DNA of 64,000 nucleotides, from assembly GCF_002188635.1 (NCBI RefSeq), contig NZ_NINX01000051.1, positions 186,001 through 250,000 on the forward strand, read 5' to 3'. Each line of letters begins with the position of its first letter. The stretch's first letter is position 1. A program made the translations under genes and the position numbers. Below the pieces are notes generated by a model, which did not search any database, was not told the origin of the DNA, and saw only the letters and a program-made list of their open reading frames with translations. Source of the stretch: Pigmentiphaga sp. NML030171 (GTDB lineage Bacteria; Pseudomonadota; Gammaproteobacteria; Burkholderiales; Burkholderiaceae_B). Positions 1-64,000 of the stretch are shown here, piece after piece.

Positions 1-6
1 ATCCAT
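1..6 (-). CDS. First two codons of a gene running off the left edge
   Basis: Only an ATG (complement of 4-6) and one further codon are inside the window. It is preceded by a good Shine-Dalgarno AGGAG (complement of 13-17) six bases upstream, which overlaps the stop codon of the amidohydrolase gene. This suggests a translationally coupled third gene in the monooxygenase-amidohydrolase operon. The product cannot be told. Confidence 0.5.
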
Positions 7-16
7 GGCTTGCTCC

Positions 17-631
17 TCAAGAAAAAAGTGAAATCAGTTCGTCGCGATCCATCACGTCCGCATACTTCTGCCCCATGTCGAACAGGCTGGCCTGGTGCGG
101 ACCCATCGCGCGGTCGCCCACGCAATCGGCCACCACCACGGTCAGGAAGTTGTGCTGCATGGCGTCAAGCGCAGTTGCGCGTACGCAGCCGCTGGTGGTG
201 CAACCCACCACCACCGCGGTGTCCACGCCCTTGCCGCGCAGCCAGTCGGCCAGGCCTGTCGCGAAGAAAGCCGAGGCGCCCTGCTTGCGCACGATGTACT
301 CGCCGGCGGTTGGCGCGAGCCCCGGGACGATCTGCGAACACTCGGCTGTTTCGGTAAATCGGGTCAGGCTCGGTGTCTTGCGGCAGAAAACGTTGTGATC
401 GCTGCCATCCTCGGCATACACCATGCGCGCATGCGCGATTGGCCAGTTGCGCTGACGGAAGGCATGCAGCAGGCCTTGCGTGCGTTGCGCCGCCTCGCTC
501 ACATGCGCGCCTCCCAACAGCGCCGGATCGACGAAACCGTTGATGAAATCGACCAGCACCAGCCCGCACTGGCGTCCCACGCCGCTTGCATGTCCCAGGC
601 CCTGGCGCTGGTAGACATCCAGTTCATCCAT
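17..631 (-). CDS. Isochorismatase-fold (cysteine hydrolase) family amidohydrolase
   Basis: A 204-residue cytoplasmic enzyme of the isochorismatase / N-carbamoylsarcosine amidase family, which hydrolyses small amides such as maleamate or N-carbamoyl compounds. The family triad is visible: Asp28 in LVLVDFING, Lys116 in VRKQGASAF, and nucleophilic Cys149 in TTSGCVRAT. The open frame extends upstream to 748, but the ATG at 631 was chosen because the upstream part lies inside the monooxygenase gene; this start follows AAGGGGAAGG. It begins 16 bases after the flavin monooxygenase stop, so the two are probably one operon for degradation of an aromatic or N-heterocyclic compound. The family is clear, the substrate is unknown. 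Confidence 0.85.
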   Translation of the reverse strand: MDELDVYQRQGLGHASGVGRQCGLVLVDFINGFVDPALLGGAHVSEAAQRTQGLLHAFRQRNWPIAHARMVYAEDGSDHNVFCRKTPSLTRFTETAECSQIVPGLAPTAGEYIVRKQGASAFFATGLADWLRGKGVDTAVVVGCTTSGCVRATALDAMQHNFLTVVVADCVGDRAMGPHQASLFDMGQKYADVMDRDELISLFS

Positions 632-647
632 GTCCTTCCCCTTCAGG

Positions 648-1844
648 TCACGCAATTTCCGCCGCGCGCTCCAGCGCGTCGAACATCGAGGTCTTGCGGA
701 TATAGTCCAGCGACGCGACCGGGTCGGTCGCGGTGGCGCGCAGCTCATCGTGGATGCGGGAGCGCACGGCCTCGTCGCGTTCTTCGATCATCTTCTTGTT
801 GCGCGCGGTGTTGGCGTTGATGTATTCGATGGCGACGGTGCGGCGCTGGCGTTCGTACAGGTCGAGCAGTTCGATGGGCGCGCGTCCGGCCAGGACCTCG
901 ATCAGCTTGCCGGTCAGGTTGAAGGCGTCATGCACGCCGCCATTCATGCCCATGCCGCCCAGCGGGTTGTTGATGTGCGCGGAGTCTCCCGCCAGCAGTA
1001 CCCGACCCTTGCGAAACTGCGCGGCCACGCGCTGGTGCACCTTGTACAGCGTGCGATGAACGATCTGGTAGGGCCGCGGCTGGGGCAACAGGCCTTGCAG
1101 GCGTCGCTCGATGACGGCATCCGAGAGGACCCGCTCGTCGGACTCGTGCTCGGGCGTGGGAAACAGCACGCGCCACAGCGACGGCACCTTGAGCAGCACG
1201 CACCATTCCTCCGGATCCGAGATGTAGTTCACCAGTGACAGGTTCTCGAAGTGCTGCTCGAACGGGAACTGCGTCGACACCACCAGGAAACGCTCGGGAT
1301 AGGTGTAGCCCTCGAATTCGATGCCGACGCTGTTGCGCACCGCGCTCCAGGCGCCATCCGCGCCGATGAGAAAGTCGCCGCAGGCGGTCTCGATGCCGTC
1401 GGCCGTGCGCAATTGCACCGTGACGCCGCCTTCGTCCTGCTGCACCGACTCGACCGCGCAGCCGAACCGCACTCTGGCATTCGGATAACTGGCCAGTTTC
1501 TTGACCAGCTCGTCGTTCAGCTTCCACTGCTCGCATTGCAACCGGAAGGGATACTTGGTGCTGCCGGCCAGCCGAGCCAGATCGAACTCGGCGATCAGTC
1601 CCTTGCGACGGTCCCGCTGCTGGGTATAGCGCGCCTTCAGGCCGGCCTCGACCAGGGGGTCGGCAATACCGTAGCGATCGAGCATATCGAGCGTGGGCGG
1701 ATGAAAGGTCGAGGCACGCAGGTCCTCCATCACGCTGGCATTGCGCTCGAATAACTCAACTTCGATCCCGGCATCGGCCAGCACCATGGCACTGACCAGG
1801 CCCACCGGGCCGGCCCCGGCCACCAGAACTCTTGCTTTGGGCAT
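648..1844 (-). CDS. FAD-dependent class A aromatic monooxygenase
   Basis: A 398-residue flavoprotein hydroxylase of the p-hydroxybenzoate hydroxylase / MhpA group, using NAD(P)H and O2 to hydroxylate an aromatic ring. The Rossmann FAD motif GAGPVG is at residues 10-15 with the ribose-binding Glu33, the DG motif GADGAWSAVR is at 161-170, and the second FAD motif GDSAH is at 286-290, followed by the glycine-rich PLGGMGMNGG loop. It heads an operon with the amidohydrolase at 17-631 and a third gene off the edge, and is divergent from a Bug receptor gene. A 13-bp palindromic site lies 11 bases upstream of its start. The amidohydrolase partner hints at an N-heterocycle or amide-bearing aromatic, but this is inference. 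Confidence 0.88.
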   Translation of the reverse strand: MPKARVLVAGAGPVGLVSAMVLADAGIEVELFERNASVMEDLRASTFHPPTLDMLDRYGIADPLVEAGLKARYTQQRDRRKGLIAEFDLARLAGSTKYPFRLQCEQWKLNDELVKKLASYPNARVRFGCAVESVQQDEGGVTVQLRTADGIETACGDFLIGADGAWSAVRNSVGIEFEGYTYPERFLVVSTQFPFEQHFENLSLVNYISDPEEWCVLLKVPSLWRVLFPTPEHESDERVLSDAVIERRLQGLLPQPRPYQIVHRTLYKVHQRVAAQFRKGRVLLAGDSAHINNPLGGMGMNGGVHDAFNLTGKLIEVLAGRAPIELLDLYERQRRTVAIEYINANTARNKKMIEERDEAVRSRIHDELRATATDPVASLDYIRKTSMFDALERAAEIA

Positions 1845-1855
1845 CTCTTTCTCGC

Positions 1856-1868
1856 TTTGTACACAATC
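1856..1868. promoter_or_regulatory. Putative operator, copy 1 (TTTGTACACAATC)
   Basis: Contains the palindrome TTGT-AC-ACAA, a shape typical of GntR-family operators. The same 13 bases occur inverted at 2052-2064. This copy is 11 bases upstream of the monooxygenase start, where a bound repressor would block transcription or RNA polymerase escape. The cognate regulator is not in the window. Confidence 0.5.
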
Positions 1869-2051
1869 TGAGAAAAATTATGAGCCAAAGAAAACCGCCA
1901 GTCCAGCGCTTAGTTCCTTTTCAAACTTTCCCGCCTATGCACCAATCAAGCGCAAACTGGCGAAAACAAACGCCAAAATGGTGAATTCGAAAATTTTCTC
2001 GGGGTTTTCACCAAAACATCGAACCAATCGAGCAAATAAGGATTAGGATTG

Positions 2052-2064
2052 GATTGTGTACAAA
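2052..2064. promoter_or_regulatory. Putative operator, copy 2 (GATTGTGTACAAA)
   Basis: Exact reverse complement of 1856-1868, located 66 bases upstream of the Bug receptor start. The AT-rich interval 1869-2051 between the two copies would hold both divergent promoters, so one regulator could control both directions. I see no convincing ORF in the interval 1845-2130. Confidence 0.5.
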
Positions 2065-2130
2065 ACAAGACATCCTCAGGATGCCATCGTGGCAGTCGCC
2101 GCCCCTCCCGAACACAACCGAGGAACCACC

Positions 2131-3105
2131 ATGCTTCGACCGCTTCTAGCCTCCCTGCACATCGCGGCCGCCGTCGCGATCCTTCCCGCAACGGCCAACG
2201 CACAGCCCTACCCCAGCAAGCCGGTACGGATCATCGTCCCCGCAGCCGCGGGCGGCACTTCGGACATCGTTGCCCGGCTGCTTGCGATGAAGCTGCAAGA
2301 GTCCATGGGCAAGCCTTTCATCGTGGAATACAAGGCCGGTGCCGGCACCAACCTCGGCAGCGACTACGTGGCCAAGGCGGCACCGGACGGCTACACGCTG
2401 CTGCTCAATGGCATCTCGATGGCGACGAGCCAGGTGCTATATCCCGACCTGCCGTATAACCCGCTGAAAGACCTGACACCGATCATCGAAGCCGCCGCCA
2501 TGTCCAACGTGATCACGGTCAATCCCCAGTTGCCGGTCCACAACCTGAAGGAACTCATCGCGCTGGCGAAGAAGAACCCCGGCAAGTACAACTACGGCTC
2601 GCCCGGTTTCGGCAGCTCCGCCAGCCTGTCCGGCCAACTGCTCGAGATGAAGACGGGCGCCAAGCTGACGCACGTGGCCTACCAGGGCAACGCCCAGGCG
2701 ACGAACGATCACCTCGCAGGGCTGCTGGAGGTCGGCTTCGTCAACCTGCCCGTGGCATTGCCGTTCGTGAAATCCGGCAAGCTGAGGCCGCTGGCGGTCA
2801 CATCCTCGACCCGTTCGTCGCTGTTGCCCGACGTGCCCACGGTGGCCGAGGCCCTGAACATCGACTATGAACTCACGGGCTGGTTCGGCCTGCTGGCCCC
2901 GGCCGGCACGCCCGGCGACATCATCGCCAGGCTGCACAAGGCCTCGGCCCAGGCCCTGGCCGACCCCTCCTCGCGCGAGACGATCATGAACGCGGGCGCC
3001 GAAGTGGTTGGCGGATCGAGCGCCGACTTCGCGCGCACACTGCGCGTGGACACCGAGCGCCTGACGGAGCTGGTCAAGCAATCGGGCGCCTCCGTCAACA
3101 AATAG
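2131..3105 (+). CDS. Bug-family tripartite tricarboxylate transporter substrate receptor
   Basis: A 324-residue periplasmic solute-binding protein of the TctC/Bug family. The Sec signal peptide is about residues 1-24, ending ATANA before QPYPSKPVR. Typical features follow: YPSKPVRIIVP, AAGGTSDIVAR, GAGTNLGSDYVAKAAPDGYTLL, and a C-terminal GLLAPAGTP block. The frame is open from 2056, but the ATG at 2131 starts the signal peptide and follows GAGGAACCACC. No tctA/tctB lie beside it, as is common for orphan Bug proteins in Bordetella. A second Bug gene follows after a strong intergenic hairpin. Divergence from the monooxygenase operon suggests it captures that pathway's substrate (inference). 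Confidence 0.92.
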   Translation: MLRPLLASLHIAAAVAILPATANAQPYPSKPVRIIVPAAAGGTSDIVARLLAMKLQESMGKPFIVEYKAGAGTNLGSDYVAKAAPDGYTLLLNGISMATSQVLYPDLPYNPLKDLTPIIEAAAMSNVITVNPQLPVHNLKELIALAKKNPGKYNYGSPGFGSSASLSGQLLEMKTGAKLTHVAYQGNAQATNDHLAGLLEVGFVNLPVALPFVKSGKLRPLAVTSSTRSSLLPDVPTVAEALNIDYELTGWFGLLAPAGTPGDIIARLHKASAQALADPSSRETIMNAGAEVVGGSSADFARTLRVDTERLTELVKQSGASVNK

Positions 3106-3138
3106 CCCGCCCCGGGAAAGTCAGGATGCTCGAGCAGG

Positions 3139-3166
3139 GGTCCGTGGCACGCCTCGTGCCCGGACC
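3139..3166. other. Intergenic stem-loop between tandem Bug genes
   Basis: GGTCCGTGGCACG (3139-3151), loop CCT, then CGTGCCCGGACC (3155-3166): a 12-bp stem with one bulged T. No U-run follows, so it resembles an mRNA-stabilising or processing hairpin more than a terminator. It lies 39 bases before the next Bug start. Confidence 0.55.
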
Positions 3167-3205
3167 TCGACGATGGACCGACCGACAACGCAGGGAGCAC
3201 GTACC

Positions 3206-4180
3206 ATGCGTAACACACGACTCAAGGCCAGCTGCTTCGCACTCATGGTTGCCATCTCGGGTGGCGCCCACGCGGCTCAACCGGACGACGCCTACCCCAC
3301 CCGGCCGATCAGGATGATCATCGGCGGCGCGGCGGGAGGATCCTCGGATGTCTTTGCGCGCGCCATCGGCGACCACATGGCATCGACGCTCGGACAACCC
3401 GTCATCGTCGAATACAAGCCCGGAGCAGGTACGAACATCGGCACCGAATACGTCGTACGCGCCAAGCCGGACGGCTACACCATCCTCATCAACGGCTTGC
3501 CCATCGTGGCCAACCCCCATCTTTTCCCCAACCTGGGCTTCAACCCCGCGACCGATCTGGTGCCGATCTCGGGAGTCGCCAAGATGACCAACGTCATCAC
3601 CGTCAACGCGTCGGTCCCGGTCAAGTCGCTGCCCGAACTGGTAGCCGAGGCCAGGAAATCGCCGGACCGGTTCGTGTACGGCTCGCCCGGCGAAGGCACC
3701 TCCAGCCACATCGCGGGCGAAATGCTGTCCGCCCGGACCGGCGCCCGATTCACCCACACGCCCTATCGCGGCAACGCCCAAGCCATGACCGACCTGCTGG
3801 GCGGCACGCTGCAGATGGGATTCGTCAACACGCCCGTGGCCGCCCCCTTCCTTAAGGAAGGCCGCCTGCGCGCGCTGGCCGTTACGTCAAAGACCCGATC
3901 GCCGCTACTGCCTGACGTGCCGACCGTGGCCGAAGCCCTGAACCTGCCGGACTTCGACTTCAACGGCTGGTTCGGCCTGTTCGCGCCCAGGGGAACGCCA
4001 CCCGCGATCATCGCCCGCCTCGAACAAGCCGCCGGCAAGGCGCTGGCCGACCCCAAGGTGGACAAGATCTTCGTCGATGCCGGCGCCAGCGCCATGGAGC
4101 CCGGTGCGGCCAGCTTCGCCAAGTTCCTCACGGAGGAACGGAACAAGATCGACCCGCTGCTGGACAAGCGCAGCAAGTAG
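3206..4180 (+). CDS. Bug-family tripartite tricarboxylate transporter substrate receptor
   Basis: A 324-residue periplasmic binding protein closely parallel to its neighbour at 2131-3105 (same length, the same PGAGTNIGTEYVV-type motif and GWFGL(F/L)AP block), so probably a tandem duplicate that has diverged. The signal peptide is about residues 1-23 (ending GGAHA). The ATG at 3206 is preceded by AGGGAG (3192-3197) at good spacing; the frame is open from 3173. Two paralogous receptors in one transcript could bind different or successive ligands. The substrate cannot be told from sequence. Confidence 0.92.
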   Translation: MRNTRLKASCFALMVAISGGAHAAQPDDAYPTRPIRMIIGGAAGGSSDVFARAIGDHMASTLGQPVIVEYKPGAGTNIGTEYVVRAKPDGYTILINGLPIVANPHLFPNLGFNPATDLVPISGVAKMTNVITVNASVPVKSLPELVAEARKSPDRFVYGSPGEGTSSHIAGEMLSARTGARFTHTPYRGNAQAMTDLLGGTLQMGFVNTPVAAPFLKEGRLRALAVTSKTRSPLLPDVPTVAEALNLPDFDFNGWFGLFAPRGTPPAIIARLEQAAGKALADPKVDKIFVDAGASAMEPGAASFAKFLTEERNKIDPLLDKRSK

Positions 4181-4276
4181 CGGCCCCGCCGACCGGAGAG
4201 CGGTCGCGCGCCGCCCTCCGCCCCTGCCTCCCCCTCCCCCGGACCGCCATTGCGCCCCACGCGCACGGTTTATTTT

Positions 4277-4295
4277 TTAAATAAAAATCATTATT
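4277..4295. promoter_or_regulatory. Candidate Fur box
   Basis: TTAAATAAAAATCATTATT matches 13 of 19 positions of the Fur consensus, including an unbroken AATCATTAT half-site. It sits in a short AT-rich island about 35 bases before the small membrane protein gene at 4329, which leads a PepSY membrane protein operon. Fur itself is encoded at 37501-37920. Confidence 0.5.
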
Positions 4296-4328
4296 ATTCT
4301 TCTTTTTCTCGGTTCCCATGGAGGACCG

Positions 4329-4538
4329 ATGTCGACCCTGACGCTTCGCATCTGGGCCTGGCCGCTCGCGCTTGGCATCCTCACCATCACCGGACTGCTC
4401 AGCGCCCTCGTGTCCGATACCTGGGGCGACGCCTGGTCCTGGGTCGGCCTGGGCACCCCGGTCGCAGTCATGCTCTGGTTCGGCTTGCGCCGCCGTCCCG
4501 TCCGGGCCCGCGCCCATGGATCGCACCACCGCTCATGA
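4329..4538 (+). CDS. Small two-helix membrane protein
   Basis: 69 residues with two hydrophobic segments (about 11-29 and 38-54) and a basic C-terminal tail (RRRPVRARAHGSHHRS). Small proteins like this often precede PepSY-family iron-regulated membrane proteins. It is downstream of a Fur-box-like sequence and 59 bases upstream of the PepSY gene, consistent with one iron-responsive transcript. A GGAGGACCG Shine-Dalgarno immediately precedes the start. No function can be assigned. Confidence 0.65.
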   Translation: MSTLTLRIWAWPLALGILTITGLLSALVSDTWGDAWSWVGLGTPVAVMLWFGLRRRPVRARAHGSHHRS

Positions 4539-4597
4539 ACGTCTCGACCCACTCCGCCGGCACCCGCGGCCCCACCACCTTCACGAAGGACTGACGC

Positions 4598-5734
4598 ATG
4601 TCCGCCCGCTCGCTCAAGACCTGGGCCTGGCTGCACAAATGGAGCAGCCTGGTCTGCACGGTGTTCATGCTGCTGCTGTGCCTGACGGGCCTGCCGCTGA
4701 TCTTCCACCACGAAATCGGCCACCTGCTGGGAACCGAGGTCGAAGCGCCCGCGATGCAGGACGACAGCGCCCGGGTCAGCCTGGACCGCATCCTGGAAGT
4801 CGCGCATGCGCGCTACCCCGAACGGGTCATCCAGTTCGCCTCGCAAGACGAGGATGACGAGCGCATCTGGTTCGTCACGCTTACCCCCACGCCCGCCCCC
4901 ACCGACGATTTCCGTTCCGTGGCGGTGGATGCGCGCACCGGCGAGATCCTGGCCGAGCCGCGCTTCGACGAAGGCTTCATGTACGTGATGCTCAAGCTGC
5001 ACGTCGACCTGTTCGCGGGCCTGGCCGGCAAGCTGTTCCTGGGTTTCATGGGGCTGCTGCTGCTCATCGCCATCGTCAGCGGCACCGTCCTGTACGGTCC
5101 CTTCACCAAGAAGCTGGACTTCGGCGAGGTCCGGCGCCATCGCACCAAGCGCGTGAAATGGCTGGACCTGCACAATCTGCTGGGCATCGTGACCCTGGTC
5201 TGGGCCTTCGTCGTCGGTGGCACGGGCATGATCAATACCTGGGCCGACCTGATGATCAAGTATTGGCAGTACGATCAGCTCAGCACCCTGCTCGCGCCCT
5301 ATCAGGGCCAGCCCCTCACGCCGGCGCCCGAGCGGGCCTCGCTGCAGCGGTCCATGGAAGCAGCCAAGGCGGCCGCCCCCGGCACCCGCCTGTCGTTCAT
5401 CGCCTTCCCCGGCACGGCGTTCTCCAGCCCCCACCACAACACCTTCTTCCTGGCCGGCAACGAACCGCTCACCTCCAAGCTGCTGCAGCCGGTGCTGGTC
5501 GATGCCAAGACCGCCGAGGTCACCGCGGCGCCCAGGCTGCCCTGGTACCTGACGGCGCTCCTGGTCTCTCAGCCCTTGCACTTCGGCGACTACGGCGGCC
5601 TGCCCATGCAGATCATCTGGGCGCTGCTGGACATCGCGACCATCATTGTGCTTGGCAGCGGCCTGTACCTCTGGCTCAGGAAGCGGCAACCCGCCACGGC
5701 GGCGCGGCGCAAGCAGGCCACGGCGTCCGCGTGA
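4598..5734 (+). CDS. PepSY-associated TM helix domain membrane protein
   Basis: 378-residue inner-membrane protein of the PepSY-TM (PiuB-like) family, associated with siderophore-iron use and ferric reduction. Four membrane segments are visible: about 17-37 (following the family motif AWLHKWSSL), 145-167, 193-213 and 338-358, with two periplasmic PepSY-like stretches between. It ends in a basic tail. The start ATG follows AAGGACTGACGC. The upstream candidate Fur box supports regulation by iron. The family assignment is good; the exact role, likely reductive release of iron from a siderophore, is inferred from family context. Confidence 0.85.
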   Translation: MSARSLKTWAWLHKWSSLVCTVFMLLLCLTGLPLIFHHEIGHLLGTEVEAPAMQDDSARVSLDRILEVAHARYPERVIQFASQDEDDERIWFVTLTPTPAPTDDFRSVAVDARTGEILAEPRFDEGFMYVMLKLHVDLFAGLAGKLFLGFMGLLLLIAIVSGTVLYGPFTKKLDFGEVRRHRTKRVKWLDLHNLLGIVTLVWAFVVGGTGMINTWADLMIKYWQYDQLSTLLAPYQGQPLTPAPERASLQRSMEAAKAAAPGTRLSFIAFPGTAFSSPHHNTFFLAGNEPLTSKLLQPVLVDAKTAEVTAAPRLPWYLTALLVSQPLHFGDYGGLPMQIIWALLDIATIIVLGSGLYLWLRKRQPATAARRKQATASA

Positions 5735-5759
5735 CCGCGCCGCCCCCTTGGGGGCGCGG
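5735..5759. terminator. GC-rich hairpin between convergent genes
   Basis: CCGCG and CCCCC (5735-5747) pair with GGGGG and CGCGG (5750-5759) with a small bulge. It begins at the stop codon of the PepSY gene and lies between it and the convergent icd end. There is no U-tract, so termination is plausible but not proven. Confidence 0.4.
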
Positions 5760-5782
5760 CGCGGGGGGCGCGGACTCGCAGC

Positions 5783-7042
5783 CTACATGTTGGCGATGAC
5801 CGATTCCCCGAATCCCGAGCACGACACCTGGGTCGCGCCCTCCATCTGGCGCGCGAAATCGTAGGTCACGCGCTTGGACTGGATGGTTCGCTCCATGGCC
5901 GGCAGGATCAGGTCGGCCGCCTCGTGCCAGCCCATGTGCTGCAGCATCATGCGGCCCGACAGGATCTCGGAACTGGGATTGACGTAATCCTTGCCGGCGT
6001 ACTTGGCGGACGTCCCGTGGGTGGCTTCGAACACGGCCACCGAATCGCTCATGTTCGCGCCCGGGGCGATGCCGGCGCCCCCGACCTGCGCGGCCAGCGC
6101 CGATGAAAGATAGTCGCCGTTCAGGTTGGGCGTGGCGATCACGTCGAACTCGACCGGGCGCAGCAGCATGGTCTGCGAGAACGTGTCGATCAGGCAGTCC
6201 TTGATCAGGACGTCCCGGCCGGTGCGCGGGTTGCGGATGCGGCAGAACGGCCCCGCGTCTATGGTCTCGGCGGCGAATTCGCGGCGGGCGATCTCGTAGC
6301 CCCAGTCCCGGAACGCGCCCTCGGTATACTTCATGATGTTGCCCTTGTGCACCAGCGTGACCGAGCGGCGGTCGTGGTCCAGGGCATACTGGATGGCCTT
6401 GCGCACCAGGCGCTCGGTGCCCTCGCGCGAGACCGGCTTGATGCCGATGCCGGAGGTGGCCGGGAAGCGCAGGTGCTTGGCCCCGAGTTTCTCCTCCAGC
6501 ACGGTGATCAGCTCCACGGCCTCGGGCGAACCCGCGGCGTACTCGATCCCGGCGTAGATGTCCTCGGAGTTCTCGCGGAAGATGACCATGTTGGTCTTCT
6601 CCGGCTGCTTCAGCGGCGACGGCACCCCGCGCAGGTACTGGATGGGCCGCAGGCAGACGTACAGGTCCAGCGCCTGCCGCATCATCACGTTCAGCGAACG
6701 GAAACCGCCGCCCGGCGGCGTGCCCAGCGGACCCTTGATCGCGACGACGAACTCGCGCAATGCGGCCACGGTCTCGTCGGGCAGCCAGCCCCCCTCGCCA
6801 TACAGCGTGGTCGCCTTGCGACCGGCGTAGATTTCCATCCAGTGGATGCGGCGGGCCTCGCCATAGGCCCTGGCCACGGCCGCATCGATCACCTTCAGCG
6901 CCACCGGCGTGATGTCGCGCCCGGTGCCGTCGCCCTCGATGTAGGCGACGATGGGCTGGTCGGGCACGTTGAGGGAGAAATCCGCGTTGACGGTGATGCG
7001 GCTGCCCTGGGCGGGCACCTGGATATGCTTGTAGGAAGACAT
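5783..7042 (-). CDS. icd: Isocitrate dehydrogenase, NADP-dependent
   Basis: 419-residue TCA-cycle enzyme converting isocitrate and NADP to 2-oxoglutarate, CO2 and NADPH. It matches the E. coli-type dimeric enzyme across its length: IEGDGTG near residue 36, the substrate loop [10 protein letters not shown] with Ser116 (equivalent to the serine phosphorylated by AceK in E. coli), the [27 protein letters not shown] block, the [13 protein letters not shown] motif, and the [17 protein letters not shown] and [15 protein letters not shown] blocks. Whether AceK is present cannot be seen here. It is divergent from the DUF1841 gene and monocistronic. Confidence 0.97.
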
Positions 7043-7164
7043 GCGGCGTTTCCGAACGATCGTTGAAGCAAGCCGCGGCGCGGCCCTGTCACATCCCGTG
7101 GATTATCCCGTATTCGGCCGGGCGGCGCACGCGGCCGGCGGCGGGGCGGGCCCGGCGCGGCGGG

Positions 7165-7170
7165 TACAAT
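7165..7170 (+). promoter_or_regulatory. -10 box implying a leaderless transcript (TACAAT)
   Basis: TACAAT lies exactly six bases before the ATG at 7177. Transcription would start about seven bases after the box, at or next to the A of the ATG. The same geometry occurs at nadK and hrcA. Confidence 0.45.
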
Positions 7171-7176
7171 GCCCGG

Positions 7177-7605
7177 ATGATGTTCAATCCAACCCGAGAC
7201 CAGGTCCGCCAGTTCTTCACCGAGACCTGGCGCAAGCATCGCGCCGGCGAAGTCCTGACGCCGCTGGAAGCCACCGCGCTGGACTGGATCCTGGAACACC
7301 CCGAATACCACGGCGACCTCGAGAACCCCGAGGCCGCCCAGGCCGACTACAGCGTCGAGGCCGGCCGCACCAACCCCTTCCTGCACCTGTCCATGCACCT
7401 GGCGATCGCCGAACAGCTTTCGATCGACCACCCGCCCGGCATCCGCGACGCCTACCAGCGGCTGGCCCAGCGCAAGGGCGCCCACGAAGCGGCGCACGAA
7501 ATCATGGAATGCCTGGGCCGCGTCGTATGGGAAGCCCAGCGCCTGGGCACCCCGCTCGATACCGATGCCTATATCGAGCTGATCCGCCAGCGCGCCGGCT
7601 CGTAG
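7177..7605 (+). CDS. DUF1841 family protein
   Basis: 142-residue cytoplasmic protein that I recognise as DUF1841, a conserved family of unknown function in beta- and gammaproteobacteria. Features are the N-terminal FNPTRDQVRQFF, a central NPFLHLSMHLAIAEQLSIDHPPGIR stretch with regularly spaced His and Glu residues, and HEAAHEIMECLG near the C-terminus. The His and Glu residues could bind metal, but this is speculation. The first of two adjacent ATGs at 7177 was used. There is no Shine-Dalgarno, and a -10-like TACAAT sits six bases upstream. Confidence 0.88.
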   Translation: MMFNPTRDQVRQFFTETWRKHRAGEVLTPLEATALDWILEHPEYHGDLENPEAAQADYSVEAGRTNPFLHLSMHLAIAEQLSIDHPPGIRDAYQRLAQRKGAHEAAHEIMECLGRVVWEAQRLGTPLDTDAYIELIRQRAGS

Positions 7606-7651
7606 GCCGCCGCATTCCCGCCACGCGGTCCTTCAGCAGGCCGGCCACGAC

Positions 7652-8539
7652 ATGGACGTCAAGCAGCTCCGATACTTCGTCGCCATTGCCCAGCAGGGCA
7701 GCCTTTCCGCGGCGGCGCGGCGCCTGCACGTGGTCCAACCGGCCTTGAGCCAGGCCCTGGCCGCTCTGGAAACCGAACTCGGCACGCCTTTATTCACCCG
7801 CGGCCCCACGGGCGTGGTCCCGACCACGTCGGGGACGGAACTGCTGCACCATGCGCTGGCCATCCTCAGGCAGATCGACCGGGCCAGGGCCGCCATCCAG
7901 TCCACCCTGGACACCGCCAGCGGCCCGGTGCGCATAGGCATCCTGCACAGCGCCGCGCCGGTCGCCTGCGCTCCGCTGTTCACCCGCCTGCGCCAGGAGG
8001 CCCCCGGCATCCAGCCCCAGTTGGTGGTGGGCTATTCCGACGCCCTGGCGCAGCGGCTGCGCCGCGGCGAACTGGACCTGGCCATGCTGGTGCTGGCCAG
8101 TGACGAGCGGGGGGAATCCGACGCGCATCTATACGAGGAAAACATCTGCCTGGTGACGCCGGCCAGCCATGCCGGCGGAACGCCGCCGGTGGAACTGCCG
8201 AGCCTCCAGGACTTTCCCCTGCTGCTGTCCATGGCACAGCCCCTGCACCAGTCGCTGCTTGCCCTGGCCCAGGCGCAGAAGCTCCGGCTGAACATCATGG
8301 GCGGCGTGGAGGACATTTCCTCGCTCCTCCTCTTGTGCGAGACTGGCCAATTCTCCACCCTGCTGCCCGAAGGACTGGCGGGCACGCTGACGCGAGGCAC
8401 GTCGCTGGTCGTCCGACGCATCGCCCACCCCGCCTTTTCCCGCCGCGTGGTCGTACGCGCCTGCCCCGACCTGCCCAAGTCCCATGCCGTCATCGCGGCC
8501 GAGCGCATCATGAAGGCCACGCTGGCAAGCCAGGTTTGA
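7652..8539 (+). CDS. LysR-family transcriptional regulator
   Basis: 295 residues. The N-terminal winged helix-turn-helix (about 1-60: VKQLRYFVAIAQQGSLSAAARRLHVVQPALSQALAALE, broken here only by the helix turn) is of the Nac/Cbl-like LysR type, followed by a linker helix and a periplasmic-binding-protein-like effector domain from about residue 90. It is transcribed in the same direction as the sulfatase and Bug genes that follow, separated by a hairpin, so it may regulate that operon. LysR genes are more often divergent, so this link is only contextual. Confidence 0.9.
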   Translation: MDVKQLRYFVAIAQQGSLSAAARRLHVVQPALSQALAALETELGTPLFTRGPTGVVPTTSGTELLHHALAILRQIDRARAAIQSTLDTASGPVRIGILHSAAPVACAPLFTRLRQEAPGIQPQLVVGYSDALAQRLRRGELDLAMLVLASDERGESDAHLYEENICLVTPASHAGGTPPVELPSLQDFPLLLSMAQPLHQSLLALAQAQKLRLNIMGGVEDISSLLLLCETGQFSTLLPEGLAGTLTRGTSLVVRRIAHPAFSRRVVVRACPDLPKSHAVIAAERIMKATLASQV

Positions 8540-8544
8540 CTGCC

Positions 8545-8567
8545 CGCCATCACGCGGGGTGATGGCG
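8545..8567 (+). terminator. Hairpin after LysR gene
   Basis: CGCCATCAC (8545-8553), loop GCGGG, GTGATGGCG (8559-8567): a perfect 9-bp stem just after the LysR stop, followed by CTCTCAAAACTT. It probably terminates or attenuates transcription before the sulfatase gene. Confidence 0.55.
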
Positions 8568-8650
8568 CTCTCAAAACTTCCTATTACCGGTCAGCCGGCC
8601 CCAGCCGCTAGGATCTCGGCTCCGAGACCCTTCCTTCCACGAAGCAAAGC

Positions 8651-10207
8651 ATGCGGCCCAATTTCCTGATGTTCATCGTCGACCAGCTGTGCGCCGATCA
8701 CCTCGGCTGCTACGGCAACACCACGGTGCGGACCCCGAATATCGACCGGCTCGCCGAGCGGGGCTGGACCAGCTCGAACACCTACGTCGCCACGCCGATC
8801 TGCATGCCCAACCGCTCCAGCCTGATGACCGGCCGCATGCCGTCGGCCCACGGCGTCCGCCACAACGGCCTGCCGCTGGGGCTGGAAGCCGTGACCTTCC
8901 CGGAGCTGCTGCGCGAGGCGGGCTACGCCACGGCACTGATAGGCAAGTCGCATCTCCAGACCATGACGGACCATGCGCCGCTTCCCGATCCCAGGACACC
9001 CCGCCGGGCCCGCGACGGCGCCCGGCATTACCCCGGGGACTACCTGCAGGAAAGCGTCGCCAGCTGGCGCGGCCACGAATACCCCATGAGCCTGCCCTAC
9101 TACGGCTTCGGCCATGCGGAGATCGGCATCGAACATGGCGACGACATCAACGGCCACTACCGGCAATGGCTGCGCGGCAAGTGCGCCGACGCGGAAACAT
9201 GGATCGGCCGGTCCAATGCCCTGCCCAGCGACTACGAGCTGGCGGCGGTCGGCCAGGCCTGGCGCACGCGCGTACCCGAAGCCTTGCACCCCAGCGCGTG
9301 GGTAGCCGAGCGGACCTGCGACCGTCTGCGCGCCTATGCGCGGAACGATGCGCCGTTCTTCCTGTATGCCTCGTTTCCGGACCCGCACCATCCCTATACG
9401 CCGCCGGGCCGATACTGGGACATGTACCGTCCGGAGGACATGGCGCTGCCCGCGTCCTACCGCTCGGACACCCCGCCGCCCCACCTGGCGTGGCTGCGCC
9501 GCCAGCGCGACGCGGGGCGCGCCCACAAGACCTCCATGGCCTGCTTTGCCGCCACGGAACGAGAAGTACGAGAGGCAATCGCGCTCAACTACGGGGCCAT
9601 CAGCTTCATCGACGCAAACATCGGCCGTGTACTGCAAACCCTGGAAGAATGCGGGCTGGCCGACAACACGATCGTGATCTTCACGGCCGATCATGGAGAA
9701 TACGGCGGCGATCATCAGTTGCTGTTCAAGGGCTCCCTGCATTACCGCAGCCTGATACGTACACCGCTCATATGGGCCGCGCCGGACGCCCGGCGCGTGC
9801 GGGAAAACGGCCTGCTTTCGACCATCGACATCGCGCCCACGATTCTGGAAGCTGCCGGCGTCGAAGCCTGCAACGGCATGCAAGGCATGTCCTTCCTGCC
9901 CTCGATCCAGGCGCGGCCGTTCCAGGCCCGCGACGCGGTACTGATCGAAGAGGAAGGCCAACGGACCTATTTCGGCTTCGACGCCCCCGTCCGGATGCGA
10001 ACCCTGGTCCATCCCCGCTACCGGCTCAGCGTGTATGACGGCGTGGAATGGGGCGAACTGTACGACCGCCTGGACGATCCGCTCGAGTGCGCCAACCTCT
10101 GGGACAGCGCCGCCCACCGCGGCATCCGCGACGCCCTGATCCAGCAGTTGCTGCGCCAGGCCATGGCGCACCCGGACACCGCCCTGTCGCCGCTGGCCGT
10201 TGCGTGA
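8651..10207 (+). CDS. Sulfatase / phosphonate monoester hydrolase superfamily enzyme
   Basis: 518-residue alkaline-phosphatase-superfamily hydrolase. The sulfatase signature CMPNR (C-x-P-x-R) gives Cys51, the residue expected to be converted to formylglycine, followed by SSLMTGR. Metal ligands are suggested by Asp11 in FIVDQL and by the distal FTADHGEYGGDH motif. There is no signal peptide, so it should be cytoplasmic and act on an imported sulfate or phosphate monoester. The Bug receptor gene starts 27 bases downstream, consistent with uptake of the substrate. Choline-sulfatase-like or aryl specificity cannot be decided by eye. It needs a formylglycine-generating enzyme, not seen here. Confidence 0.88.
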   Translation: MRPNFLMFIVDQLCADHLGCYGNTTVRTPNIDRLAERGWTSSNTYVATPICMPNRSSLMTGRMPSAHGVRHNGLPLGLEAVTFPELLREAGYATALIGKSHLQTMTDHAPLPDPRTPRRARDGARHYPGDYLQESVASWRGHEYPMSLPYYGFGHAEIGIEHGDDINGHYRQWLRGKCADAETWIGRSNALPSDYELAAVGQAWRTRVPEALHPSAWVAERTCDRLRAYARNDAPFFLYASFPDPHHPYTPPGRYWDMYRPEDMALPASYRSDTPPPHLAWLRRQRDAGRAHKTSMACFAATEREVREAIALNYGAISFIDANIGRVLQTLEECGLADNTIVIFTADHGEYGGDHQLLFKGSLHYRSLIRTPLIWAAPDARRVRENGLLSTIDIAPTILEAAGVEACNGMQGMSFLPSIQARPFQARDAVLIEEEGQRTYFGFDAPVRMRTLVHPRYRLSVYDGVEWGELYDRLDDPLECANLWDSAAHRGIRDALIQQLLRQAMAHPDTALSPLAVA

Positions 10208-10234
10208 CGGAAAAGATACTCACAAGGAGACAAC

Positions 10235-11215
10235 ATGCCCCGCTTCGCAACATCCTGGCTGCTTTGCGCAGGCCTTGCCCCGCTCGCCTGGCAATCACCC
10301 GCCCTGGGCGACGACTGGCCGACGCGGCCGGTCAAGCTGGTCGTCTCGCACGCGCCCGGCTCGAGCACCGACATCGTGGCGCGATACATCGCAACCCAGC
10401 TTGCCCGCGGCTGGGCCCAGCCGATCGTGATAGAAAACAAGCCCGGCGGGCAAAACATCATCGGCGCCCAGGCCGTCACCCGCGCCTCGCCTGATGGCTA
10501 CACGCTGTTCTACGGCACCACCAGCGCCCTGGTCAGTAATCTTTATACGATCAAGGGACTGCCCTACGATCCCGTCAAGGACTTCGTCCCCATCCGGTTC
10601 ATCGGCTACAGCCCGTTCATGATCGCAGCCACCGCGGGGCTGAAGGCATCCACGCTGAAGGAGGCCTTGTCGGCCCCCGGCAAGGACGGCACGGGCCCTC
10701 GCGTCGCGACCGAAGGCGCCAAGACCTTCTCGGGCATACTGGCCAACACATTGGAATCGATGTCAGGAGCCCGCTGGACCACGGTGCCTTATTCGAAGTC
10801 CTCGGAAGCGCTGCAGGACACCATAGCCGGCCGGACCGACCTCGTCGTCCTGCCTGCCATCGTGGTGATGAATCATGTCGGGCAAGGCCGGCTGAAGGCC
10901 CTGGCGGTCAGCACCGCATCGCGGCTGCCGTCGATGCCGGACGTTCCGGCCCTGGGAGAAACTTTTCCCGGCTTCGGACTGGCCGGTTGGCACATGCTCG
11001 CGGCCCCCGCCGGCACGCCCGCTTCCGTCGTGGCGCGCCTGAACCGGGAACTCGACACGCTGCTGGCCAAGCCGGAAATCGCCCGACACCTGGCCTCCCT
11101 GGGCCTGGACACCGATCCGGCCCTGTCCACCGCCGACCAGAACCGCCGGTTCCTGCAACAGGAACACGCCACCTGGCAACGCATCACCCGGCAGACCGGC
11201 CTGCTCCCCGAATAA
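10235..11215 (+). CDS. Bug-family tripartite tricarboxylate transporter substrate receptor
   Basis: 326-residue periplasmic binding protein with a signal peptide to about residue 25 (ending SPALG, before DDWPTRPVKLVVS). Family motifs HAPGSSTDIVARYIA, NKPGGQNIIGAQAV, SPDGYTLFYGT and the AAPAGTPA block are present. A strong AAGGAGACAAC precedes the ATG. It is 27 bases after the sulfatase stop, so cotranscribed; it may bind a sulfated or organic acid substrate. Downstream lies an intergenic repeat, then the convergent cytochrome genes. Confidence 0.92.
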   Translation: MPRFATSWLLCAGLAPLAWQSPALGDDWPTRPVKLVVSHAPGSSTDIVARYIATQLARGWAQPIVIENKPGGQNIIGAQAVTRASPDGYTLFYGTTSALVSNLYTIKGLPYDPVKDFVPIRFIGYSPFMIAATAGLKASTLKEALSAPGKDGTGPRVATEGAKTFSGILANTLESMSGARWTTVPYSKSSEALQDTIAGRTDLVVLPAIVVMNHVGQGRLKALAVSTASRLPSMPDVPALGETFPGFGLAGWHMLAAPAGTPASVVARLNRELDTLLAKPEIARHLASLGLDTDPALSTADQNRRFLQQEHATWQRITRQTGLLPE

Positions 11216-11249
11216 GCAAGGCTCCACACAGGAGCGAAATGGAAGATTG

Positions 11250-11397
11250 AGGATGCGGTGGATCCGGCTTTGCCGGTCCATCCGCATCGCCCCTCGGGAC
11301 CCGGCGCCGGGCCGCCCCAAGGCGGGTCCCGGCCCCTTGGGGCTGCCGCATAGCGGCTGGGGCCCACCATTCTGGGCGCGCGTCAGCGCGTAGGAGG
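11250..11397. repeat. Palindromic intergenic repeat, locus A
   Basis: Contains the family core hairpin (11260-11279, GGATCCGGCTTTGCCGGTCC), flanked by GATGCGG and CCGCATC arms, then a GC-rich hairpin-rich insert (about 11287-11375), and the border GCGCGCGTCAGCGCGTAGG at its right end. It fills the gap between the convergent Bug and cytochrome c genes and ends 7 bases from the cytochrome stop codon. The closest relative is locus B. It may serve as a bidirectional terminator. Confidence 0.8.
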
Positions 11398-11403
11398 ACC
11401 CTA

Positions 11404-11772
11404 CTACTTACGTACGGCCAGGTTGCCAGGCAGGCTGGACAGGTACGCCGCCACATCCTCGATGTCCTTGTCGGACAGTTGGACGGCGAACGCACCCATG
11501 ATGGCGTTCTTGCGGATGTTGGCCGACGGCGCGGCATTGGACTGGCCCCGGCGATACGCCTTCAGCGCATGCGCGAGGTAGTCGGGATGCTGGCCCGCCA
11601 GTTGGGGATAGCTGGGATCGATGGAGGTCTTGGCATCGGCACCGTGGCAGGAGGCACAGTTGATGCGATCGAACACCGCCTTGCCGGCGGCGATGTCGCC
11701 GGCGGCCTGGGCGGCCGACAGCGAGAGCAAGGCGCTGCCGACGAGGAAGGAAAGGCGCTGGATGGTCTTCAT
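11404..11772 (-). CDS. Class I c-type cytochrome, periplasmic
   Basis: 122-residue monohaem cytochrome c. The signal peptide is about 1-23 (ending AQAA); the haem site CASCH is at 39-43 with His43 as proximal ligand, and Met92 (NAIMGAF) is a probable distal ligand. It resembles c4/c5/c553-type small electron carriers. The start at 11772 begins a clean signal peptide; the frame is open further upstream inside the neighbouring gene. It lies 11 bases after the second cytochrome gene on the same strand. The electron donor and acceptor are unknown. Confidence 0.9.
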   Translation of the reverse strand: MKTIQRLSFLVGSALLSLSAAQAAGDIAAGKAVFDRINCASCHGADAKTSIDPSYPQLAGQHPDYLAHALKAYRRGQSNAAPSANIRKNAIMGAFAVQLSDKDIEDVAAYLSSLPGNLAVRK

Positions 11773-11783
11773 GGTCGGACGGC

Positions 11784-12143
11784 TCACTTCAGGCTGGAGT
11801 AATAGGCGGCCAGATCGGCGATGTCCTGCTCGGACAGGCTCTTGGCGATGCCAACCATGGAAGGATGCGTCCGCGCGCCGCTGGCGTACTCCTTCAGCGC
11901 CGCCTCGATGTACTTGGCGTTCTGCCCAGCAATCATCGGAACGTGATAGACCTCGGGAAAGCTGGCTTTGTAGCCCGGGATGCCATGGCAGCCTATGCAC
12001 ATGGAATTCTTGTCACGGGCGGCATCGGCGTTGCCGGTGATGGTAGCCGGCGGGGCCGATTGGGCCACGGCCGAGCCGACGACCGCACAGGCGGCCAGGG
12101 CGGCCAACGCGGGCAGCGCCCGCTTCGTTATGCTCAACTTCAT
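11784..12143 (-). CDS. Class I c-type cytochrome, periplasmic
   Basis: 119-residue monohaem cytochrome c with signal peptide about 1-27 (ending SAVA before QSAPP), haem motif CIGCH at 49-53 and probable Met96 ligand (THPSMVG). Its fold-end helix EQDIADLAAYYSSL parallels that of the downstream cytochrome, so the pair probably arose by duplication and may form a two-domain-like relay comparable to cytochrome c4. The 288-bp region between its start and the divergent MoxR gene is AT-rich in the middle (about 12235-12310) and probably holds its promoter. Confidence 0.9.
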   Translation of the reverse strand: MKLSITKRALPALAALAACAVVGSAVAQSAPPATITGNADAARDKNSMCIGCHGIPGYKASFPEVYHVPMIAGQNAKYIEAALKEYASGARTHPSMVGIAKSLSEQDIADLAAYYSSLK

Positions 12144-12431
12144 TAGAACGCTCTATCAGAATCAAGGAAATCCCGATACCGGGCGGCGAAACGACTGAGC
12201 GGCAACGCCCGGCCCCCACAGGCCAACGAAGCGTCTCCGTTTTATTCCATCGAGAAACCGTATTGTTGTACTCAGGTCCGGTTTCCGTCTTTATTTAACC
12301 CCTAATGATACATCAGGAACAACCTCCGTCCGCCGCCCCTTTTGCGGGACGGGCGCCGGTTCACCCTGCCCGTCCGGAGTTTTCTTATACTGGGTGCTTC
12401 GCCCCCGCGGGGCCCTACCGCCAGCCCGACC

Positions 12432-13307
12432 ATGCCCCAGTCCGTCTCGCCGTCCGCCGCCCGCTTCCAGGGCACCGACACCTACGTCGCCACCGACGAC
12501 CTGACGCTGGCCGTCAATGCCGCGCTCACGCTCGAGCGCCCGCTCCTGATCAAGGGCGAACCCGGCACCGGCAAGACCATGCTGGCCGAGGAAGTGGCCC
12601 GGGCGCTGGGGCGGCCGCTGCTGCAATGGCACATCAAGTCCACCACCAAGGCGCACCAGGGGCTGTACGAATACGACGCGGTCTCGCGCCTGCGCGATTC
12701 GCAGTTGGGCGACGAGAAGGTGCGCGACATCACGAACTACATCGTGCGCGGGGTGCTGTGGCAGGCCTTCGCCTCGCCCGAGCCGGTGGTGCTGCTGATC
12801 GACGAGATCGACAAGGCCGACATCGAATTCCCCAACGACCTGCTGCGCGAGCTGGACCGCATGGAATTCCACGTGTACGAAACGCGTGAAACCGTGCGTG
12901 CCGTGCACCGGCCGCTGGTCATCATCACCTCCAACAACGAGAAGGACCTGCCGGACGCCTTCCTGCGGCGCTGCTTCTTCCACTACATCCGGTTTCCCGA
13001 GAAGGAGACCATGGAACGCATCGTCGAAGTCCACTACCCCGGCCTGAAGAAGGAACTGTTGTCGGCGGCGCTGGACAGCTTCTTCCAGCTGCGCGAGACC
13101 CCGGGCCTGAAGAAGAAACCGTCCACGTCCGAACTGCTGGACTGGCTCAAGGTCCTGCTGGCCGAGGACATCCCGCCTGAAGCCTTGAAAAGCACCGACC
13201 GCGAAGCCGCCGTGCCTCCGCTGCATGGCGCGCTGCTGAAAAACGAACAAGACGTCCACCTGTTCGAACGCCTGATCCTCATGGCTAGAAGCGGCAGACG
13301 GGCATGA
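12432..13307 (+). CDS. MoxR-family AAA+ ATPase
   Basis: 291-residue AAA+ ATPase of the MoxR group, which works with VWA-domain partners in maturation of enzyme complexes or metal-centre insertion. Walker A is GEPGTGKT at 42-49, Walker B is LLIDEIDKAD at 121-130, sensor-1 is the IITSNNEKDLPDAFLRRC region with an arginine finger. The ATG at 12432 begins the conserved region. A TATACT -10-like box lies at 12387-12392 with no obvious -35. The VWA partner gene follows after a repeat element (locus B). Confidence 0.9.
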   Translation: MPQSVSPSAARFQGTDTYVATDDLTLAVNAALTLERPLLIKGEPGTGKTMLAEEVARALGRPLLQWHIKSTTKAHQGLYEYDAVSRLRDSQLGDEKVRDITNYIVRGVLWQAFASPEPVVLLIDEIDKADIEFPNDLLRELDRMEFHVYETRETVRAVHRPLVIITSNNEKDLPDAFLRRCFFHYIRFPEKETMERIVEVHYPGLKKELLSAALDSFFQLRETPGLKKKPSTSELLDWLKVLLAEDIPPEALKSTDREAAVPPLHGALLKNEQDVHLFERLILMARSGRRA

Positions 13308-13336
13308 AATCGCATCGATCCACCCCGCGCGTCATT

Positions 13337-13488
13337 CAGGGTGCCGCGGATCCGGCTTCGCCGGTCCGCCAGCGCCGCCCCCTGGGCCCGGCGCCGGGCC
13401 GCCCCAAGGCGGGCCCAGGCTCCCTCGGGGGGCTGCCGCGCAGCGGCGGGGGGCTCACCGTTCGGGGCGCGCGAAGCGCGTAGGGGGG
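13337..13488. repeat. Palindromic intergenic repeat, locus B
   Basis: Core hairpin GGATCCGGCTTCGCCGGTCC at 13348-13367, then a GC-rich hairpin block similar to locus A (GGCGCCGGGCCGCCCCAAGG in both), and border GCGCGCGAAGCGCGTAGGGGGG to 13488. It lies between the co-directional MoxR and VWA genes. Its final G-run is the only plausible Shine-Dalgarno for the VWA start at 13493. Confidence 0.8.
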
Positions 13489-13492
13489 CCTC

Positions 13493-14665
13493 ATGCTCAT
13501 TGATTTTTTTTACCATCTGCGCAAGCACCAGTTGCCGGTCTCCATCAACGAGTACCTGACGCTGCTGGAAGCGCTGTCGCGCCGGGTGATCGCGCCGTCG
13601 GTGGACGAGTTCTATCTGCTGGCCCGGATGACGCTGGTCAAGGACGAAAGCCAGTTCGACCGCTATGACCGGGCCTTCGCCAGCTACTACAAGGGCATCG
13701 AGGCGGCCTTCCCGCCGGGCAAGGAGATCCCGGCCGAATGGCTGGTGCAGCGCTTCATGCGCGAGCTGTCGCCCGAGGACAAGGCCGCGATCGAGAAGCT
13801 GGGCTGGGACAAGCTGATGGAACTGTTCCGCCAGCGGCTGGAGGAGCAGAAGGAACGCCACGAGGGCGGCAGCAAGTGGATAGGTACCGGCGGCACTTCG
13901 CCCTTCGGCAGCGGCGGCTACCACCCCGAGGGCATCCGCATCGGCCAGGACAGCGCCGGCAACCACAGCGCGGTCAAGGCCTGGGACATGCGCAGCTTCC
14001 GCGACTACGACGATCAGGTGGAACTGGGCACGCGCAACATCAAGGTGGCCCTGCGGCGGCTGCGCCGCTTCGCCCGCGAAGGCGCCGACCTGGAACTGGA
14101 CCTGGACGACACCATACGCAGCACGGCGCGCAATGCCGGGCACCTGGACATCCGCATGGTGCCCGAGCGGCACAATACGGTGAAGGTGCTGATGATGCTG
14201 GACGTGGGCGGCACGATGGACAGCCACATCCAGCGGATCGAGGAACTGTTCTCGGCCGCGCGCAGCGAGTTCAAGCACCTGGAAGTCTATTATTTCCACA
14301 ACTGCCTGTACGACTGGGTCTGGCAAAGCAACCGCCGGCGCCACGCCGAGCGCGCCCACACCTGGGACGTGCTGCGCAAGTACAACCCGGACTGGCGCCT
14401 GATCTTCGTCGGCGACGCCACCATGAGCCCGTACGAGATCCTGCAGCCGGGCGGTTCGGTGGAATACCACAACACCGAGGCCGGCGCGGTCTGGCTGCAG
14501 CGCATGGCCGCGGCCTATCCCCGTTTCGTCTGGCTCAATCCCGAGCCGGAGGGCCTGTGGCCCTACCGCCAATCCACCGACATCATCCGGAAACTGATGC
14601 AGGGCCGCATGTATCCCGTCACGCTGAGCGGCCTGGAACAGGCCATGCGGCTGCTGTCCAAGTAG
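13493..14665 (+). CDS. VWA-domain (CoxE-like) protein, MoxR partner
   Basis: 390-residue cytoplasmic protein with a C-terminal von Willebrand factor A-like domain from about residue 228. The MIDAS position reads D237-V-G-G-T241 instead of the classical DxSxS, so metal coordination is altered or lost; DVGG-type variants are known to me from CoxE-like proteins. An acidic N-terminal helical region (residues 1-125) and a glycine-rich linker (GGTSPFGSGG, about 133-142) precede it. The pairing with the MoxR ATPase is the classical operon arrangement. The start ATG at 13493 follows AGGGGGG contributed by the repeat element. Confidence 0.85.
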   Translation: MLIDFFYHLRKHQLPVSINEYLTLLEALSRRVIAPSVDEFYLLARMTLVKDESQFDRYDRAFASYYKGIEAAFPPGKEIPAEWLVQRFMRELSPEDKAAIEKLGWDKLMELFRQRLEEQKERHEGGSKWIGTGGTSPFGSGGYHPEGIRIGQDSAGNHSAVKAWDMRSFRDYDDQVELGTRNIKVALRRLRRFAREGADLELDLDDTIRSTARNAGHLDIRMVPERHNTVKVLMMLDVGGTMDSHIQRIEELFSAARSEFKHLEVYYFHNCLYDWVWQSNRRRHAERAHTWDVLRKYNPDWRLIFVGDATMSPYEILQPGGSVEYHNTEAGAVWLQRMAAAYPRFVWLNPEPEGLWPYRQSTDIIRKLMQGRMYPVTLSGLEQAMRLLSK

Positions 14666-14741
14666 CATCCCGGGCCGCGCGGCGGGAACGTTGTCGCGGC
14701 CCGGCACTCCAATCCACTTCCTGAACGGTTCGAGTCCGCCT

Positions 14742-17525
14742 ATGCCATCATCGCTCACCGCCAACCGCTCCGGTCTCCTGGGCCGGGCCTTCGCCTGCGT
14801 GGCCCTGTCCGCGGCCGCCCTGCTGCCGCCGGCTACCCACGCCGCCCAGGCCCGGACGCAGGCAGCCGTCCCTGCCGGCGTACAGAAGGTCACCTCGGTC
14901 GAAGGCATCAACGAATACCGGCTGAACAACGGGTTGCGCATCCTGCTGGCACCCGACCAGTCCAAGCCGACCACTACGGTCAACATGACCTATCTCGTGG
15001 GTTCCCGCCAGGAAAACTACGGCGAAACCGGCATGGCGCACCTGCTGGAACACATGCTGTTCAAGGGTACGCCCACGATGCGCAACGCGCTGGCCGAGTT
15101 TTCGCGCCGCGGCCTGCAGGCCAACGGCAGCACCTGGACCGACCGCACGAACTATTTCGCCAGCTTCGCCGCCAACGAGGCCAACCTGGACTGGTACCTG
15201 GGCTGGCAGGCCGACGCCATGGTCAACTCGCTGATCGCGCGCAAGGACCTGGACTCGGAAATGACCGTCGTGCGCAACGAGATGGAAAGCGGCGAGAACA
15301 ATCCGTTCCGTGTGCTGATGAGCAAGATGATGGCCGCGGCCTATCAGTGGCACAACTACGGCAAGACCACGATAGGCGCGCGCTCGGACGTCGAGAACGT
15401 CGACATCGGCCGCCTGCAGGCCTTCTACCGTACCTACTACCAGCCGGACAACGCCGTGCTGATCGTCTCGGGCCAGTTCGACGAGGCCAAGACGCTGGCC
15501 GTCATCGCCCGCACCTTCGGCAAGATACCCAAGCCCAAGCGCACCCTGCCGCGCCTGTACACCGAGGAACCGGTCCAGGACGGCGAGCGTAGCGTCACGC
15601 TGCGCCGCGCCGGCGGCTCGCCCATGGTCGCGGCCATGTACCACACGCCGCAGGGCGGCGCGGCCGATTCCGCGGCCATGGAAATGCTGGCCGGCATCCT
15701 GGGCGACGCGCCCTCGGGCCGGTTGTACAAGTCGCTGGTGGAAACCAAGCTGGCCGCCTCCACCTTCGGCTTCACCTTCGGCATGTACGATCCGGGCATG
15801 ATCATGATGGGCGCCCAGCTGCAGCCCGGCGCCAGCCTGGATGCCGCGCGCGACAAGATGCTGGAGACCATCGAGTCCATCAAGGCGCAGCCGATCACCA
15901 GCGAAGAGCTGGAGCGCGCGCGCACCCGCTGGCTCAAGGACTGGGACATGGCCTACAGCGATCCGCAGAAGGTGGGCGTGTCGCTGTCCGAGAGCATCGC
16001 CCAGGGCGACTGGCGACTGTTCTTCGTGACCCGGGACCGTATCCGCGACCTGAAGCTGGCCGACGTGCAGCGCGTGGCGGAAAGCTACCTGCTGCAATCG
16101 AACCGCACGCTGGGCACCTACATCCCGACCGACGGTCCCCAGCGCGCTCCCGCGCCGCAGCCCCTGGACCTGCAGGCCGAGCTGAAAGGCTACAAGGGCG
16201 ACACCGACTTCGTGCAGGCCGAGGCCTTCGACGCCACGCCGGCCAATATCGACGCCCGCACCCAGCGCAAGACGCTGGACCTGCCCAACGGGCCGGTCAA
16301 GCTGGCGCTGCTGCCCAAGTCGACGCGCGGCCACCTGGTCAATGCCCGCCTGGTGGTGCAGTTCGGCGACGCCGAGACGCTGCGCGGCCAGCGCGAGATC
16401 TCGCGCGCCGTGGGCGCCCTGCTCGACAACGGCACGGCCACGATGACGCGGCAGCAGATCGAGGACCGTTTCGACGCGCTGCGGGCGGACGTCGGCTTCG
16501 CCGGGGGCGGCACCAGCGCGGCGGTCGACATCTCGACCACCCGCGACAACCTGCCCGCCACGCTGGAACTGGTGCTGGACGTGCTGCGCAACGCCAACTT
16601 CCCCGAAGACCAGTTGGACGAGTACCGCCGCCGCGGCCTGGCCTCGGTGGAAAGCGCCCGCCAGGAGCCCACGGCCGTCGCGCAACAGGCCTTGGCGCGG
16701 CACGACAACCCATGGCCTGCCGACGACCTGCGCTACACCCCCAGCTTCGACGAGCAGGAGGCCGCCTACAAGGCGCTGACCCGCGATGCGCTGGTGCAGT
16801 TCCATGACCGATTCTACGGCGCGGGCCGCGTGCGGCTGGCCGCCGTGGGCGACTTCGACCCGGCGGCGGTCGAGCAGTCGCTGACCAAGGGCCTGCAAGG
16901 ATGGAAGAAGGCTCCGGCCTACACGCGCGTGGACGATCCCTACCATGCGGTGCCGGCCAAGCGCTTCGACATCTCGCTGCCCGACAAGGCCAACGCCTTC
17001 TACCTGTCCACCATGCCGATCAGGCTGCAGGACACCGATCCGGACTATCCCGCGGCCATGCTGGCGAACTACCTGCTGGGCAGTTCCGAGACCTCGCGGC
17101 TGTGGATGCGGGTGCGCGAACGCGAAGGCCTGTCGTACAACGTGCGCAGCCAGCTGTCGGCCTCGTCCTACGAACCCTCGGGCCAGTGGACGCTGTACGC
17201 CATCTACGCGCCCAGCAACCGGGCGCGGCTGGAGACGGCCATCAAGGAGGAATCCGAGCGCGTCCTGCGCGAAGGCTTCAGCGCGCAAGAGGTCAAGGAC
17301 GGCATCGACTCGCTGATGAACCTGCGCCACCTGGCCCGCGCGCAGGATCGGCGGCTGGCGGGTGCCTGGTCGGACTACCTGGACCTGGACCGCACCTTCG
17401 CCTTCGCGGCGGAATCCGACCGCAAGCTCAAGGCCCTGACCGCGGAGCAGGTCAACGCGGCGCTGCGCAAGTACTTCAAGCCCGAAGACTTCAGCACCGC
17501 GGTGGCGGGGACCTTCAAGCCGTAG
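14742..17525 (+). CDS. M16-family zinc metalloprotease (two-domain, secreted)
   Basis: 927-residue inverzincin peptidase (pitrilysin / PqqL-like) that would degrade peptides in the periplasm. The signal peptide covers about residues 1-35 (ends ATHAAQA). The zinc motif HLLEH is at 100-104 in the N-terminal half, while the C-terminal half lacks it, as is normal for the inactive second M16 domain. The RERE(G)LSY signature of the C-terminal domain is present as VREREGLSYNV. I chose the ATG at 14742 because it starts the signal peptide; an upstream ATG at 14691 is possible. Its last 11 bases overlap the convergent DUF2889 gene. Confidence 0.88.
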   Translation: MPSSLTANRSGLLGRAFACVALSAAALLPPATHAAQARTQAAVPAGVQKVTSVEGINEYRLNNGLRILLAPDQSKPTTTVNMTYLVGSRQENYGETGMAHLLEHMLFKGTPTMRNALAEFSRRGLQANGSTWTDRTNYFASFAANEANLDWYLGWQADAMVNSLIARKDLDSEMTVVRNEMESGENNPFRVLMSKMMAAAYQWHNYGKTTIGARSDVENVDIGRLQAFYRTYYQPDNAVLIVSGQFDEAKTLAVIARTFGKIPKPKRTLPRLYTEEPVQDGERSVTLRRAGGSPMVAAMYHTPQGGAADSAAMEMLAGILGDAPSGRLYKSLVETKLAASTFGFTFGMYDPGMIMMGAQLQPGASLDAARDKMLETIESIKAQPITSEELERARTRWLKDWDMAYSDPQKVGVSLSESIAQGDWRLFFVTRDRIRDLKLADVQRVAESYLLQSNRTLGTYIPTDGPQRAPAPQPLDLQAELKGYKGDTDFVQAEAFDATPANIDARTQRKTLDLPNGPVKLALLPKSTRGHLVNARLVVQFGDAETLRGQREISRAVGALLDNGTATMTRQQIEDRFDALRADVGFAGGGTSAAVDISTTRDNLPATLELVLDVLRNANFPEDQLDEYRRRGLASVESARQEPTAVAQQALARHDNPWPADDLRYTPSFDEQEAAYKALTRDALVQFHDRFYGAGRVRLAAVGDFDPAAVEQSLTKGLQGWKKAPAYTRVDDPYHAVPAKRFDISLPDKANAFYLSTMPIRLQDTDPDYPAAMLANYLLGSSETSRLWMRVREREGLSYNVRSQLSASSYEPSGQWTLYAIYAPSNRARLETAIKEESERVLREGFSAQEVKDGIDSLMNLRHLARAQDRRLAGAWSDYLDLDRTFAFAAESDRKLKALTAEQVNAALRKYFKPEDFSTAVAGTFKP

Positions 17526-18108
17526 TCCGCCCCCCGTCGGGAGGCCCGTCGCCGTCGGGCCTCCCGGCCGCATGCTGCGGCCACAGCATCTTCACCACTT
17601 CCCGGTCGCGGCCGAAGGCAAAACAGGAATCGATCTTCTCCCGTGCCCGCTCCTCGCCCATCAGCAGGGGCATGTCGCGCTGCAGCCCGCGTATGCCTTG
17701 CAAGGCCGTGGTCGCCATCGGCACCAGCATTTCCATCAAGTGGGTACAGCTGGCCGCGCCTCGCAACCGGTCCTTGACCATGGCCGTCCAGCCCCGGGCG
17801 ATGCGCTCGCCGACCAGCACGCGCAGCGTGTCCGTGGCTTCCTTGCATAGCGGCCAGGGCGTCGAATCCGACGCCGCCACGATGTCCCGGATCACATACG
17901 CGTCGTCCACCGTCAGGCGTATCCACAGGTCGTGGAGCGCTTCTCCCGCGGGCAGCGGGTCGTCCGAACTCATGAGTTGGAAGGGAAAGGGCTTGCGGTC
18001 GACCAGCCGGGCTTCCACGTCGTAGAGGCCGTCTTCGCGGGCGTAGGTCTGCATGTCGATGACGCGGTGGTGGACGGAGCGGCGGGCGGAGGGTTCCGGT
18101 AGAGGCAT
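17515..18108 (-). CDS. DUF2889 family protein
   Basis: 197-residue cytoplasmic protein matching DUF2889, an uncharacterised family. Typical are the N-terminal SVHHRVIDMQTYAREDGLYDVEA block, the conserved DRKPFPF stretch, a central LWIRLTVDDAYVIRDI segment and a Cys/His-containing CTHLMEML near residue 140. The C-terminus is a Gly/Asp/Pro-rich tail that overlaps the end of the protease gene. No function is known to me; the His and Cys residues could bind a metal (speculative). The gap 18109-18198 holds nothing recognisable. Confidence 0.8.
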   Translation of the reverse strand: MPLPEPSARRSVHHRVIDMQTYAREDGLYDVEARLVDRKPFPFQLMSSDDPLPAGEALHDLWIRLTVDDAYVIRDIVAASDSTPWPLCKEATDTLRVLVGERIARGWTAMVKDRLRGAASCTHLMEMLVPMATTALQGIRGLQRDMPLLMGEERAREKIDSCFAFGRDREVVKMLWPQHAAGRPDGDGPPDGGRTTA

Positions 18109-18198
18109 GATGGCAGGCTTCCTGGCTGGCGCCCAGCCATTGTAGAGGCACCGGCCCGCGCGATCGAATCGGCGGGCCCGGCCTCCATGCCAGCAACG

Positions 18199-19710
18199 CT
18201 AGGCTTGCGCCTCGGCCAGCACCACGGCCCGCTTGCGCCGGATGGCCGGCGCAAGCGCCAGCACGATCAACAGCGCCGTGGCGATCAGCAGCCCCAGCGA
18301 GATGGGCCGCGTGACGAATACCGAGAAATCGCCGCGCGCCACCATGAGCGTGCGCCGGAAGCTCGTCTCCATCATGGGCCCCAGCACGAAGCCCAGCAAC
18401 AACGGCACCGGCGATATCGACAGCTTGCCGAACAGGTAGCCGGCCACGCCAAAGCAGGCGACCAGGAACACGTCCGCCACCGAATTCTGGATCGAATAGA
18501 CCCCGACGCAGCAGAACACCAGGATGGCTGGATACAGCAGCCGGTACGGCACCTTGAGCAGCCGCACCCACAGTCCGATCAGCGGCAGGTTCAGGACCAC
18601 CAGGATCAGGTTGCCTATCCACATCGACGCGATCAGGCCCCAGAACAGCGCGGGATGGCTGGTCATGACCTGCGGTCCCGGCTGGATGTTGTGGATGGTC
18701 ATCGCGCCCAGCATCAGGGCCATGACGGCGCTGCCGGGAACGCCCAGCGTCAGCAGCGGGATGAAGTTGGTCTGCGCGGCGGCGTTGTTGGCGGCTTCGG
18801 GCGCGGCGACGCCTTCGATGGCGCCATGCCCCATTTCCGCCGACCTGGACGACAGTTTTTTCTCCAGCGTGTAGGCCGAGAAGGCGGAAATGGTCACGCC
18901 CGCTCCGGGCAGGATGCCGAGGGCCGACCCGAGCGCGGTACCCCGGACGATCGAGGGCGCCATCCTCCGGATGTCGTCCCGGGTGGGCATCAGGCTGGCG
19001 ATGGGCGCCACGGCTGTCGTTCCGGAGGCCTTCTGCATTTCCAGGTTCGCCACGATCTCGGCCACGCCGAACAGGCCCATGGCGAGGCAGGTGAACTCGA
19101 TGCCCTCCATCAACTGTGGAATCTCGAAGGCCAGCCGCACCGTGCCGCTGTTCACGTCGGTCCCGACCAGGCCGAGGATGATGCCGATGGCGATCATGCC
19201 CAGCGACACGTCCAGCGACTCGGAAGACAGCGCCACGGCGCCGACCAGCCCCAGCAGCATCAGCGAGAAATACTCCGCCGGCCCGAACTTGAACGCCATC
19301 TCGGCCAGCGGCGCGGCGAACGCCGCCAGCAGCAGCACGCCGACGCAGCCGGCGAAGAAGGAGGCGATGGCCGCCGTGGCGAGCGCCGGGCCCGCCCTGC
19401 CCTGCGTGGCCATGGCATGTCCATCGATCAGCGTGACTGCCGACGAGGACTCGCCCGGCAGCTTCACCAGGATGGCGGTGGTCGACCCGCCGTACTGGGC
19501 GCCGTAGTAGATGCTGGCGAGCATGATGAGCGCCGACGTGGGCGGCAGCGCATAGGTGATGGGCAGCAGCATCGCGATGGTCGGCACCGGCCCCAGCCCG
19601 GGCAGGACGCCGATCAGGGTGCCCAGCAGGCAGCCGGCGAAGGCATAGGCAAGGTTCTGCCACGACAGCGCGGTGGCGAAGCCCAGCGCCAGATGGTCCA
19701 ACAATTCCAT
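18199..19710 (-). CDS. tctA: Tripartite tricarboxylate transporter, large permease TctA
   Basis: 503-residue inner-membrane protein with about 12 hydrophobic segments. Family signatures are clear: GVLPGLGPVPTIAMLLP near the N-terminus, SIYYGAQYGGSTTAILVKLPGE, the ALGSALGILPGAGVTISAF block and PGPQVMTSHPALFWGLIASM. It forms the ion-coupled channel of the TTT transporter with TctB and a TctC receptor. It is last in the rhodanese-tctC-tctB-tctA operon, 10 bases after tctB. The substrate is set by TctC and unknown. Confidence 0.95.
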   Translation of the reverse strand: MELLDHLALGFATALSWQNLAYAFAGCLLGTLIGVLPGLGPVPTIAMLLPITYALPPTSALIMLASIYYGAQYGGSTTAILVKLPGESSSAVTLIDGHAMATQGRAGPALATAAIASFFAGCVGVLLLAAFAAPLAEMAFKFGPAEYFSLMLLGLVGAVALSSESLDVSLGMIAIGIILGLVGTDVNSGTVRLAFEIPQLMEGIEFTCLAMGLFGVAEIVANLEMQKASGTTAVAPIASLMPTRDDIRRMAPSIVRGTALGSALGILPGAGVTISAFSAYTLEKKLSSRSAEMGHGAIEGVAAPEAANNAAAQTNFIPLLTLGVPGSAVMALMLGAMTIHNIQPGPQVMTSHPALFWGLIASMWIGNLILVVLNLPLIGLWVRLLKVPYRLLYPAILVFCCVGVYSIQNSVADVFLVACFGVAGYLFGKLSISPVPLLLGFVLGPMMETSFRRTLMVARGDFSVFVTRPISLGLLIATALLIVLALAPAIRRKRAVVLAEAQA

Positions 19711-19720
19711 GCGAGGCTCC

Positions 19721-20179
19721 TCAGTCCAGGAAGGCCGGCCACAGGTTGAACGGCAGCCCCAACCCGTGGACGAATGCGCCGACGATCAGCGCCACCATGA
19801 CGGCCGCGTTGGCCAGCGCGCCGCGCCACGTGAATTCGTGGCTGGCGCGGCTGGCCACGACGACCAGCGTGGCGATCGCGAGCACCAGCCCGAGGGGTTT
19901 GAGCATGACGCCGAACAGCACCACCGATCCGGTCATCCAGGACAGCGACCGGAAGTCCCAGCGCGCCAGTTTTTCCCGCGGCGCTCCCGCCGCGTACGCC
20001 CGCACGGTGATGGACAGGCCCAGAGCCGCAAGCAGGAGCCCCAGCCAGAACGGGAAATAGCCGGGCCCGATGCGCGCGGGCGTGCCCATGGGATAGCCCA
20101 AGGCGAGCAGCGACGTGCCGGCCCCGAGCAATAGATACAGCAGGCCCGTGGCCAGCCTTTTTTCACTACGCGGATACAT
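19721..20179 (-). CDS. tctB: Tripartite tricarboxylate transporter, small permease TctB
   Basis: 152-residue inner-membrane subunit with four hydrophobic segments (about 10-28, 40-60, 83-105 and 115-145). The loop GTPARIGPGYFPFWLG is the TctB family hallmark. Located between tctC and tctA as expected. It holds TctA and contacts the receptor. The assignment rests on topology, the loop motif and context. Confidence 0.93.
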   Translation of the reverse strand: MYPRSEKRLATGLLYLLLGAGTSLLALGYPMGTPARIGPGYFPFWLGLLLAALGLSITVRAYAAGAPREKLARWDFRSLSWMTGSVVLFGVMLKPLGLVLAIATLVVVASRASHEFTWRGALANAAVMVALIVGAFVHGLGLPFNLWPAFLD

Positions 20180-20236
20180 GGTCCCCTCTTCTTGGTCTTG
20201 TCGGCCGGAGCCGCGGGCGCGATGGCCCGCACCCGG

Positions 20237-21241
20237 TTACTGCAAGGTAATGCGCGCGGCCTTGATGACCTTGGAATAGCGCTCCAGGTCCTGCCTGAGC
20301 GACTGGTCGAACTCGGCCGGCGTGCCGCCCGCGACGCCATACCCCATGCTCTCGACCTGCGCCTTGATGTCTGGCTGGCGCAGGATCTCCATCACGTCGC
20401 GATTGATCTTCTCGATCACGGCCGCGGGCGTCTTGGCCGGCGCCAGGATGCCCTGCCAGGACTCGACGTCGAATCCCGGCACCCCGGACTCCGCCACGGT
20501 CGGCACGTCGGGCAGCGCCGGCGAGCGGTAGGAAGTCGTGACGGCCAGCGGCACGAGGCGCCCGGCCTTGATGAATTCGGTGACCGCGGCCATGGTGATC
20601 ATGGTGGCGTCGATGTGCCCGCCCATGACATCGACCGCGGCCGGCCCGCCCCCGGGGTACGGGATGTAGTTGACGTCGATGCCGGTCTGCGCCTGGATCA
20701 TTTCGTGAGCGATGTGAGCGATTCCACCGCTGGTGGGCAGGCCGACCGTCACCTGGCCCGGCGACTTCTTCGCCAGCGCCAGGTATTGCTGGAAGGTCTT
20801 GACTCCCAGCGTGGGCCGGACCACCAGGATCTGCGGATTGGCGATGGCCCGCACCACCCCCGAGAAATCCTTGAGCGCATAGGGCGGCTTCTTGAGCAGC
20901 GCGGTGTTCAGCACCACGGCGTCGCTGTGCAGCAGCAGGGTGTAGCCATCGGGCGCCGCCTTGGCCACCTGCGCCGCCCCGATCGAGCCGCCCGCCCCGG
21001 TGACGTTCTCCACCACCACCGCCTGGCCCCACCTGGCATTCAGTTTTTCCGCCAGCAGGCGGGCGATCTTGTCGGTGCTGCCGCCGGCCGATACCGGCAC
21101 CACCATCCGGACCGTCTTGGCCGGGAAGGCGCCCGGATCGGCCGCCCGCCCCGGTCCCGCCCACGCCACGGCCAGCGCCGCGACCAGGAGCAGGCCGGAC
21201 GCCGGCGCCCTGCCGCCTCGCTTCGTGTTCTTGGTCTTCAT
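20237..21241 (-). CDS. tctC: TctC/Bug-family periplasmic substrate receptor
   Basis: 334-residue binding protein with signal peptide about 1-34 (ending GPGRA before ADPGAFPAKTVR). Motifs VPVSAGGSTDKIARLLAEKL, NVTGAGGSIGAAQVAKAAPDGYTLL and ILAPAKTPA are typical. The frame is open far upstream in the rhodanese gene, but the ATG at 21241 follows GAGGAGGAAAGC and begins the signal peptide. It is the only Bug protein in the window linked to tctBA, so it is probably the cognate receptor; the other five may share TctAB proteins encoded elsewhere or here. Confidence 0.93.
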   Translation of the reverse strand: MKTKNTKRGGRAPASGLLLVAALAVAWAGPGRAADPGAFPAKTVRMVVPVSAGGSTDKIARLLAEKLNARWGQAVVVENVTGAGGSIGAAQVAKAAPDGYTLLLHSDAVVLNTALLKKPPYALKDFSGVVRAIANPQILVVRPTLGVKTFQQYLALAKKSPGQVTVGLPTSGGIAHIAHEMIQAQTGIDVNYIPYPGGGPAAVDVMGGHIDATMITMAAVTEFIKAGRLVPLAVTTSYRSPALPDVPTVAESGVPGFDVESWQGILAPAKTPAAVIEKINRDVMEILRQPDIKAQVESMGYGVAGGTPAEFDQSLRQDLERYSKVIKAARITLQ

Positions 21242-21258
21242 GCTTTCCTCCTCAGGTG

Positions 21259-22842
21259 TCATGGCGAGATGCGATATGCGCCCCGCTCTTGTGCGTCGAG
21301 CTGTCCGATCAGGCCCGTTTCCCAGGCGAGATAGCGCCGGGCGGCCTCCTTGTTGCCGTCGTGCCTGTCGTGGACGAAGAAAAGAAAATCGATGCAGTCT
21401 GCATCGCGCGGCGTATCGGGCGTGGCCTCGACCGCCAGCCCCGCCTCCCGCCACTGCGCAACCGGCGCGACCAGCGCGCGCGCCCCGGCGCGGAGCGCTT
21501 CGGGCAGCTCGCCCGCGGCCAGCGCGGCCAGCTCGTCGCTGGCCGCCCCCCGCACCAGCGCGCCCGACTCCGTGCCTGCCAGGCCCGCCATGCGCGGACG
21601 GATGGCCCAGCGCGCCCCCGCGATATGCGCCTGGCGGTAGGCCATGCTGGCGCGGACGTCCAGGATCTGCACCTGGCCCGCGGCCACCAGGGCGGCCAGT
21701 TCCGCCGGGCCCACCAGCGGCAGGCCCTGCACGGCGACCGCCGGCGCCGGCGGCGGCAGCGCCGCGCCCGCGCGGGTCCATTCTTCGGGGGGCAGCACAT
21801 GGATTTCACGCCCCATCTGGGCCAGCCAGCTCGCCACCACCCGCGCGCGGATGCCGTCGTCGTCCGTCACCACCAGCCGGGCGCCCTTGACTCCCACGTA
21901 CAGATCGGTGCCCTGCAGGAGCTGGCCGCCCGGCGCGTGCTGGGCGCCAGGCAGCGAACCGGCGGCGAACTCCTCGCCGGTGCGCACGTCCAGCAGGAAC
22001 GTGGTGCGATCCTCCTGGCGCATCCAGCCGGCCAGCGTCGCCGCGTCGACCTCGGCGACGCCGTGCCGGCCGGCCAACTCCCGGGCCCTGTCCCGCCGCG
22101 CCTTCAAGTCCGGCGCCGCCGCGTCCACCTGCGGATAGCGCCTGTCGTTGCCGTGCTCCAGCGCCAGGTCGTTCAGATACCAGCCCTGCGTACCGTTCTC
22201 CAGGGCATAGACGGGATTGGGAATGCCGATGTTGATCAGGGTCTGCGCGCCGATGATGCTGCGCGTACGGCCGGCGCAATTGATCACCACGGGCGTGCGG
22301 TCATCCGGCACCAGCGCGTGGATGCGCAGCGCCAGTTCGCCGTTGGGGCAGCAGACCGCGCCCGGGATGTTCATCTTGCGGAATTCGTCCACGGGACGGC
22401 CGTCCAGGACCACCACCGCTTCCCCCCGCGCCTGCATGGCGGCCAGTTCCGGGGCCTGGAGCCGGGGCGTGTGATAGGCGTGCTCCACCAGTTCGCCGAA
22501 GGTCTTGGACGGCAGGTGCACGCCCTGGAACATCCCGTAGCCGGCGGCCTTCCAGGCGGCCGCGCCGCCGCGCAGCACGTGCATGTGGCCATAGCCCACC
22601 GCCTCCAGCCGCGCGGCGGCGCGTTCGGCCACGCCATCGCCGTCGTCCAGCAGCACGACGGGAACGGTCTTGCGCGGCACCAGGCGCTCGACGTCCAGCT
22701 CCAGCCTGCTGTAGGGAACCGACACGACGAAGAAAGGATGCTCTTCGCCGTACTGCCCGTGCTCGCGCACGTCCAGGAAGGCGATCTCTCCGCCTTCGTC
22801 CAGCCATTGTTTCGCTTGCCCTGCGGTGATGGTTTTGCTCAT
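21259..22842 (-). CDS. Four-domain rhodanese-like protein
   Basis: 527 residues arranged as four tandem rhodanese-like units, each beginning with a recognisable LDVR/LDGR motif: about 5-105 (FLDVREHGQYGEEH), 125-225 (VVLDGRPVDEFRKMNIPGAV), 270-370 (LLDVRTGEEFAAGSLPGA) and 385-470 (ILDVRASMAYRQAHIAGARW). Only the second has a catalytic-type loop, C189-A-G-R-T-R-S; the others have Asp/Gly residues at that place and are presumably structural. No signal peptide, so cytoplasmic. It is the first gene of the operon with tctC-tctB-tctA and divergent from a LysR gene. Sulfane-sulfur transfer or handling of a sulfur-containing imported acid is an inference. Confidence 0.85.
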   Translation of the reverse strand: MSKTITAGQAKQWLDEGGEIAFLDVREHGQYGEEHPFFVVSVPYSRLELDVERLVPRKTVPVVLLDDGDGVAERAAARLEAVGYGHMHVLRGGAAAWKAAGYGMFQGVHLPSKTFGELVEHAYHTPRLQAPELAAMQARGEAVVVLDGRPVDEFRKMNIPGAVCCPNGELALRIHALVPDDRTPVVINCAGRTRSIIGAQTLINIGIPNPVYALENGTQGWYLNDLALEHGNDRRYPQVDAAAPDLKARRDRARELAGRHGVAEVDAATLAGWMRQEDRTTFLLDVRTGEEFAAGSLPGAQHAPGGQLLQGTDLYVGVKGARLVVTDDDGIRARVVASWLAQMGREIHVLPPEEWTRAGAALPPPAPAVAVQGLPLVGPAELAALVAAGQVQILDVRASMAYRQAHIAGARWAIRPRMAGLAGTESGALVRGAASDELAALAAGELPEALRAGARALVAPVAQWREAGLAVEATPDTPRDADCIDFLFFVHDRHDGNKEAARRYLAWETGLIGQLDAQERGAYRISP

Positions 22843-22988
22843 GGGAGATATCTGTGGATGAAGCCGGTCGATCCCGCATCCGGCCTGGGTGACCTCGATA
22901 AAACTATCTTGGAAACTTATAATTCTTTTGACCTACCCACAGTCTATGCAGCGAGCACACCCAGCACAATTTAGAAATCGACCCTAAA

Positions 22989-23007
22989 ATATAAGCATTT
23001 CTTATAT
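22989..23007. promoter_or_regulatory. Putative LysR operator overlapping a start codon
   Basis: ATATAAG-CATTT-CTTATAT is a perfect inverted repeat with 7-bp arms and a 5-bp spacer, containing the T-N11-A pattern of LysR boxes. Its right arm includes the first bases of the ATG at 23006 of the LysR gene. This suggests negative autoregulation, as usual in divergent LysR systems. A TATAAT-like box lies at 22918-22923 in the same intergenic region. Confidence 0.5.
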
Positions 23008-23884
23008 GAAGAATTTCGACCTGACGCAGTTGCGCACCCTGGTGGCGATCGCGGAACACGAGACCTACCTCGCGGCCGCCGAGAAGACGCACCGCACGCA
23101 GGCGGCGCTGACCCAGCAGATGCAGCGCCTGGAAGCGCAGGCGGGCGTGCCGCTGTTCGAGAAGGCCGGACGCTACAAGCGCCTGACGGCGCACGGGCGC
23201 AGGCTGCTGGACTACGCCAAGCACATGATCGCCATCAACGACGAAGCGTGGCGAGCCCTGAAAGACCGCGAGCTGACCGGCTCGCTGCGCGTGGGCTCGC
23301 CGCAGGATGTGGCCGACAGCATCCTGCCGCCGCTGCTGGCGAACATCGCGCGGCTCTCCCCCAGGCTGCAGATGGAGATCCACGTGGGCCGCAGCCCTTT
23401 CCTGATGGAGTCGCTGCGCATGGGCGAACTGGACCTGACGGTCTCGACGCGCGAGGATCCGGCGCTGGAAGGCATGGTGCTACGCACCTCGCCCACGGTC
23501 TGGCTATGCTCGGCGGACTACGTTTTCGAACCCGGCAAGCCGGTGCCGCTGATCATCGCGGACGAACACAGCCTGTACCGCCGCATCGCGCTGACCGCGC
23601 TCGATGCGGCCAGGATGTCATGGCGCACGGCCTACCTCGCGCCGCACATGATAGGCATCAAGGCTGCGATACGGGCCGGCCTGGGCGTGACCGCCCGCTC
23701 GGTGGAACTGCTGGGGCCCGATATGCGGGTGCTGGGCGAGAAGGACGGCCTGCCCCGGCTGCCCGACGTGAGCTACTACCTCTGGATGCGCCCGGACTCG
23801 CTGAACCCGGTGCTGCGCCAGGTCTACGACGGGCTGAAGTCCACCTTGCGGCCGCTGGACCTGCGCGGCGGAAGCGCTGCCTAG
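23006..23884 (+). CDS. LysR-family transcriptional regulator
   Basis: 292 residues. The N-terminal HTH (about 4-62) reads LTQLRTLVAIAEHETYLAAAEKTHRTQAALTQQMQ (in the sequence as one helix-turn-helix), and residues 90-290 form a substrate-binding-like effector domain. It is divergent from the rhodanese-tctCBA operon with 163 bp between starts, the classical layout of an activator and its target. It probably senses the transported substrate or a derivative. It converges with the next LysR gene. Confidence 0.92.
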   Translation: MKNFDLTQLRTLVAIAEHETYLAAAEKTHRTQAALTQQMQRLEAQAGVPLFEKAGRYKRLTAHGRRLLDYAKHMIAINDEAWRALKDRELTGSLRVGSPQDVADSILPPLLANIARLSPRLQMEIHVGRSPFLMESLRMGELDLTVSTREDPALEGMVLRTSPTVWLCSADYVFEPGKPVPLIIADEHSLYRRIALTALDAARMSWRTAYLAPHMIGIKAAIRAGLGVTARSVELLGPDMRVLGEKDGLPRLPDVSYYLWMRPDSLNPVLRQVYDGLKSTLRPLDLRGGSAA

Positions 23885-23919
23885 GACCTGTTCACGCCAA
23901 AAGGAGGCTCGCACAGGCC

Positions 23920-24840
23920 CTAAAGGGTATCCATGCCCGCGAGTTCGTCGCGCGCGATTTCCACGAAGGCTTCGGCGGCCGGCGACAGGCTCCGGCCCCG
24001 TTTATGCACCAGCGAAAAATCCATCGGTACCCGCGGGCCCACCAGCCGGCAGCGCGTGAGATTCTCGTAGCGCATGCCTCCCGCCAGCGCCGATGCCCAG
24101 ATCGACACCCCCAGCCCGCTGGCCGCCATCCAGAATGCCGAGGACAGGAAATTGACCTCGTGCACGACGTTGAGCGCGATGCCGGCACTGGCCGCGGCCG
24201 CCTCCATCCGGCCGCGCATGCCATAGGCCAACCCCTGCCGCACGGCTATGACCGGCTCCCGGGCGAGGTCACGCCAGCGCACCTGGCGGCGGCCCGCCAA
24301 CGGATGGTCCGTCGCGCATACCAGGCACAGGTGATCGCGCAGCAGCACCCGGGATATCAGCAGGGCGTCCTCGCGCTCCGGCGTGCCGATGCCGAAATCC
24401 ACGGGCTCGGACAGCACCCTGGCCAGGAACTGGTCCGGCGCGCAATCGTCCAGCACCAGTTGCACGCCGGGATAGGCGTCGCGAAAACGCCGCACCACGC
24501 CCGGCATCAGGACGCTGCCCACGGTGGCGGTGACCGCCACGTGGACGCGGCCGATACGGCGGTCGCCCAGGTCTTCCATCCGCGTGCCCAGCCAGGCCAC
24601 GTCGCCCAGTATGCGTTCGGCGGTGGCGATGATCTCCTGGGCGGCCTGGGTCGGCACCAGCGACCGCGAGGTGCGGTCGAACAACCGCAGGTTCAACGTG
24701 GACTCCATCTGTCTGAGCATGGTGCTGACCGCCGATTCGGTCACGGAAAGGCGGCTCGCGGCGGTCGCGAGCTTGCCGAACCTGTAGACGGCGACGAAAG
24801 CCCGCAGTTGCCGCAGGCTCAACTGGGTCTCGATGCTCAT
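23920..24840 (-). CDS. LysR-family transcriptional regulator
   Basis: 306 residues, HTH about 8-66 (LRQLRAFVAVYRFGKLATAA and SRLSVTESAVSTMLRQME), then the effector domain. It is divergent from the class II aldolase operon with 121 bp between, so its likely target is that operon. The intergenic region contains CAAAATGTTTTG (24864-24875), an interrupted palindrome that could be part of the operator. It is convergent with the previous LysR gene; the 35 bp between them show only a weak 5-bp inverted repeat. Confidence 0.92.
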   Translation of the reverse strand: MSIETQLSLRQLRAFVAVYRFGKLATAASRLSVTESAVSTMLRQMESTLNLRLFDRTSRSLVPTQAAQEIIATAERILGDVAWLGTRMEDLGDRRIGRVHVAVTATVGSVLMPGVVRRFRDAYPGVQLVLDDCAPDQFLARVLSEPVDFGIGTPEREDALLISRVLLRDHLCLVCATDHPLAGRRQVRWRDLAREPVIAVRQGLAYGMRGRMEAAAASAGIALNVVHEVNFLSSAFWMAASGLGVSIWASALAGGMRYENLTRCRLVGPRVPMDFSLVHKRGRSLSPAAEAFVEIARDELAGMDTL

Positions 24841-24863
24841 TCAGATTTTTCTCAAGATTCGAA

Positions 24864-24875
24864 CAAAATGTTTTG
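24864..24875. promoter_or_regulatory. Palindrome in LysR-aldolase divergent promoter region
   Basis: CAAAA-TG-TTTTG, 5-bp arms, 23 bases upstream of the LysR start and 86 bases upstream of the aldolase start. The position suits a LysR recognition site, but the motif is short and AT-rich, so the support is modest. Confidence 0.3.
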
Positions 24876-24961
24876 ATTGGCTTTGGCGCGACCAGGCGAT
24901 TCAATACTCTATCCCAAGCGCGGCCGGAGCGCCTCGCCATATTGAACACGCTCAGGAATTC

Positions 24962-25753
24962 ATGCGGACCGATACCCCCTCCTCCTCCCGCCCCGTGCCC
25001 CACGCCGAAGAATGGCAGATGCGCGTGGACCTGGCCGCCTGCTACCGGCTCCATGCCCACTACGGGTGGACCGATCTCATCTATACGCACATCTCGGCGC
25101 GCGTGCCGGGTGCCGAGGAACACTTCCTGCTCAACCCCTTCGGACTGATGTTCGACGAGGTCTGCGCCTCGAACCTCGTCAAGATCGACATCGACGGCAA
25201 CGTCGTCGAACCCACGCAGCATCCCGTCCATCGTGCCGGATTCGTCATCCACAGTGCCGTCCATGCCGCGCGTCCGGATGCGCGCTGCGTCATCCACGCC
25301 CATACCCGGGCCGGCATGGCCGTGTCGGCGATGAAGTGCGGACTGCTGCCGTTGACCCAGCACGCCATGCTGTTCCACGGCAAGGTTGCCTACCATGACA
25401 GCGAAGGACTGGCCAACCAGATCTCCGAACGCGAACGCCTGATCGCCGACCTGGGCGACAAGCCGGTCATGATCCTGCGCAACCACGGCACGCTGGTGGC
25501 CGGAGCAAGCATCGGCCAGGCCTTCGCGATGATGTGGCACCTGGAAATGGCGATGCAGGCCCAGGTCGATGCACTGGCCAGCGGCCAGGAATTGACTCTT
25601 CCCGACTCCGCCCTGGCCGACAAGATCTCCGCGGCCGGCTTCCGTCCGCCCGGCACGGTCCGCTCGGACGGAACCGTCAGTCCCCTGGGCAACCTCGAAT
25701 GGCCCGCGCTCTTGCGCATGCTGGACCGCAAGGATCCGTCCTATCGCACTTGA
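24962..25753 (+). CDS. Class II aldolase / adducin family protein
   Basis: 263-residue zinc-dependent aldolase-fold protein (fuculose-phosphate aldolase / ribulose-phosphate epimerase superfamily). Metal ligands are suggested by the H-x-H pair in CVIHAHTRAG (about residue 112) and the distal NHGTLVAG histidine (about 176). YTHISARVPG and LLNPFGLMFDEV match the family. The frame is open from 24833, but the ATG at 24962 follows AGGAATTC and starts the conserved part. It heads an operon with a Bug receptor and a 2-hydroxyacid dehydrogenase, so it probably acts on a hydroxy acid or its aldol. The precise reaction is not known. Confidence 0.9.
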   Translation: MRTDTPSSSRPVPHAEEWQMRVDLAACYRLHAHYGWTDLIYTHISARVPGAEEHFLLNPFGLMFDEVCASNLVKIDIDGNVVEPTQHPVHRAGFVIHSAVHAARPDARCVIHAHTRAGMAVSAMKCGLLPLTQHAMLFHGKVAYHDSEGLANQISERERLIADLGDKPVMILRNHGTLVAGASIGQAFAMMWHLEMAMQAQVDALASGQELTLPDSALADKISAAGFRPPGTVRSDGTVSPLGNLEWPALLRMLDRKDPSYRT

Positions 25754-25811
25754 TTCACCCCATCGCATCCGGCCCGCCACCGGCGCGCGCCGGCCTCACG
25801 ACAAAAACGCA

Positions 25812-25829
25812 GCGCGGCAAGAGCCGCGC
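25812..25829 (+). other. Stem-loop just upstream of a Bug gene
   Basis: GCGCGGC-AAGA-GCCGCGC, a perfect 7-bp stem with a tetraloop, 14 bases before the ATG at 25844 and directly ahead of its AAGGAGAC ribosome-binding site. Likely protects the receptor mRNA from 5' processing or uncouples it from the aldolase cistron. Confidence 0.45.
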
Positions 25830-25843
25830 GCAAGGAGACAGGC

Positions 25844-26815
25844 ATGTTTCATCGTTGCCGCTATCTGTTCGCCGGCCTGGCCGCCGCGCTGGCCCTGGCG
25901 GCCACGCCCGCCCACGCCTATCCCGACAGGCCGATACGCATCATCATTCCGTACGCGCCGGGAGGCGGTGCGGACGGCTTGTCCCGCCTGCTTGCCCAGC
26001 GCCTGGAAAAAACCCTGGGCCAGCCCGTGCTGGTCGAATCGCGCTCCGGTGGCAATACCGTGATCGCCGCGCAAGCGGTCGCGCGGGCCACCCCCGACGG
26101 CTACACGCTGTTGATGACGGGCGGTTCGACCATGTCCCTGATCCCGCTCACCAGCAAGCAGGTACCCTACGATGTCCGGGCCGACTTCGCCCCCATCAGC
26201 ATGCTGTCCAAGGGCCCGTACCTTCTTTGCGTGTCGGCCGAACTCGGCGCCAATACGCTGGACGAGGTGCTCGCCATGGCGCGGGCCAAGCCCGGCGCGC
26301 TGTCGTATGCGTCCAATGCCATTGGCGGCTCCGCCCACCTTGGCATGGAACTGCTTGCCCAGCGGGCCGACGTGCGGCTCAACCACGTGCCCTACAAGGG
26401 CTTTGCCCCCGCGATCGCCGACGTGGTGTCGGGACGCACGCCGCTGGCCATGCTGGACCAGGCCGCGTTGGGAGGATTCGGCAAGTCGGGCCGCATCAAG
26501 GTACTGGCTGCCACGTCGCTGCAACGCTCCAGCATGTATCCGGACGTGCCGACCCTGGCCGAACTGGGCTTCCCCGGCTATGAGCTGGAAACGTGGTTCG
26601 CGCTCTACGCCCCGGCGCGCACGCCGAGCGCGATCATCGACAAGCTTGGCGATGAAATCCGGGCGTGGCTGGCGACACCGGAAGCCCGGCAGGCACTGAA
26701 CGCGCTCGGCCAGGAAGCCGCGCCGTCCACCGCCAGCGCGGTACGGGCCCGCATCGAAAGCGAACAGCAGTCCTACGGGCCGCTGATCTCGGCGGCGAAG
26801 ATCAGCACGGACTGA
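25844..26815 (+). CDS. Bug-family tripartite tricarboxylate transporter substrate receptor
   Basis: 323-residue periplasmic binding protein; signal peptide about 1-24 (ending TPAHA before YPDRPIRIII). Motifs PYAPGGGADGLSRLLAQRL, RSGGNTVIAAQAVARATPDGYTLLM and the YAPARTPS block are present. A strong AAGGAGAC precedes the start. It lies between the class II aldolase and the 2-hydroxyacid dehydrogenase genes, consistent with uptake of a hydroxy or keto acid used by these enzymes. Confidence 0.93.
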   Translation: MFHRCRYLFAGLAAALALAATPAHAYPDRPIRIIIPYAPGGGADGLSRLLAQRLEKTLGQPVLVESRSGGNTVIAAQAVARATPDGYTLLMTGGSTMSLIPLTSKQVPYDVRADFAPISMLSKGPYLLCVSAELGANTLDEVLAMARAKPGALSYASNAIGGSAHLGMELLAQRADVRLNHVPYKGFAPAIADVVSGRTPLAMLDQAALGGFGKSGRIKVLAATSLQRSSMYPDVPTLAELGFPGYELETWFALYAPARTPSAIIDKLGDEIRAWLATPEARQALNALGQEAAPSTASAVRARIESEQQSYGPLISAAKISTD

Positions 26816-26819
26816 TGCC

Positions 26820-27785
26820 ATGCGGACGTCCCCTGCATCCACGGATGATTTCCGGCTGCTCATCGTCAACGCCGATGGCCAATACTATGCGCGGGAACTG
26901 ACCCGGCGCCTGCCTGATCTCGCGTTCGACTGGATTGGCCCGAACCAGCCGATACCCGATTCGGCTCGGCAGGCCACGGCACTGGCGTGTTTCGCCAGCG
27001 CGTTGAACCATGGCTTGCTGCGTGCCTTGCCCCGGTTGCAGTGGCTGCAGGCCTTGTCCTCCGGCGTGGACGGCATCGCGGATCATCCGGACCTGCCGCC
27101 GGCCGTGGCGTTGACGTCGGCACACGGCATCCACGGCCCGGCCGTCTCGGAAATGGCCTTGACGCTGATGCTCGCCCTGGCGCGCGATCTCCCGTCCATC
27201 CTGGCGGACCAACGCGCACGCCGCTGGCAGCGCCGACGCCAGCCGCTGCTGCACGGCAAGACGCTCGCGGTAGTGGGAACGGGCTTGATAGCCAGCGAAC
27301 TGGCAATCAAGTGCCAGGCGCTGGGCATGCATACGCTGGCGGTATCGGCGAGCCCTCGCCAGGTGGCGGGCTTCGACCGGGTGCACGCCCATGGCACGCT
27401 GCGCGACGTGGCTGCGCAAGCGGACTTCCTGGTGCTCCTGGCCCCCCTGACCCAGGCAACGCGGGGATTGGTGGACGCCGCCGTGCTGGCGGCGATGAAA
27501 CCCGGCGCCTTCCTCATCAACCTGGCGCGCGCGGCGCTATGCGATACCGCCGCGCTCGTGGACGCACTTCGCGGCGACAGGCTGGCAGGCGCCGCGCTGG
27601 ACGTATTCGAACGCGAGCCCCTGCCTGAAGACGATCCCTTGTGGTCGGTACCCAGGCTGTTGATCACGCCGCACATCGGCGGCGAGTCGGACCGTTATGC
27701 CGACCAGGTGCTGCCGCTCATCGCGCACAACGCGCGTGCCTGGGCCAGCGGCGACCGGGCCGGCCTGCGCAACCGGGTGCGCTGA
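26820..27785 (+). CDS. D-isomer specific 2-hydroxyacid dehydrogenase
   Basis: 321-residue NAD(P)-dependent oxidoreductase of the D-2-hydroxyacid dehydrogenase family (glyoxylate/hydroxypyruvate reductase-like). The nucleotide motif is VGTGLIASELA (G-x-G-x-x-A, the third glycine replaced by Ala). The catalytic set is visible: Arg in LINLARAALCD, Glu in FEREPLPEDDPLW, and His in TPHIGGESDRY. It starts 4 bases after the Bug stop, so tightly coupled. Together with the aldolase it suggests a pathway for a substituted hydroxy acid. Confidence 0.92.
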   Translation: MRTSPASTDDFRLLIVNADGQYYARELTRRLPDLAFDWIGPNQPIPDSARQATALACFASALNHGLLRALPRLQWLQALSSGVDGIADHPDLPPAVALTSAHGIHGPAVSEMALTLMLALARDLPSILADQRARRWQRRRQPLLHGKTLAVVGTGLIASELAIKCQALGMHTLAVSASPRQVAGFDRVHAHGTLRDVAAQADFLVLLAPLTQATRGLVDAAVLAAMKPGAFLINLARAALCDTAALVDALRGDRLAGAALDVFEREPLPEDDPLWSVPRLLITPHIGGESDRYADQVLPLIAHNARAWASGDRAGLRNRVR

Positions 27786-27808
27786 ACGTCCGGTCGTCCG
27801 GTCCGATA

Positions 27809-28930
27809 TCAGCTGAAGAACTCCTTCACCCTGTCCGTCCACGACTTGCTCTGCGGAGAATGCTTGTCGCCGCCTTCGCTTAGCGAAGCCTCGAAGTCGC
27901 GCAGCATCTGCTTCTGCTTGTCGTTCAGGCGCACCGGGGTCTCGAGCACGACGTGGCAATAGAGGTCGCCCGGATAGCTGGAGCGCACGCCGCGTATGCC
28001 CTTGCCGCGCAGGCGGAAGACCTTGCCCGACTGCGTGCCTTCCGGGATGCTGATCTCGCCGCGGCCGCCCAGCGTGGGCACTTCCAGGTCCCCGCCCAGC
28101 GCCGCGGTGGTGAACGGAATGGTCAGCTCGCAGTGCAGGTCGTCGCCGTCGCGCTGGAAGATGCCGTGCGGCTTGATGTGGATCTCGACGTAGAGGTCGC
28201 CCGAAGGACCGCCGTTGACGCCGGGCTCGCCGTTGCCGGAGGAGCGGATGCGCATGCCGTCGTCGATGCCGGCCGGGATCTTGACCTGCAGGGTCTTGTT
28301 GCGGCGGACCTTGCCGACGCCGTCGCAGGCCGTGCACGGATCGGGGATGACCTTGCCCGTGCCGTGGCAGGTCGGGCAGGTCTGCTGGACGCTGAAGAAG
28401 CCCTGCTGCATGCGCACCGCGCCGGTACCGCCGCAGGTGTGGCAGGTCTTGGGCTGGGTGCCGGGCTTGGCGCCGGAGCCGTGGCAGGTGTCGCAGTTGT
28501 CCCAGCTGGGGACGCGGATCTCGGTGTCGAAGCCGGTGGCGGCCTGCTCCAGCGTGATTTCCATGCTGTATTTCAGGTCGGCGCCGCGGTACATCTGGGC
28601 GCCGCCGCGCTGGCGGCCGCCGCCGAATATCTCGCCGAAGATGTCGCCGAACGCGTCGGCGAAGCCCCCCGCCCCGCCGCCCATGCCGCCCGCGGCCGCC
28701 GCATCGACGCCGGCATGGCCGTAGCGGTCGTAGGCATCGCGCTTCTCGGCTTCGCAGAGGATCTCGTAGGCGTACTTGACCTCTTTGAACTTCTCTTCCG
28801 CTTCCTTGGAGCCGGGGTTGCGGTCGGGGTGGTACTTCATGGCCAGCTTGCGGTAGGCCTTCTTGATTTCTTCCTCGGTGGCGGTGCGGGCAACGCCGAG
28901 GACTTCATACAGATCGCGTTTGGTGGACAT
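27809..28930 (-). CDS. dnaJ: Chaperone DnaJ (Hsp40)
   Basis: 373 residues, full-length type I DnaJ. The J domain has HPD at 34-36; a Gly/Phe-poor but Gly/Ala-rich linker ([18 protein letters not shown]) follows, then four zinc-binding CxxCxGxG repeats ([32 protein letters not shown]) and the C-terminal substrate domain. It delivers clients to DnaK and stimulates its ATPase. It is downstream of dnaK on the same strand, separated by 205 bp with a large inverted repeat that may reduce read-through. Confidence 0.98.
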
Positions 28931-29003
28931 GGTTCTTTCTTCGGTGGCCCGTTTTCACGAGGCCGGCAATATCTCTGGTGAATAGCGGTTGCGTGCTATT
29001 GAC

Positions 29004-29058
29004 GGATTTGGGTAGGCCCCCTGACGTCGCGGGGCAGCCAGGGGGCCTACCCAAATCC
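29004..29058. repeat. 20-bp perfect inverted repeat between dnaK and dnaJ
   Basis: Arms GGATTTGGGTAGGCCCCCTG (29004-29023) and its exact complement (29039-29058) with a 15-base loop. In RNA from dnaK this is a very stable hairpin in the middle of the 205-bp gap. No U-tract follows, so it could be a processing site, attenuator or mRNA stabiliser. It is not the same sequence as the A-F repeat family. Confidence 0.85.
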
Positions 29059-29135
29059 TGCACCGGTGCCTGCACCAGCGCAGTCAAAACGAAAAGCGGA
29101 ACGGCCCACATTGTAGGCCGCTCCGCGGGTACCGC

Positions 29136-31076
29136 TTACTTGTCGTCTCTTTTGACTTCCTTGAAGTCGGCGTCGACCACGTTGTCGTCGGCCTTCGCTC
29201 CGCCGGCGTCACCGCCAGGAGCCGCACCCGCGCCGGCGGCCTGGGCCTGGGCTTGCATGTCGGCGTACATCTTTTCGCCGAGCTTCTGCGAAGCCTTGGA
29301 CAGCGCCTCGACCTTGGCGTCGATGGTGGCCTTGTCGCCTTCCTTCAGGACGTCCTCGAGATCCTTGATGGCGGCCTCGATGGATTCCTTCTCGGACGCC
29401 TCGAGCTTGTCGCCGTATTCCTCCAGCGACTTGCGGGTGGCGTGGACCAGGGCGTCGGCCTGGTTGCGCGACTGCGCCAGCTCGGCCACGCGCTTGTCCT
29501 CGTCGGCGTTCGCCTCGGCGTCGCGCACCATGCGTTCGACTTCATCCTCGGTCAGGCCGGAGTTGGCCTTGATCGTGATCTTGTTTTCCTTGCCGGTGCC
29601 CTTGTCCTTGGCCGACACGTGCAGGATGCCGTTGGCGTCGATGTCGAAGGTGACCTCGATCTGCGGCGTGCCGCGCGGCGAGGGCGGGATGCCTTCGAGG
29701 TTGAATTCGCCCAGCGCCTTGTTGCCGGCGGCGATTTCGCGCTCGCCCTGGAACACCTTGATGGTCACGGCCGGCTGGTTGTCGTCGGCGGTAGAGAACA
29801 CCTGCGAGAACTTGGTCGGAATCGTGGTGTTCTTCTTGATCATCTTGGTCATGACGCCACCCAGGGTCTCGATACCCAGGGACAGGGGCGTCACGTCCAG
29901 CAGCAGCACGTCCTTGCGGTCGCCCGACAGCACGGAGCCCTGGATCGCGGCGCCGGCGGCGACGGCCTCGTCGGGGTTCACGTCCTTGCGCGGATCCTTG
30001 CCGAAGAACTCCTTGACCTTCTCCTGCACCTTGGGCATGCGCGTCATGCCGCCGACCAGGATCACGTCGTCGATGTCCGAGACCTTGACGCCCGCATCCT
30101 TGATGGCGATGCGGCAGGGCTCGATCGTGCGGTTGATCAGGTCCTCGACCAGCGCTTCCAGCTTGGCGCGGGTGACCTTCAGGTTCAGGTGCTTGGGACC
30201 GGAGGCGTCGGCCGTGATGTACGGCAGGTTGATCTCGGTCTGCGTGGCCGACGACAGTTCGATCTTGGCCTTTTCAGCGGCTTCCTTCAGGCGCTGCAGG
30301 GCCAGGACGTCCTTGGACAGGTCCACGCCCTGTTCCTTCTTGAACTCGGCGATGATGTAGTTGATCAGCACCTGGTCGAAGTCCTCGCCGCCCAGGAAGG
30401 TGTCGCCGTTGGTGGACAGCACCTCGAACTGCTTCTCGCCGTCGACGTCGGCGATCTCGATGATGGACACGTCGAACGTGCCGCCGCCCAGGTCATAGAC
30501 GGCGATCTTGCGGTCGCCCTTTTCCGACTTGTCCAGGCCGAACGCCAGCGCGGCCGCGGTGGGCTCGTTGATGATGCGCTTGACGTCCAGGCCGGCGATG
30601 CGGCCGGCGTCCTTGGTCGCCTGGCGCTGGCTGTCGTTGAAGTAGGCCGGCACCGTGATCACGGCCTCGGTCACTTCCTCGCCCAGGTAGTCCTCGGCGG
30701 TCTTCTTCATCTTGCGCAGCACTTCGGCCGACACCTGCGGCGGGGCCAGCTTCTTGTCGCGCACCTGCACCCAGGCGTCGCCGTTGTCGGCCTTGACGAT
30801 GGCGTAGGGCATCAGGTCGATGTCCTTCTGCACCGCCTGTTCGTCGAACTTGCGGCCGATCAGGCGCTTGACGGCGTACAGGGTGTTCTTGGGGTTGGTA
30901 ACCGCCTGGCGCTTGGCCGGCGCGCCGACCAGGATCTCGCCGTCTTCCATGTAGGCGACGATCGAGGGGGTGGTGCGGGCGCCTTCGGCGTTTTCGATGA
31001 TCTTGACCTGCTGGCCTTCCATCACTGCGACGCAGCTATTGGTGGTGCCCAGGTCGATGCCTATGATTTTGCCCAT
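29136..31076 (-). CDS. dnaK: Chaperone DnaK (Hsp70)
   Basis: 646 residues. The ATPase domain begins [20 protein letters not shown] and includes the [14 protein letters not shown] and [14 protein letters not shown] phosphate-loop motifs; the linker [18 protein letters not shown] leads to the substrate-binding domain and helical lid, and the C-terminus ends in an acidic stretch with EVKRDDK. Central cytoplasmic chaperone, working with DnaJ and GrpE encoded on either side. A sigma-32-like promoter lies at 31123-31147. Confidence 0.99.
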
Positions 31077-31122
31077 AATCCTTGTTCCTGAAAGAAATCA
31101 GAAAATTTCGCTTGATCAATAA

Positions 31123-31147
31123 ATAGGTGGGAATTTCGTTATTTCAA
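31123..31147 (-). promoter_or_regulatory. Candidate sigma-32 promoter of dnaK
   Basis: On the minus strand, TTGAAAT (31141-31147) is followed by CCCACCTAT (31123-31131), resembling CTTGAA and CCCCATNT with about 12 bases between. It is 47 bases upstream of the dnaK start. A weaker match than that of grpE. Confidence 0.5.
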
Positions 31148-31181
31148 TGCCTGCGATAGCTTCTTTCGATCGCGGCGGGCC

Positions 31182-31748
31182 TTATTTGGCGGCCGCGACC
31201 GTCACCAGTGCCGGACGCAGTACTCGATCGACGATCATGTAGCCCTTCTGCAGGGTCTGCAGGACCGTGTTGGCCGGCTCGTCCGACGGAACCGACGCGA
31301 TGGCCTGATGGTGGTGCGGATTGAATTTGTCCCCGGGCACCGGGGCGATCTCGACCAGTTTGTTGCGCTCGAAGGCGCCGATCAGCTGCTTGAGGGTCAC
31401 ATCCACGCCCTCACGCAGGGTGTCGATGGACTGGTTTTCCTGGGCCAGGGCAGCCTCCAGGCTGTCCTTGACCGGCAACAGGTTTTCCGCGAATGCCTCG
31501 ATGCCGAACTTCTGGGCCTTGGAGACTTCCTCCTGGGCGCGACGACGGATATTGTCCGCCTCGGCACGGGCGCGCAGCATGGCATCGTAGTTGTCCTTGG
31601 CCTCGGCCTGGGCCGCGGCCAGCTGGGCCTGCAGCGCGACGATGGGATCCTCGCCGCCCTCGGTTTCGGGCGTTTCCGCCGCCGGAGCGGGGTTCACGTT
31701 TTCGGGATCCAAATTGGGTTGGTCGCCAGGCTTGTGCTCAGCCGACAT
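31182..31748 (-). CDS. grpE: Nucleotide exchange factor GrpE
   Basis: 188 residues: an acidic disordered N-terminus, a long coiled-coil (about 40-110, LQAQLAAAQAEAKDNYDAMLRARAEADNIRRR in part), and the C-terminal beta-domain with the family signature FNPHHHQAIASVPSDEPANTVLQTLQKGYMI region. It releases ADP from DnaK. I chose the ATG at 31748 because an ideal GGAGG lies seven bases before it; the ATG at 31760 is itself part of that Shine-Dalgarno region. A near-perfect sigma-32 promoter is upstream. The gap to dnaK is 105 bp. Confidence 0.97.
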   Translation of the reverse strand: MSAEHKPGDQPNLDPENVNPAPAAETPETEGGEDPIVALQAQLAAAQAEAKDNYDAMLRARAEADNIRRRAQEEVSKAQKFGIEAFAENLLPVKDSLEAALAQENQSIDTLREGVDVTLKQLIGAFERNKLVEIAPVPGDKFNPHHHQAIASVPSDEPANTVLQTLQKGYMIVDRVLRPALVTVAAAK

Positions 31749-31803
31749 TGGTGCCTCCATGAAAAACCAGAAAAATCAGTGACTTGCTTGAACTCTATGC
31801 GCG

Positions 31804-31831
31804 AGATGGGGGTGAAATCTGCGCTTTCAAG
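31804..31831 (-). promoter_or_regulatory. Sigma-32 (heat-shock) promoter of grpE
   Basis: On the minus strand CTTGAA (31826-31831), a 14-base spacer, and CCCCATCT (31804-31811): essentially the heat-shock consensus. Expected transcription start is near 31797, about 48 bases before the grpE ATG. It ends only six bases from the border of repeat locus C, so the element sits directly behind the promoter. Confidence 0.75.
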
Positions 31832-31836
31832 TATAT

Positions 31837-32084
31837 CCCCCCCCTACGCGCTAACGCGCGCCCCCCAGGGGGCGAAACCGGCGGACCGGCAAAGCCGGAT
31901 CCGCGGTTTCCTGGGTCTAGGGAAACGATCTTGGACTGAAGCACGGTTGCTACCGCTGGCAGCCAGCGATAGCAACCGGGCCACGACCCAAGATGGTCCC
32001 ACTAGACCCAGGATGCGGTGGATCCGGCTTTGCCGGTCCACCCGCATCGCCCCCTGGGGGGCGCGCGTCAGCGCGTAGGGGGGG
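31837..32084. repeat. Palindromic intergenic repeat, locus C (full-length element)
   Basis: About 248 bp forming one long interrupted palindrome. Left border CCCCCCTACGCGCTAACGCG, left core at 31883-31902 (GGACCGGCAAAGCCGGATCC), inner arms beginning CTGGGTCTAGG, a central hairpin (GGTTGCTACCGCTGGC at 31945-31960 facing 31962-31977), inverted inner arm ending CTAGACCCAG, right core at 32020-32039, and right border ending GCGCGTAGGGGGG. It fills the 339-bp gap between hslR and grpE, 3 bases from the hslR stop codon. Nearly the same element occurs at locus F. Confidence 0.85.
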
Positions 32085-32087
32085 TCC

Positions 32088-32468
32088 TCAATTGGGGGTT
32101 CTAAACCTCTCGATCTTGCGGCGGTCTTGCTTGGTGGGGCGGCCTTTCAGGGTCGCGGCGGGGTCGGCGTTCTGGCGGCGCAGTTCGATGGCTTCCAGGC
32201 GGCGTTTCATGCCTTGCTGGGTCTCGTCGTACAGGGTGCGCGCGAAGACCGCCGGGCCGCGCTGGGTGGAGAGGGCTCGGACCAGGACCTCCCAATCCTG
32301 GTCTCCGGCGCGGATTTGCAGGATGTCGCCGGGACGCACGGCGCGCGAGGGCTTGACCCGTTCGCCGGACACCTTCACCTGCCCTGCCTCGACCGCTTCC
32401 TGGGCCAGCGTACGGGTCTTGTAGAACCGTGCCGCCCACAGCCATTTGTCGATACGTAGTTCTTCCAT
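32088..32468 (-). CDS. hslR: S4-domain RNA-binding heat-shock protein (Hsp15-like)
   Basis: 126 residues. An S4 RNA-binding domain occupies about 1-60 (MEELRIDKWLWAARFYKTRT, then LAQEAVEAGQVKVSGERVKPSRAVRPGD), followed by a basic C-terminal tail, matching Hsp15. In E. coli this protein rescues 50S subunits carrying stalled nascent chains after heat shock. The ATG at 32468 was chosen over an upstream frame extension because it begins the conserved domain. It starts 4 bases after hemH. Its stop touches repeat locus C. Confidence 0.9.
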   Translation of the reverse strand: MEELRIDKWLWAARFYKTRTLAQEAVEAGQVKVSGERVKPSRAVRPGDILQIRAGDQDWEVLVRALSTQRGPAVFARTLYDETQQGMKRRLEAIELRRQNADPAATLKGRPTKQDRRKIERFRTPN

Positions 32469-32472
32469 CACA

Positions 32473-33582
32473 TTACCGGTCCGTCGCCGGCGTCTTGTCG
32501 TTCTTGCGCTGCAGCAAGACGGCTGCATGCGCCGCGTCGGTGGGCTGGCGGGCCTCGGAGCGGGTGGTCCAGCCTTGCATGTGGCGCCCGGCCAGGTCTG
32601 CCAAGGCCCCTATCCACGCCGGCGAGTCGTTCAACGCGTCGATGTAGCGTAGTTGCCGGCCCCCCGCCAGCAGGAAGGCTTCCTTGCCCTGCATCGCGAT
32701 CTCTTCCAGGGTTTCGATGCAATCGGCGACGAAGCCCGGGCAGAACACGTCCACGTCCGACACGCCGCTTTTCGCCAGTTCCTTCAGCCGGGGTTCAGTA
32801 TATGGCTGGAGCCACTCGGCGGCGCCGAAACGGCTCTGGAACGTAATCTCGACCTGTTCGGCATACAGGCCCAGCCGCTCGGCCAGCAGCCGGCCGGTCT
32901 CCAGGCATTGCTCGTGATAGGGGTCTCCCAGCGCGATGGAACGCTTGGGCAGGCCGTGGAAACTCAGCACCAGTTTCTGGCCTCGCCCGTTGCTGCGCCA
33001 GAAATCCAGGATGCGGATGGCCATCGCCTCGATATAGCCCGGATCGGCGTGGAAATCGCGCACGAACCGGACCTCGGGCACGTTGCGCAGCCGGGCCAGG
33101 CACGCGCCCACGGCGTCGGACACCGCGGCCGTGGTGCTGGCCGCGTACTGCGGATACAGCGGCAGGACCAGGATGCGCTCGCAGCCGGTCTCGCGCAGCG
33201 AGGCGATGGCCGCCTCGAGCGACGGATTGCCGTAGCGCATGGCCAGCGCCACCTCCACGACCAGCCCCCGGTCGGACAGCGCGCGCGACAGCGCCTCGGC
33301 CTGGCGGCGGCTCCAGGCCAGGAGCGGGGAACCCTCGGGCGTCCACACCGAGGCGTAGCGCGCCGCCGCGTCGCGCGGCCGCAGGGTCAGGACCAGGCCG
33401 TACAGGATGGGCAGCCAGACCAGGCGCGGAATCTCGACTACCCGGGGATCGGACAGGAACTCGGCCAGGTAGCGGCGGACCGCGGAGGCAGTAGGTGCGT
33501 CGGGCGTGCCCAGGTTGACCAGCAGCAGGCCGGTGCGGGTGGGATGGAGGGAAGACGGCGGCGGCTCGGGAAGGAAACGCAT
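32473..33582 (-). CDS. hemH: Ferrochelatase
   Basis: 369 residues; inserts Fe2+ into protoporphyrin IX in the last step of protohaem synthesis, as a peripheral membrane enzyme. Signatures: GLLLVNLGTPDAPT near the N-terminus, the KLVLSFHGLPKRS motif with the catalytic-site His, and CPGFVADCIETLEEI with the conserved Glu residues of the second metal/proton path. It lies between hrcA and hslR on the same strand, an arrangement I associate with Bordetella-type genomes. Confidence 0.96.
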   Translation of the reverse strand: MRFLPEPPPSSLHPTRTGLLLVNLGTPDAPTASAVRRYLAEFLSDPRVVEIPRLVWLPILYGLVLTLRPRDAAARYASVWTPEGSPLLAWSRRQAEALSRALSDRGLVVEVALAMRYGNPSLEAAIASLRETGCERILVLPLYPQYAASTTAAVSDAVGACLARLRNVPEVRFVRDFHADPGYIEAMAIRILDFWRSNGRGQKLVLSFHGLPKRSIALGDPYHEQCLETGRLLAERLGLYAEQVEITFQSRFGAAEWLQPYTEPRLKELAKSGVSDVDVFCPGFVADCIETLEEIAMQGKEAFLLAGGRQLRYIDALNDSPAWIGALADLAGRHMQGWTTRSEARQPTDAAHAAVLLQRKNDKTPATDR

Positions 33583-33665
33583 GCGTGGCGTGTGCGGGTC
33601 TCAGGAATGGCGGGAGGAACGGCGCGGGACGGAGATGCCCCCGGCCGTTGCCGGCGGACGCCGGC

Positions 33666-34670
33666 TCAATGATGGCTCAACGCGTTGGACAACAGCCGCG
33701 CGGTGATGTCGACGATGGGAATCACCCGCTCGTACGACATCCGGGTGGGGCCGATCACGCCCAGGGTCCCCACGACCTTGCCGTCCACCCCGTAGGGCGC
33801 CGTGATGACGCTGACCTCTTCCATCGGCACGAGCTGCGAGTCGCCGCCGATGTAGATCTGGACGCCCTGCGCCCGGCTCGAGACGTCCAGCAGCTGCATC
33901 AGGTCGGTCTTTTTCTCGAACAGCTCGAACATCCTCCGCAGCTTGTCCATGTCGGCGGTGATGTCGGACACGCCCAACAGGTTCAATTCACCCGAGATGA
34001 CGACGCTGTCGTCCTCGGTGGCCGCCTCGGCGCTGGCATCCACCGCCAGCTCCATCAGCCGGGAGATGTCCTCGCGCAACTGGCTCAGTTCCCGCTGGAG
34101 GATCTGGCGCACGTCCTCGAACGACTTGCCGCTGAAATGCTGGTTGAAGAAATTGGCCGCCTCGGTCAGCTCGGTCGAGGAATAATCCCGCTGGACCATC
34201 AGCATGCGGTTCTGCACGTCGCCCTCGGGCGTCACGATGATCAGGAGCACCCTGGTGTCGGACAGCCGGATGAACTCGATCTGGCGGAACATCTGGCTGC
34301 GCTTGGGCGACATCACCACGCCGGCGAACTGGGTCAGCTTGGACAGCAGCGAAGCCGCGGCCGCGATGACGCGCTGCGGTTCGGCCGAAGGCAGCAGGGT
34401 CTGGATGTGGGTGGCCTCGGAGACTTCGTAGGGCTGCACCGTCAACAGCGAGTCGACGAACATCCGGTAGCCTCGGGGAGTGGGGACGCGCCCGGCGGAA
34501 GTATGGGGGCTGTGGATCAGGCCATGGTCCTCGAGGTCGGCCATGACGTTGCGGATCGTGGCCGGCGACAGGTCGAAGACCTTGGAGAGCGTGCGCGAAC
34601 CGACAGGCTGTCCGTCGGTGATGTAACGCTCGATGAGAGCTTTCAACAATGTACGTGCGCGATCGTCCAT
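33666..34670 (-). CDS. hrcA: Heat-inducible transcription repressor HrcA
   Basis: 334 residues. Winged-helix DNA-binding domain at the N-terminus ([20 protein letters not shown] and [32 protein letters not shown]), then the GAF-like dimerisation region ending in the conserved [21 protein letters not shown]-type block. HrcA represses CIRCE-bearing chaperone genes, typically groESL. No CIRCE sequence (TTAGCACTC-N9-GAGTGCTAA) is visible near hrcA, grpE, dnaK or dnaJ here. The start has no Shine-Dalgarno; TACAAT lies six bases upstream, next to repeat locus D. Confidence 0.97.
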
Positions 34671-34676
34671 AAAGGG

Positions 34677-34682
34677 ATTGTA
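34677..34682 (-). promoter_or_regulatory. -10 box of hrcA implying a leaderless transcript (TACAAT)
   Basis: On the minus strand TACAAT-CCCTTT-ATG. The box is immediately bordered by repeat locus D, which occupies the place where a -35 element would be. Confidence 0.5.
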
Positions 34683-34773
34683 CCCCCCCTACGCGCTTAC
34701 GCGCGCCCCCCCGGGGGGGGCGGCACTGGCGGACCGGCGGAGCCGGATCCGCAGTGCCCTGGCAACTGCCAGG
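34683..34773. repeat. Palindromic intergenic repeat, locus D (half element)
   Basis: Border CCCCCCTACGCGCTTACGCG from 34683, core GGACCGGCGGAGCCGGATCC at 34731-34750 with outer arms GGCACT and AGTGCC, and a terminal hairpin CCTGGCA-AC-TGCCAGG (34758-34773). It lies between the divergent hrcA and nadK starts and directly abuts the hrcA -10 box. Confidence 0.8.
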
Positions 34774-34885
34774 CTGATAGGGGCCGGGGTTCTTTAGAGG
34801 AACGGCGTTCAAGGTGGGTGAACGGATTGAGTATTGGGAATGGCAAAAAGGACCACATGGGGCCCCGTTGGGGGGTCTCCCCTCA

Positions 34886-34891
34886 TATAAT
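34886..34891 (+). promoter_or_regulatory. -10 box of nadK implying a leaderless transcript (TATAAT)
   Basis: Perfect TATAAT followed by six bases and the ATG at 34898. No clear -35 hexamer and no Shine-Dalgarno are visible. Predicted start of transcription is the A of ATG. Confidence 0.6.
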
Positions 34892-34897
34892 GCCTGC

Positions 34898-35794
34898 ATG
34901 CATTTTCCCATCGTCGCCCTCGTCGGCAAATACCACGATACCGGCATCGCCGCGCCGTTGCGCGCGGTCGCGCAGATGCTGCGCGATGCCGGACGCGAGG
35001 TCGTGTTCGAGAAGGACACCGCCACCAATATCGGCGTCCTGGACTACCCCTCCGCCACCGTCGAGGAGATCGGGCAGCGCGCGTCGCTGGCCATCGTCAT
35101 GGGGGGCGACGGCACGATGCTGGGGGTGGCGCGGCAGCTGGCGCCCTGGGACGTGCCGGTGGTGGGAATCAACCACGGCCGGCTGGGATTCATCACCGAC
35201 GTCCCCATCGAGGATGCCGGCACCGCCATCGCCGGCATCCTCGACGGCCAGTTCGAGTCGGAAACCCGCACCCTGCTGGCCTGCAGCGTCATCCGGGGCG
35301 AAACCACGCTGGTCTCGGCGCTGGCCTTGAACGACGTGGTGCTGAGCCGGGCCGGCCTGGGCGGCATGCTGGAAGTCACGGTGCAGGTGGATGGCCTGTA
35401 CATGTCCAAGCAACGCGCCGACGGCCTGATCATCGCCACGCCCACGGGATCGACGGCCTACGCGCTGTCGGCCAACGGCCCCATCCTGCATCCGTCGCTG
35501 CGCGGGCTGGTGCTGGTGCCGGTGGCGCCGCAGGCGCTGTCGAACCGGCCGATCGCGATCCCGGACGACTGCACGATAGACATCACCCTCACCCGCTCTC
35601 CGGGGGGCCGCGACGAAAGCGCCAGCGTGCACTTCGACATGCAAAGCTGGTCGTCGCTGCAGGAAGGCGACCGCGTCCTGGTGAAACGCGCCGAACATAC
35701 CATCCGCTTCCTGCACCCGGCCGGATACAGTTATTTTTCCACCCTGCGGCGCAAGCTGCACTGGAACCAGATTTCCGGCACCGCGATCGACTAG
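34898..35794 (+). CDS. nadK: NAD kinase
   Basis: 298 residues; phosphorylates NAD to NADP. The GGDGT motif is at 69-73, and the family block INHGRLGFITD and the ATPTGSTAYALSANGPILHP signature are intact. The frame is open from 34814, but the ATG at 34898 aligns with the family N-terminus and lies six bases after a TATAAT box. It is followed 32 bases downstream by recN, as in many betaproteobacteria (hrcA, nadK, recN neighbourhood). Confidence 0.97.
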   Translation: MHFPIVALVGKYHDTGIAAPLRAVAQMLRDAGREVVFEKDTATNIGVLDYPSATVEEIGQRASLAIVMGGDGTMLGVARQLAPWDVPVVGINHGRLGFITDVPIEDAGTAIAGILDGQFESETRTLLACSVIRGETTLVSALALNDVVLSRAGLGGMLEVTVQVDGLYMSKQRADGLIIATPTGSTAYALSANGPILHPSLRGLVLVPVAPQALSNRPIAIPDDCTIDITLTRSPGGRDESASVHFDMQSWSSLQEGDRVLVKRAEHTIRFLHPAGYSYFSTLRRKLHWNQISGTAID

Positions 35795-35826
35795 TCTTTC
35801 CCGCCCCTTCCACCGGCCCCATTCGT

Positions 35827-37470
35827 ATGCTGCGCGCCCTGCACATCAACGATTTCGTGATCGTCGACCAGACCGAGGTCGAATTCGGCCCCGGCTTCAC
35901 CGTTTTCTCCGGCGAAACGGGCGCCGGCAAGTCGATCCTGATCGATGCGCTGGCGCTGGCCCTGGGCGAACGCGCCGATGCGTCGGTGCTGCGGGAAGGC
36001 GCCAGTCGGGCCGAGGTCAGCGCGGTGTTCGACGTTCCGCCGGCCCTGCTGGACTGGCTGGCCGAACGCGAGCTGGACACCGACAGCCTGGTGCTGCGGC
36101 GAGTCATCGATGCCCAGGGCCGCAGCCGCGGCTACATCAACGGCGTACCCGCCACCCTGACCCAGCTGCGCGAATTGGGCGAGCACCTGGTCGACATCCA
36201 TGGCCAGCACGCGCACCAGAGCCTGCTCAAGACCGATTCCCAGCGCGACATGCTGGACGACCACGGGGACCACGGCGCCTTGCGGCGCGAGGTGGCCCAG
36301 GCCTGGAAGGCCTGGCGCGAGCTGGCGCGCAGGCTCGAAGCCGTGGAACGCGACGCGGCCTCGCTGCAGCAGGAGCGCGAGCGCCTGCAATGGCAGGCCG
36401 ACGAGCTCGACAGGCTGGCGCTGAAGGACGGCGAATGGGAGCACCTGCAGGCCGAGCACGGCAGGCTGGCCCATGCCCAGTCGCTGATCGACGGCGCCAG
36501 CCAGACCATCGCCGCCCTGGAAGAAGACGATGACGCCGCCCATGCCCGCCTGGCCGCCGCGGCCCAGCGCATCGGCCAGCTGGCGGTGCACGACGCCGCG
36601 CTGGCACCGGTGTCCGAGGCGCTGGAATCGGCCCGTATCGCGTTGCAGGAAGCCGTCTCCGACCTGAACAGCTATCTGGGGCGCCTGGAGCTCGACCCCC
36701 AGCGCCTGGGCGAAGTCGAGGCGCGCCTGCAGGCGGTGTTCGACACCGCCAGGAAGTTCCGCCTGCAACCGGAGGAATTGCCCGAACGGCATGCCACGCT
36801 GCTGGCCCAGCTCGAGACCCTGAAGGAAGCCGAGGACGTCCAGGCGCTGCGCGCCAGGGCCGAAGCCGCCAAGGCCGCCTACGACGCCGCCGCCGCCAAG
36901 CTCGGCCGGGCCCGCAAGAAGGCGGCCGGCTCGTTGTCCAAGGCGGTGACCCAGGCCATGCAGACGCTGGCCATGACCGGCGGCCGCTTCGAGGTCGCGG
37001 TCGAGCCGGCCGACCCCGGTATCCACGGATCGGAGGCCATCGAATTCCGCGTCGCCGGACATGCGGGCACCACGCCCCGTCCGCTGGCCAAGGTGGCGTC
37101 CGGGGGCGAACTGGCGCGGATCTCGCTGGCCCTGTCCGTCATCGCCAGCCGCGCAGCGCGGGTTCCGACCCTGATCTTCGACGAAGTCGACACGGGCATA
37201 GGCGGCGCGGTGGCCGAGGTGGTGGGCAGGCTGCTGCGCGAACTAGGCAGTTTGCATCAAGTATTGTGCGTCACCCACCTGCCCCAGGTCGCCGCTTGCG
37301 GCAATACGCACCTGCGGGTCGACAAGCGCCAGGAGAAAGGCGCGGCGATCTCCACGGTCAATCGGCTGGACAGGGGGGGACGGGTGGACGAGATCGCCCG
37401 GATGCTGGGCGGCATAGAGATCACCGCCACGACGCGCAAGCATGCGCGGGAAATGATAGGCAACAACTGA
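35827..37470 (+). CDS. recN: DNA repair protein RecN
   Basis: 547-residue SMC-like ATPase involved in double-strand break repair. Walker A GETGAGKS at 29-36; a long coiled-coil middle (about 150-350); near the C-terminus the ABC signature VASGGELARISLAL and Walker B TLIFDEVDTGIGG. No LexA box is evident in the 32-bp gap after nadK, so any SOS control would have to act from upstream. Convergent with fur. Confidence 0.97.
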   Translation: MLRALHINDFVIVDQTEVEFGPGFTVFSGETGAGKSILIDALALALGERADASVLREGASRAEVSAVFDVPPALLDWLAERELDTDSLVLRRVIDAQGRSRGYINGVPATLTQLRELGEHLVDIHGQHAHQSLLKTDSQRDMLDDHGDHGALRREVAQAWKAWRELARRLEAVERDAASLQQERERLQWQADELDRLALKDGEWEHLQAEHGRLAHAQSLIDGASQTIAALEEDDDAAHARLAAAAQRIGQLAVHDAALAPVSEALESARIALQEAVSDLNSYLGRLELDPQRLGEVEARLQAVFDTARKFRLQPEELPERHATLLAQLETLKEAEDVQALRARAEAAKAAYDAAAAKLGRARKKAAGSLSKAVTQAMQTLAMTGGRFEVAVEPADPGIHGSEAIEFRVAGHAGTTPRPLAKVASGGELARISLALSVIASRAARVPTLIFDEVDTGIGGAVAEVVGRLLRELGSLHQVLCVTHLPQVAACGNTHLRVDKRQEKGAAISTVNRLDRGGRVDEIARMLGGIEITATTRKHAREMIGNN

Positions 37471-37488
37471 GGCGGGCCAGCGCCCGCC
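37471..37488. terminator. Bidirectional terminator hairpin between recN and fur
   Basis: GGCGGGC-CAGC-GCCCGCC, a perfect 7-bp stem with a 4-base loop, immediately after the recN stop and 12 bases from the fur stop. The flanking T-richness is modest in both directions. Confidence 0.55.
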
Positions 37489-37500
37489 CCTTGCCTGCCT

Positions 37501-37920
37501 TCAGCGGCTCTTGGCGCAGTTCTGGCAGATGCCGTAGAGCGACAGCGCGTGCCCGGTCAGCACGAAGTTGTGATCCTTGGCGATCTTCTGCTGGCGTTTT
37601 TCGATTTCCGCGTCGAAGAACTCCTCGACCTTGCCGCAATTGGTGCAGACCAGATGGTCATGGTGGTCGCCCTCGTTCAGCTCGAACACGGCCTTGCCGC
37701 TGTCGAACTGGCTGCGGACCAGCAGCCCGGCCTGCTCGAACTGCGTCAGCACGCGATAGACCGTGGCCAGCCCGATCTCGACGCTTTCGCCGATCAGGGC
37801 CCGATAGACGTCTTCGGCGCTCATGTGGCGCACTTCGGCCTTGCGGAAGACATCCAGGATCTTGAGCCGGGGAAAGGTCGCTTTCAGGCCTATACTTTTG
37901 AGTTCGCTTTGATCTGTCAT
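37501..37920 (-). CDS. fur: Ferric uptake regulator Fur
   Basis: 139 residues. N-terminal winged helix (about 1-80), then the His cluster HHDH at 86-89 and two Cys pairs, C92/C95 (CTNC) and C132/C135 (CQNC), giving the usual metal and zinc sites. Binds Fe2+ and represses iron-acquisition genes; a likely target is the PepSY operon at 4.3 kb. Divergent from bamE, a conserved betaproteobacterial arrangement; I see no strong Fur box in the 285-bp gap. AAGGGATC precedes the ATG. Confidence 0.97.
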
Positions 37921-38205
37921 GATGATCCCTTCTGAAAGCGGTTTCGTGTGTCGGTCCCCGCTGGACGGCGGGAACCGGCGTGGGTGCTGGGTCTTCGAGC
38001 CCAGTCAGCCATCTGGCGCGCGACACGCGCATGGCGCGGCGCTCCGGCATGGAAGGCGGCGGGACGGCCCGGCTCGGCGCACGAAGCGCCCTGTTACCCG
38101 TCCCGCGGCAGCCGTCCTGAAGTGCCGGGAAAGCCCCGGAAAAGCCCAGGCAATCCCCGAGGGCTTTATGATAACGGTTTCCCCAATCAAGACGAGTGCG
38201 GATCT

Positions 38206-38817
38206 GTGCCAAACGCTCTGATTTCCTTCATCCACGGCCAAGCCGGCACCTTGCGGCGGCTGGCCCCGGCCGCGCTGCTGGGCCTGGCGGCATGCAGCTC
38301 GGTCAACAACTACGTCCCGAACTTCGTCAAACCCTACCGGGCCGACGTCCAGCAGGGCAACTGGCTGACCCAGCAACAAGTGGAGCTGCTGCGCCCCGGC
38401 ATGACCCGCGAACAGGTGCGTTTCGCCCTGGGCAGCCCTACCCTGACCAGCATTTTCCATTCCGACCGTTGGGACTATCCGTACCTGTTCACGCCGGGCC
38501 ACGGGCAGACCGAGGAACGGCGCTTCACCGTCTATTTCGTCAACGACCGGCTCGAGCGCTGGACCGGCGATGAACAGCCCGCCCGCCAGCCGTTCCAGCA
38601 GAAGGACACGCGCAAGGCCCTGGGCGCCATCACGCAGCCGGCCCAGCAGGCCCCGAACGCGGCGCCCCTGACGGTCGAGGGCAACGCCGCCTCTCCCAGC
38701 CTGGACCCCGGTTCCGCGCCCGCCGTCGCCACGCCGGTCGCTCCGCTCGCGCCTCCCGCCGCACCGCCCTCCGGCGACGCGGCCCCCGCTCAACCCGCCA
38801 CGAATACCAAGGAATGA
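38206..38817 (+). CDS. bamE: Outer membrane assembly lipoprotein BamE (OmlA/SmpA)
   Basis: 203 residues from a GTG start. Lipobox LLGLAAC places the lipidated Cys near residue 27, followed by the conserved [21 protein letters not shown] and the [18 protein letters not shown] motif of BamE, part of the BAM beta-barrel assembly complex. Compared with E. coli it carries a long Pro/Ala-rich C-terminal extension (about residues 125-203). The frame is open from 37948, but the upstream part has no protein-like character; GTG at 38206 gives a normal-length lipoprotein signal peptide. The start is not certain. TATGAT at 38168 could be its -10. Confidence 0.88.
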
Positions 38818-38822
38818 CCTCG

Positions 38823-39632
38823 ATGCGTATCGCCATTGCCGGGGCTACCGGCCGCATGGGCCACATGCTGATCGAAGCCGTGCTCGCCGCCCCCGACCTG
38901 GAACTGGCCGTCGCGCTGGACCGCGCAGGCAGCCCCGCCATCGGCCACGATGCCGCCGAGTTCCTGGGCAAACAAAGCAAGGTCATCATCACCGACGACC
39001 TGGACGCTCTTGCCCAGGCCGACTGCCTGATCGACTTCACCCGACCCGAGGCCACGCTGGCCCACCTGGAAGCCTGCCGCCGCCACGGCGTCAAGCTGGT
39101 CATCGGCACCACGGGCTTCGACGAAGCCGGCAAGGCCGCGATCGCGGCGGCCGCCGACAAGGTCGGCGTGGTCTTCGCGCCCAACATGAGCGTGGGCGTG
39201 AACGTCACCCTCAAGCTGCTGGACATCGCCGCCCGCATCCTGAAGGACGATTACGACGTGGAAGTGTTCGAGGTCCACCACAAGCACAAGGTGGATGCTC
39301 CATCCGGCACGGCGCTGAAAATGGGTGAAACCGTGGCGCAGGCCTGGGGCAAGCCGCTGTCCGAGGTGGCCGAGTGGGCCCGCCATGGCGACACCGGAGC
39401 CCGCAAGCACGGCACCATCGGCTTTTCCTCCGCCCGCGGCGGCGACGTGGTGGGAGACCACACGGTCTTCTTCTGTGGCCCGGGCGAACGCATCGAGATC
39501 ACCCACCGCTCGAGCAGCCGCGTCAACTACGCCGAAGGCAGCCTGCGCGCCGCCCGCTATCTGGCGGACAAGTCGGCCGGCCTGTATGACATGCAGGACG
39601 TCCTGGGTCTGAGGTCCCCCCCTACGCGCTAA
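38823..39632 (+). CDS. dapB: 4-hydroxy-tetrahydrodipicolinate reductase
   Basis: 269 residues; NAD(P)H-dependent step of lysine and diaminopimelate synthesis. Rossmann motif GATGRMG at 7-13; catalytic block [14 protein letters not shown] with His152/His153 and Lys156. The ATG at 38823 is preceded by AAGGA at nine bases; another ATG at 38814 overlaps the bamE stop. The natural C-terminus would be MQDVLGL, but the frame continues six codons (RSPPTR) into repeat locus E, whose TAA ends the protein. Its rho-independent terminator lies beyond the repeat. Confidence 0.96.
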
Positions 39633-39787
39633 CGCGCGCCCCGCAGGGGGCGATGCGGGTGGACCGGCAAAGCCGGATCCACCGCATCCTGGGTCTGGGT
39701 GCGGACGTCTCGGGGCGGAGCGCCGCATCCCCTCAACGGTGCTGGCGGACCGGCAAAGCCGGATCCGCTGTGCCCTGGCAACGGCTA
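39616..39787. repeat. Palindromic intergenic repeat, locus E (two cores)
   Basis: Border CCCCCTACGCGCTAACGCG at the left, core 1 at 39661-39680 and core 2 at 39747-39766, both GGACCGGCAAAGCCGGATCC. The first half resembles the left half of locus C/F with GATGCGG-type arms; the second resembles locus D. TCCTGGGTCTG occurs at 39601-39611 (in dapB) and again at 39687-39697, flanking the first half as a direct repeat. Confidence 0.8.
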
Positions 39788-39788
39788 G

Positions 39789-39818
39789 AACGGCCTCTTA
39801 TGGGGCCGTTTTGCTTTT
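39789..39818 (+). terminator. Rho-independent terminator of dapB
   Basis: AACGGCC (39789-39795), 8-base loop, GGCCGTT (39804-39810), then TTGCTTTT. A good intrinsic terminator, separated from the dapB stop by the 172-bp repeat locus E, and ending on the stop codon of the convergent cheB. Confidence 0.75.
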
Positions 39819-40474
39819 CAGGGTCCATTGATGGCCTTGTTCTTGGCTTCTACGGCGATGACCAGGCGCTGGGCCATCTGGGGCAGCGGGACGATCTCGT
39901 GGACGGCGCCCAGGGCGATGGCTTCGCGAGGCATGCCGAAGACCACGCTCGACGCTTCGTCCTGGGCAAGGTTGTAGGCGCCGGCCTCGCGCAGCGTCAG
40001 CATGGCCCGCGCGCCGTCCTTGCCCATGCCGGTCAGCATGACGGCCACGGTGCACGCCCCCGCCGCGCGGGCGGCCGACAGGAACAGGACTTCGACCGAG
40101 GGACGGTGGCGATTGACCGGCTCGCCCTCGGACAACTGCGCGTGATAGCCCAGCAGCGGCAGCGGCCGCACCGCCAGGTGCGCGTGGCCGGGAGCCACAT
40201 AGACGTGCCCTGGATGCAGCCGTTCGTTGTGCTCGGCTTCCTTGACGCGCAGCGGCGTGTGCTTGTCCAGGCGCTCGGCGAAGCTGCGCGTGAACCCGGG
40301 CGGCATGTGCTGGGTGATGACGATGGGCGGCAGGTCGGCGGGCAGCGCTTCCAGCAGGTCGCGCAGCGCTTCGGTGCCGCCCGTCGAGGCGCCGATGGCG
40401 ACCAGCAGCCTGCGGTCGTATTGGGACGGCGGAGGCGCGCGGCCGTCGGCGGGCCGGTGGTGCTCGTCGGTCAT
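39818..40474 (-). CDS. cheB: CheB-type methylesterase lacking a receiver domain
   Basis: 218 residues consisting only of the CheB catalytic domain. The triad is visible as Ser30 (GASTGG), His56 (TQHMPPGF) and Asp153 (TGMGKDGA). Normal CheB has an N-terminal receiver domain of about 120 residues and a linker; here only a short Pro-rich lead (residues 1-20) precedes the catalytic part, so phosphorylation control must be absent or supplied in trans. It starts 8 bases after cheR, so cotranscribed. The start ATG has no good Shine-Dalgarno, suggesting coupling. Confidence 0.9.
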
Positions 40475-40482
40475 GGATGCGC

Positions 40483-41334
40483 TCAGCCCGGCTGCCTGGC
40501 GTAGACGGTACGCCCCTGGAGCACGAAGCGCTGCTGCCCCTGGGAAAAGCTTTCGGAATGCCCGACGAACAGCAGGGCTCCGGCCGGCATCAACCCGGCC
40601 ATGCGCTCGACCACCCGCAATTGCGTGGGGCGGTCGAAATAGATGAGGACGTTGCGGCAGAACACCGCATCGAGCGGCCCGCGCACCGGCCAGGCGGGAT
40701 CCAGCAGGTTCAACTGGCGGAAATTCACCAGCGCGCGCAGTTCGGGCCGCACGGCGTACAAGCCCTCGGCTTCCTCGATGAAGTAGCGCCGCGCCTGCTG
40801 GTCGGGCACCTTGGCCAGTTGATCCCGCCGGTACACGGCCTGGCGCGCGGTGGCCAGCACATGGGTGTCCAGGTCGGTCGCCAGGATGCGCACCGGCGGC
40901 GCCAGGGTCCCGAACACCTCGGCGGCCGTGATGGCCAGGGTCCAGGCCTCTTCGCCCGTGGAAGCGGCCGCGCACCAGAGTTGCAGGGTCTGGCCCGGGC
41001 GCTCGGCGGCCAGCCGCTTCAGGTAGGCGGCCAGGATCTGGAAATGGTGGTTCTCGCGGTAGAAATACGTGAGATTCGTGGTCAGCGCGTTGACGAAGTA
41101 TTCCCATTCAGGCGCGCCGGCGCGCAGGCCCTCCAGGTAGGCGCTGAAGGACGGACGGCCGGTCGCGCGCAGCCGCCGGGCCAGCCGGCTGTAGACCATG
41201 CTGCGCTTGGCGTCCGACAGCGAAATGCCGGTGTGCTGCCGCAACAGGGTCCGTATCCGGTCGAAATCCTGGCCGCTGAAGGCGAATTCGGTGCCGACGA
41301 GAGAGTCGGCCGTGCCCGGCATGGCGTCGGTCAT
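40483..41334 (-). CDS. cheR: CheR-type chemoreceptor methyltransferase
   Basis: About 283 residues. N-terminal helical CheR domain ([33 protein letters not shown]), then the SAM-dependent methyltransferase with [36 protein letters not shown] and CRNVLIYFD. It would methylate glutamates on chemoreceptors. The frame is open to a TTG at 41436, but a sigma-28 promoter (41405-41431) lies inside that part, so translation must begin further in: ATG at 41334 (used) or GTG at 41361. Pairs with cheB; no receptor gene is nearby. Confidence 0.9.
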
Positions 41335-41404
41335 GGCCAGGAGGCTGGTTCTGGAAGTCACGCTTGGCCCTAAAGGAAAAGCCCCCACGCTATCATTGAC
41401 GGGA

Positions 41405-41431
41405 TTATCGGCAACACTTACTGATTCATTA
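41405..41431 (-). promoter_or_regulatory. Sigma-28 (FliA) promoter of cheR-cheB
   Basis: On the minus strand TAATGAAT (-35, 5 of 8 to TAAAGTTT), an 11-base spacer, and a perfect GCCGATAA -10. Start of transcription would be near 41398. It lies in the gap shared with the divergent histidine kinase gene and ties this signalling island to the flagellar regulon. Confidence 0.7.
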
Positions 41432-41435
41432 AGCA

Positions 41436-43058
41436 ATGTTCAATCGCGGCCCCGTCTCCGTGCAGAACGCCAGCCCCCCGCAGGCCGGCCTGCCTCGCTT
41501 CATGACGGCCGCGCCCGGCCAGGCCCCGGCCGCGCTGGGCCCCGACGCCCGCGAAGCCTCGCAACTCGCCATCCTCTTCATCGAGGACTCGCTCGCCGAC
41601 TTCACGCTGATGCGCGCCGTGCTGGTCGACGCGGGGCTGAACGTCACGGCCCAGTGCGTGGACACCGAAACGACCATGCGGCAGGCCTTGGCCGAACGAG
41701 CCTGGGACGCCATCATCAGCGATCATTCCCTGCCGACCTTCAGCGGCCTGCGCGCGCTGAAGGTGGCCAAGGAAGTCGGGTTCCGCGGCCCCTTCCTCAT
41801 CGTGTCCGGCGCCATCGGCGAGGAAACCGCGGTCGAGGCTATGCGGGCCGGCGCCGACGACTATGTCATGAAGAACAACCTGCGCAGGCTCCCTCCCGCG
41901 CTGGAACGCGGCCTGCGCGAAGTGCAGACCCGCGACCAGCGGCAACGGGCGGAAACCGCGCTGGCCTCGGCCCACGATCAGCTGAACGCGGTCTTCTCGG
42001 CCACGCCGGTCGCCCTGTTCGCCATCTCGCGCGAGCGTACCGTCACCATGTGGAGCCCGGCCTGCGAAGACCTGACCGGACTGGGCTCGGCCGACACGCT
42101 GTCCCGCTCGTTCGCCCTGCCCTCGCAGCCCGACACCTGGAAGCTGCTGACCCTGATCGCCCCGGCGCTGGACGGTTCCGAGGTACGCGGCCTGCCGTTC
42201 AGCATAGAAACCCGGGGCGAAAAGCGCGAGTTGCTGGTATCGGCCAGTCCGCTCAGCGGTTCTCCGCCTTCGGGATGCGTGGTCGCGCTGTCCGACGTCA
42301 CTCACCTGGCCCATGCGCAGGCGGAACTCAGCCGTTCCGAAAGCCAGCTGCGCGAACTCTCCCGCCACACCGAGCGCGTGCGGGAGAACGAACGGGCCGA
42401 ACTCGCGCGCGAGATCCACGACGATCTGGGCGCCCTGGTCACCCGGATACGCGCCGACCTCGCGCTGGCCCGCCGCCGCTCCCGCGAAAAGGAAACGGCG
42501 CAGTTGCTGGACGAAGCCGAACAGATGGTCGCTTCGCTGGGCGAGGCCATCTCCCGTATCGCCCGGGCCATGCGGCCGCCCGTGCTCGACTTCGGCATCG
42601 TTGCCGCGATCGAGTGGCAAGCGCGCGATTTCGCGCAGCACACGGGCATCACCGTCAACGTCCACACCAACCAGGACGACCTGGCGCTCGAACTGGAGCA
42701 ATCCATCGCCGTCTTCCGCATCTTCCAGGAAGCCCTGACCAACGTGTTCAAGCATGCGCAGGCCACGCGCGTGGACGTCGACCTCTTCGCCGACGACAGC
42801 ACCCTCAGCCTGGAAGTCCGCGACAACGGCATCGGCCTGTCGTCCGACGCGCTGCGCAAGGGAACGTCGTTCGGCCTGCGCGGCATGATGGAACGCGTCC
42901 ACGGCCTGGGCGGCTGGATGGACATAGGCGGCGCGCCCCAGACGGGCACGCCGCCTTTCCGAGGAACCACACTCATGATTTCGATCCCGTTGAATCCCCC
43001 TACGCTCTCCCTGCCTGGCGGAAAATCCCCCCACCACGAGCCGGAGGACCAGGAATGA
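41436..43058 (+). CDS. REC-PAS hybrid histidine kinase (NarX/DegS-type catalytic core)
   Basis: 540 residues, no membrane segment, so cytoplasmic. An N-terminal receiver domain (about 45-160, phospho-acceptor Asp96 in ISDHSLP) is followed by a PAS-like domain (about 180-290), a HisKA_3 dimerisation helix with His328 in EIHDDLGA, and an HATPase domain (N-box FQEALTNVFKHA, G1 DNGIGL, G2 FGLRGMMERV). Receiver input at the N-terminus of a kinase suggests it takes a phosphoryl signal from another system. The downstream NarL-type regulator overlaps by ATGA and is the obvious partner. A weak TTGACG (41396-41401) could be its -35. Confidence 0.88.
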   Translation: MFNRGPVSVQNASPPQAGLPRFMTAAPGQAPAALGPDAREASQLAILFIEDSLADFTLMRAVLVDAGLNVTAQCVDTETTMRQALAERAWDAIISDHSLPTFSGLRALKVAKEVGFRGPFLIVSGAIGEETAVEAMRAGADDYVMKNNLRRLPPALERGLREVQTRDQRQRAETALASAHDQLNAVFSATPVALFAISRERTVTMWSPACEDLTGLGSADTLSRSFALPSQPDTWKLLTLIAPALDGSEVRGLPFSIETRGEKRELLVSASPLSGSPPSGCVVALSDVTHLAHAQAELSRSESQLRELSRHTERVRENERAELAREIHDDLGALVTRIRADLALARRRSREKETAQLLDEAEQMVASLGEAISRIARAMRPPVLDFGIVAAIEWQARDFAQHTGITVNVHTNQDDLALELEQSIAVFRIFQEALTNVFKHAQATRVDVDLFADDSTLSLEVRDNGIGLSSDALRKGTSFGLRGMMERVHGLGGWMDIGGAPQTGTPPFRGTTLMISIPLNPPTLSLPGGKSPHHEPEDQE

Positions 43059-43687
43059 TCCGTCTGGTGCTCGCCGACGACCACGCCATCGTGCGCTCCG
43101 GCCTGCGGCAGATCGCGCAGGCCGAGGAAGGCATATCGGTGGTCGGAGAAGCGGCCGATTGCGGCGACCTGCTCGACGTGCTGCGCAAGACCGAGGCCGA
43201 CGTCGTGCTGATGGACATATCCATGCCCGGCAAGAACGGGCTCGAAGGGCTCAAGCAGGTGCGCGAACGCTGGCCGCGCATCGCCGTGCTCATGCTCAGC
43301 ATGTATCCCGAGGACCAGTACGCGGTACGCAGCGTCAAGGCCGGCGCGGCCGGCTACCTGCACAAGAACTCCCCGCCCGAAACCGTGATCGAGGCCATCC
43401 GGACCGTCGCGCGCGGCAAGAAATACATCACGCCCGAACTGGCCGAACAACTGGCCACCCACCTCAGCCAGGGCGACGAGCGCCCGCCGCACGAATTGTT
43501 GTCCGACCGCGAATACCAGACCATGGTGATGATCGCCTCGGGCCGCACCCTGACCCAGATCGCCGAGGAAATCTCCCTCTCGCCCAAGACCGTCTCGGTC
43601 TACCGCGCACGCCTGCTCGAGAAGATGAAGCTCAAGAACAACGCCGAGCTGACCCACTACGCGCTGAAACACAAACTGGTGGAGTAG
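43055..43687 (+). CDS. NarL/FixJ-type response regulator
   Basis: 210 residues: receiver domain with acidic pocket DDH at 8-10 and Asp54 (VLMDISMPG), and a C-terminal LuxR-type HTH (about 145-205: LSDREYQTMVMIASGRTLTQIAEEI, SLSPKTVSVYRARLLEKM). The start overlaps the kinase stop (ATGA) with GGAGG upstream. Target genes are unknown; neighbours suggest motility or chemotaxis control. Its stop is 3 bases from repeat locus F. Confidence 0.93.
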   Translation: MIRLVLADDHAIVRSGLRQIAQAEEGISVVGEAADCGDLLDVLRKTEADVVLMDISMPGKNGLEGLKQVRERWPRIAVLMLSMYPEDQYAVRSVKAGAAGYLHKNSPPETVIEAIRTVARGKKYITPELAEQLATHLSQGDERPPHELLSDREYQTMVMIASGRTLTQIAEEISLSPKTVSVYRARLLEKMKLKNNAELTHYALKHKLVE

Positions 43688-43689
43688 AG

Positions 43690-43934
43690 GCCCCCCCTAC
43701 GCCCTTCGGCCCCCCCCAGGGGGCGAAACCGGCGGACTGGCAAAGCCAGATCCGCGGTTTCCTGGGTCTAGGGAAACCATCTTGGACTGAAGTACAGTTG
43801 CTATCGCTGGCAGCCAGCGATAGCACCGGTGCAACAACCCAAGACAACCCCACTAGACCCAGGATGCGGTGGATCCGGCTCCGCCGGTCCACCCGCATCG
43901 CCCCCTTGAGGGGGCCCGCGTAGCGGGTAGGGGG
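43690..43934. repeat. Palindromic intergenic repeat, locus F (full-length element)
   Basis: Near-copy of locus C. Left core GGACTGGCAAAGCCAGATCC (43734-43753) carries a C-to-T and a G-to-A change that keep the stem paired relative to locus C. The central hairpin (about 43797-43827) and right core GGATCCGGCTCCGCCGGTCC (43871-43890) follow. The right border reads GGGCCCGCGTAGCGGGTAGG, also changed on both sides of its stem. It separates the convergent NarL-type regulator and REC-ATPase genes. Confidence 0.85.
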
Positions 43935-43943
43935 TGGGCTTCC

Positions 43944-44843
43944 CTAGGGGGTCTCTATACTTCCGATGGCCTCCCGGCCGTCGTCGGTGTAGGCCAGGTC
44001 CTTGAAAGTCAGGGCGCGGGCCATGGCGATGCCTCGGCCGTGCATGTCGAAGGCGCGGTCGGGAGAGATTTCCAGGTAGGTTCGCCAGTCGAAGCCGGGG
44101 CCCTGGTCCCTGACGCGGAAGCGGATGCGGTCGGGTTCGCGTTCGAAGCTGACGCTGGCGATGCGGTCCCGGTACGGGACCAGGGACAGCCGCCGCTGGA
44201 TCTCCGCCGCCCAGCGGCCTTCCATGCTCAGGCGCCCCTTGTCGGCGAAGCCGATTTCCAGGTTGCCGTGTTCGACCGCATTGACCATCAGTTCGGCCAG
44301 GCCTATTACCGCCACTTCGGGCGCGGGACACAGCTTGGCCAGGAAGAAGGCCAGTTGCCGGGCCTCGGCCAGGGACACGAAGCCGAAGCTGGCCTGCCGC
44401 ATGTGGGCGAACACATCGTGCACGTCGGACAGGCGCCGGCGCAGGCCCTTCTGCCGCGCGCGGAACTCGATGGCCGCGCTGACGACCGCGATCAGCATGT
44501 CGTGCTCGTACGGCTTGGTCAGGTAGTAGTAGGCGCCCCGGTGTATGCCCTCGAGCACGTCGGCGGGGCGCGCGGCCGCGGTCTGCATGATGACCGGGAC
44601 ATCGGCCAGGCGGCGGTCCGCGCGTATGCGGGTCAGGAGCTCGATGCCGTCCAGTCCCGGCATCATCCGGTCGAGCACGATCAGGTCATGGTCGATGCCC
44701 GGGTCCTGCAGCACGTCCCAGGCCTGGATGCCGTCCTGCACGCACCGGAGCCGATAGCGAGGATCGGACAGGTGCTCGGAAATGATTTCCAGGTTGAGCG
44801 GCTCGTCGTCGACGACGAGGATGTTGAACGGTTCCTGCGACAT
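43944..44843 (-). CDS. Response regulator fused to anti-sigma-type (RsbW-like) ATPase domain
   Basis: 299 residues. Receiver domain about 8-125 with Asp58 (LIVLDRMMPG) and conserved Lys near 108 (YLTKPYEH), a helical linker, then a HATPase_c_2-type domain from about 165 with N-box AELMVNAVEHGNLEIG and DQGPGFDW. This build is typical of phosphorylation-controlled anti-sigma or partner-switch regulators rather than DNA-binding proteins. The ATG at 44843 was chosen over 44894 because it begins the domain. It lies 72 bases downstream of flgL on the same strand. The target is unknown. Confidence 0.85.
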   Translation of the reverse strand: MSQEPFNILVVDDEPLNLEIISEHLSDPRYRLRCVQDGIQAWDVLQDPGIDHDLIVLDRMMPGLDGIELLTRIRADRRLADVPVIMQTAAARPADVLEGIHRGAYYYLTKPYEHDMLIAVVSAAIEFRARQKGLRRRLSDVHDVFAHMRQASFGFVSLAEARQLAFFLAKLCPAPEVAVIGLAELMVNAVEHGNLEIGFADKGRLSMEGRWAAEIQRRLSLVPYRDRIASVSFEREPDRIRFRVRDQGPGFDWRTYLEISPDRAFDMHGRGIAMARALTFKDLAYTDDGREAIGSIETP

Positions 44844-44915
44844 GAAGCATCCGGTGTGGCCAGGTGAACGCGCCGGCAGCGCCATCGCGTCCATCCGCCG
44901 CCGGATCCTGCCTGC

Positions 44916-46130
44916 TTACAGGAAATTGAAAATGGACATCCGGGCGATCTGCGTATAGGTCTGCTGCGCGGCCTGCACAGTGTACGTGCGTTTGGCCAGT
45001 TCGCCGGTCAGTTCCGTCATGGTCTCCAGGTCGGACCCCACCACGCGGGAGATCTCGCCGGTGATCTGGTCGCCGCGGGTTTCGCCCGCGGTGGTGGCCG
45101 CCTCGATCTCGGTCAGGCGGCTGCCGATGGACGAGCGAGCCTCGAGCAGCCGGTTCATGGCCGAGTTCAGGTTCAGGTTGACCTCGTACAGCGCGTTGGC
45201 CCGCGAGACGGATTCGGTCGCGGAAGCCGGCTGGCTCAGGGCGGCGATGGCCTGGTCCAGCGTATCGAATACGCTTTGCGAACGAGACGGGCCGAAGCTC
45301 AGCGTGTCGCCTTCGGCCGGCCGGCCGCTGATGCCGATCTGCACACCGGCGATATCTATCGCCTGGCCGTCCTCGCCCAGGGTGCCGGTGCCCACCTCGG
45401 CCCCGTCCTTGTCCGAAACGGTATAGGCGCCGTCGGCGTCGAACTCGATGGTGTACGGACCGTAGGCCGCCGCGGCCGACCAGGCCTGGCGGTCGGTGAC
45501 CGTACTGGCGGTCAGCGTCGCGCTGCCGGTATTGCCGCTGCCGGCGCCGACATCCAATCCGTTGCGGCCGGTGGGGATGTCGCCGAACAGGTAATTGCCG
45601 CTGAAGCTGACGTCGATCACGCGGTTGGGGCCGATCTGGCTCTGGCGCACGCCGGCATCGCCTTGGTAGACCACGCCCGAGGCGTTGCGCACGAAAGGCT
45701 GGCTGTCGCGCTTGTAGCCGGCGAAGATGTAGTTGCCGTTCTCGTCCTGGGTATTGGCCACGCTCATCAGCTGGTCGCGCAATTCTTTGAGATCGGCCAG
45801 GATGGATTGCCGGTTTTCCTCGTTCAGCCCGCCGCCGCCCGCCTGCACGACGCGGGTCAGCGCCAGTTGCAGGGTGCCGCCCGCCTCCACCAGATAGTTC
45901 TCGGTGCCCTCGAGCAGGCCCTTGGCGTCCGCCTGGTTCTTCAGCATCTGTTCGTTGGCCTTGAGCGTGGCGTCCAGCGCCACTTCGCGGCCGGCCGCGA
46001 CCGGATCGTCGGACGGACTGAGCAGCTTGCGCTGGGCGGAGAGCTGCTGCGAGACCTGCAGCAGTGCGCTCTGCTGGCTGGTGATGGCCCGGATGCTGTT
46101 GTCGTAGAACTGGTTGGTGCTGACTCTCAT
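44916..46130 (-). CDS. flgL: Flagellar hook-filament junction protein FlgL
   Basis: 404 residues, secreted by the flagellar export apparatus and forming the second junction zone (HAP3). N-terminal coiled-coil with the flagellin-like MRVSTNQFYDNSIRAITSQQ start and a C-terminal helix ending QTYTQIARMSIFNFL. The variable middle has Gly/Asp-rich, beta-type sequence. Twenty bases downstream of flgK, last of the flg run on this strand. Confidence 0.96.
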   Translation of the reverse strand: MRVSTNQFYDNSIRAITSQQSALLQVSQQLSAQRKLLSPSDDPVAAGREVALDATLKANEQMLKNQADAKGLLEGTENYLVEAGGTLQLALTRVVQAGGGGLNEENRQSILADLKELRDQLMSVANTQDENGNYIFAGYKRDSQPFVRNASGVVYQGDAGVRQSQIGPNRVIDVSFSGNYLFGDIPTGRNGLDVGAGSGNTGSATLTASTVTDRQAWSAAAAYGPYTIEFDADGAYTVSDKDGAEVGTGTLGEDGQAIDIAGVQIGISGRPAEGDTLSFGPSRSQSVFDTLDQAIAALSQPASATESVSRANALYEVNLNLNSAMNRLLEARSSIGSRLTEIEAATTAGETRGDQITGEISRVVGSDLETMTELTGELAKRTYTVQAAQQTYTQIARMSIFNFL

Positions 46131-46150
46131 GGCGGTCCGTAGGCGTATCG

Positions 46151-48052
46151 TTAATGGATGGCGGCGAGCAACTGGTCGAAGAGCTCGGAAGACATGCCGA
46201 GCACCTTGCCGGCGGCGGCATAGGCCTGCTGGTAGCGCAGCAGGTTGGCTCCTTCTTCGTCCAGGTTCACGCCCGACAGCGACTGTTCGCTGGCCACCGC
46301 CTGGTCGAAGGCGGTCTGCTGCGCGGCCTTGCTGATGTTCAGCGAAGCCGCGCGCGTGCCGACGCTGGAGATGAGCCCGGCATAGGAATCGGTCAGCGTA
46401 CTGCCCCCGGCGATCTTGGTGGTCCCCAGCCCGGCCATGGCCAGCGCGTTGCGGTTGTCGCCCGCGGGGGCCCCCGGGTCGGCCTTGACGGTGATCCGGT
46501 CCCCGGCGGCCGGGATGCCGGACACGTCGAAGGCCCAGCCGTTGTACGAAATGGTCTGCTGCGGCGGCTGCAAGGAACCCGTCGACAGGACGCTGCCGTC
46601 CTCGCCCAGCAGCTCGTAGCCCGTGGCGGACGTGAAGCGGACGGTGACCGAAGTGCCGTAGTCGGGGCTGCCCGACTCGACCGAGCGCAGGCGCGACGCC
46701 TGCGCCGTGCCGGTATTGGTGTCCGCCGTCACCAGGCCCATGGGGGCGGCGGCGGCCAGCTTGCCGGGATCGGCCAGGGTCACTTCGACGCCCGCCGCGG
46801 CCTGGCTGGCGACCTTGATGGTGAAGGTGTCCCCGTCGGCCAGGCCGCCGTCGGCCAGGCCGATGCTCAGGCCGTCCACGTTCTGCGGCAGCGACGAGAA
46901 CGGGCCCAGTTCGGTACCGTCGTCGAGCCGGGTCACGACGTACTCGCTACCCACCCGGGTCAGCTGATAGTCGCTGCCGGTCAGCGAGCGCGTGTCGGCG
47001 ATGCCCACCGCCAGCCGCGCATCGCCGGTGTTGCCGCGCTGTCCCACGGCAACGGGGTTGCCGATGCGGAACAGGGCCTGGCCCGGCTGGCCGTTGCTGT
47101 CCATGCCGAATTGCTGTTGCTGGTTGTAGGCCGCCGCCATGGCAATGGCCAGGCGCCCCAGTTCGGACTGGGCCTGGGCCAGCTCGTTGTCGCGGAATTG
47201 CAGCAGTGCGCCCAATTGGCCGCCGTCGATGTCGTCCTGCTTGAGCTGCATGGTGTGGCTGCCGACGGTCAGCGACAGGCTGGTACCCGTGGGCGACGCC
47301 GGGTCGCGAGTGTCGATCCGCAACTGCGCGGCCACCTGCTCCATGACCAGCGGCTGGCCGTTGGTCAGATAGACGTTGATGCTCGTGCCCTGGGTGCTGG
47401 TGGTGATGCCCGTCAGCCTGCCCAGCTCGCGCACCAGTACGTCGCGCTGGTCCAGGAGGCCGTTGGGCGCCTGGCCCTGGCCGGTGCCATAGGCGTCGCC
47501 GATCTTGGCGTTGTAGGCGGCGATGCTCTGCACCAGCTGGTTGATCTGTCCCACCGTGGCGCTGGCCTGGTTGTCGATGCCCTGGCTCAGGGTGGAGAGA
47601 TCCTCGCTGATGGCGCGAAAACGCGCCGCCGTCGACTGCGCCGCCGCCAGCGCGGCCTGCCGCGACGCGGTCTCGGCGGGATTCTGGCTGAAGCGGCCCA
47701 AGGCCGAATACAGCGCGTTCAGGCTCTGGTTGATCCCGGTGTCCACCGACCCGAGCCGGTTGATCAGGCCGCTCATCTGGTCCGAATAGGTAGAGAGATA
47801 GCTGAGCGTCGATGCCGACTGGCTGGCCTGGCTGGACAGGAAATCGCTGTAGGCGCGCTGGACCGTGACGACGTCCACTCCCTGCCCGAAATAGCCGGCG
47901 CCGCTGAAGTTCGACATGGCCGACTGCAGCATCACCTGCTGGCGCGAGTACCCGGGCGTCCCCTGGTTGGAGATGTTGTTGGCGGTCACGGCCAGCCCGG
48001 CCTGGGCGGCGCGCAATCCGGTCAATGCGATGTTGGCGATGTTCGTGGTCAT
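46151..48052 (-). CDS. flgK: Flagellar hook-associated protein 1 FlgK
   Basis: 633 residues. Starts MTTNIANIALTGLRAAQAGL with the conserved NNISNQGTPGYSRQ motif of rod/hook/HAP proteins; C-terminal heptad region EEGANLLRYQQAYAAAGKVLGM. The ATG at 48052 begins this motif; the frame is open to 48091. A sigma-28-like promoter at 48110-48136 precedes it, as expected for a late gene. The central region, about 350-560, is repetitive beta-type and of low similarity. Confidence 0.96.
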   Translation of the reverse strand: MTTNIANIALTGLRAAQAGLAVTANNISNQGTPGYSRQQVMLQSAMSNFSGAGYFGQGVDVVTVQRAYSDFLSSQASQSASTLSYLSTYSDQMSGLINRLGSVDTGINQSLNALYSALGRFSQNPAETASRQAALAAAQSTAARFRAISEDLSTLSQGIDNQASATVGQINQLVQSIAAYNAKIGDAYGTGQGQAPNGLLDQRDVLVRELGRLTGITTSTQGTSINVYLTNGQPLVMEQVAAQLRIDTRDPASPTGTSLSLTVGSHTMQLKQDDIDGGQLGALLQFRDNELAQAQSELGRLAIAMAAAYNQQQQFGMDSNGQPGQALFRIGNPVAVGQRGNTGDARLAVGIADTRSLTGSDYQLTRVGSEYVVTRLDDGTELGPFSSLPQNVDGLSIGLADGGLADGDTFTIKVASQAAAGVEVTLADPGKLAAAAPMGLVTADTNTGTAQASRLRSVESGSPDYGTSVTVRFTSATGYELLGEDGSVLSTGSLQPPQQTISYNGWAFDVSGIPAAGDRITVKADPGAPAGDNRNALAMAGLGTTKIAGGSTLTDSYAGLISSVGTRAASLNISKAAQQTAFDQAVASEQSLSGVNLDEEGANLLRYQQAYAAAGKVLGMSSELFDQLLAAIH

Positions 48053-48109
48053 GGTTTCATGCGGGCTGCCTGGCGTGCGCGGCGGCGCCATGCACGGCTG
48101 ATGTCTCTC

Positions 48110-48136
48110 TTAACGGACGCCGGCGTCCAAGCTTGA
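48110..48136 (-). promoter_or_regulatory. Sigma-28 (FliA) promoter of flgK-flgL
   Basis: On the minus strand TCAAGCTT (6 of 8 to TAAAGTTT), an 11-base spacer, TCCGTTAA (6 of 8 to GCCGATAA). It is 58 bases upstream of the flgK start in the 126-bp gap after flgJ. A weaker match than at flgM but with correct spacing. Confidence 0.55.
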
Positions 48137-48178
48137 GCATGCCGGCGGCCTTCTGCCCGGTCGGGAACGGATCCGCCG

Positions 48179-49264
48179 CTAGACGACGATCTGCATGGCC
48201 CGCCGGATGGTGCTGCCCAGCTTTTCGGCATACCTGGGGTCGGTCGCGTAGCCGGCCCGCTGCAGGCCCTGCGCGAACTGCTCCGCGCTGCCGGCCGATT
48301 GCAGCACCTTGGCGTAGCGGGGATTCGACGCCAGCAGGCGTGCGTAGTCCTCGAACGCCTGCTCGTAGGAGTCGTAGGCGCGGAACTCCGCCGTCACGCG
48401 CTCCGGCGTGCCGTTGCGGTATTCGGTCGTGCGCGTGCGCACGGTGCGGCCGTCCCAGCCCGTGGCCTTGATGCCGAACAGGTTATGGCTGGCCTCTCCC
48501 TGGGCGCCACGGATCTCCCGTCGTCCCCAGCCGGACTCCAGGGCGGCCTGGCCCAGGATGTAGGCGGCGGGGATCCCCGTCGCCGCTTCCGCGCGTCTGG
48601 CCGCGGGCAGGAACTTCCCCAGGAACTCGGCGCGCACCTCTTCCGCCGACCCGGGCGCGGCACGCGTTTCGGCCGCTGGCCTGGCGGCCGCCGCCGGGGG
48701 CGGCGCATAGACGGCCTGGGTGCCGAACCGGCCGTTCTGGATGCGCCGCGGGGAGGCCGATCCCCCCGCCAGCGCCGCGGCTTCCATCCCGCCTATCATG
48801 CCGCTGGTCGCCGTGGCAGGGGTGCCCGTGGCGCGGCCCCGCGCCAGCTCCAGGGTGGACATCGACAGCGGCAGTCCGGTGCGGCGCAGGGACTCCGGCG
48901 ACACGACAGGACGCGTCAGTTGTTTCTCCAGCATGTCGGCCAGCCCCAGGCCGCTGCGCGCCGGCGCGGGACCGCTGCCCGCCTCGGCCACGCCAGCCAG
49001 CTTCTGCGCCAGCTGCTGGTCCAGCATTCCCCGCCAGGTCTGCGAGGCGGGACTGTTCAGCGCCTGGGCCAGCGGACCATCGCCCGCCATCGACGACTGG
49101 CGCATCTGCGACAGCAGCATCTGGGCGAACTGGGCCTCGAACTGGCGGGCGGCCTGCCTGACGGTACCCGCCTGGTCGCGCCGCGCCTGCAGCTTCAGGT
49201 TTTCCAGCGAGCGGGCATCGATCGCCATGCCGCCCCGCTGCATCGCGCTGTCCATCTTGGTCAT
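48179..49264 (-). CDS. flgJ: Flagellar rod assembly protein / peptidoglycan hydrolase FlgJ
   Basis: 361 residues, the two-domain form. N-terminal rod-capping domain (about 20-110, ARQFEAQFAQMLLSQMRQSS) and a C-terminal glucosaminidase domain from about 200 with AALESGWGRREIRG containing the catalytic Glu, SHNLFGIKATGW and the YDSYEQAFEDYARLL block. A Pro/Ala-rich linker joins them. It opens the peptidoglycan for the rod. Its ATG overlaps the flgI stop by one base. Confidence 0.95.
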   Translation of the reverse strand: MTKMDSAMQRGGMAIDARSLENLKLQARRDQAGTVRQAARQFEAQFAQMLLSQMRQSSMAGDGPLAQALNSPASQTWRGMLDQQLAQKLAGVAEAGSGPAPARSGLGLADMLEKQLTRPVVSPESLRRTGLPLSMSTLELARGRATGTPATATSGMIGGMEAAALAGGSASPRRIQNGRFGTQAVYAPPPAAAARPAAETRAAPGSAEEVRAEFLGKFLPAARRAEAATGIPAAYILGQAALESGWGRREIRGAQGEASHNLFGIKATGWDGRTVRTRTTEYRNGTPERVTAEFRAYDSYEQAFEDYARLLASNPRYAKVLQSAGSAEQFAQGLQRAGYATDPRYAEKLGSTIRRAMQIVV

Positions 49265-50385
49265 CAGATGATCTCCAGTTCAGCGGTCAGCGCACCCGCG
49301 GTCTTGAGCGCCTGGAGGATGGAGATCAGGTCCTGCGGCGTGGCGCCCAGCAGGTTCAACGCCTTGACCACCTCCGCCAGCTGGGCGCCGCCATCCAGGT
49401 GCACGATGGCGCCGCCGCTCTGCTTGATCTCGATGTCGGCACGCTCGGTCACCACCGTCTGTCCGCCCGAGAAAGGCGCTGGCTGGCTGACCACCGGCGC
49501 CGCGCTGACCGTGACGCTCAGGTTGCCGTGCGCGACGGCCACCGGCGCCAGGCGCACGCTCTGGTTCATCACCACCGAACCGGTACGCGCATTGATGACG
49601 ACGCGCGCCGGCGCGCGGCTGCCCGCCACTTCCAGGTCCTCGACCTGCGCCATGAAGGCGACCCGGGCGTCGGGAGACGAAGGCGCGCGCAACTCGATGA
49701 CCCGGCCGTCGAGCGCGGTCGCGGTGCCCGGACCGATGCGGCGGTTGATGGTCTCCACCATCGCGCGCGCCGTCGAGAAATCGGCCGTGGTCAATTCCAG
49801 CCGCAGGGCGCCGTCGTCGGAGAACGGCGTCGGCACGTCGCGCTCCACCGTGGCGCCGGCCGGAATGCGGCCCGCGCTCAAATGATTGATCTGGGCGCGG
49901 CTGCCCGCCGCCGACGCGCCCGCCCCGCCCACCGACACGCTGCCCTGGGCCATGGCATAGACCTGTCCGTCCAGCCCCTTGAGCGGCGTCAGCAGCAGCG
50001 TGCCGCCGCGCAGGGACTTGGCGTTGCCCATGGAGCTGACCGTCACGTCGACCTGCTGGCCGGGCTGGGAAAACGGCGGCAGCATGGCGGTCACCATCAC
50101 CGCCGCCACGTTCTTGAGCTGGAGCCGCGTGCCGGGAGGAACGTTGATGCCCAGGTTGGACAACATGGACATCAGGGACTGGGTGGTGAACGGCGTCTGC
50201 GTGGTCTGGTCGCCCGTGCCATCCAGGCCCACGACCAGGCCGTAGCCCACCAGCTGGTTGTTGCGTACTCCCTGGACATTGGCCAGGTCCTTGACCCGCG
50301 CCGCCTGGGCCGCCGGCACGAGGAACGCGCACAGCAGCGCCACGGCCAGGCGCAGGCAGGCGGCGGTGAACGGATGACGATTCAT
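49264..50385 (-). CDS. flgI: Flagellar P-ring protein FlgI
   Basis: 373 residues with a signal peptide (about 1-28, ending AAQA), then [20 protein letters not shown] and the characteristic GLDGTGD. Forms the periplasmic P-ring around the rod in the peptidoglycan layer. The C-terminus [17 protein letters not shown] and [12 protein letters not shown] is typical. The ATG at 50385 was chosen as the start of the signal peptide, 11 bases after the flgH stop. Confidence 0.97.
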
Positions 50386-50396
50386 GATGCGCGCGC

Positions 50397-51104
50397 TCAG
50401 AACGGCAGGAACGAGTAGAAGAAACGCGACAGCCAGCCCACCGTCTGGGCTTCGTCGATCGCGCCCTGCCCCCGGTATTCGATGCGTGCGTCGGCAACCT
50501 GGGTCGAACTGACCGAATTGCCGCCCACGATGTGGGCCGGATTCACCACGCCGGAGAAGCGCACGCGTTCGGTCTCGCGATTGGTGCCGATCTGCTTTTC
50601 GCCCGAGACGCGCATGTTGCCGTTGGACAGCACCTCGACCACGGTCACGGTGATCGTGCCCGACAGGATGTTGGACGCGCCGGTCTCGCCCCGGGCGTTG
50701 AAGCGGTTCTCGCTCTCGCCTTCCACGCCCAGGCCGCGCAGGATGCCGGACCCTGGCAGTTTGTTGATGGAAGGGATTCCGGCCGATGCCGAAGCCGAGC
50801 GCTGCGCCGAGGTATTGTTGCGCTGGGACGAATTGATGTGCTCTTCCAGCCGCACGACCAGCGTATCGCCGATGTTGCGCGCCCGCACATCCTCGAACAG
50901 CGGGCGATAGCCGGGTGCGGAACCGAATATGCCGCCGGTGGGCCGGCGATTCGCGTTGTAGGCCACCGGGTCCAGCGGCCGGGCGGTGGTCGGCCCGTCG
51001 ATGTCTACCTTGGGCGTGGCGCACGCGGCCAGCCCCGCCAGGATCGTCATCCCGGCAAGGGCCCTGGCGCCACGGACACGACGGGGCCTGAACGCTTGCT
51101 TCAT
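50397..51104 (-). CDS. flgH: Flagellar L-ring lipoprotein FlgH
   Basis: 235 residues. Lipobox LAGLAAC gives lipidated Cys28; the mature part shows [22 protein letters not shown] and the [20 protein letters not shown] and [13 protein letters not shown] blocks of the L-ring protein, ending [12 protein letters not shown]. Assembles with FlgI as the outer-membrane bushing of the motor. Confidence 0.97.
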
Positions 51105-51114
51105 CCCGCCTTCC

Positions 51115-51897
51115 TCAGAGCTGCGAGATGCGCTGGAGCATCTGGTCGGCGGTGGTGATGGCCCGCGAGTTGATCTCGTACGCGCGCTGGGTCTGGATCA
51201 TGCCGACCAGTTCCTCGACCACGTTGACGTTGGACGCCTCGACATACCCCTGGTTGATCAGGCCCGCCCCGTTCAACCCCGGCACGTTGACCACCGGCAC
51301 GCCCGAGGCCGCGGTCTCGCCGAAAAGATTCTGGCCCAGCGGCTGCAGGCCCGGCGGATTGATGAAGGTGGCCAGTTGCAGCTGGCCCAGCTGGACCGGC
51401 TGGGTCTGGCCCGCCACCGTCGCGGTCACCACCCCGTCCTGGCCGATGGCGACTTCCTTGACGCCCTCCGGCACCACGATGCCCGGATCGATGACCAGGC
51501 CGTTGTTGGTCACGAGCTGGCCCTGGCTGTCGATCTGGAAGCTGCCGTCGCGCGTGTAGGCCAGCGTGCCGTCGGGCAGTTGCACCTGGAAGAAGCCGGC
51601 GCCGTTGACCGACAGGTCGAAGCTGCTGCTGGTCTGCTGCAGGGCACCCTGCGCATAGTTGCGCACCGTGGCCACGGGCCGCGATCCGGTTCCCAGCGTC
51701 AGCCCCGCGGGCACCTGGTTCTGCTGCGTGGTCTGCGTGCCGGCCGGCCGCATGGTCTGGTAGAGCAGGTCCTCGAACACGGCGCGCGAACGCTTGTAGC
51801 CATTGGTGCTGACGTTGGCGAGGTTGTTCGAGATGACGTCCAGCTGGGTCTGCTGCGCATCCAGGCCGGTCTTGGCGATCCAGAGGGAACGCATCAT
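51115..51897 (-). CDS. flgG: Flagellar distal rod protein FlgG
   Basis: 260 residues, the family's usual length. N-terminus [20 protein letters not shown] and [28 protein letters not shown]-terminus [20 protein letters not shown] and [19 protein letters not shown]. Exported through the flagellar apparatus to build the distal rod. It lies 10 bases before flgH. Confidence 0.98.
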
Positions 51898-51968
51898 GAT
51901 GTTCGATCCTTATCGCGGCGTGCGCCGCACTACGCAAAATTCCTTCACCGCCCGGGGAGGCCCCGCGG

Positions 51969-52712
51969 TCAGGTCATGCTCAATATCTGTGTGGCCGAGC
52001 GCTGGTTCTGGTCGGTGTTCTGCATGAGCTGTATCTGCACGTCGTAGTGACGCGCCGCCGCGATCATGCCCACCATGGTCTCCACCGCGTTGACGTTGCT
52101 GCCCTCGAGCATGCCGCCCGCCACGCGCACCCCGTCGGCCGCCGGCGCGATGCCGCCCTGGCGCAGGCGGAAAAGGCCGTCCGCGCCGCGCGCCAGCGTA
52201 TTCCCCGGCGGGTTCACCAGCTTGAGGTTGGCGATCTGGGCGGCCTGCACCCGGTCGACCTCGGGGACGGAGGAGATCGAGCCGTCGGTATTGACCTGCA
52301 CCTTGGTATCGGGCGGAATCAGGATGGGCTCGCCGTTCGGATCCAGCACCGGGCGCCCGGCCGCGTCGACCAGCATGCCGTCCGCCGTGGTCTGGAAGCC
52401 GCCCGCGCGGGTATAGGCCTCGCCGCCATCCGCCGTGCGCACGGCGAACCAGCCGTCGCCCTGGATCGCGACGTCCAGTTCGCGCCCGGTCGCCATCATC
52501 GCGCCGGCCGACAGGTCTGCGCCGGGTGTCGATTCCACCGCATAGGCCCGCGTCCGCAGGCCCGGGCCGCCGACCACCGGCGCCGTCCGCTGGGCCGCGA
52601 TCTCGGCGCGGAACCCCGGCGTCAGCGCGTTCGACAGGTTGTTGGTCTGCACGTCCTGGCGCCGCATCAGTTCGCGGGCGCCGGTCGCGGCAATGTAGAG
52701 GGCCCTGTCCAT
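51969..52712 (-). CDS. flgF: Flagellar proximal rod protein FlgF
   Basis: 247 residues. Begins MDRALYIAATGARELMRRQD with QTNNLSNALTPGFRAE, and ends in the family's ETMVGMIAAARHYDVQIQLM helix. Rod component. Its start codon overlaps the flgE stop by one base, indicating coupling; 71 bp separate it from flgG. Confidence 0.96.
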   Translation of the reverse strand: MDRALYIAATGARELMRRQDVQTNNLSNALTPGFRAEIAAQRTAPVVGGPGLRTRAYAVESTPGADLSAGAMMATGRELDVAIQGDGWFAVRTADGGEAYTRAGGFQTTADGMLVDAAGRPVLDPNGEPILIPPDTKVQVNTDGSISSVPEVDRVQAAQIANLKLVNPPGNTLARGADGLFRLRQGGIAPAADGVRVAGGMLEGSNVNAVETMVGMIAAARHYDVQIQLMQNTDQNQRSATQILSMT

Positions 52713-53971
52713 CAGCGCATGTTGACCAGGGTCTGCATCAGCGAATCCTGGGTCTTGATCGTTTGCGCGTTGGCCTGGTAGACCCGCTGGGCGGTGATCA
52801 TGTTCACCAGCTCGCCGGTCAGGTCGACGTTGGCATCCTCCAGCGCGCCGGAAGTCACGGTGCCGAAGTTGCTCGAACCCGGGACGCCGATGCGCGGGCC
52901 GCCGGACAAGATCGTTTCCAGGAAATTATTGCTGCCGGCCGAGACCAGGCCCTGGGGATTGACGAAGGACACCAGCGTGATCTGGCCCTGCGCCCGCGAT
53001 TGCTGGTTGGAGTAGTTGGCCTTCAGGATGCCGTTCTCGTCGATCGTGAAGCTGGTCAGGCGGCCCGAGGTGTAGCCGTCCTGGCGCTGCAGCTCGTTGC
53101 TGAAGGCCTGGCCGGTCTGCGAAGTGGACGCCATGTTGTAGTTGATGCTCAGCCCGGTCGCGCCGGTGCCCAGCGTGGCGGCGTCGACGTTGACCTGGAA
53201 CACGCCGTTGTTCGAGGCAGCCAGGTCGATCTTGCCCGATGCGTCGAATACCAGCGGCGCGCCGTTCGGCAATCCGTCGCCGTCCGTGTCGGTGTTGGTC
53301 ACCTTGCCGTTCAACGCGGTATAGACCTCCCACTGGCCCGGTCCACGCTTCACGTAGAACGTGGACAGCGTGTGCGTATTGCCCAGCGAGTCATAGACCG
53401 CGATGGACGTGGCATGGGTGTAGGTGGTCGAGTCCTCGGGATTGAACGGCTTGACGATGCGGTCGATCGCGTCGGCGCGGGAATCGAGCACCGAGCCTTG
53501 CGTGACCTCGGAGGTGCCGCGTGCCTCGATGGAGCTGACCGTCAGCCGCAACGGCTGGGGCTGGGCGGCATTGATGTTGCCGTTGGCGTCGGCGACATAG
53601 CCCGTCAGGCGCAGGCCGTTGGCGTTGACCACATAGCCGTTGGCATCCAGGTGGAACTGGCCGTTGCGCGAATACACGATGGACCCGGCGTTGTCCATGC
53701 GGAAGAAGCCTTCTCCCGAGATGGCGACGTCGAACGGATTGGACGTGACCGAGATCGCCCCCTGGGTGAACATCTGGGTGACGGAGTTGAGCTTCGTACC
53801 GATACCGATGTTGTTCGAGTAGGTGCCGAGCACCGTCGACGCGTAGACGTCGGCGAACTCGGCGCGCGCGGCCTTGAAGCCCACGGTGTTGGCGTTGGCG
53901 ACGTTGTTGCCGATCACGTCGAGGTTCTTGCCGGCGGCGTTCAGGCCGCTCAATGCCTGTTGGAAGCTCAT
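52712..53971 (-). CDS. flgE: Flagellar hook protein FlgE
   Basis: 419 residues. N-terminal MSFQQALSGLNAAGKNLDVIG and NNVANANTVGFKAARAEFADVYA, the hook-type central domains, and C-terminal DLTGELVNMITAQRVYQANA with the final TQDSLMQTLVNMR helix. Polymerises into the hook under control of FlgD and FliK (FliK is not in the window). Confidence 0.97.
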   Translation of the reverse strand: MSFQQALSGLNAAGKNLDVIGNNVANANTVGFKAARAEFADVYASTVLGTYSNNIGIGTKLNSVTQMFTQGAISVTSNPFDVAISGEGFFRMDNAGSIVYSRNGQFHLDANGYVVNANGLRLTGYVADANGNINAAQPQPLRLTVSSIEARGTSEVTQGSVLDSRADAIDRIVKPFNPEDSTTYTHATSIAVYDSLGNTHTLSTFYVKRGPGQWEVYTALNGKVTNTDTDGDGLPNGAPLVFDASGKIDLAASNNGVFQVNVDAATLGTGATGLSINYNMASTSQTGQAFSNELQRQDGYTSGRLTSFTIDENGILKANYSNQQSRAQGQITLVSFVNPQGLVSAGSNNFLETILSGGPRIGVPGSSNFGTVTSGALEDANVDLTGELVNMITAQRVYQANAQTIKTQDSLMQTLVNMR

Positions 53972-54028
53972 CGCTGGATTCCTTGCACTATCTGATTTGT
54001 ATCCGGAAGCGGGGCGGGACGCGCCGTA

Positions 54029-54688
54029 CTACCAGACCTGGTAGACGTCGGACAGGTTGACGAGATTGCCCTTGGCATCGACCACCGTGGTCGAGCCCGA
54101 GGACGGACGCACCGAGGTGATCTGGGTCACGCTCAGCGGCGGCGCCGCCCCCACCTTGGTGCCTTCTCCGACCTGCACTTCGAACTTGTAGTCGCCGTCG
54201 GGCAGCGTGTCGCCCTTCGCATTCTTGCCGTCCCAGGTGAAGGCATGCACGCCGGCATCGACGTCGGCCAGCTTCTTGCGCGCGACCTCGATGCCGTCGG
54301 CGTTCTTCACGACCAGCTCGGCGCTCTCGACCGGGATGCTGAGCACATAGCCGCCTTCGGCCTTGCCGTCGGCCAGGGTCAGGCCGTCGCCGGCCAGCAT
54401 GACCTTGCGGCCGATCAACGATGCCGCCTGGGTGGCCTGCAGGCTTCCCATGCTGTAGCCCAGCCACTGCATGGTCGTGTTGAGCTGGCTGATGCCGGTG
54501 ACCGTGCTGATCTGGGCCAGCTGCGACGTCAGCTCGGCGTTGTCGAGCGGGTTGAGCGGGTCCTGGTTGCGCATCTGCGCGGTCAGCATGGTCAGGAAGC
54601 GGTTGGACAGCTCCTCCGCGGACGACGCGGCCAGGGAGTTGCCCGAGGCTCCGGCCCCGGTGTTGCTGTTGACGTTGGAAACGGCCAT
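54029..54688 (-). CDS. flgD: Flagellar hook-capping protein FlgD
   Basis: 219 residues. The conserved N-terminal ELSNRFLTMLTAQMRNQDPL and NPLDNAELTSQLAQISTVTGI block is followed by FlgD-type beta domains (DGLTLADGKAEGGYVLSIPV, AFTWDGKNAKGDTLPDGDY). Forms the scaffold cap for hook assembly and is discarded afterwards. 52 bp separate it from flgC. Confidence 0.97.
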   Translation of the reverse strand: MAVSNVNSNTGAGASGNSLAASSAEELSNRFLTMLTAQMRNQDPLNPLDNAELTSQLAQISTVTGISQLNTTMQWLGYSMGSLQATQAASLIGRKVMLAGDGLTLADGKAEGGYVLSIPVESAELVVKNADGIEVARKKLADVDAGVHAFTWDGKNAKGDTLPDGDYKFEVQVGEGTKVGAAPPLSVTQITSVRPSSGSTTVVDAKGNLVNLSDVYQVW

Positions 54689-54740
54689 GCGGATTCCTTG
54701 CTAAAGGGCGCCCGTTCCGCGGGCGGCCCGGCGTCTGGGG

Positions 54741-55151
54741 CTAGGTGCCCAGCGTCAGTGTTTTCTGCATCAAGGTCTTGGCGGTGTTCATGACCTCGAC
54801 GTTGGTCTGGTAGGCGCGCGAGGCGGCGATCATGTCGACCATTTCATCGACGACCTCGACGTTGGGCATGCTGATGTAGCCCTCGGCGTCTGCCATGGGA
54901 TGCTTCGGATCGTAGATGCGCTTGGGCGGCGAGGGATCGGTCAGCACTTCCCTTACGCGCACGCCGTTGCCGCCGGCCACGGCGCCCGGGACGAGATAGG
55001 ACTCGAACACCACCTTGCGGCCACGGTAGACCTGGCCGTCCGGCCCGCTCACGCTTTCGGCGTTGGCGAGATTGCTGGCCACCGCGTTCAGGCGCTGGCT
55101 GTTGGCGGTCAGTGCCGAACCGGCGATCTCGAATGCCTTGCTCATGGACAT
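54741..55151 (-). CDS. flgC: Flagellar proximal rod protein FlgC
   Basis: 136 residues. [20 protein letters not shown] with [19 protein letters not shown], and the [22 protein letters not shown]-terminal helix. Start at 55151 is preceded by GAGG at 11 bases; 55145 is an alternative. The frame remains open to 55187. Follows flgB by 16 bases. Confidence 0.96.
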
Positions 55152-55167
55152 GGGGATAGTGCCTCGT

Positions 55168-55587
55168 TCAGTTGTTCTGGATCGCACGCTGGAGCGTCTG
55201 GACCTGCCCGTTCAACATGCGCAGCGCGGCGTCGTAGCGCAGCGCGTTGTCGGCGAAGCGCGTGCGCTCCAGGTCCGGATCGACGGTATTGCCGTCGATC
55301 GAGGCCTGCGTGGGCGTGCGGTACTTCAATGCCACCGGCAGGCCGTCCCCGGCGTCGCCCCGCAGGTGCCGGGCATCGGTGGCGGCCATCCGCAGCGGCG
55401 CCTGCGCGGCATCGGGCTCCGGCGTGCCCGTGGCGGCCCGCAGCGCGGCGCCGAAATCGAAGTCCCGCGACTTGTAGTTGGGCGTCTCGGCATTGGCCAG
55501 GTTGGCCGCCAGGACCTCCTGGCGGCGGGCACGCAGCTCCAGGGCTTGCGCGTTGAACATCAGTTCGTCGCCTATGCGGCTGATCAC
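55168..55587 (-). CDS. flgB: Flagellar proximal rod protein FlgB
   Basis: 139 residues. Conserved [20 protein letters not shown] and [12 protein letters not shown], then the [20 protein letters not shown] and [16 protein letters not shown] end. AGGAGGTC lies just before the ATG. It is the first gene of the long flgB-to-flgL run and is divergent from flgA with 176 bp between, where a class II promoter is expected; I see no sigma-28 site there. Confidence 0.97.
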
Positions 55588-55763
55588 ATGACCTCCTGTC
55601 CTTGCGTGCGGTACCGGGCCCTTTCGCAGGTATCGCCATTATTCGGATTCCCTGCCATGAACAAAGGCGGAGTAAGGCATCTTTTTCATCCTTGTTTTCA
55701 CCTTCCGGCCGCCCGGGGCGCGATAGAGTGTCGCGTCCCTCGAAAATCCCGGAGAGCCGCTCC

Positions 55764-56483
55764 ATGAAACGGTCCGGCCGCGCGACCGTCGCGGCGCTCC
55801 TGCTGGCCTGCCTGGCGCAGCTTCCCGCCTGGGCGGATACGCCCGGCACCTCGCCGTCCGCCGCCGACCTGCTCGAGCGCGGCCGCCAGTTGCTCGAAGC
55901 GCGCGCCGCCGCCGCGGCCGCCACGCTGGGCGGCCGCCTGGACATCCACATCCAGGAGCAGGCCGCTGAACGCATCGCCCAGGCCCCCTGCGCGCCCCAG
56001 GTGTTCCTGCCTGCCGGCGGCAGGCCCACCGGCAAGACCTCGATCGGCCTGCGCTGCGCGCACCAGCCCTGGCAGATCCGCATCCCGGCCGAGGTCGCGC
56101 TGCTCGTGCCCGTGCCCGTTCCCAGCCGCCCCCTGCCCGCCGGGACCGTGCTGCGCGAAAGCGACTGGTCGCTGGCCGAGGTGAACGTGGCGGCCTGGCC
56201 CCGCGGCGTCGCCACCGATCCACGCCAGCTCGAGGGCTCGACCGTCACGCGTCCGCTGAAGGCGGGCGAACCCATTCCGCCATCGGCCGTGCAGTCGCGT
56301 GCCCACCTCGGACCGGGAGACCCCGTGCAGGTGGTGCTGACTGGAGCGGGCTTCGTCATCAAGGCCACCGGCCGGATGCTGCACCCGGCCAGCCCGGGCC
56401 AGACGGCGCGCGTCCAGCTCGATTCGGGCCGCACCGTGGCGGGCATCCTGCGCGAGGACCGGGAAATCGAAGTCAATCTCTAG
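55764..56483 (+). CDS. flgA: Flagellar P-ring chaperone FlgA
   Basis: 239 residues with a signal peptide (about 1-25, ending LPAWA). The SAF-like C-terminal domain carries RPLPAGTVLRESDWSLAEVN and GDPVQVVLTGAGFVIKATGR. Periplasmic chaperone needed for FlgI ring assembly. The ATG at 55764 follows GGAGAGCCGCTCC; the frame is open from 55602. Followed by flgM and flgN, and divergent from flgB. Confidence 0.94.
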   Translation: MKRSGRATVAALLLACLAQLPAWADTPGTSPSAADLLERGRQLLEARAAAAAATLGGRLDIHIQEQAAERIAQAPCAPQVFLPAGGRPTGKTSIGLRCAHQPWQIRIPAEVALLVPVPVPSRPLPAGTVLRESDWSLAEVNVAAWPRGVATDPRQLEGSTVTRPLKAGEPIPPSAVQSRAHLGPGDPVQVVLTGAGFVIKATGRMLHPASPGQTARVQLDSGRTVAGILREDREIEVNL

Positions 56484-56575
56484 GGCATGTTCCCCGGGCG
56501 GCGCCGGCTCTTGAAGCCGCCCACGCAGTGCTTACATCCTGTAGCGCAATACGCCCGCGCCCGGCGCGCCGATGC

Positions 56576-56602
56576 TAAAGTTCGGGACGCAGGCGCCGAT
56601 AA
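56576..56602 (+). promoter_or_regulatory. Sigma-28 (FliA) promoter of flgM-flgN
   Basis: TAAA (56576-56579), a 15-base spacer, and a perfect GCCGATAA (56595-56602). Transcription would begin near 56610, about 52 bases before the flgM GTG. This is the classical autoregulatory promoter linking FliA release to new FlgM synthesis. Confidence 0.85.
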
Positions 56603-56661
56603 TTGCCTCATCTGCCGGGGTTGGCGCGACCACTCCACAGCGGCAGCAAGATGGAGTCAAC

Positions 56662-56946
56662 GTGAAGATCACCCCAAAGGGTCCCGATTCAATCAAGGTT
56701 TCCCGGTCCGCCCCAGGCACGGAAGCCCGTCCCGCGACGCCCGCCCCGGCGCCCGCCGGCGGATCGGGGCTCGACCAGGTCCAGCTGTCGGCGCTGGCCA
56801 CCAACCAGGTGCCGGCGGGCGAAGCTCCCTTCAACGCCGAGAACGTCGAGCGCATCAAGCAGGCCATTCGCAACGGCGAATTCACCGTGAACGCCGAGGT
56901 CGTCGCCGACCGCCTGCTGGAAATCGAAAGCGGCCTGGCGCGCTAA
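56662..56946 (+). CDS. flgM: Anti-sigma-28 factor FlgM
   Basis: 94 residues from a GTG start. VKITPKGPDSIKVSR N-terminus, Pro/Ala-rich middle, and the conserved C-terminal region LDQVQLSALATNQ with NAENVERIKQAIRNGEFTVN and ADRLLEIES that binds FliA. GGAG lies 6 bases before the GTG at 56662. An ATG upstream at 56572 is in frame but precedes the sigma-28 promoter, so it cannot be the start of the FliA-dependent message. Two bases separate it from flgN. Confidence 0.93.
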   Translation: MKITPKGPDSIKVSRSAPGTEARPATPAPAPAGGSGLDQVQLSALATNQVPAGEAPFNAENVERIKQAIRNGEFTVNAEVVADRLLEIESGLAR

Positions 56947-56948
56947 TC

Positions 56949-57305
56949 ATGACCCCCGACGAATTCTCCCAGATCGTCGAACGCTGCTGCGCCGCCGGCA
57001 AGTCGCTGGCCCAGGCCGTCGCCGGCGCGGACACCCAGCGCATCGACGCCGCCACCCAGGACCTCAGCCTGCGCGTGCTGGAAGTGCAGCGCGCCATCCC
57101 GCGTGCCCTGCCCGGCCTGCAGGCCGCCGAGCCGCAAGTGCGGCAGGCCTGGCGCGAACGCCTGGCCGAAGCAGCGCTCCCGTTGAAAATAGGCGCCGAA
57201 CTGTCCACGCTCAATACCGTGTCGGCCTCGGCCCGCTACGCTGCACTGGCGCGCATCAGCGGGGCCGAGCTGTCCTACTCCGCCTCCGGCCAGTTGTCGC
57301 GCTGA
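56949..57305 (+). CDS. flgN: Flagellar export chaperone FlgN
   Basis: 118 residues, mainly helical, beginning MTPDEFSQIVERCCAAGKSL. FlgN keeps FlgK and FlgL unfolded for export. Identified from size, helical make-up and position directly after flgM rather than from strong motifs. Convergent with fliA, with 9 bases between. Confidence 0.8.
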   Translation: MTPDEFSQIVERCCAAGKSLAQAVAGADTQRIDAATQDLSLRVLEVQRAIPRALPGLQAAEPQVRQAWRERLAEAALPLKIGAELSTLNTVSASARYAALARISGAELSYSASGQLSR

Positions 57306-57314
57306 ACACGAGCC

Positions 57315-58037
57315 TCAGCGCCCCCACTCCTTCAGGCGCGTGCGCAAACGCGAAACCGCCTGCGAATGCAACTGGCAGATCCGCGACTCGGTCACGCCCA
57401 GCACCGCGGCGATCTCCTTGAAGTTCATTTCCTGCTCGTAGTACATACCCATCACCAGCTTTTCGCGCTCGGGCAGGCGCTCAATGCCGTTCACCACCGC
57501 CTCGCGGAAACGGCGGTCCGACAGCCTCGATTGAGGATCGCCCGAACCGTCGGCGGACATATGCCGATCCAGGTAGTCGTCGGCATCCTCGCCACTCTCC
57601 AGATCCTCGTAGTGGAACAACTGCACGCCGCGGGCATCGACCAGCATCTGCTGGTACTCGGCCAGCCCCACCTCCAGCTCGGCCGCCATCTCGGTGTCGG
57701 TGGGCGAGCGGCCGAGCTTCTGCTCGCTGCGATGCATGGCCGCCTCGATCTTGCGCTGGACCTGCCGGACGCTGCGCGGCAGCCAGTCGCCCCGGCGCAG
57801 CTCATCGAGCATGGCGCCGCGTATGCGCTGGGTCGCGTAGGTTTCGAACTGCGCGCCCAGCCCTTCCTCGAAGCGGCCCAGCGCATCCAGCAGGCCCAGC
57901 ATGCCGGCCTGTATCAGGTCCTCGATCTGCACGCTGGCGGGCAACCGTGCCACCATGTGATGGGCCATCCGGCGCACCATGGGCACGTACTGTTCGACGT
58001 TGGTCTCGCGCGCCAGGGTTCCTTCACGCGTATACAT
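57315..58037 (-). CDS. fliA: RNA polymerase sigma factor FliA (sigma-28)
   Basis: 240 residues. Region 2 QYVPMVRRMAHHMVARLPAS with QIEDLIQAGMLGLLDALGRF and the RIRGAMLDELRRGDWLPRSV block, region 3 with RSEQKLGRSPTDTEMAAELE, and region 4 HTH (EMNFKEIAAVLGVTESRICQ). Directs late flagellar and chemotaxis genes; candidate sites in this window precede flgM, flgK and cheR. Lies 42 bp after flhF. Confidence 0.98.
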   Translation of the reverse strand: MYTREGTLARETNVEQYVPMVRRMAHHMVARLPASVQIEDLIQAGMLGLLDALGRFEEGLGAQFETYATQRIRGAMLDELRRGDWLPRSVRQVQRKIEAAMHRSEQKLGRSPTDTEMAAELEVGLAEYQQMLVDARGVQLFHYEDLESGEDADDYLDRHMSADGSGDPQSRLSDRRFREAVVNGIERLPEREKLVMGMYYEQEMNFKEIAAVLGVTESRICQLHSQAVSRLRTRLKEWGR

Positions 58038-58079
58038 TCATCTCTCGCGGGGAAAATTCGGGACGGGGGTGTCCCATGG

Positions 58080-59714
58080 TCAGGCCTGCGCCGGCTGCGA
58101 CGATGCGGACTCCACCGGCGGCATCGCGGCCGCGCACGCCCAGTCGAGCTCCTCGGCCTCCAGCGCGAACACCGGCGCGTTGCGCACGCGCAGCGCCCGG
58201 TGCACCAGCAGCCGCGCGTTGGCGACATGGATGTCCTCGGGCACGCGCTGGCCGTTGGTCATGTAGTGCAACGGCACGCGATGGCGGATGGCCGCGTCCA
58301 GCACGCCGCCCAGGCGCACGGCTTCGTCCAGCTTGGACACCACCATGCCCGCCAGCCCGCCGGCCGAATAGCCGTTCACGATGTCCTCCGCCTGCTCGGC
58401 ATGCGAGCCACCGGGCATCACCAGCAGCCGCTTGACTCCTTCGCCAGAGATGGCCTGCAGGTGGCGCGCGATCTGCGTATCGCGCTGGCTCATGCCTGCC
58501 GTGTCGATCAGGACCAGCTTGCGGTCCGCCATGCTGGCCAGGAGGACGTCGAGATCGCTGGCGCCCTTGGCCGCATAGACCTCGACGCCGAGAATGCGGC
58601 CGAAGGTGTGAAGCTGGTCCACCGCGCCGATCCGGTTCTGGTCGGTCGAGATCAATCCCAGCGCGCCAGCGCCGTACCTGACCACGCAGTGGGCCGCGAT
58701 CTTGGCGGTGGTGGTGGTCTTGCCCACCCCCGTGGGGCCGACGATGGCGTAGCGCCCGCCCTGGGCGACGATGCTGGCTTCGGCGTCGACGCAGGCAAGA
58801 TTGCGGACCAGCACTTCGGCCAGCCAGCGCTCGACGTCGTCCACGCCCTGGGAGGCCGGCAGGCGCGACGCGACGCTGCGTGCCAGCTCCGGCGTGAAAC
58901 CGCAGTCGACCATGCGCCGCCACAGCTCGCGGCGCAGCGGGTGGCGCTGGGTGCTGTCGCGCCAGGCCATCGCGTCCATCTGGTGCGCCAGCCAGCCGCG
59001 CATCGAGCGCATCTCGCTGACGATGGGATCGGCTACCCGGCTCGCCAGTTCGGCGCGATCCTGTTCATCCAGCCTGGCGGTCACCGTCGCGGGAGCCGCC
59101 GGCTTGGCGGGCGCAGCCTGCCCCGTGGGCCGCGCCGGACGATCGGCAGTCCCGTTGGCGCGGGGCGCCGCGCGCCGGTCCGCGGCCGGACGGCTCACGC
59201 CCAGGCGCAGCACGGGCTTGTCCGCGCCGCCGTCGGCGGCGGCCACCGCCATGGCGTGCGCCGGATCGGCATAGTCGCCGCCCGCGCGTACCAGGTGCGG
59301 AATCTGGCCTTCCTGCAGGCGCGGCCATTCGACGCGCGGCGGCTCGGCCGCGGCGGCGTCCGGCTGCGCCTGGGTGGCCGGTGTCGCGCGCCCGGGCGTC
59401 TCGTCATGCTGCGCCAGCACCCGGGCCGCCGGCGACAGGCGCACCGATTCGTCCTCCATGTCGTCCCACAGGGCCGGCCGGGCAGCCTGTTCCTCCCGAG
59501 AAGGATCGACTGCCGACGCCGAGGCGACGGCCACGTGGGCCACCTCGCCCGCGACCTCGTCTGCCGTGGGCATGTCCTGCGCGCGGATGCCGACCACCTC
59601 GACCCCTGCCGTGGTACGCCGGGTCGACACGATCATGGCATCGGCGCCCAGGGCTTCGCGCATCATGCGCAGGCAATCCCGCGTGGAGGCAGCAATGAAT
59701 TTGCGGAACTTCAT
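58080..59714 (-). CDS. flhF: Flagellar biosynthesis GTPase FlhF
   Basis: 544 residues, longer than many FlhF because of an Ala/Pro-rich linker (about 60-230). C-terminal SRP-type NG domain: P-loop IVGPTGVGKTTTTAKIAA, LISTDQNRIGAVDQL, DTAGMSQRD. Positions the flagellum at the pole in polar flagellates, and is also found in peritrichous Bordetella. The N-terminal MKFRKFIAASTRDCLRMMRE and GADAMIVSTRRT is typical. No flhG (MinD-like) gene lies between it and fliA. Confidence 0.95.
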   Translation of the reverse strand: MKFRKFIAASTRDCLRMMREALGADAMIVSTRRTTAGVEVVGIRAQDMPTADEVAGEVAHVAVASASAVDPSREEQAARPALWDDMEDESVRLSPAARVLAQHDETPGRATPATQAQPDAAAAEPPRVEWPRLQEGQIPHLVRAGGDYADPAHAMAVAAADGGADKPVLRLGVSRPAADRRAAPRANGTADRPARPTGQAAPAKPAAPATVTARLDEQDRAELASRVADPIVSEMRSMRGWLAHQMDAMAWRDSTQRHPLRRELWRRMVDCGFTPELARSVASRLPASQGVDDVERWLAEVLVRNLACVDAEASIVAQGGRYAIVGPTGVGKTTTTAKIAAHCVVRYGAGALGLISTDQNRIGAVDQLHTFGRILGVEVYAAKGASDLDVLLASMADRKLVLIDTAGMSQRDTQIARHLQAISGEGVKRLLVMPGGSHAEQAEDIVNGYSAGGLAGMVVSKLDEAVRLGGVLDAAIRHRVPLHYMTNGQRVPEDIHVANARLLVHRALRVRNAPVFALEAEELDWACAAAMPPVESASSQPAQA

Positions 59715-59751
59715 GGAGCGGATACCTGGAAGCTAGAGAGGATGGACATGC

Positions 59752-61839
59752 TCAGCGCCCTCCCAGCGTCAATGCGACGCGGATCAGGCGGGATTCGGGA
59801 ATCTCGGAATGCGCCAGCACCTTCAGGCGCGGCACGGAACGGCGGAAGAAACGAGCCAGGGCCAGGCGCAGGCGGTCGGGCACGAGCAGCGCGGCGGGTT
59901 TGCCCACGGCATCCATCTTCTCGACCGCGGCGGCGGCTTCGCTCAACAGGCGTTCGGCCAGGCCGGGCTCGATGGCGCCGATCTCACCGGCCTTGGAACT
60001 GATGGTCTGGAGTATGCGCTCCAGCTCGGGGTCCAGCGCCAGCACGTCGACTTCGCCGTTGGCGCCGAAAATCCCCTGGGTGATGGCCCGCCCCAGCGCG
60101 ACTCGCACCGCCCCGACCAGTTCGACCGGATCCTGGATATGGACCGCGTGCTCGGACAGCGTCTCGACGATGGTGCCGAAGTCGCGGATGTGGACCCCCT
60201 CGTCCAGCAGCGATTGCAGGACCCGTTGCAGCGTAGCCATCGAGATCAGCTTGGGTACCAGGTCTTCCAGCAGCTTGGGCGTGCCGCGCGTGAAGTGGTC
60301 GCACAACGCCTGCAGTTCGGCGCGGCCCAGCAGGTCGGCGGCGTGGTTGTGCAGCAGATGGGACAGGTGGGTCGCGATGACGGTGCCGATGTCGACCACG
60401 GTATAGCCGGCGGCCTGCGCCGCCTCCCGCGCGGTGGCCTCGATCCACAGCGCCGGCAGCCCGAACGCCGGATCCCGCGTGGGAGAACCCGGGATCTCGC
60501 GGGTCACACGGCCCGGGTTGATGGCCAGGAAGCCGCCGGTCTGCACCTCGCCCTCGCCGATCGCCACGCCCTTGAGCGTGATGCGATAGCCGCCAGGGCG
60601 CAATTCGAGATTGTCGCGGATGTGCACGGCCGCTGGCAGGAAGCCGACGTCCTGGGCGAATTTCTTGCGCAGGGCCTTGATGCGTTTCAACAGGTCGCCG
60701 TCGCCGGTCTTGTCCACCAGCGGGATCAACCGGTAGCCGACCTCCAGCCCCACCGTATCGACCTGGGTGACGTCGTCCCAGCTGGCCTCCTGCGCCTCCG
60801 CCGGCTCGTCGACCACGGGCGGCGCGGCCGCCGTCTCGGCCTGGCGCCTGCGCAGCCGCGCCATGCGCCAGGACAGCCCGCCCAGGCCCGCCGCCAGCGT
60901 CAGGAATGCCAGGTTGGGCATGCCCGGCACCAGGCCCAGCATGCCGATGATCGCGGCCGACAGGGCGATCGCCTGCGGCGTGCCCAGCAACTGCTTGCCC
61001 ACCTCGGTGCCGATGTCCTCGCCCTCGCCCACGCGGGACACGATCAGGCCGGCGGCAATGGACACCAGCAGCGCCGGCACCTGCGCGACCAGGCCGTCGC
61101 CGATGGACAGCAGCACGTAGGCACGTCCGGCCTCCGCGAAGCTCAGGCCGTGCTGGCCCACGCCGATCAGGAGGCCGCCGATGATGTTCACGAACAGGAT
61201 CAGGATGCCGGCGATGGCGTCCCCGCGCACGAACTTGGACGCGCCGTCCATCGCGCCGTAGAAGTCGGCTTCCTGGGCCACGTCGCTACGGCGCTTGCGG
61301 GCGGTGGCTTCGTCGATCAGCCCGGCATTCAGGTCGGCGTCGATCGCCATCTGCTTGCCCGGCATGGCGTCCAGCGTGAACCGCGCCGACACCTCGGCGA
61401 TCCGGCCCGCGCCCTTGGTGATCACGACGAAGTTGATGATGACCAGCACCAGGAAAACGACCACGCCCACGGCGAAGTTGCCGCCTACCAGGAACTGTCC
61501 GAAGGCCTCGATCACCTTGCCCGCGGCATCGGGGCCGCTGTGGCCGTGCAGCAGCACCACGCGCGTGGACGCCACGTTCAGCGACAGGCGCAGCAGCGTG
61601 GTGACCAGGATCACGCTGGGGAATACCGCGAAATCCAGCGGCCGCTTCGTATAGGTGGCCACCATCAGCACCAGCAGCGAGATCGCGATGTTGAAGGTGA
61701 ACAGCAGGTCCAGCATCAGCGGCGGCAGGGGCAGCAGCATCATCCCCAGCACCAGCAGGATGAAGGCCGGCATGCGCAGTTCGCGCAGCTGCGCCGAATT
61801 GAACTCCAACCCGCCCAGCTTGAGGCTGCGGCCGCTCAT
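59752..61839 (-). CDS. flhA: Flagellar export gate protein FlhA
   Basis: 695 residues. Eight hydrophobic segments in the first 330 residues, including the family block DGASKFVRGDAIAGILI and NIIGGLLIGVGQHGLS, then a large cytoplasmic domain that receives export substrates. The FHIPEP signature region VKGAGRIAEVSARFTLDAMP and GKQMAIDADLNAGLI is intact. Its start overlaps the flhB stop (ATGA). Confidence 0.98.
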   Translation of the reverse strand: MSGRSLKLGGLEFNSAQLRELRMPAFILLVLGMMLLPLPPLMLDLLFTFNIAISLLVLMVATYTKRPLDFAVFPSVILVTTLLRLSLNVASTRVVLLHGHSGPDAAGKVIEAFGQFLVGGNFAVGVVVFLVLVIINFVVITKGAGRIAEVSARFTLDAMPGKQMAIDADLNAGLIDEATARKRRSDVAQEADFYGAMDGASKFVRGDAIAGILILFVNIIGGLLIGVGQHGLSFAEAGRAYVLLSIGDGLVAQVPALLVSIAAGLIVSRVGEGEDIGTEVGKQLLGTPQAIALSAAIIGMLGLVPGMPNLAFLTLAAGLGGLSWRMARLRRRQAETAAAPPVVDEPAEAQEASWDDVTQVDTVGLEVGYRLIPLVDKTGDGDLLKRIKALRKKFAQDVGFLPAAVHIRDNLELRPGGYRITLKGVAIGEGEVQTGGFLAINPGRVTREIPGSPTRDPAFGLPALWIEATAREAAQAAGYTVVDIGTVIATHLSHLLHNHAADLLGRAELQALCDHFTRGTPKLLEDLVPKLISMATLQRVLQSLLDEGVHIRDFGTIVETLSEHAVHIQDPVELVGAVRVALGRAITQGIFGANGEVDVLALDPELERILQTISSKAGEIGAIEPGLAERLLSEAAAAVEKMDAVGKPAALLVPDRLRLALARFFRRSVPRLKVLAHSEIPESRLIRVALTLGGR

Positions 61840-63005
61840 GCCCGCCCTCCGCGACGCAGCGGCGCGTCATCCAGCGGATCCCAACCCGCGGGGATCTCGA
61901 CCGGCTGCAGCTCGGGCGGCGGTCCGGACACGTAGTCCCGCAATTGGTAGACGTGCGCCAGCACCTGCGCGACCGCTCGGTACAGCGCCACCGGGACTTC
62001 CTGGTCGATGTCGGCGTGGCGATACAGGGCGCGGGCCAGCCTGGGGCTCTCCAGCACCGCCACCTTGTGCTGCCCGGCCAGCTCGCGGATGCGCGCGGCG
62101 ACGCCGTCCGTCCCCTTGGCCACCACGCGCGGCGCCCCCATTCGCTTGTCGTCGTACTTGAGCGCGACCGCATAGTGGGTCGGATTGGTCACCACCACGT
62201 CGGCCGTGGGCACCGCTTGCATCATGCGCGAGCGCGCCCGATCGCGCTGCAACTGGCGGATGCGCCCCTTCACGTGAGGGTCGCCCTCGGTTTCCTTGTT
62301 CTCCTGCCTGGCTTCCTCGAAGGTCATGCGCAGGTTCTTGTGGTGGTTCCACCATTGCAGCGGCACGTCGGCCGCCGCGATGACGAACAGCGCGCCAGCC
62401 AGCACCAGCGCATGATTCGACAGCATCCCGCCCAGCTCGGCCAGGGCCCGCGGAGGCGACGGCAGGACCAGTGCCAGCCAGCCCTGGGAGCCATGCCAGA
62501 CCAGCAGCCCGGCCACGCCGCCCAGCACCAGGACCTTCAGGATGGACTTGCCCAGTTCGCCCAGCCCGGCCAGGGAAAAGATACGGCCGAAGCCCTTGAG
62601 CGGCGACAGCCGGCTGAAATCGGGGCCCAGCGCCTTGCCGGACAGCACCAGCCCGCCCAACCCGATCGAACCCAGGATACCCGCCGCCATGCCGGCCGCC
62701 AGGATGGGGGCGATCGCCAGCAGTGCATCGGCCAGCACTTCGTTCAACGACTTCAGCAGCATCGCATCGTCGCGCGTGACGGCGGCCGTTCCCGCCGCCG
62801 TGGCGAAAGCAGTCTTCATCCAGGTCATGGCGCGATCGGCGATGCCCGCCCCCGCCAAGGCCAGCGCCGCCACGCAGGCGAAGGTCGCGACCGCGCCCGA
62901 CAGGTCGCGCGAACGCGCGACGCGCCCTTCCTCGCGGGCCTGGTCCAGCCGCCGCTGGGACGGTGCCAGGGTTTTTTCCTGGCCGCTTTCCTGGTTATCT
63001 GCCAC
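61836..63005 (-). CDS. flhB: Flagellar export switch protein FlhB
   Basis: 389 residues. Four membrane segments in the first 215 residues, then a cytoplasmic domain with the autocleavage motif N274-P-T-H277 (VVTNPTHYAVALKYD) that switches export from hook to filament substrates. C-terminal Pro-rich tail. Precedes flhA, and lies 194 bp after the end of cheA. Confidence 0.98.
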   Translation of the reverse strand: MADNQESGQEKTLAPSQRRLDQAREEGRVARSRDLSGAVATFACVAALALAGAGIADRAMTWMKTAFATAAGTAAVTRDDAMLLKSLNEVLADALLAIAPILAAGMAAGILGSIGLGGLVLSGKALGPDFSRLSPLKGFGRIFSLAGLGELGKSILKVLVLGGVAGLLVWHGSQGWLALVLPSPPRALAELGGMLSNHALVLAGALFVIAAADVPLQWWNHHKNLRMTFEEARQENKETEGDPHVKGRIRQLQRDRARSRMMQAVPTADVVVTNPTHYAVALKYDDKRMGAPRVVAKGTDGVAARIRELAGQHKVAVLESPRLARALYRHADIDQEVPVALYRAVAQVLAHVYQLRDYVSGPPPELQPVEIPAGWDPLDDAPLRRGGRA

Positions 63006-63174
63006 GGTATTCCGGATATCGACGAACGCCGGCGCGCTATCCGCGCCCCCGGCGGCCTCACGCCAGCCAGGCGAACGCGCGCCGCCCCAGCCATGTAGGC
63101 GTATGGATTATTCGCGATGGCCTGCGCGGACAAAGCCCGAAACAGACCCCGGAAAGCGCCGCTACTCGCGCCCG

Positions 63175-63188
63175 CGGCAGGCCTGCCG
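63175..63188. terminator. Palindrome after cheA
   Basis: CGGCAGGCCTGCCG is a perfect 14-bp palindrome in a very GC-rich stretch 12 bases after the cheA stop (on the minus strand). It may form part of a terminator between cheA and flhB, but there is no U-tract. Nothing else is recognisable in the 194-bp gap 63006-63199. Confidence 0.35.
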
Positions 63189-63199
63189 GCGCCCGGGGG

Positions 63200-64000
63200 T
63201 CAAAACACCCCTTCCAGCAGTTGCTTCATCTCCAGGACCAGCACCAGCGTGCCGTCGCCCGACAGGGTCGCGCCGGCCACGCCCTTGGGGTGGATGCCTT
63301 CCAGCGGCTTGATCATGACCTCGTCCTGGCCGATGAAGCCGTCCACGCCCAGGACCAGCTGGCGTTCGCCGTAGGCCAGCACGACCGCCAGCGACGGCGG
63401 CTCTTCGCGCTGGCGCCCGAGCAGGACGGCCAGGTCGATGACCGGCAGGATCTCGCCGCGTATGGTCAAGGCCTGGTTGCTGCCCACCGTGTGCATTTCC
63501 TCCTGGCGCAGCGGAATGATCTCGCGCACGACGGACAGCGGAATGGCGTAGGGCTGGTCCACCAGCTTGAGCATCAGCACGGGCAGGATGGCCAGCGTCA
63601 GCGGCAGCGAGATCACGATGTGCGACCCCATGCCCGGCGCGGACTGGATGTCGATCTGCCCCTTGAGCTTCTCGATGTTGGTCTTGACCACGTCCATGCC
63701 GACGCCGCGCCCCGACAGGTCGCTGACCTCGCTGCGGGTGGAGAACCCCGGCAGGAAGATCAGTTGCAGGCAATGGGCGTTGTCCAGCACGGCGGCGTCT
63801 TCCGCGCTGATGACGCCTTTCTCGATGGCCTTGCGGCGGATGACGTCGGGATCCATGCCGCGGCCGTCGTCCGATACCTCGATCACGATGGAATCGCCCG
63901 TCTGGCGGGCCGACAGGTGGACCGTGCCGCGCGCGGGCTTGCCGACCGAGCGGCGCTCGACCATGGTCTCGATGCCATGATCGACGGCGTTGCGGATCAG
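63200..64000 (-). CDS. cheA: Chemotaxis histidine kinase CheA, C-terminal part
   Basis: The 3' part of cheA; the gene continues past the right edge, with about 266 residues visible. It starts inside the ATPase domain at the N-box (LIRNAVDHGIET), then DDGRGMD (G1), SGRGVGMDVVK (G2) and the regulatory SH3-like domain that binds CheW (LTLAILPVLMLKLVDQPYAI and PVIDLAVLLGRQR). It is the kinase of the main chemotaxis system. It lies directly upstream of flhB, with no cheW, cheY or cheZ between. Confidence 0.95.
   Translation of the reverse strand: MIRNAVDHGIETMVERRSVGKPARGTVHLSARQTGDSIVIEVSDDGRGMDPDVIRRKAIEKGVISAEDAAVLDNAHCLQLIFLPGFSTRSEVSDLSGRGVGMDVVKTNIEKLKGQIDIQSAPGMGSHIVISLPLTLAILPVLMLKLVDQPYAIPLSVVREIIPLRQEEMHTVGSNQALTIRGEILPVIDLAVLLGRQREEPPSLAVVLAYGERQLVLGVDGFIGQDEVMIKPLEGIHPKGVAGATLSGDGTLVLVLEMKQLLEGVF

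Follow-up and report, generated by a model that had tools for sequence, protein, structure and literature searches.

Palindromic repeats at six loci of the window, by which we mean the whole 64,000-nt stretch of DNA that was analysed, belong to a mosaic, REP/BIME-like family that occurs in about 200 copies in the Pigmentiphaga host genome. Comparison of occupied sites between species suggests that short-patch exchange between non-allelic copies is at present the main process keeping the family similar, which we regard as the probable account.

Copy number and unit anatomy

A sequence-only reading of the window had proposed that loci A to F share a 20-bp core, and this is borne out. With up to three mismatches allowed, the core was matched ten times in the window against 0.33 expected, a number reached in none of 100 shuffles, and nine of the ten matches fall within the six loci; the remaining one, at 40683 with three mismatches, is probably due to chance. 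The common border described in the same reading was recovered only in part: five matches with up to three mismatches (expected 0.13) lie at A, C (two), D and E, but B carries a TTC-loop variant and F other hairpin letters, both of which escape the pattern used. The modular layouts stood as described, with C and F as inverted pairs, D as a single unit, E as two cores in the same orientation, and an additional GC-rich block in A and B.

Across the genome of the host, which belongs to Pigmentiphaga and to neither Bordetella nor Achromobacter, 201 exact cores were counted (93 + 108) and 218 with at most one mismatch, compared with 0 + 0 and 0 + 1, respectively, for the core read backward. The motifs are thus not confined to the six loci, as the earlier reading would have expected of ordinary terminators. 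Nor do they occupy the same gaps in all relatives: the family is abundant in 7 of 11 Pigmentiphaga genomes, and four of the ten genomes other than the host have 0 to 7 exact cores, none of them within the stretches compared. A search with Rfam at gathering thresholds gave zero matches across the window, and no paper on these repeats in Pigmentiphaga was among the matches listed in the open-licence literature.

Features of loci A to F in window coordinates, with the core or, for central hairpins, the contig position
Feature	Position	Strand	Core or contig position
Locus A, one unit and extra GC-rich hairpin block	11251..11398	-	core 11260-11279
Locus B, one unit and extra block	13340..13488	-	core 13348-13367
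Locus C, left unit, GAAACCG-type arms	31839..31920	+	core 31883-31902
Locus C, central hairpin GCTACCGCTGGCAGCCAGCGATAGC between both units	31949..31973	.	C55:217949-217973
Locus C, right unit, GATGCGG-type arms	32003..32083	-	core 32020-32039
Locus D, single unit, GGCACTG-type arms	34684..34767	+	core 34731-34750
Locus E, first unit, GATGCGG-type arms	39617..39692	+	core 39661-39680
Locus E, second core, without recognisable head	39735..39780	+	core 39747-39766
Locus F, left unit, GAAACCG-type arms, compensated core GGACTGGCAAAGCCAGATCC	43692..43770	+	core 43734-43753
Locus F, central hairpin	43800..43824	.	C55:229800-229824
Locus F, right unit, GATGCGG-type arms	43855..43934	-	core 43871-43890

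The unit is about 80 nt long. Besides a C-tract it has two small hairpins, namely the head and a C5/G5 hairpin, and a long one of 37 nt, which is bulged and has covarying arms. Of the 35 clusters, 25 are single units; units also occur as inverted pairs and in tandem, with a tandem or alternating array at C12:60459-61163. The spacing from core to core is 136-137 bp in 41 of 52 inverted pairs, counted in stretches partly chosen for their central hairpin. When folded, 31839-32083 at locus C forms a single 245-nt hairpin (z -21.7); the folding of locus B is no better than that of shuffles (z -0.54). Covariation in the long hairpin was counted on an alignment of 72 mutually related sequences, from which two of the 74 distinct hairpins, both truncated tandem joints, had been left out. 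Three measures exceeded all 500 shuffles: 93.0% of cells are paired (84.6 shuffled), 146 cells are changed on both sides (46.6 shuffled; at most 15 in slid structures, used as a control), and the covariation score is 0.289 (0.136 shuffled). The number of base pairs changed on both sides did not stand out (6 against 5.0, reached by 132 of 500 shuffles), and the number of pair types hardly did (22 against 19.6, reached by 20 of 500).

Shared sites with changing occupants

We compared three species, each represented by one genome, the host sharing about 93% identity with each of the other two. Both flanks were found for 69 of the 141 sites looked up, in a count that starts from the first genome's sites. 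Of these, 66 are occupied in both genomes and three lack the copy in one; reverse look-ups added one further absence (46927 in the host). The occupant is the same in 38 comparisons; its arm type has changed in 9, its orientation or order in 8 and its number of units in 11, so that it differs at 28 of the 66 sites occupied in both. The variable presence at orthologous gaps that the earlier reading would have taken as support for mobility does exist, but a changed occupant is the commoner difference (28 against 3 of 69). Gap B provides an example: G190, G194, G195, G196 and G197 have a unit without the extra block there, and in G191 the unit has the opposite orientation.

The identity of the occupants falls into two groups. 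Among 18 allelic pairs of composites, 8 are 0.949-0.989 identical and 10 only 0.72-0.92, compared with a mean of 0.82 and a 95th percentile of 0.92 for 588 non-allelic pairs. All four reversed allelic pairs belong to the low-identity group. In-place inversion was rejected for the reversed composites at C55:217882 in G196 and C55:229733 in G191, because both are closest to copies that occupy other sites in the other species, and less close to their own alleles. A third reversed site, C55:27997, differs in spacing and stands outside the composite identity comparison. At C55:121697 and 128622, both arms differ together and the neighbouring sequence is kept. Since the replaced composites resemble copies from other sites, we infer non-allelic exchange among resident copies. 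Such short-patch exchange would use the shared heads and cores as homology, and the stretch replaced could be a pair of arms, half of an element or all of it, in either orientation.

The partner transposase that the earlier reading had suggested looking for, TnpA-REP, was not found in competent form in the host or in genomes with at least 45 cores. The PF01797 profile gave no match in the host, in the ten genomes with at least 45 exact cores (eight with more than 100, two with 45 and 60) or in nine of the ten other genus genomes; a partial Y1_Tnp match in a 36-aa open frame was seen in G198, a low-copy member. An initial view that RAYTs are wholly absent was dropped when a RAYT protein query of the 11 genus genomes returned a divergent relative in each of them, one match per genome, together with one extra weak partial match (E 0.04) whose stretch has no HUH, NPVR or YIE motif in frames of at least 60 aa. 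The relative is without the HUH histidines and the tyrosine, and our claim is therefore that no competent RAYT was found. Proteins of this kind, without catalytic residues, were matched in most genomes of the bacterial family, and other genera of that family have RAYT-like genes of the usual kind. G198 has a single core, though its RAYT-like protein stands at 79% to that of the host, equal to that of the high-copy G190 (79%).

These observations bear on a rival that we consider possible although distinctly less probable, in which the repeats are an ordinary REP/REPIN population whose RAYT was lost recently, the differences between sites being fresh insertions beside or into old copies plus deletions. 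The REP-like anatomy, the usual RAYT-like genes of other genera and the partial match in G198 are in its favor; against it, none of the ten genomes with at least 45 exact cores has a PF01797 match, a copy is absent in three of 69 comparisons, the units have no GTAG 5' of the hairpin, and insertion does not change a pair of arms and keep their neighbours, as seen at two sites. A somewhat less likely alternative is that the occupants change by allelic recombination between cells, through the import of short homologous pieces of DNA from other strains of Pigmentiphaga. Import would also leave patches with intact flanks, and with one genome per species strain diversity is unsampled here; yet the two reversed composites are nearest to copies from other sites in the other species, and a reversal must at some stage have involved reinsertion or non-allelic exchange.

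Short-patch non-allelic exchange is the reading that we prefer for the present state of the family, and for its first dispersal the likeliest origin is a RAYT since lost. A more tentative proposal is that a REP-like population of about 200 units persists and stays homogeneous without a competent RAYT through frequent short-patch, non-allelic gene conversion among copies fixed right behind stop codons, in which case the sites would be inherited and their contents drawn from a pool common to the copies; the conserved RAYT relative, having lost HUH and the tyrosine, may bind such hairpins as a host factor. Apart from that, the relative offers a way into the question of how RAYT-type proteins serve their host. 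The title of Higgins et al. 1988, as cited in PMC3116915, asks whether REP sequences evolve by gene conversion. Since the sites are mostly shared, their contents differ and no competent RAYT was found, accounts by gene conversion and by RAYT duplication predict different things, and they can be tested in this culturable genus.

Placement behind stop codons

In 710 kb of host sequence, 35 clusters were located and none is centred in a called gene; 16 genes, mostly with Pfam support, served as the seed of the gene caller, and its recovery of 16/16 is no independent test. Convergent gaps, of which there are 41, hold ten clusters, the 259 co-directional gaps hold 24 and the 95 divergent gaps one; the corresponding numbers are 6/11/1 of 18 in G196 and 6/10/1 of 17 in G191. 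Gene orientations in the window agree with the earlier description (A, E and F convergent, B and C co-directional, D divergent), the gap at D, between hrcA and the NAD kinase gene, being the sole divergent one among the 35 clusters. The statement that the elements always lie between genes needs amending at E, which is not strictly intergenic: the TAA at 39630-39632 that ends dapB forms the head-hairpin loop.

Of 51 cores, 40 have their head toward a gene 3' end, as at A, where the head ends at 11398 and adjoins the 3' end of a cytochrome c gene; the heads of the other 11 face a start codon, as at B, where the head points to that of the downstream VWA gene. The distance to the stop codon was measurable for 34 of the 40, and 28 of these heads start between -25 and +16 nt from it, compared with a mean of 4.7 and a maximum of 12 under uniform placement (5000 draws). 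The other six sit 17 to 543 nt away. About nine unpaired nucleotides precede the first stem, which begins at most 15 nt from the stop codon in about 23 of the 34 cases; in four of these the stop codon is inside the head. According to passages of PMC12306157, REPs less than 16 nt from a stop codon lower translation in E. coli, and the head-to-stop distance here is near the effective distance given there, so that by position these units would qualify as REPs acting on translation. The units would be transcribed as part of the 3' UTR, and by analogy with what is reported for REPs a stem near the stop codon might slow the terminating ribosome or resist 3' exonucleases. With this placement, the units form a ready-made series for tests of how hairpins after the stop codon affect translation.

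It is unlikely that the units are simply terminators of their genes. Their location at gene 3' ends would suit that role, as would gap F, where the element gives way in G194 to a different inverted repeat, a perfect one. An intrinsic terminator is a GC hairpin followed by a T-run, however, and in the units listed CTGGGTCTA or a similar sequence comes after the long hairpin, and no T-run. A T-run hairpin further downstream, past the core, was found at 6 of 32 unit-bearing 3' ends and at none of the other 26, compared with 19 of 213 ends without a unit, in a simple scan that is blind to Rho-dependent and hairpin-only termination.

Relation to known repeat systems

The likeness to REP/BIME elements noted in the earlier reading was confirmed. 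The family consists of dispersed, high-copy, extragenic, imperfect palindromes with a bulge, within the 20-40 nt of the general REP definition, and, as in BIMEs, units of alternating orientation are joined by recurrent motifs. With the REP/BIME elements of Escherichia coli and Pseudomonas, in a comparison drawn largely from general knowledge, it shares a copy number of about 200, intergenic location, a bias toward 3' ends, bulged palindromes, inverted pairs, tandem arrays and mosaic motifs. It differs from them in sequence, in the added head and C5/G5 hairpins, in the position of most measured heads at a stop codon, and in having no competent RAYT found and no GTAG 5' of the hairpin. GTAG-tagged REPs carry this tag unpaired at the 5' foot; none was found among 183 units scanned. 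The head of 130 of them has CTAC, which is GTAG on the other strand, yet lies 3' of the hairpins, and 53 are without it there.

As described in PMC8049555 and PMC3116915, REPINs likewise comprise two inverted units around a spacer that can fold as one hairpin and form a population within one genome. The first of these (2021) says that REPINs are duplicated by a RAYT and that singlets are decaying remnants; here, in contrast, single units make up 25 of 35 clusters and the RAYT relative has neither HUH nor Tyr. The MITE-type alternative raised earlier found no support: the search for a partner transposase, which covered RAYT-type proteins, gave no competent one, and the two presence/absence sites that were read show no target duplication. 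Movement by a DDE transposase recognising the outer heads as terminal inverted repeats is very improbable. Composites do have long outer inverted repeats, but most clusters are single units, and CCCCCTA is retained where G191 lacks the copy, at C55:149551.

The CGTC-tagged REPs, according to PMC3733652, are also dispersed and are said to be without a dedicated transposase; they carry another tag (the scan here was for GTAG) and occur mainly in another bacterial class. The same source says that the Bor repeats of Bordetella resemble REPs and have no terminal tags, and according to PMC1590033 and PMC2267715 these repeats of a related bacterium are, like the present units, short palindromes close to coding sequences. 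The core of the present family, searched with up to two mismatches in four named genomes of Bordetella, was not above control; one of the four, Bordetella genomosp. 13, has two exact copies of it.

Distribution of the repeats in the window, the host and its relatives

When the window was searched with the core pattern GGACCGGCNNAGCCGGATCC, allowing up to three mismatches, ten matches were obtained against 0.33 expected, and nine of them fall at the six loci (A to F) for which the sequence-only reading had proposed a shared core. The modular layouts and gene orientations that it described there are correct. Its border pattern gave five matches (0.13 expected) and missed the variants carried by loci B and F. 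The loci lie between genes with the exception of E, which overlaps dapB, the dapB stop codon forming the loop of the E head hairpin. In three element-free relatives (G189, G193 and G198), dapB has its own TAA about where the E head begins in the host.

The proposed genome-wide search took the family far beyond these six loci: the host genome (5,862,145 bases in 57 contigs; PMC5543643) contains 201 exact cores and 0 matches to the backward control. Six high-copy genus relatives (G190, G191, G194 to G197) carry 166 to 229 exact cores each, and the low-copy members G189, G192, G193 and G198 carry 0, 7, 6 and 1. At least one exact copy was present in 63 of 268 family genomes, the highest counts outside the genus being 123 (G106), 60 (G026) and 45 (G105). 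In an order-wide draw of 399 genomes the core occurred in 9, namely 4 of the 13 drawn from this family and 5 of the other 386; these five all belong to one other family and have no more than 26 copies. The head motif has a narrower range: the host has 114 copies, each of the six high-copy relatives between 102 and 141, G226 has 24, and no other genome among the 268 of the family exceeds 5. Four units examined in G106, of another genus, keep the order of parts with different head hairpins; in G445, which belongs to the other family, the C5/G5 hairpin, arms and core recur in the two units examined, the head being less clear. Because related units occur in these genomes and the head motif is narrower, the Pigmentiphaga repeats look, from their sequences, like one lineage within a wider repeat group.

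Genomes of Bordetella and Achromobacter, to which the earlier reading had pointed, were searched at up to two mismatches. Four named Bordetella genomes gave 0, 1, 1 and 6 cores (controls 1, 1, 5 and 10); the count of 6 is that of genomosp. 13, where two copies are exact. In two Achromobacter genomes the counts were 20 (control 10) and 14 (control 5). A MAG labelled B. parapertussis has 0, Alcaligenes faecalis 1, and Verticiella sediminum 47 against a control of 4. In Achromobacter G273 and G274 some of the low-copy cores belong to a bulge-free subtype, GGACCGGCAAAGCCGGCTCC.

Anatomy and covariation of the hairpins

In the orientation that puts the core on the + strand, a unit consists of C6-7, a head hairpin, CCCCCCAGGGGGC, an arm, the core, a second arm that matches the first, and CTGGGTCTA. 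Heads are mostly ACGCGC-TNA-CGCGCG, with GCCC-TTC-GGGC, GCGGCC-TTC-GGCCGC and others also found; arms are of types GATGCGGGT, GGCACTGGC, GAAACCGGC and GGCGCTGGC, or rarer ones. Each side of the long hairpin carries a bulged base, G on the 5' side and A on the 3' side. Locus C (245 nt) is predicted to fold as a single end-to-end hairpin (-218.2 kcal/mol, z -21.7); units folded singly gave z -2.8 to -4.3 in 6 of 7 cases, locus B giving z -0.54.

From 183 units of three genomes we obtained 74 distinct hairpins and aligned 72, in which 93.0% of pair cells hold standard pairs; pair 6-32 is non-standard in 23 of the 72. Both sides were changed in 146 cells, a number that none of 500 shuffles reached (46.6 when shuffled), where cells count related sequences rather than independent events; sliding the partner columns by one to three left at most 15. 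Selection of the cores at up to two mismatches creates a bias that favours inner pairs, not arms. Two other measures were not outstanding: pairs with change on both sides (6 against 5.0, reached by 132 of 500 shuffles) and further pair types (22 against 19.6, reached by 20 of 500).

Anatomy, number, place and covariation support the REP/BIME resemblance noted at first: this is a real, abundant, structured repeat family of the REP/BIME kind and, as far as sequence comparison indicates, it works like REP/BIME repeats. The 5' tag of the GTAG-tagged REP class was not found on it. A passage of PMC3733652 mentions untagged REP-like families in Bordetellae, which an excerpt of PMC1590033 describes as Bor repeats of 26-30 bp.

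Position relative to genes and stop codons

In 710 kb of host sequence (custom gene calls, gaps of 30 bp or more), 35 core clusters, 25 of them single units, occupied 10 convergent, 24 co-directional and 1 divergent gap (window locus D), the gaps available being 41, 259 and 95, respectively. The head points towards a gene 3' end in 40 of 51 cores. Its distance from the stop codon was measurable in 34 of these, and 28 fall in the range from -25 to +16 nt, 4 of them with the stop codon inside the head; uniform placement within the gap put a mean of 4.7 heads there, none of 5000 draws exceeding 12. The other six lie 17, 28, 119, 214, 330 and 543 nt away, some being inner members of the tandem array. 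For the 11 heads facing a start codon, distances range from 4 to 269 nt. A hairpin followed by a T-run was found further downstream at 6 of 32 gene 3' ends with an adjacent unit and at 19 of 213 without; where it was found beside a unit, the transcript's last hairpin is not the unit. According to PMC12306157, E. coli REPs less than 16 nt from the stop codon lower translation. Most heads measured in the host lie within the distance reported there, and by analogy the units here may act on translation in the same way.

Proposed exchange at shared sites and the search for a transposase

Three species and homology searches suggest that the family is unusual in two respects: shared sites have exchanged contents, and no competent RAYT was found. 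Host identity in long alignments is 93.2% to G196 and 93.0% to G191. Both flanks were found for 22 of 51 sites (host to G196), 21 of 51 (host to G191) and 26 of 39 (G196 to G191), giving 69 comparisons that take the sites of the first genome as their starting point, overlap in the sites used and are not independent; part of the stretches had been fetched for carrying a composite (an inverted pair of units). Same units were present in 38, the same layout with another arm type in 9, a different orientation or order of the same arm types in 8 (four distinct sites), another unit number in 11, and no core in 3. Reverse look-ups added one absence, G196 site 46927, missing in the host. Among 18 allelic pairs of composite interiors, 8 had identities of 0.949-0.989 and 10 of 0.72-0.92, the mean for 588 pairs from different sites being 0.82. 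All four reversed-layout pairs belong to the low-identity group, and the reversed occupants best match a different site. Between species both arms differ together at C55:121697 and C55:128622, with the neighbouring sequence kept; at C1:171637 the host and G196 are alike up to the central hairpin and divergent beyond.

The four low-copy species had no core in the compared stretches, hence none at gaps B to F in the cases with both flanks located; for gap A, two relatives only were comparable. Together with the three coreless comparisons, this bears out the variable presence at orthologous gaps that the earlier reading had suggested looking for. At gap F, G194 carries another inverted repeat instead of the element, a perfect one with arms of about 19 bp and the loop TTGC.

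Features located in the host and in one relative
Feature	Location	Strand	Remarks
E head hairpin	window 39617-39636		TAA loop is the dapB stop codon, 39630-39632
Tandem array of inverted pairs	host C12:60459-61163		period ~213 bp; outer arms truncated; convergent gap
RAYT relative	host C56:117356-118030; L207:1630-2331	- (on L207)	found with RAYT query; Pfam gives no family
Inverted repeat at gap F	G194, L044 ~14820-14870		in place of element F
Pfam NAD-GH (PF10712)	window 29253-31091	+	antisense to long open frame 29136-31076 (-)

The partner TnpA-REP once envisaged did not emerge in the host, and judged on the presence of a competent RAYT the family is not a REPIN-RAYT system. PF01797 matched nothing in the host or in the 10 genomes with at least 45 cores; it matched in 64 of 268 family genomes, the highest core count among which is 20. 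A G006 protein served as RAYT query (NCBIfam REP_Tyr_transpos 79.5 bits, cut-off 80; a second, from G102, scored 88.1) and gave one divergent relative in each of 11 genus genomes, plus one weak partial match in G194. The relationship of this protein to RAYTs extends over its length (hhalign probability 99.4%), and a profile built from it finds matches in 217 of 268 family genomes at an E-value of 1e-5 or below, mostly in one copy. The 30 best matches, which come from four genera, show QLL, QLV, QWI or RIL at the HUH positions and W for the tyrosine, having lost the HUH histidines and the catalytic tyrosine. Since it is also present in low-copy and copy-free genomes, the RAYT relative does not explain repeat abundance. 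In the host it adjoins a gene resembling rpoH. Nine loci were checked for an RpoH-type motif beside it: the two with such a neighbour are in the genus, and none was seen at the seven loci of other genera.

The window also contains, near grpE, the NAD-GH match listed in the table, which we take to be the known spurious family antisense to dnaK.
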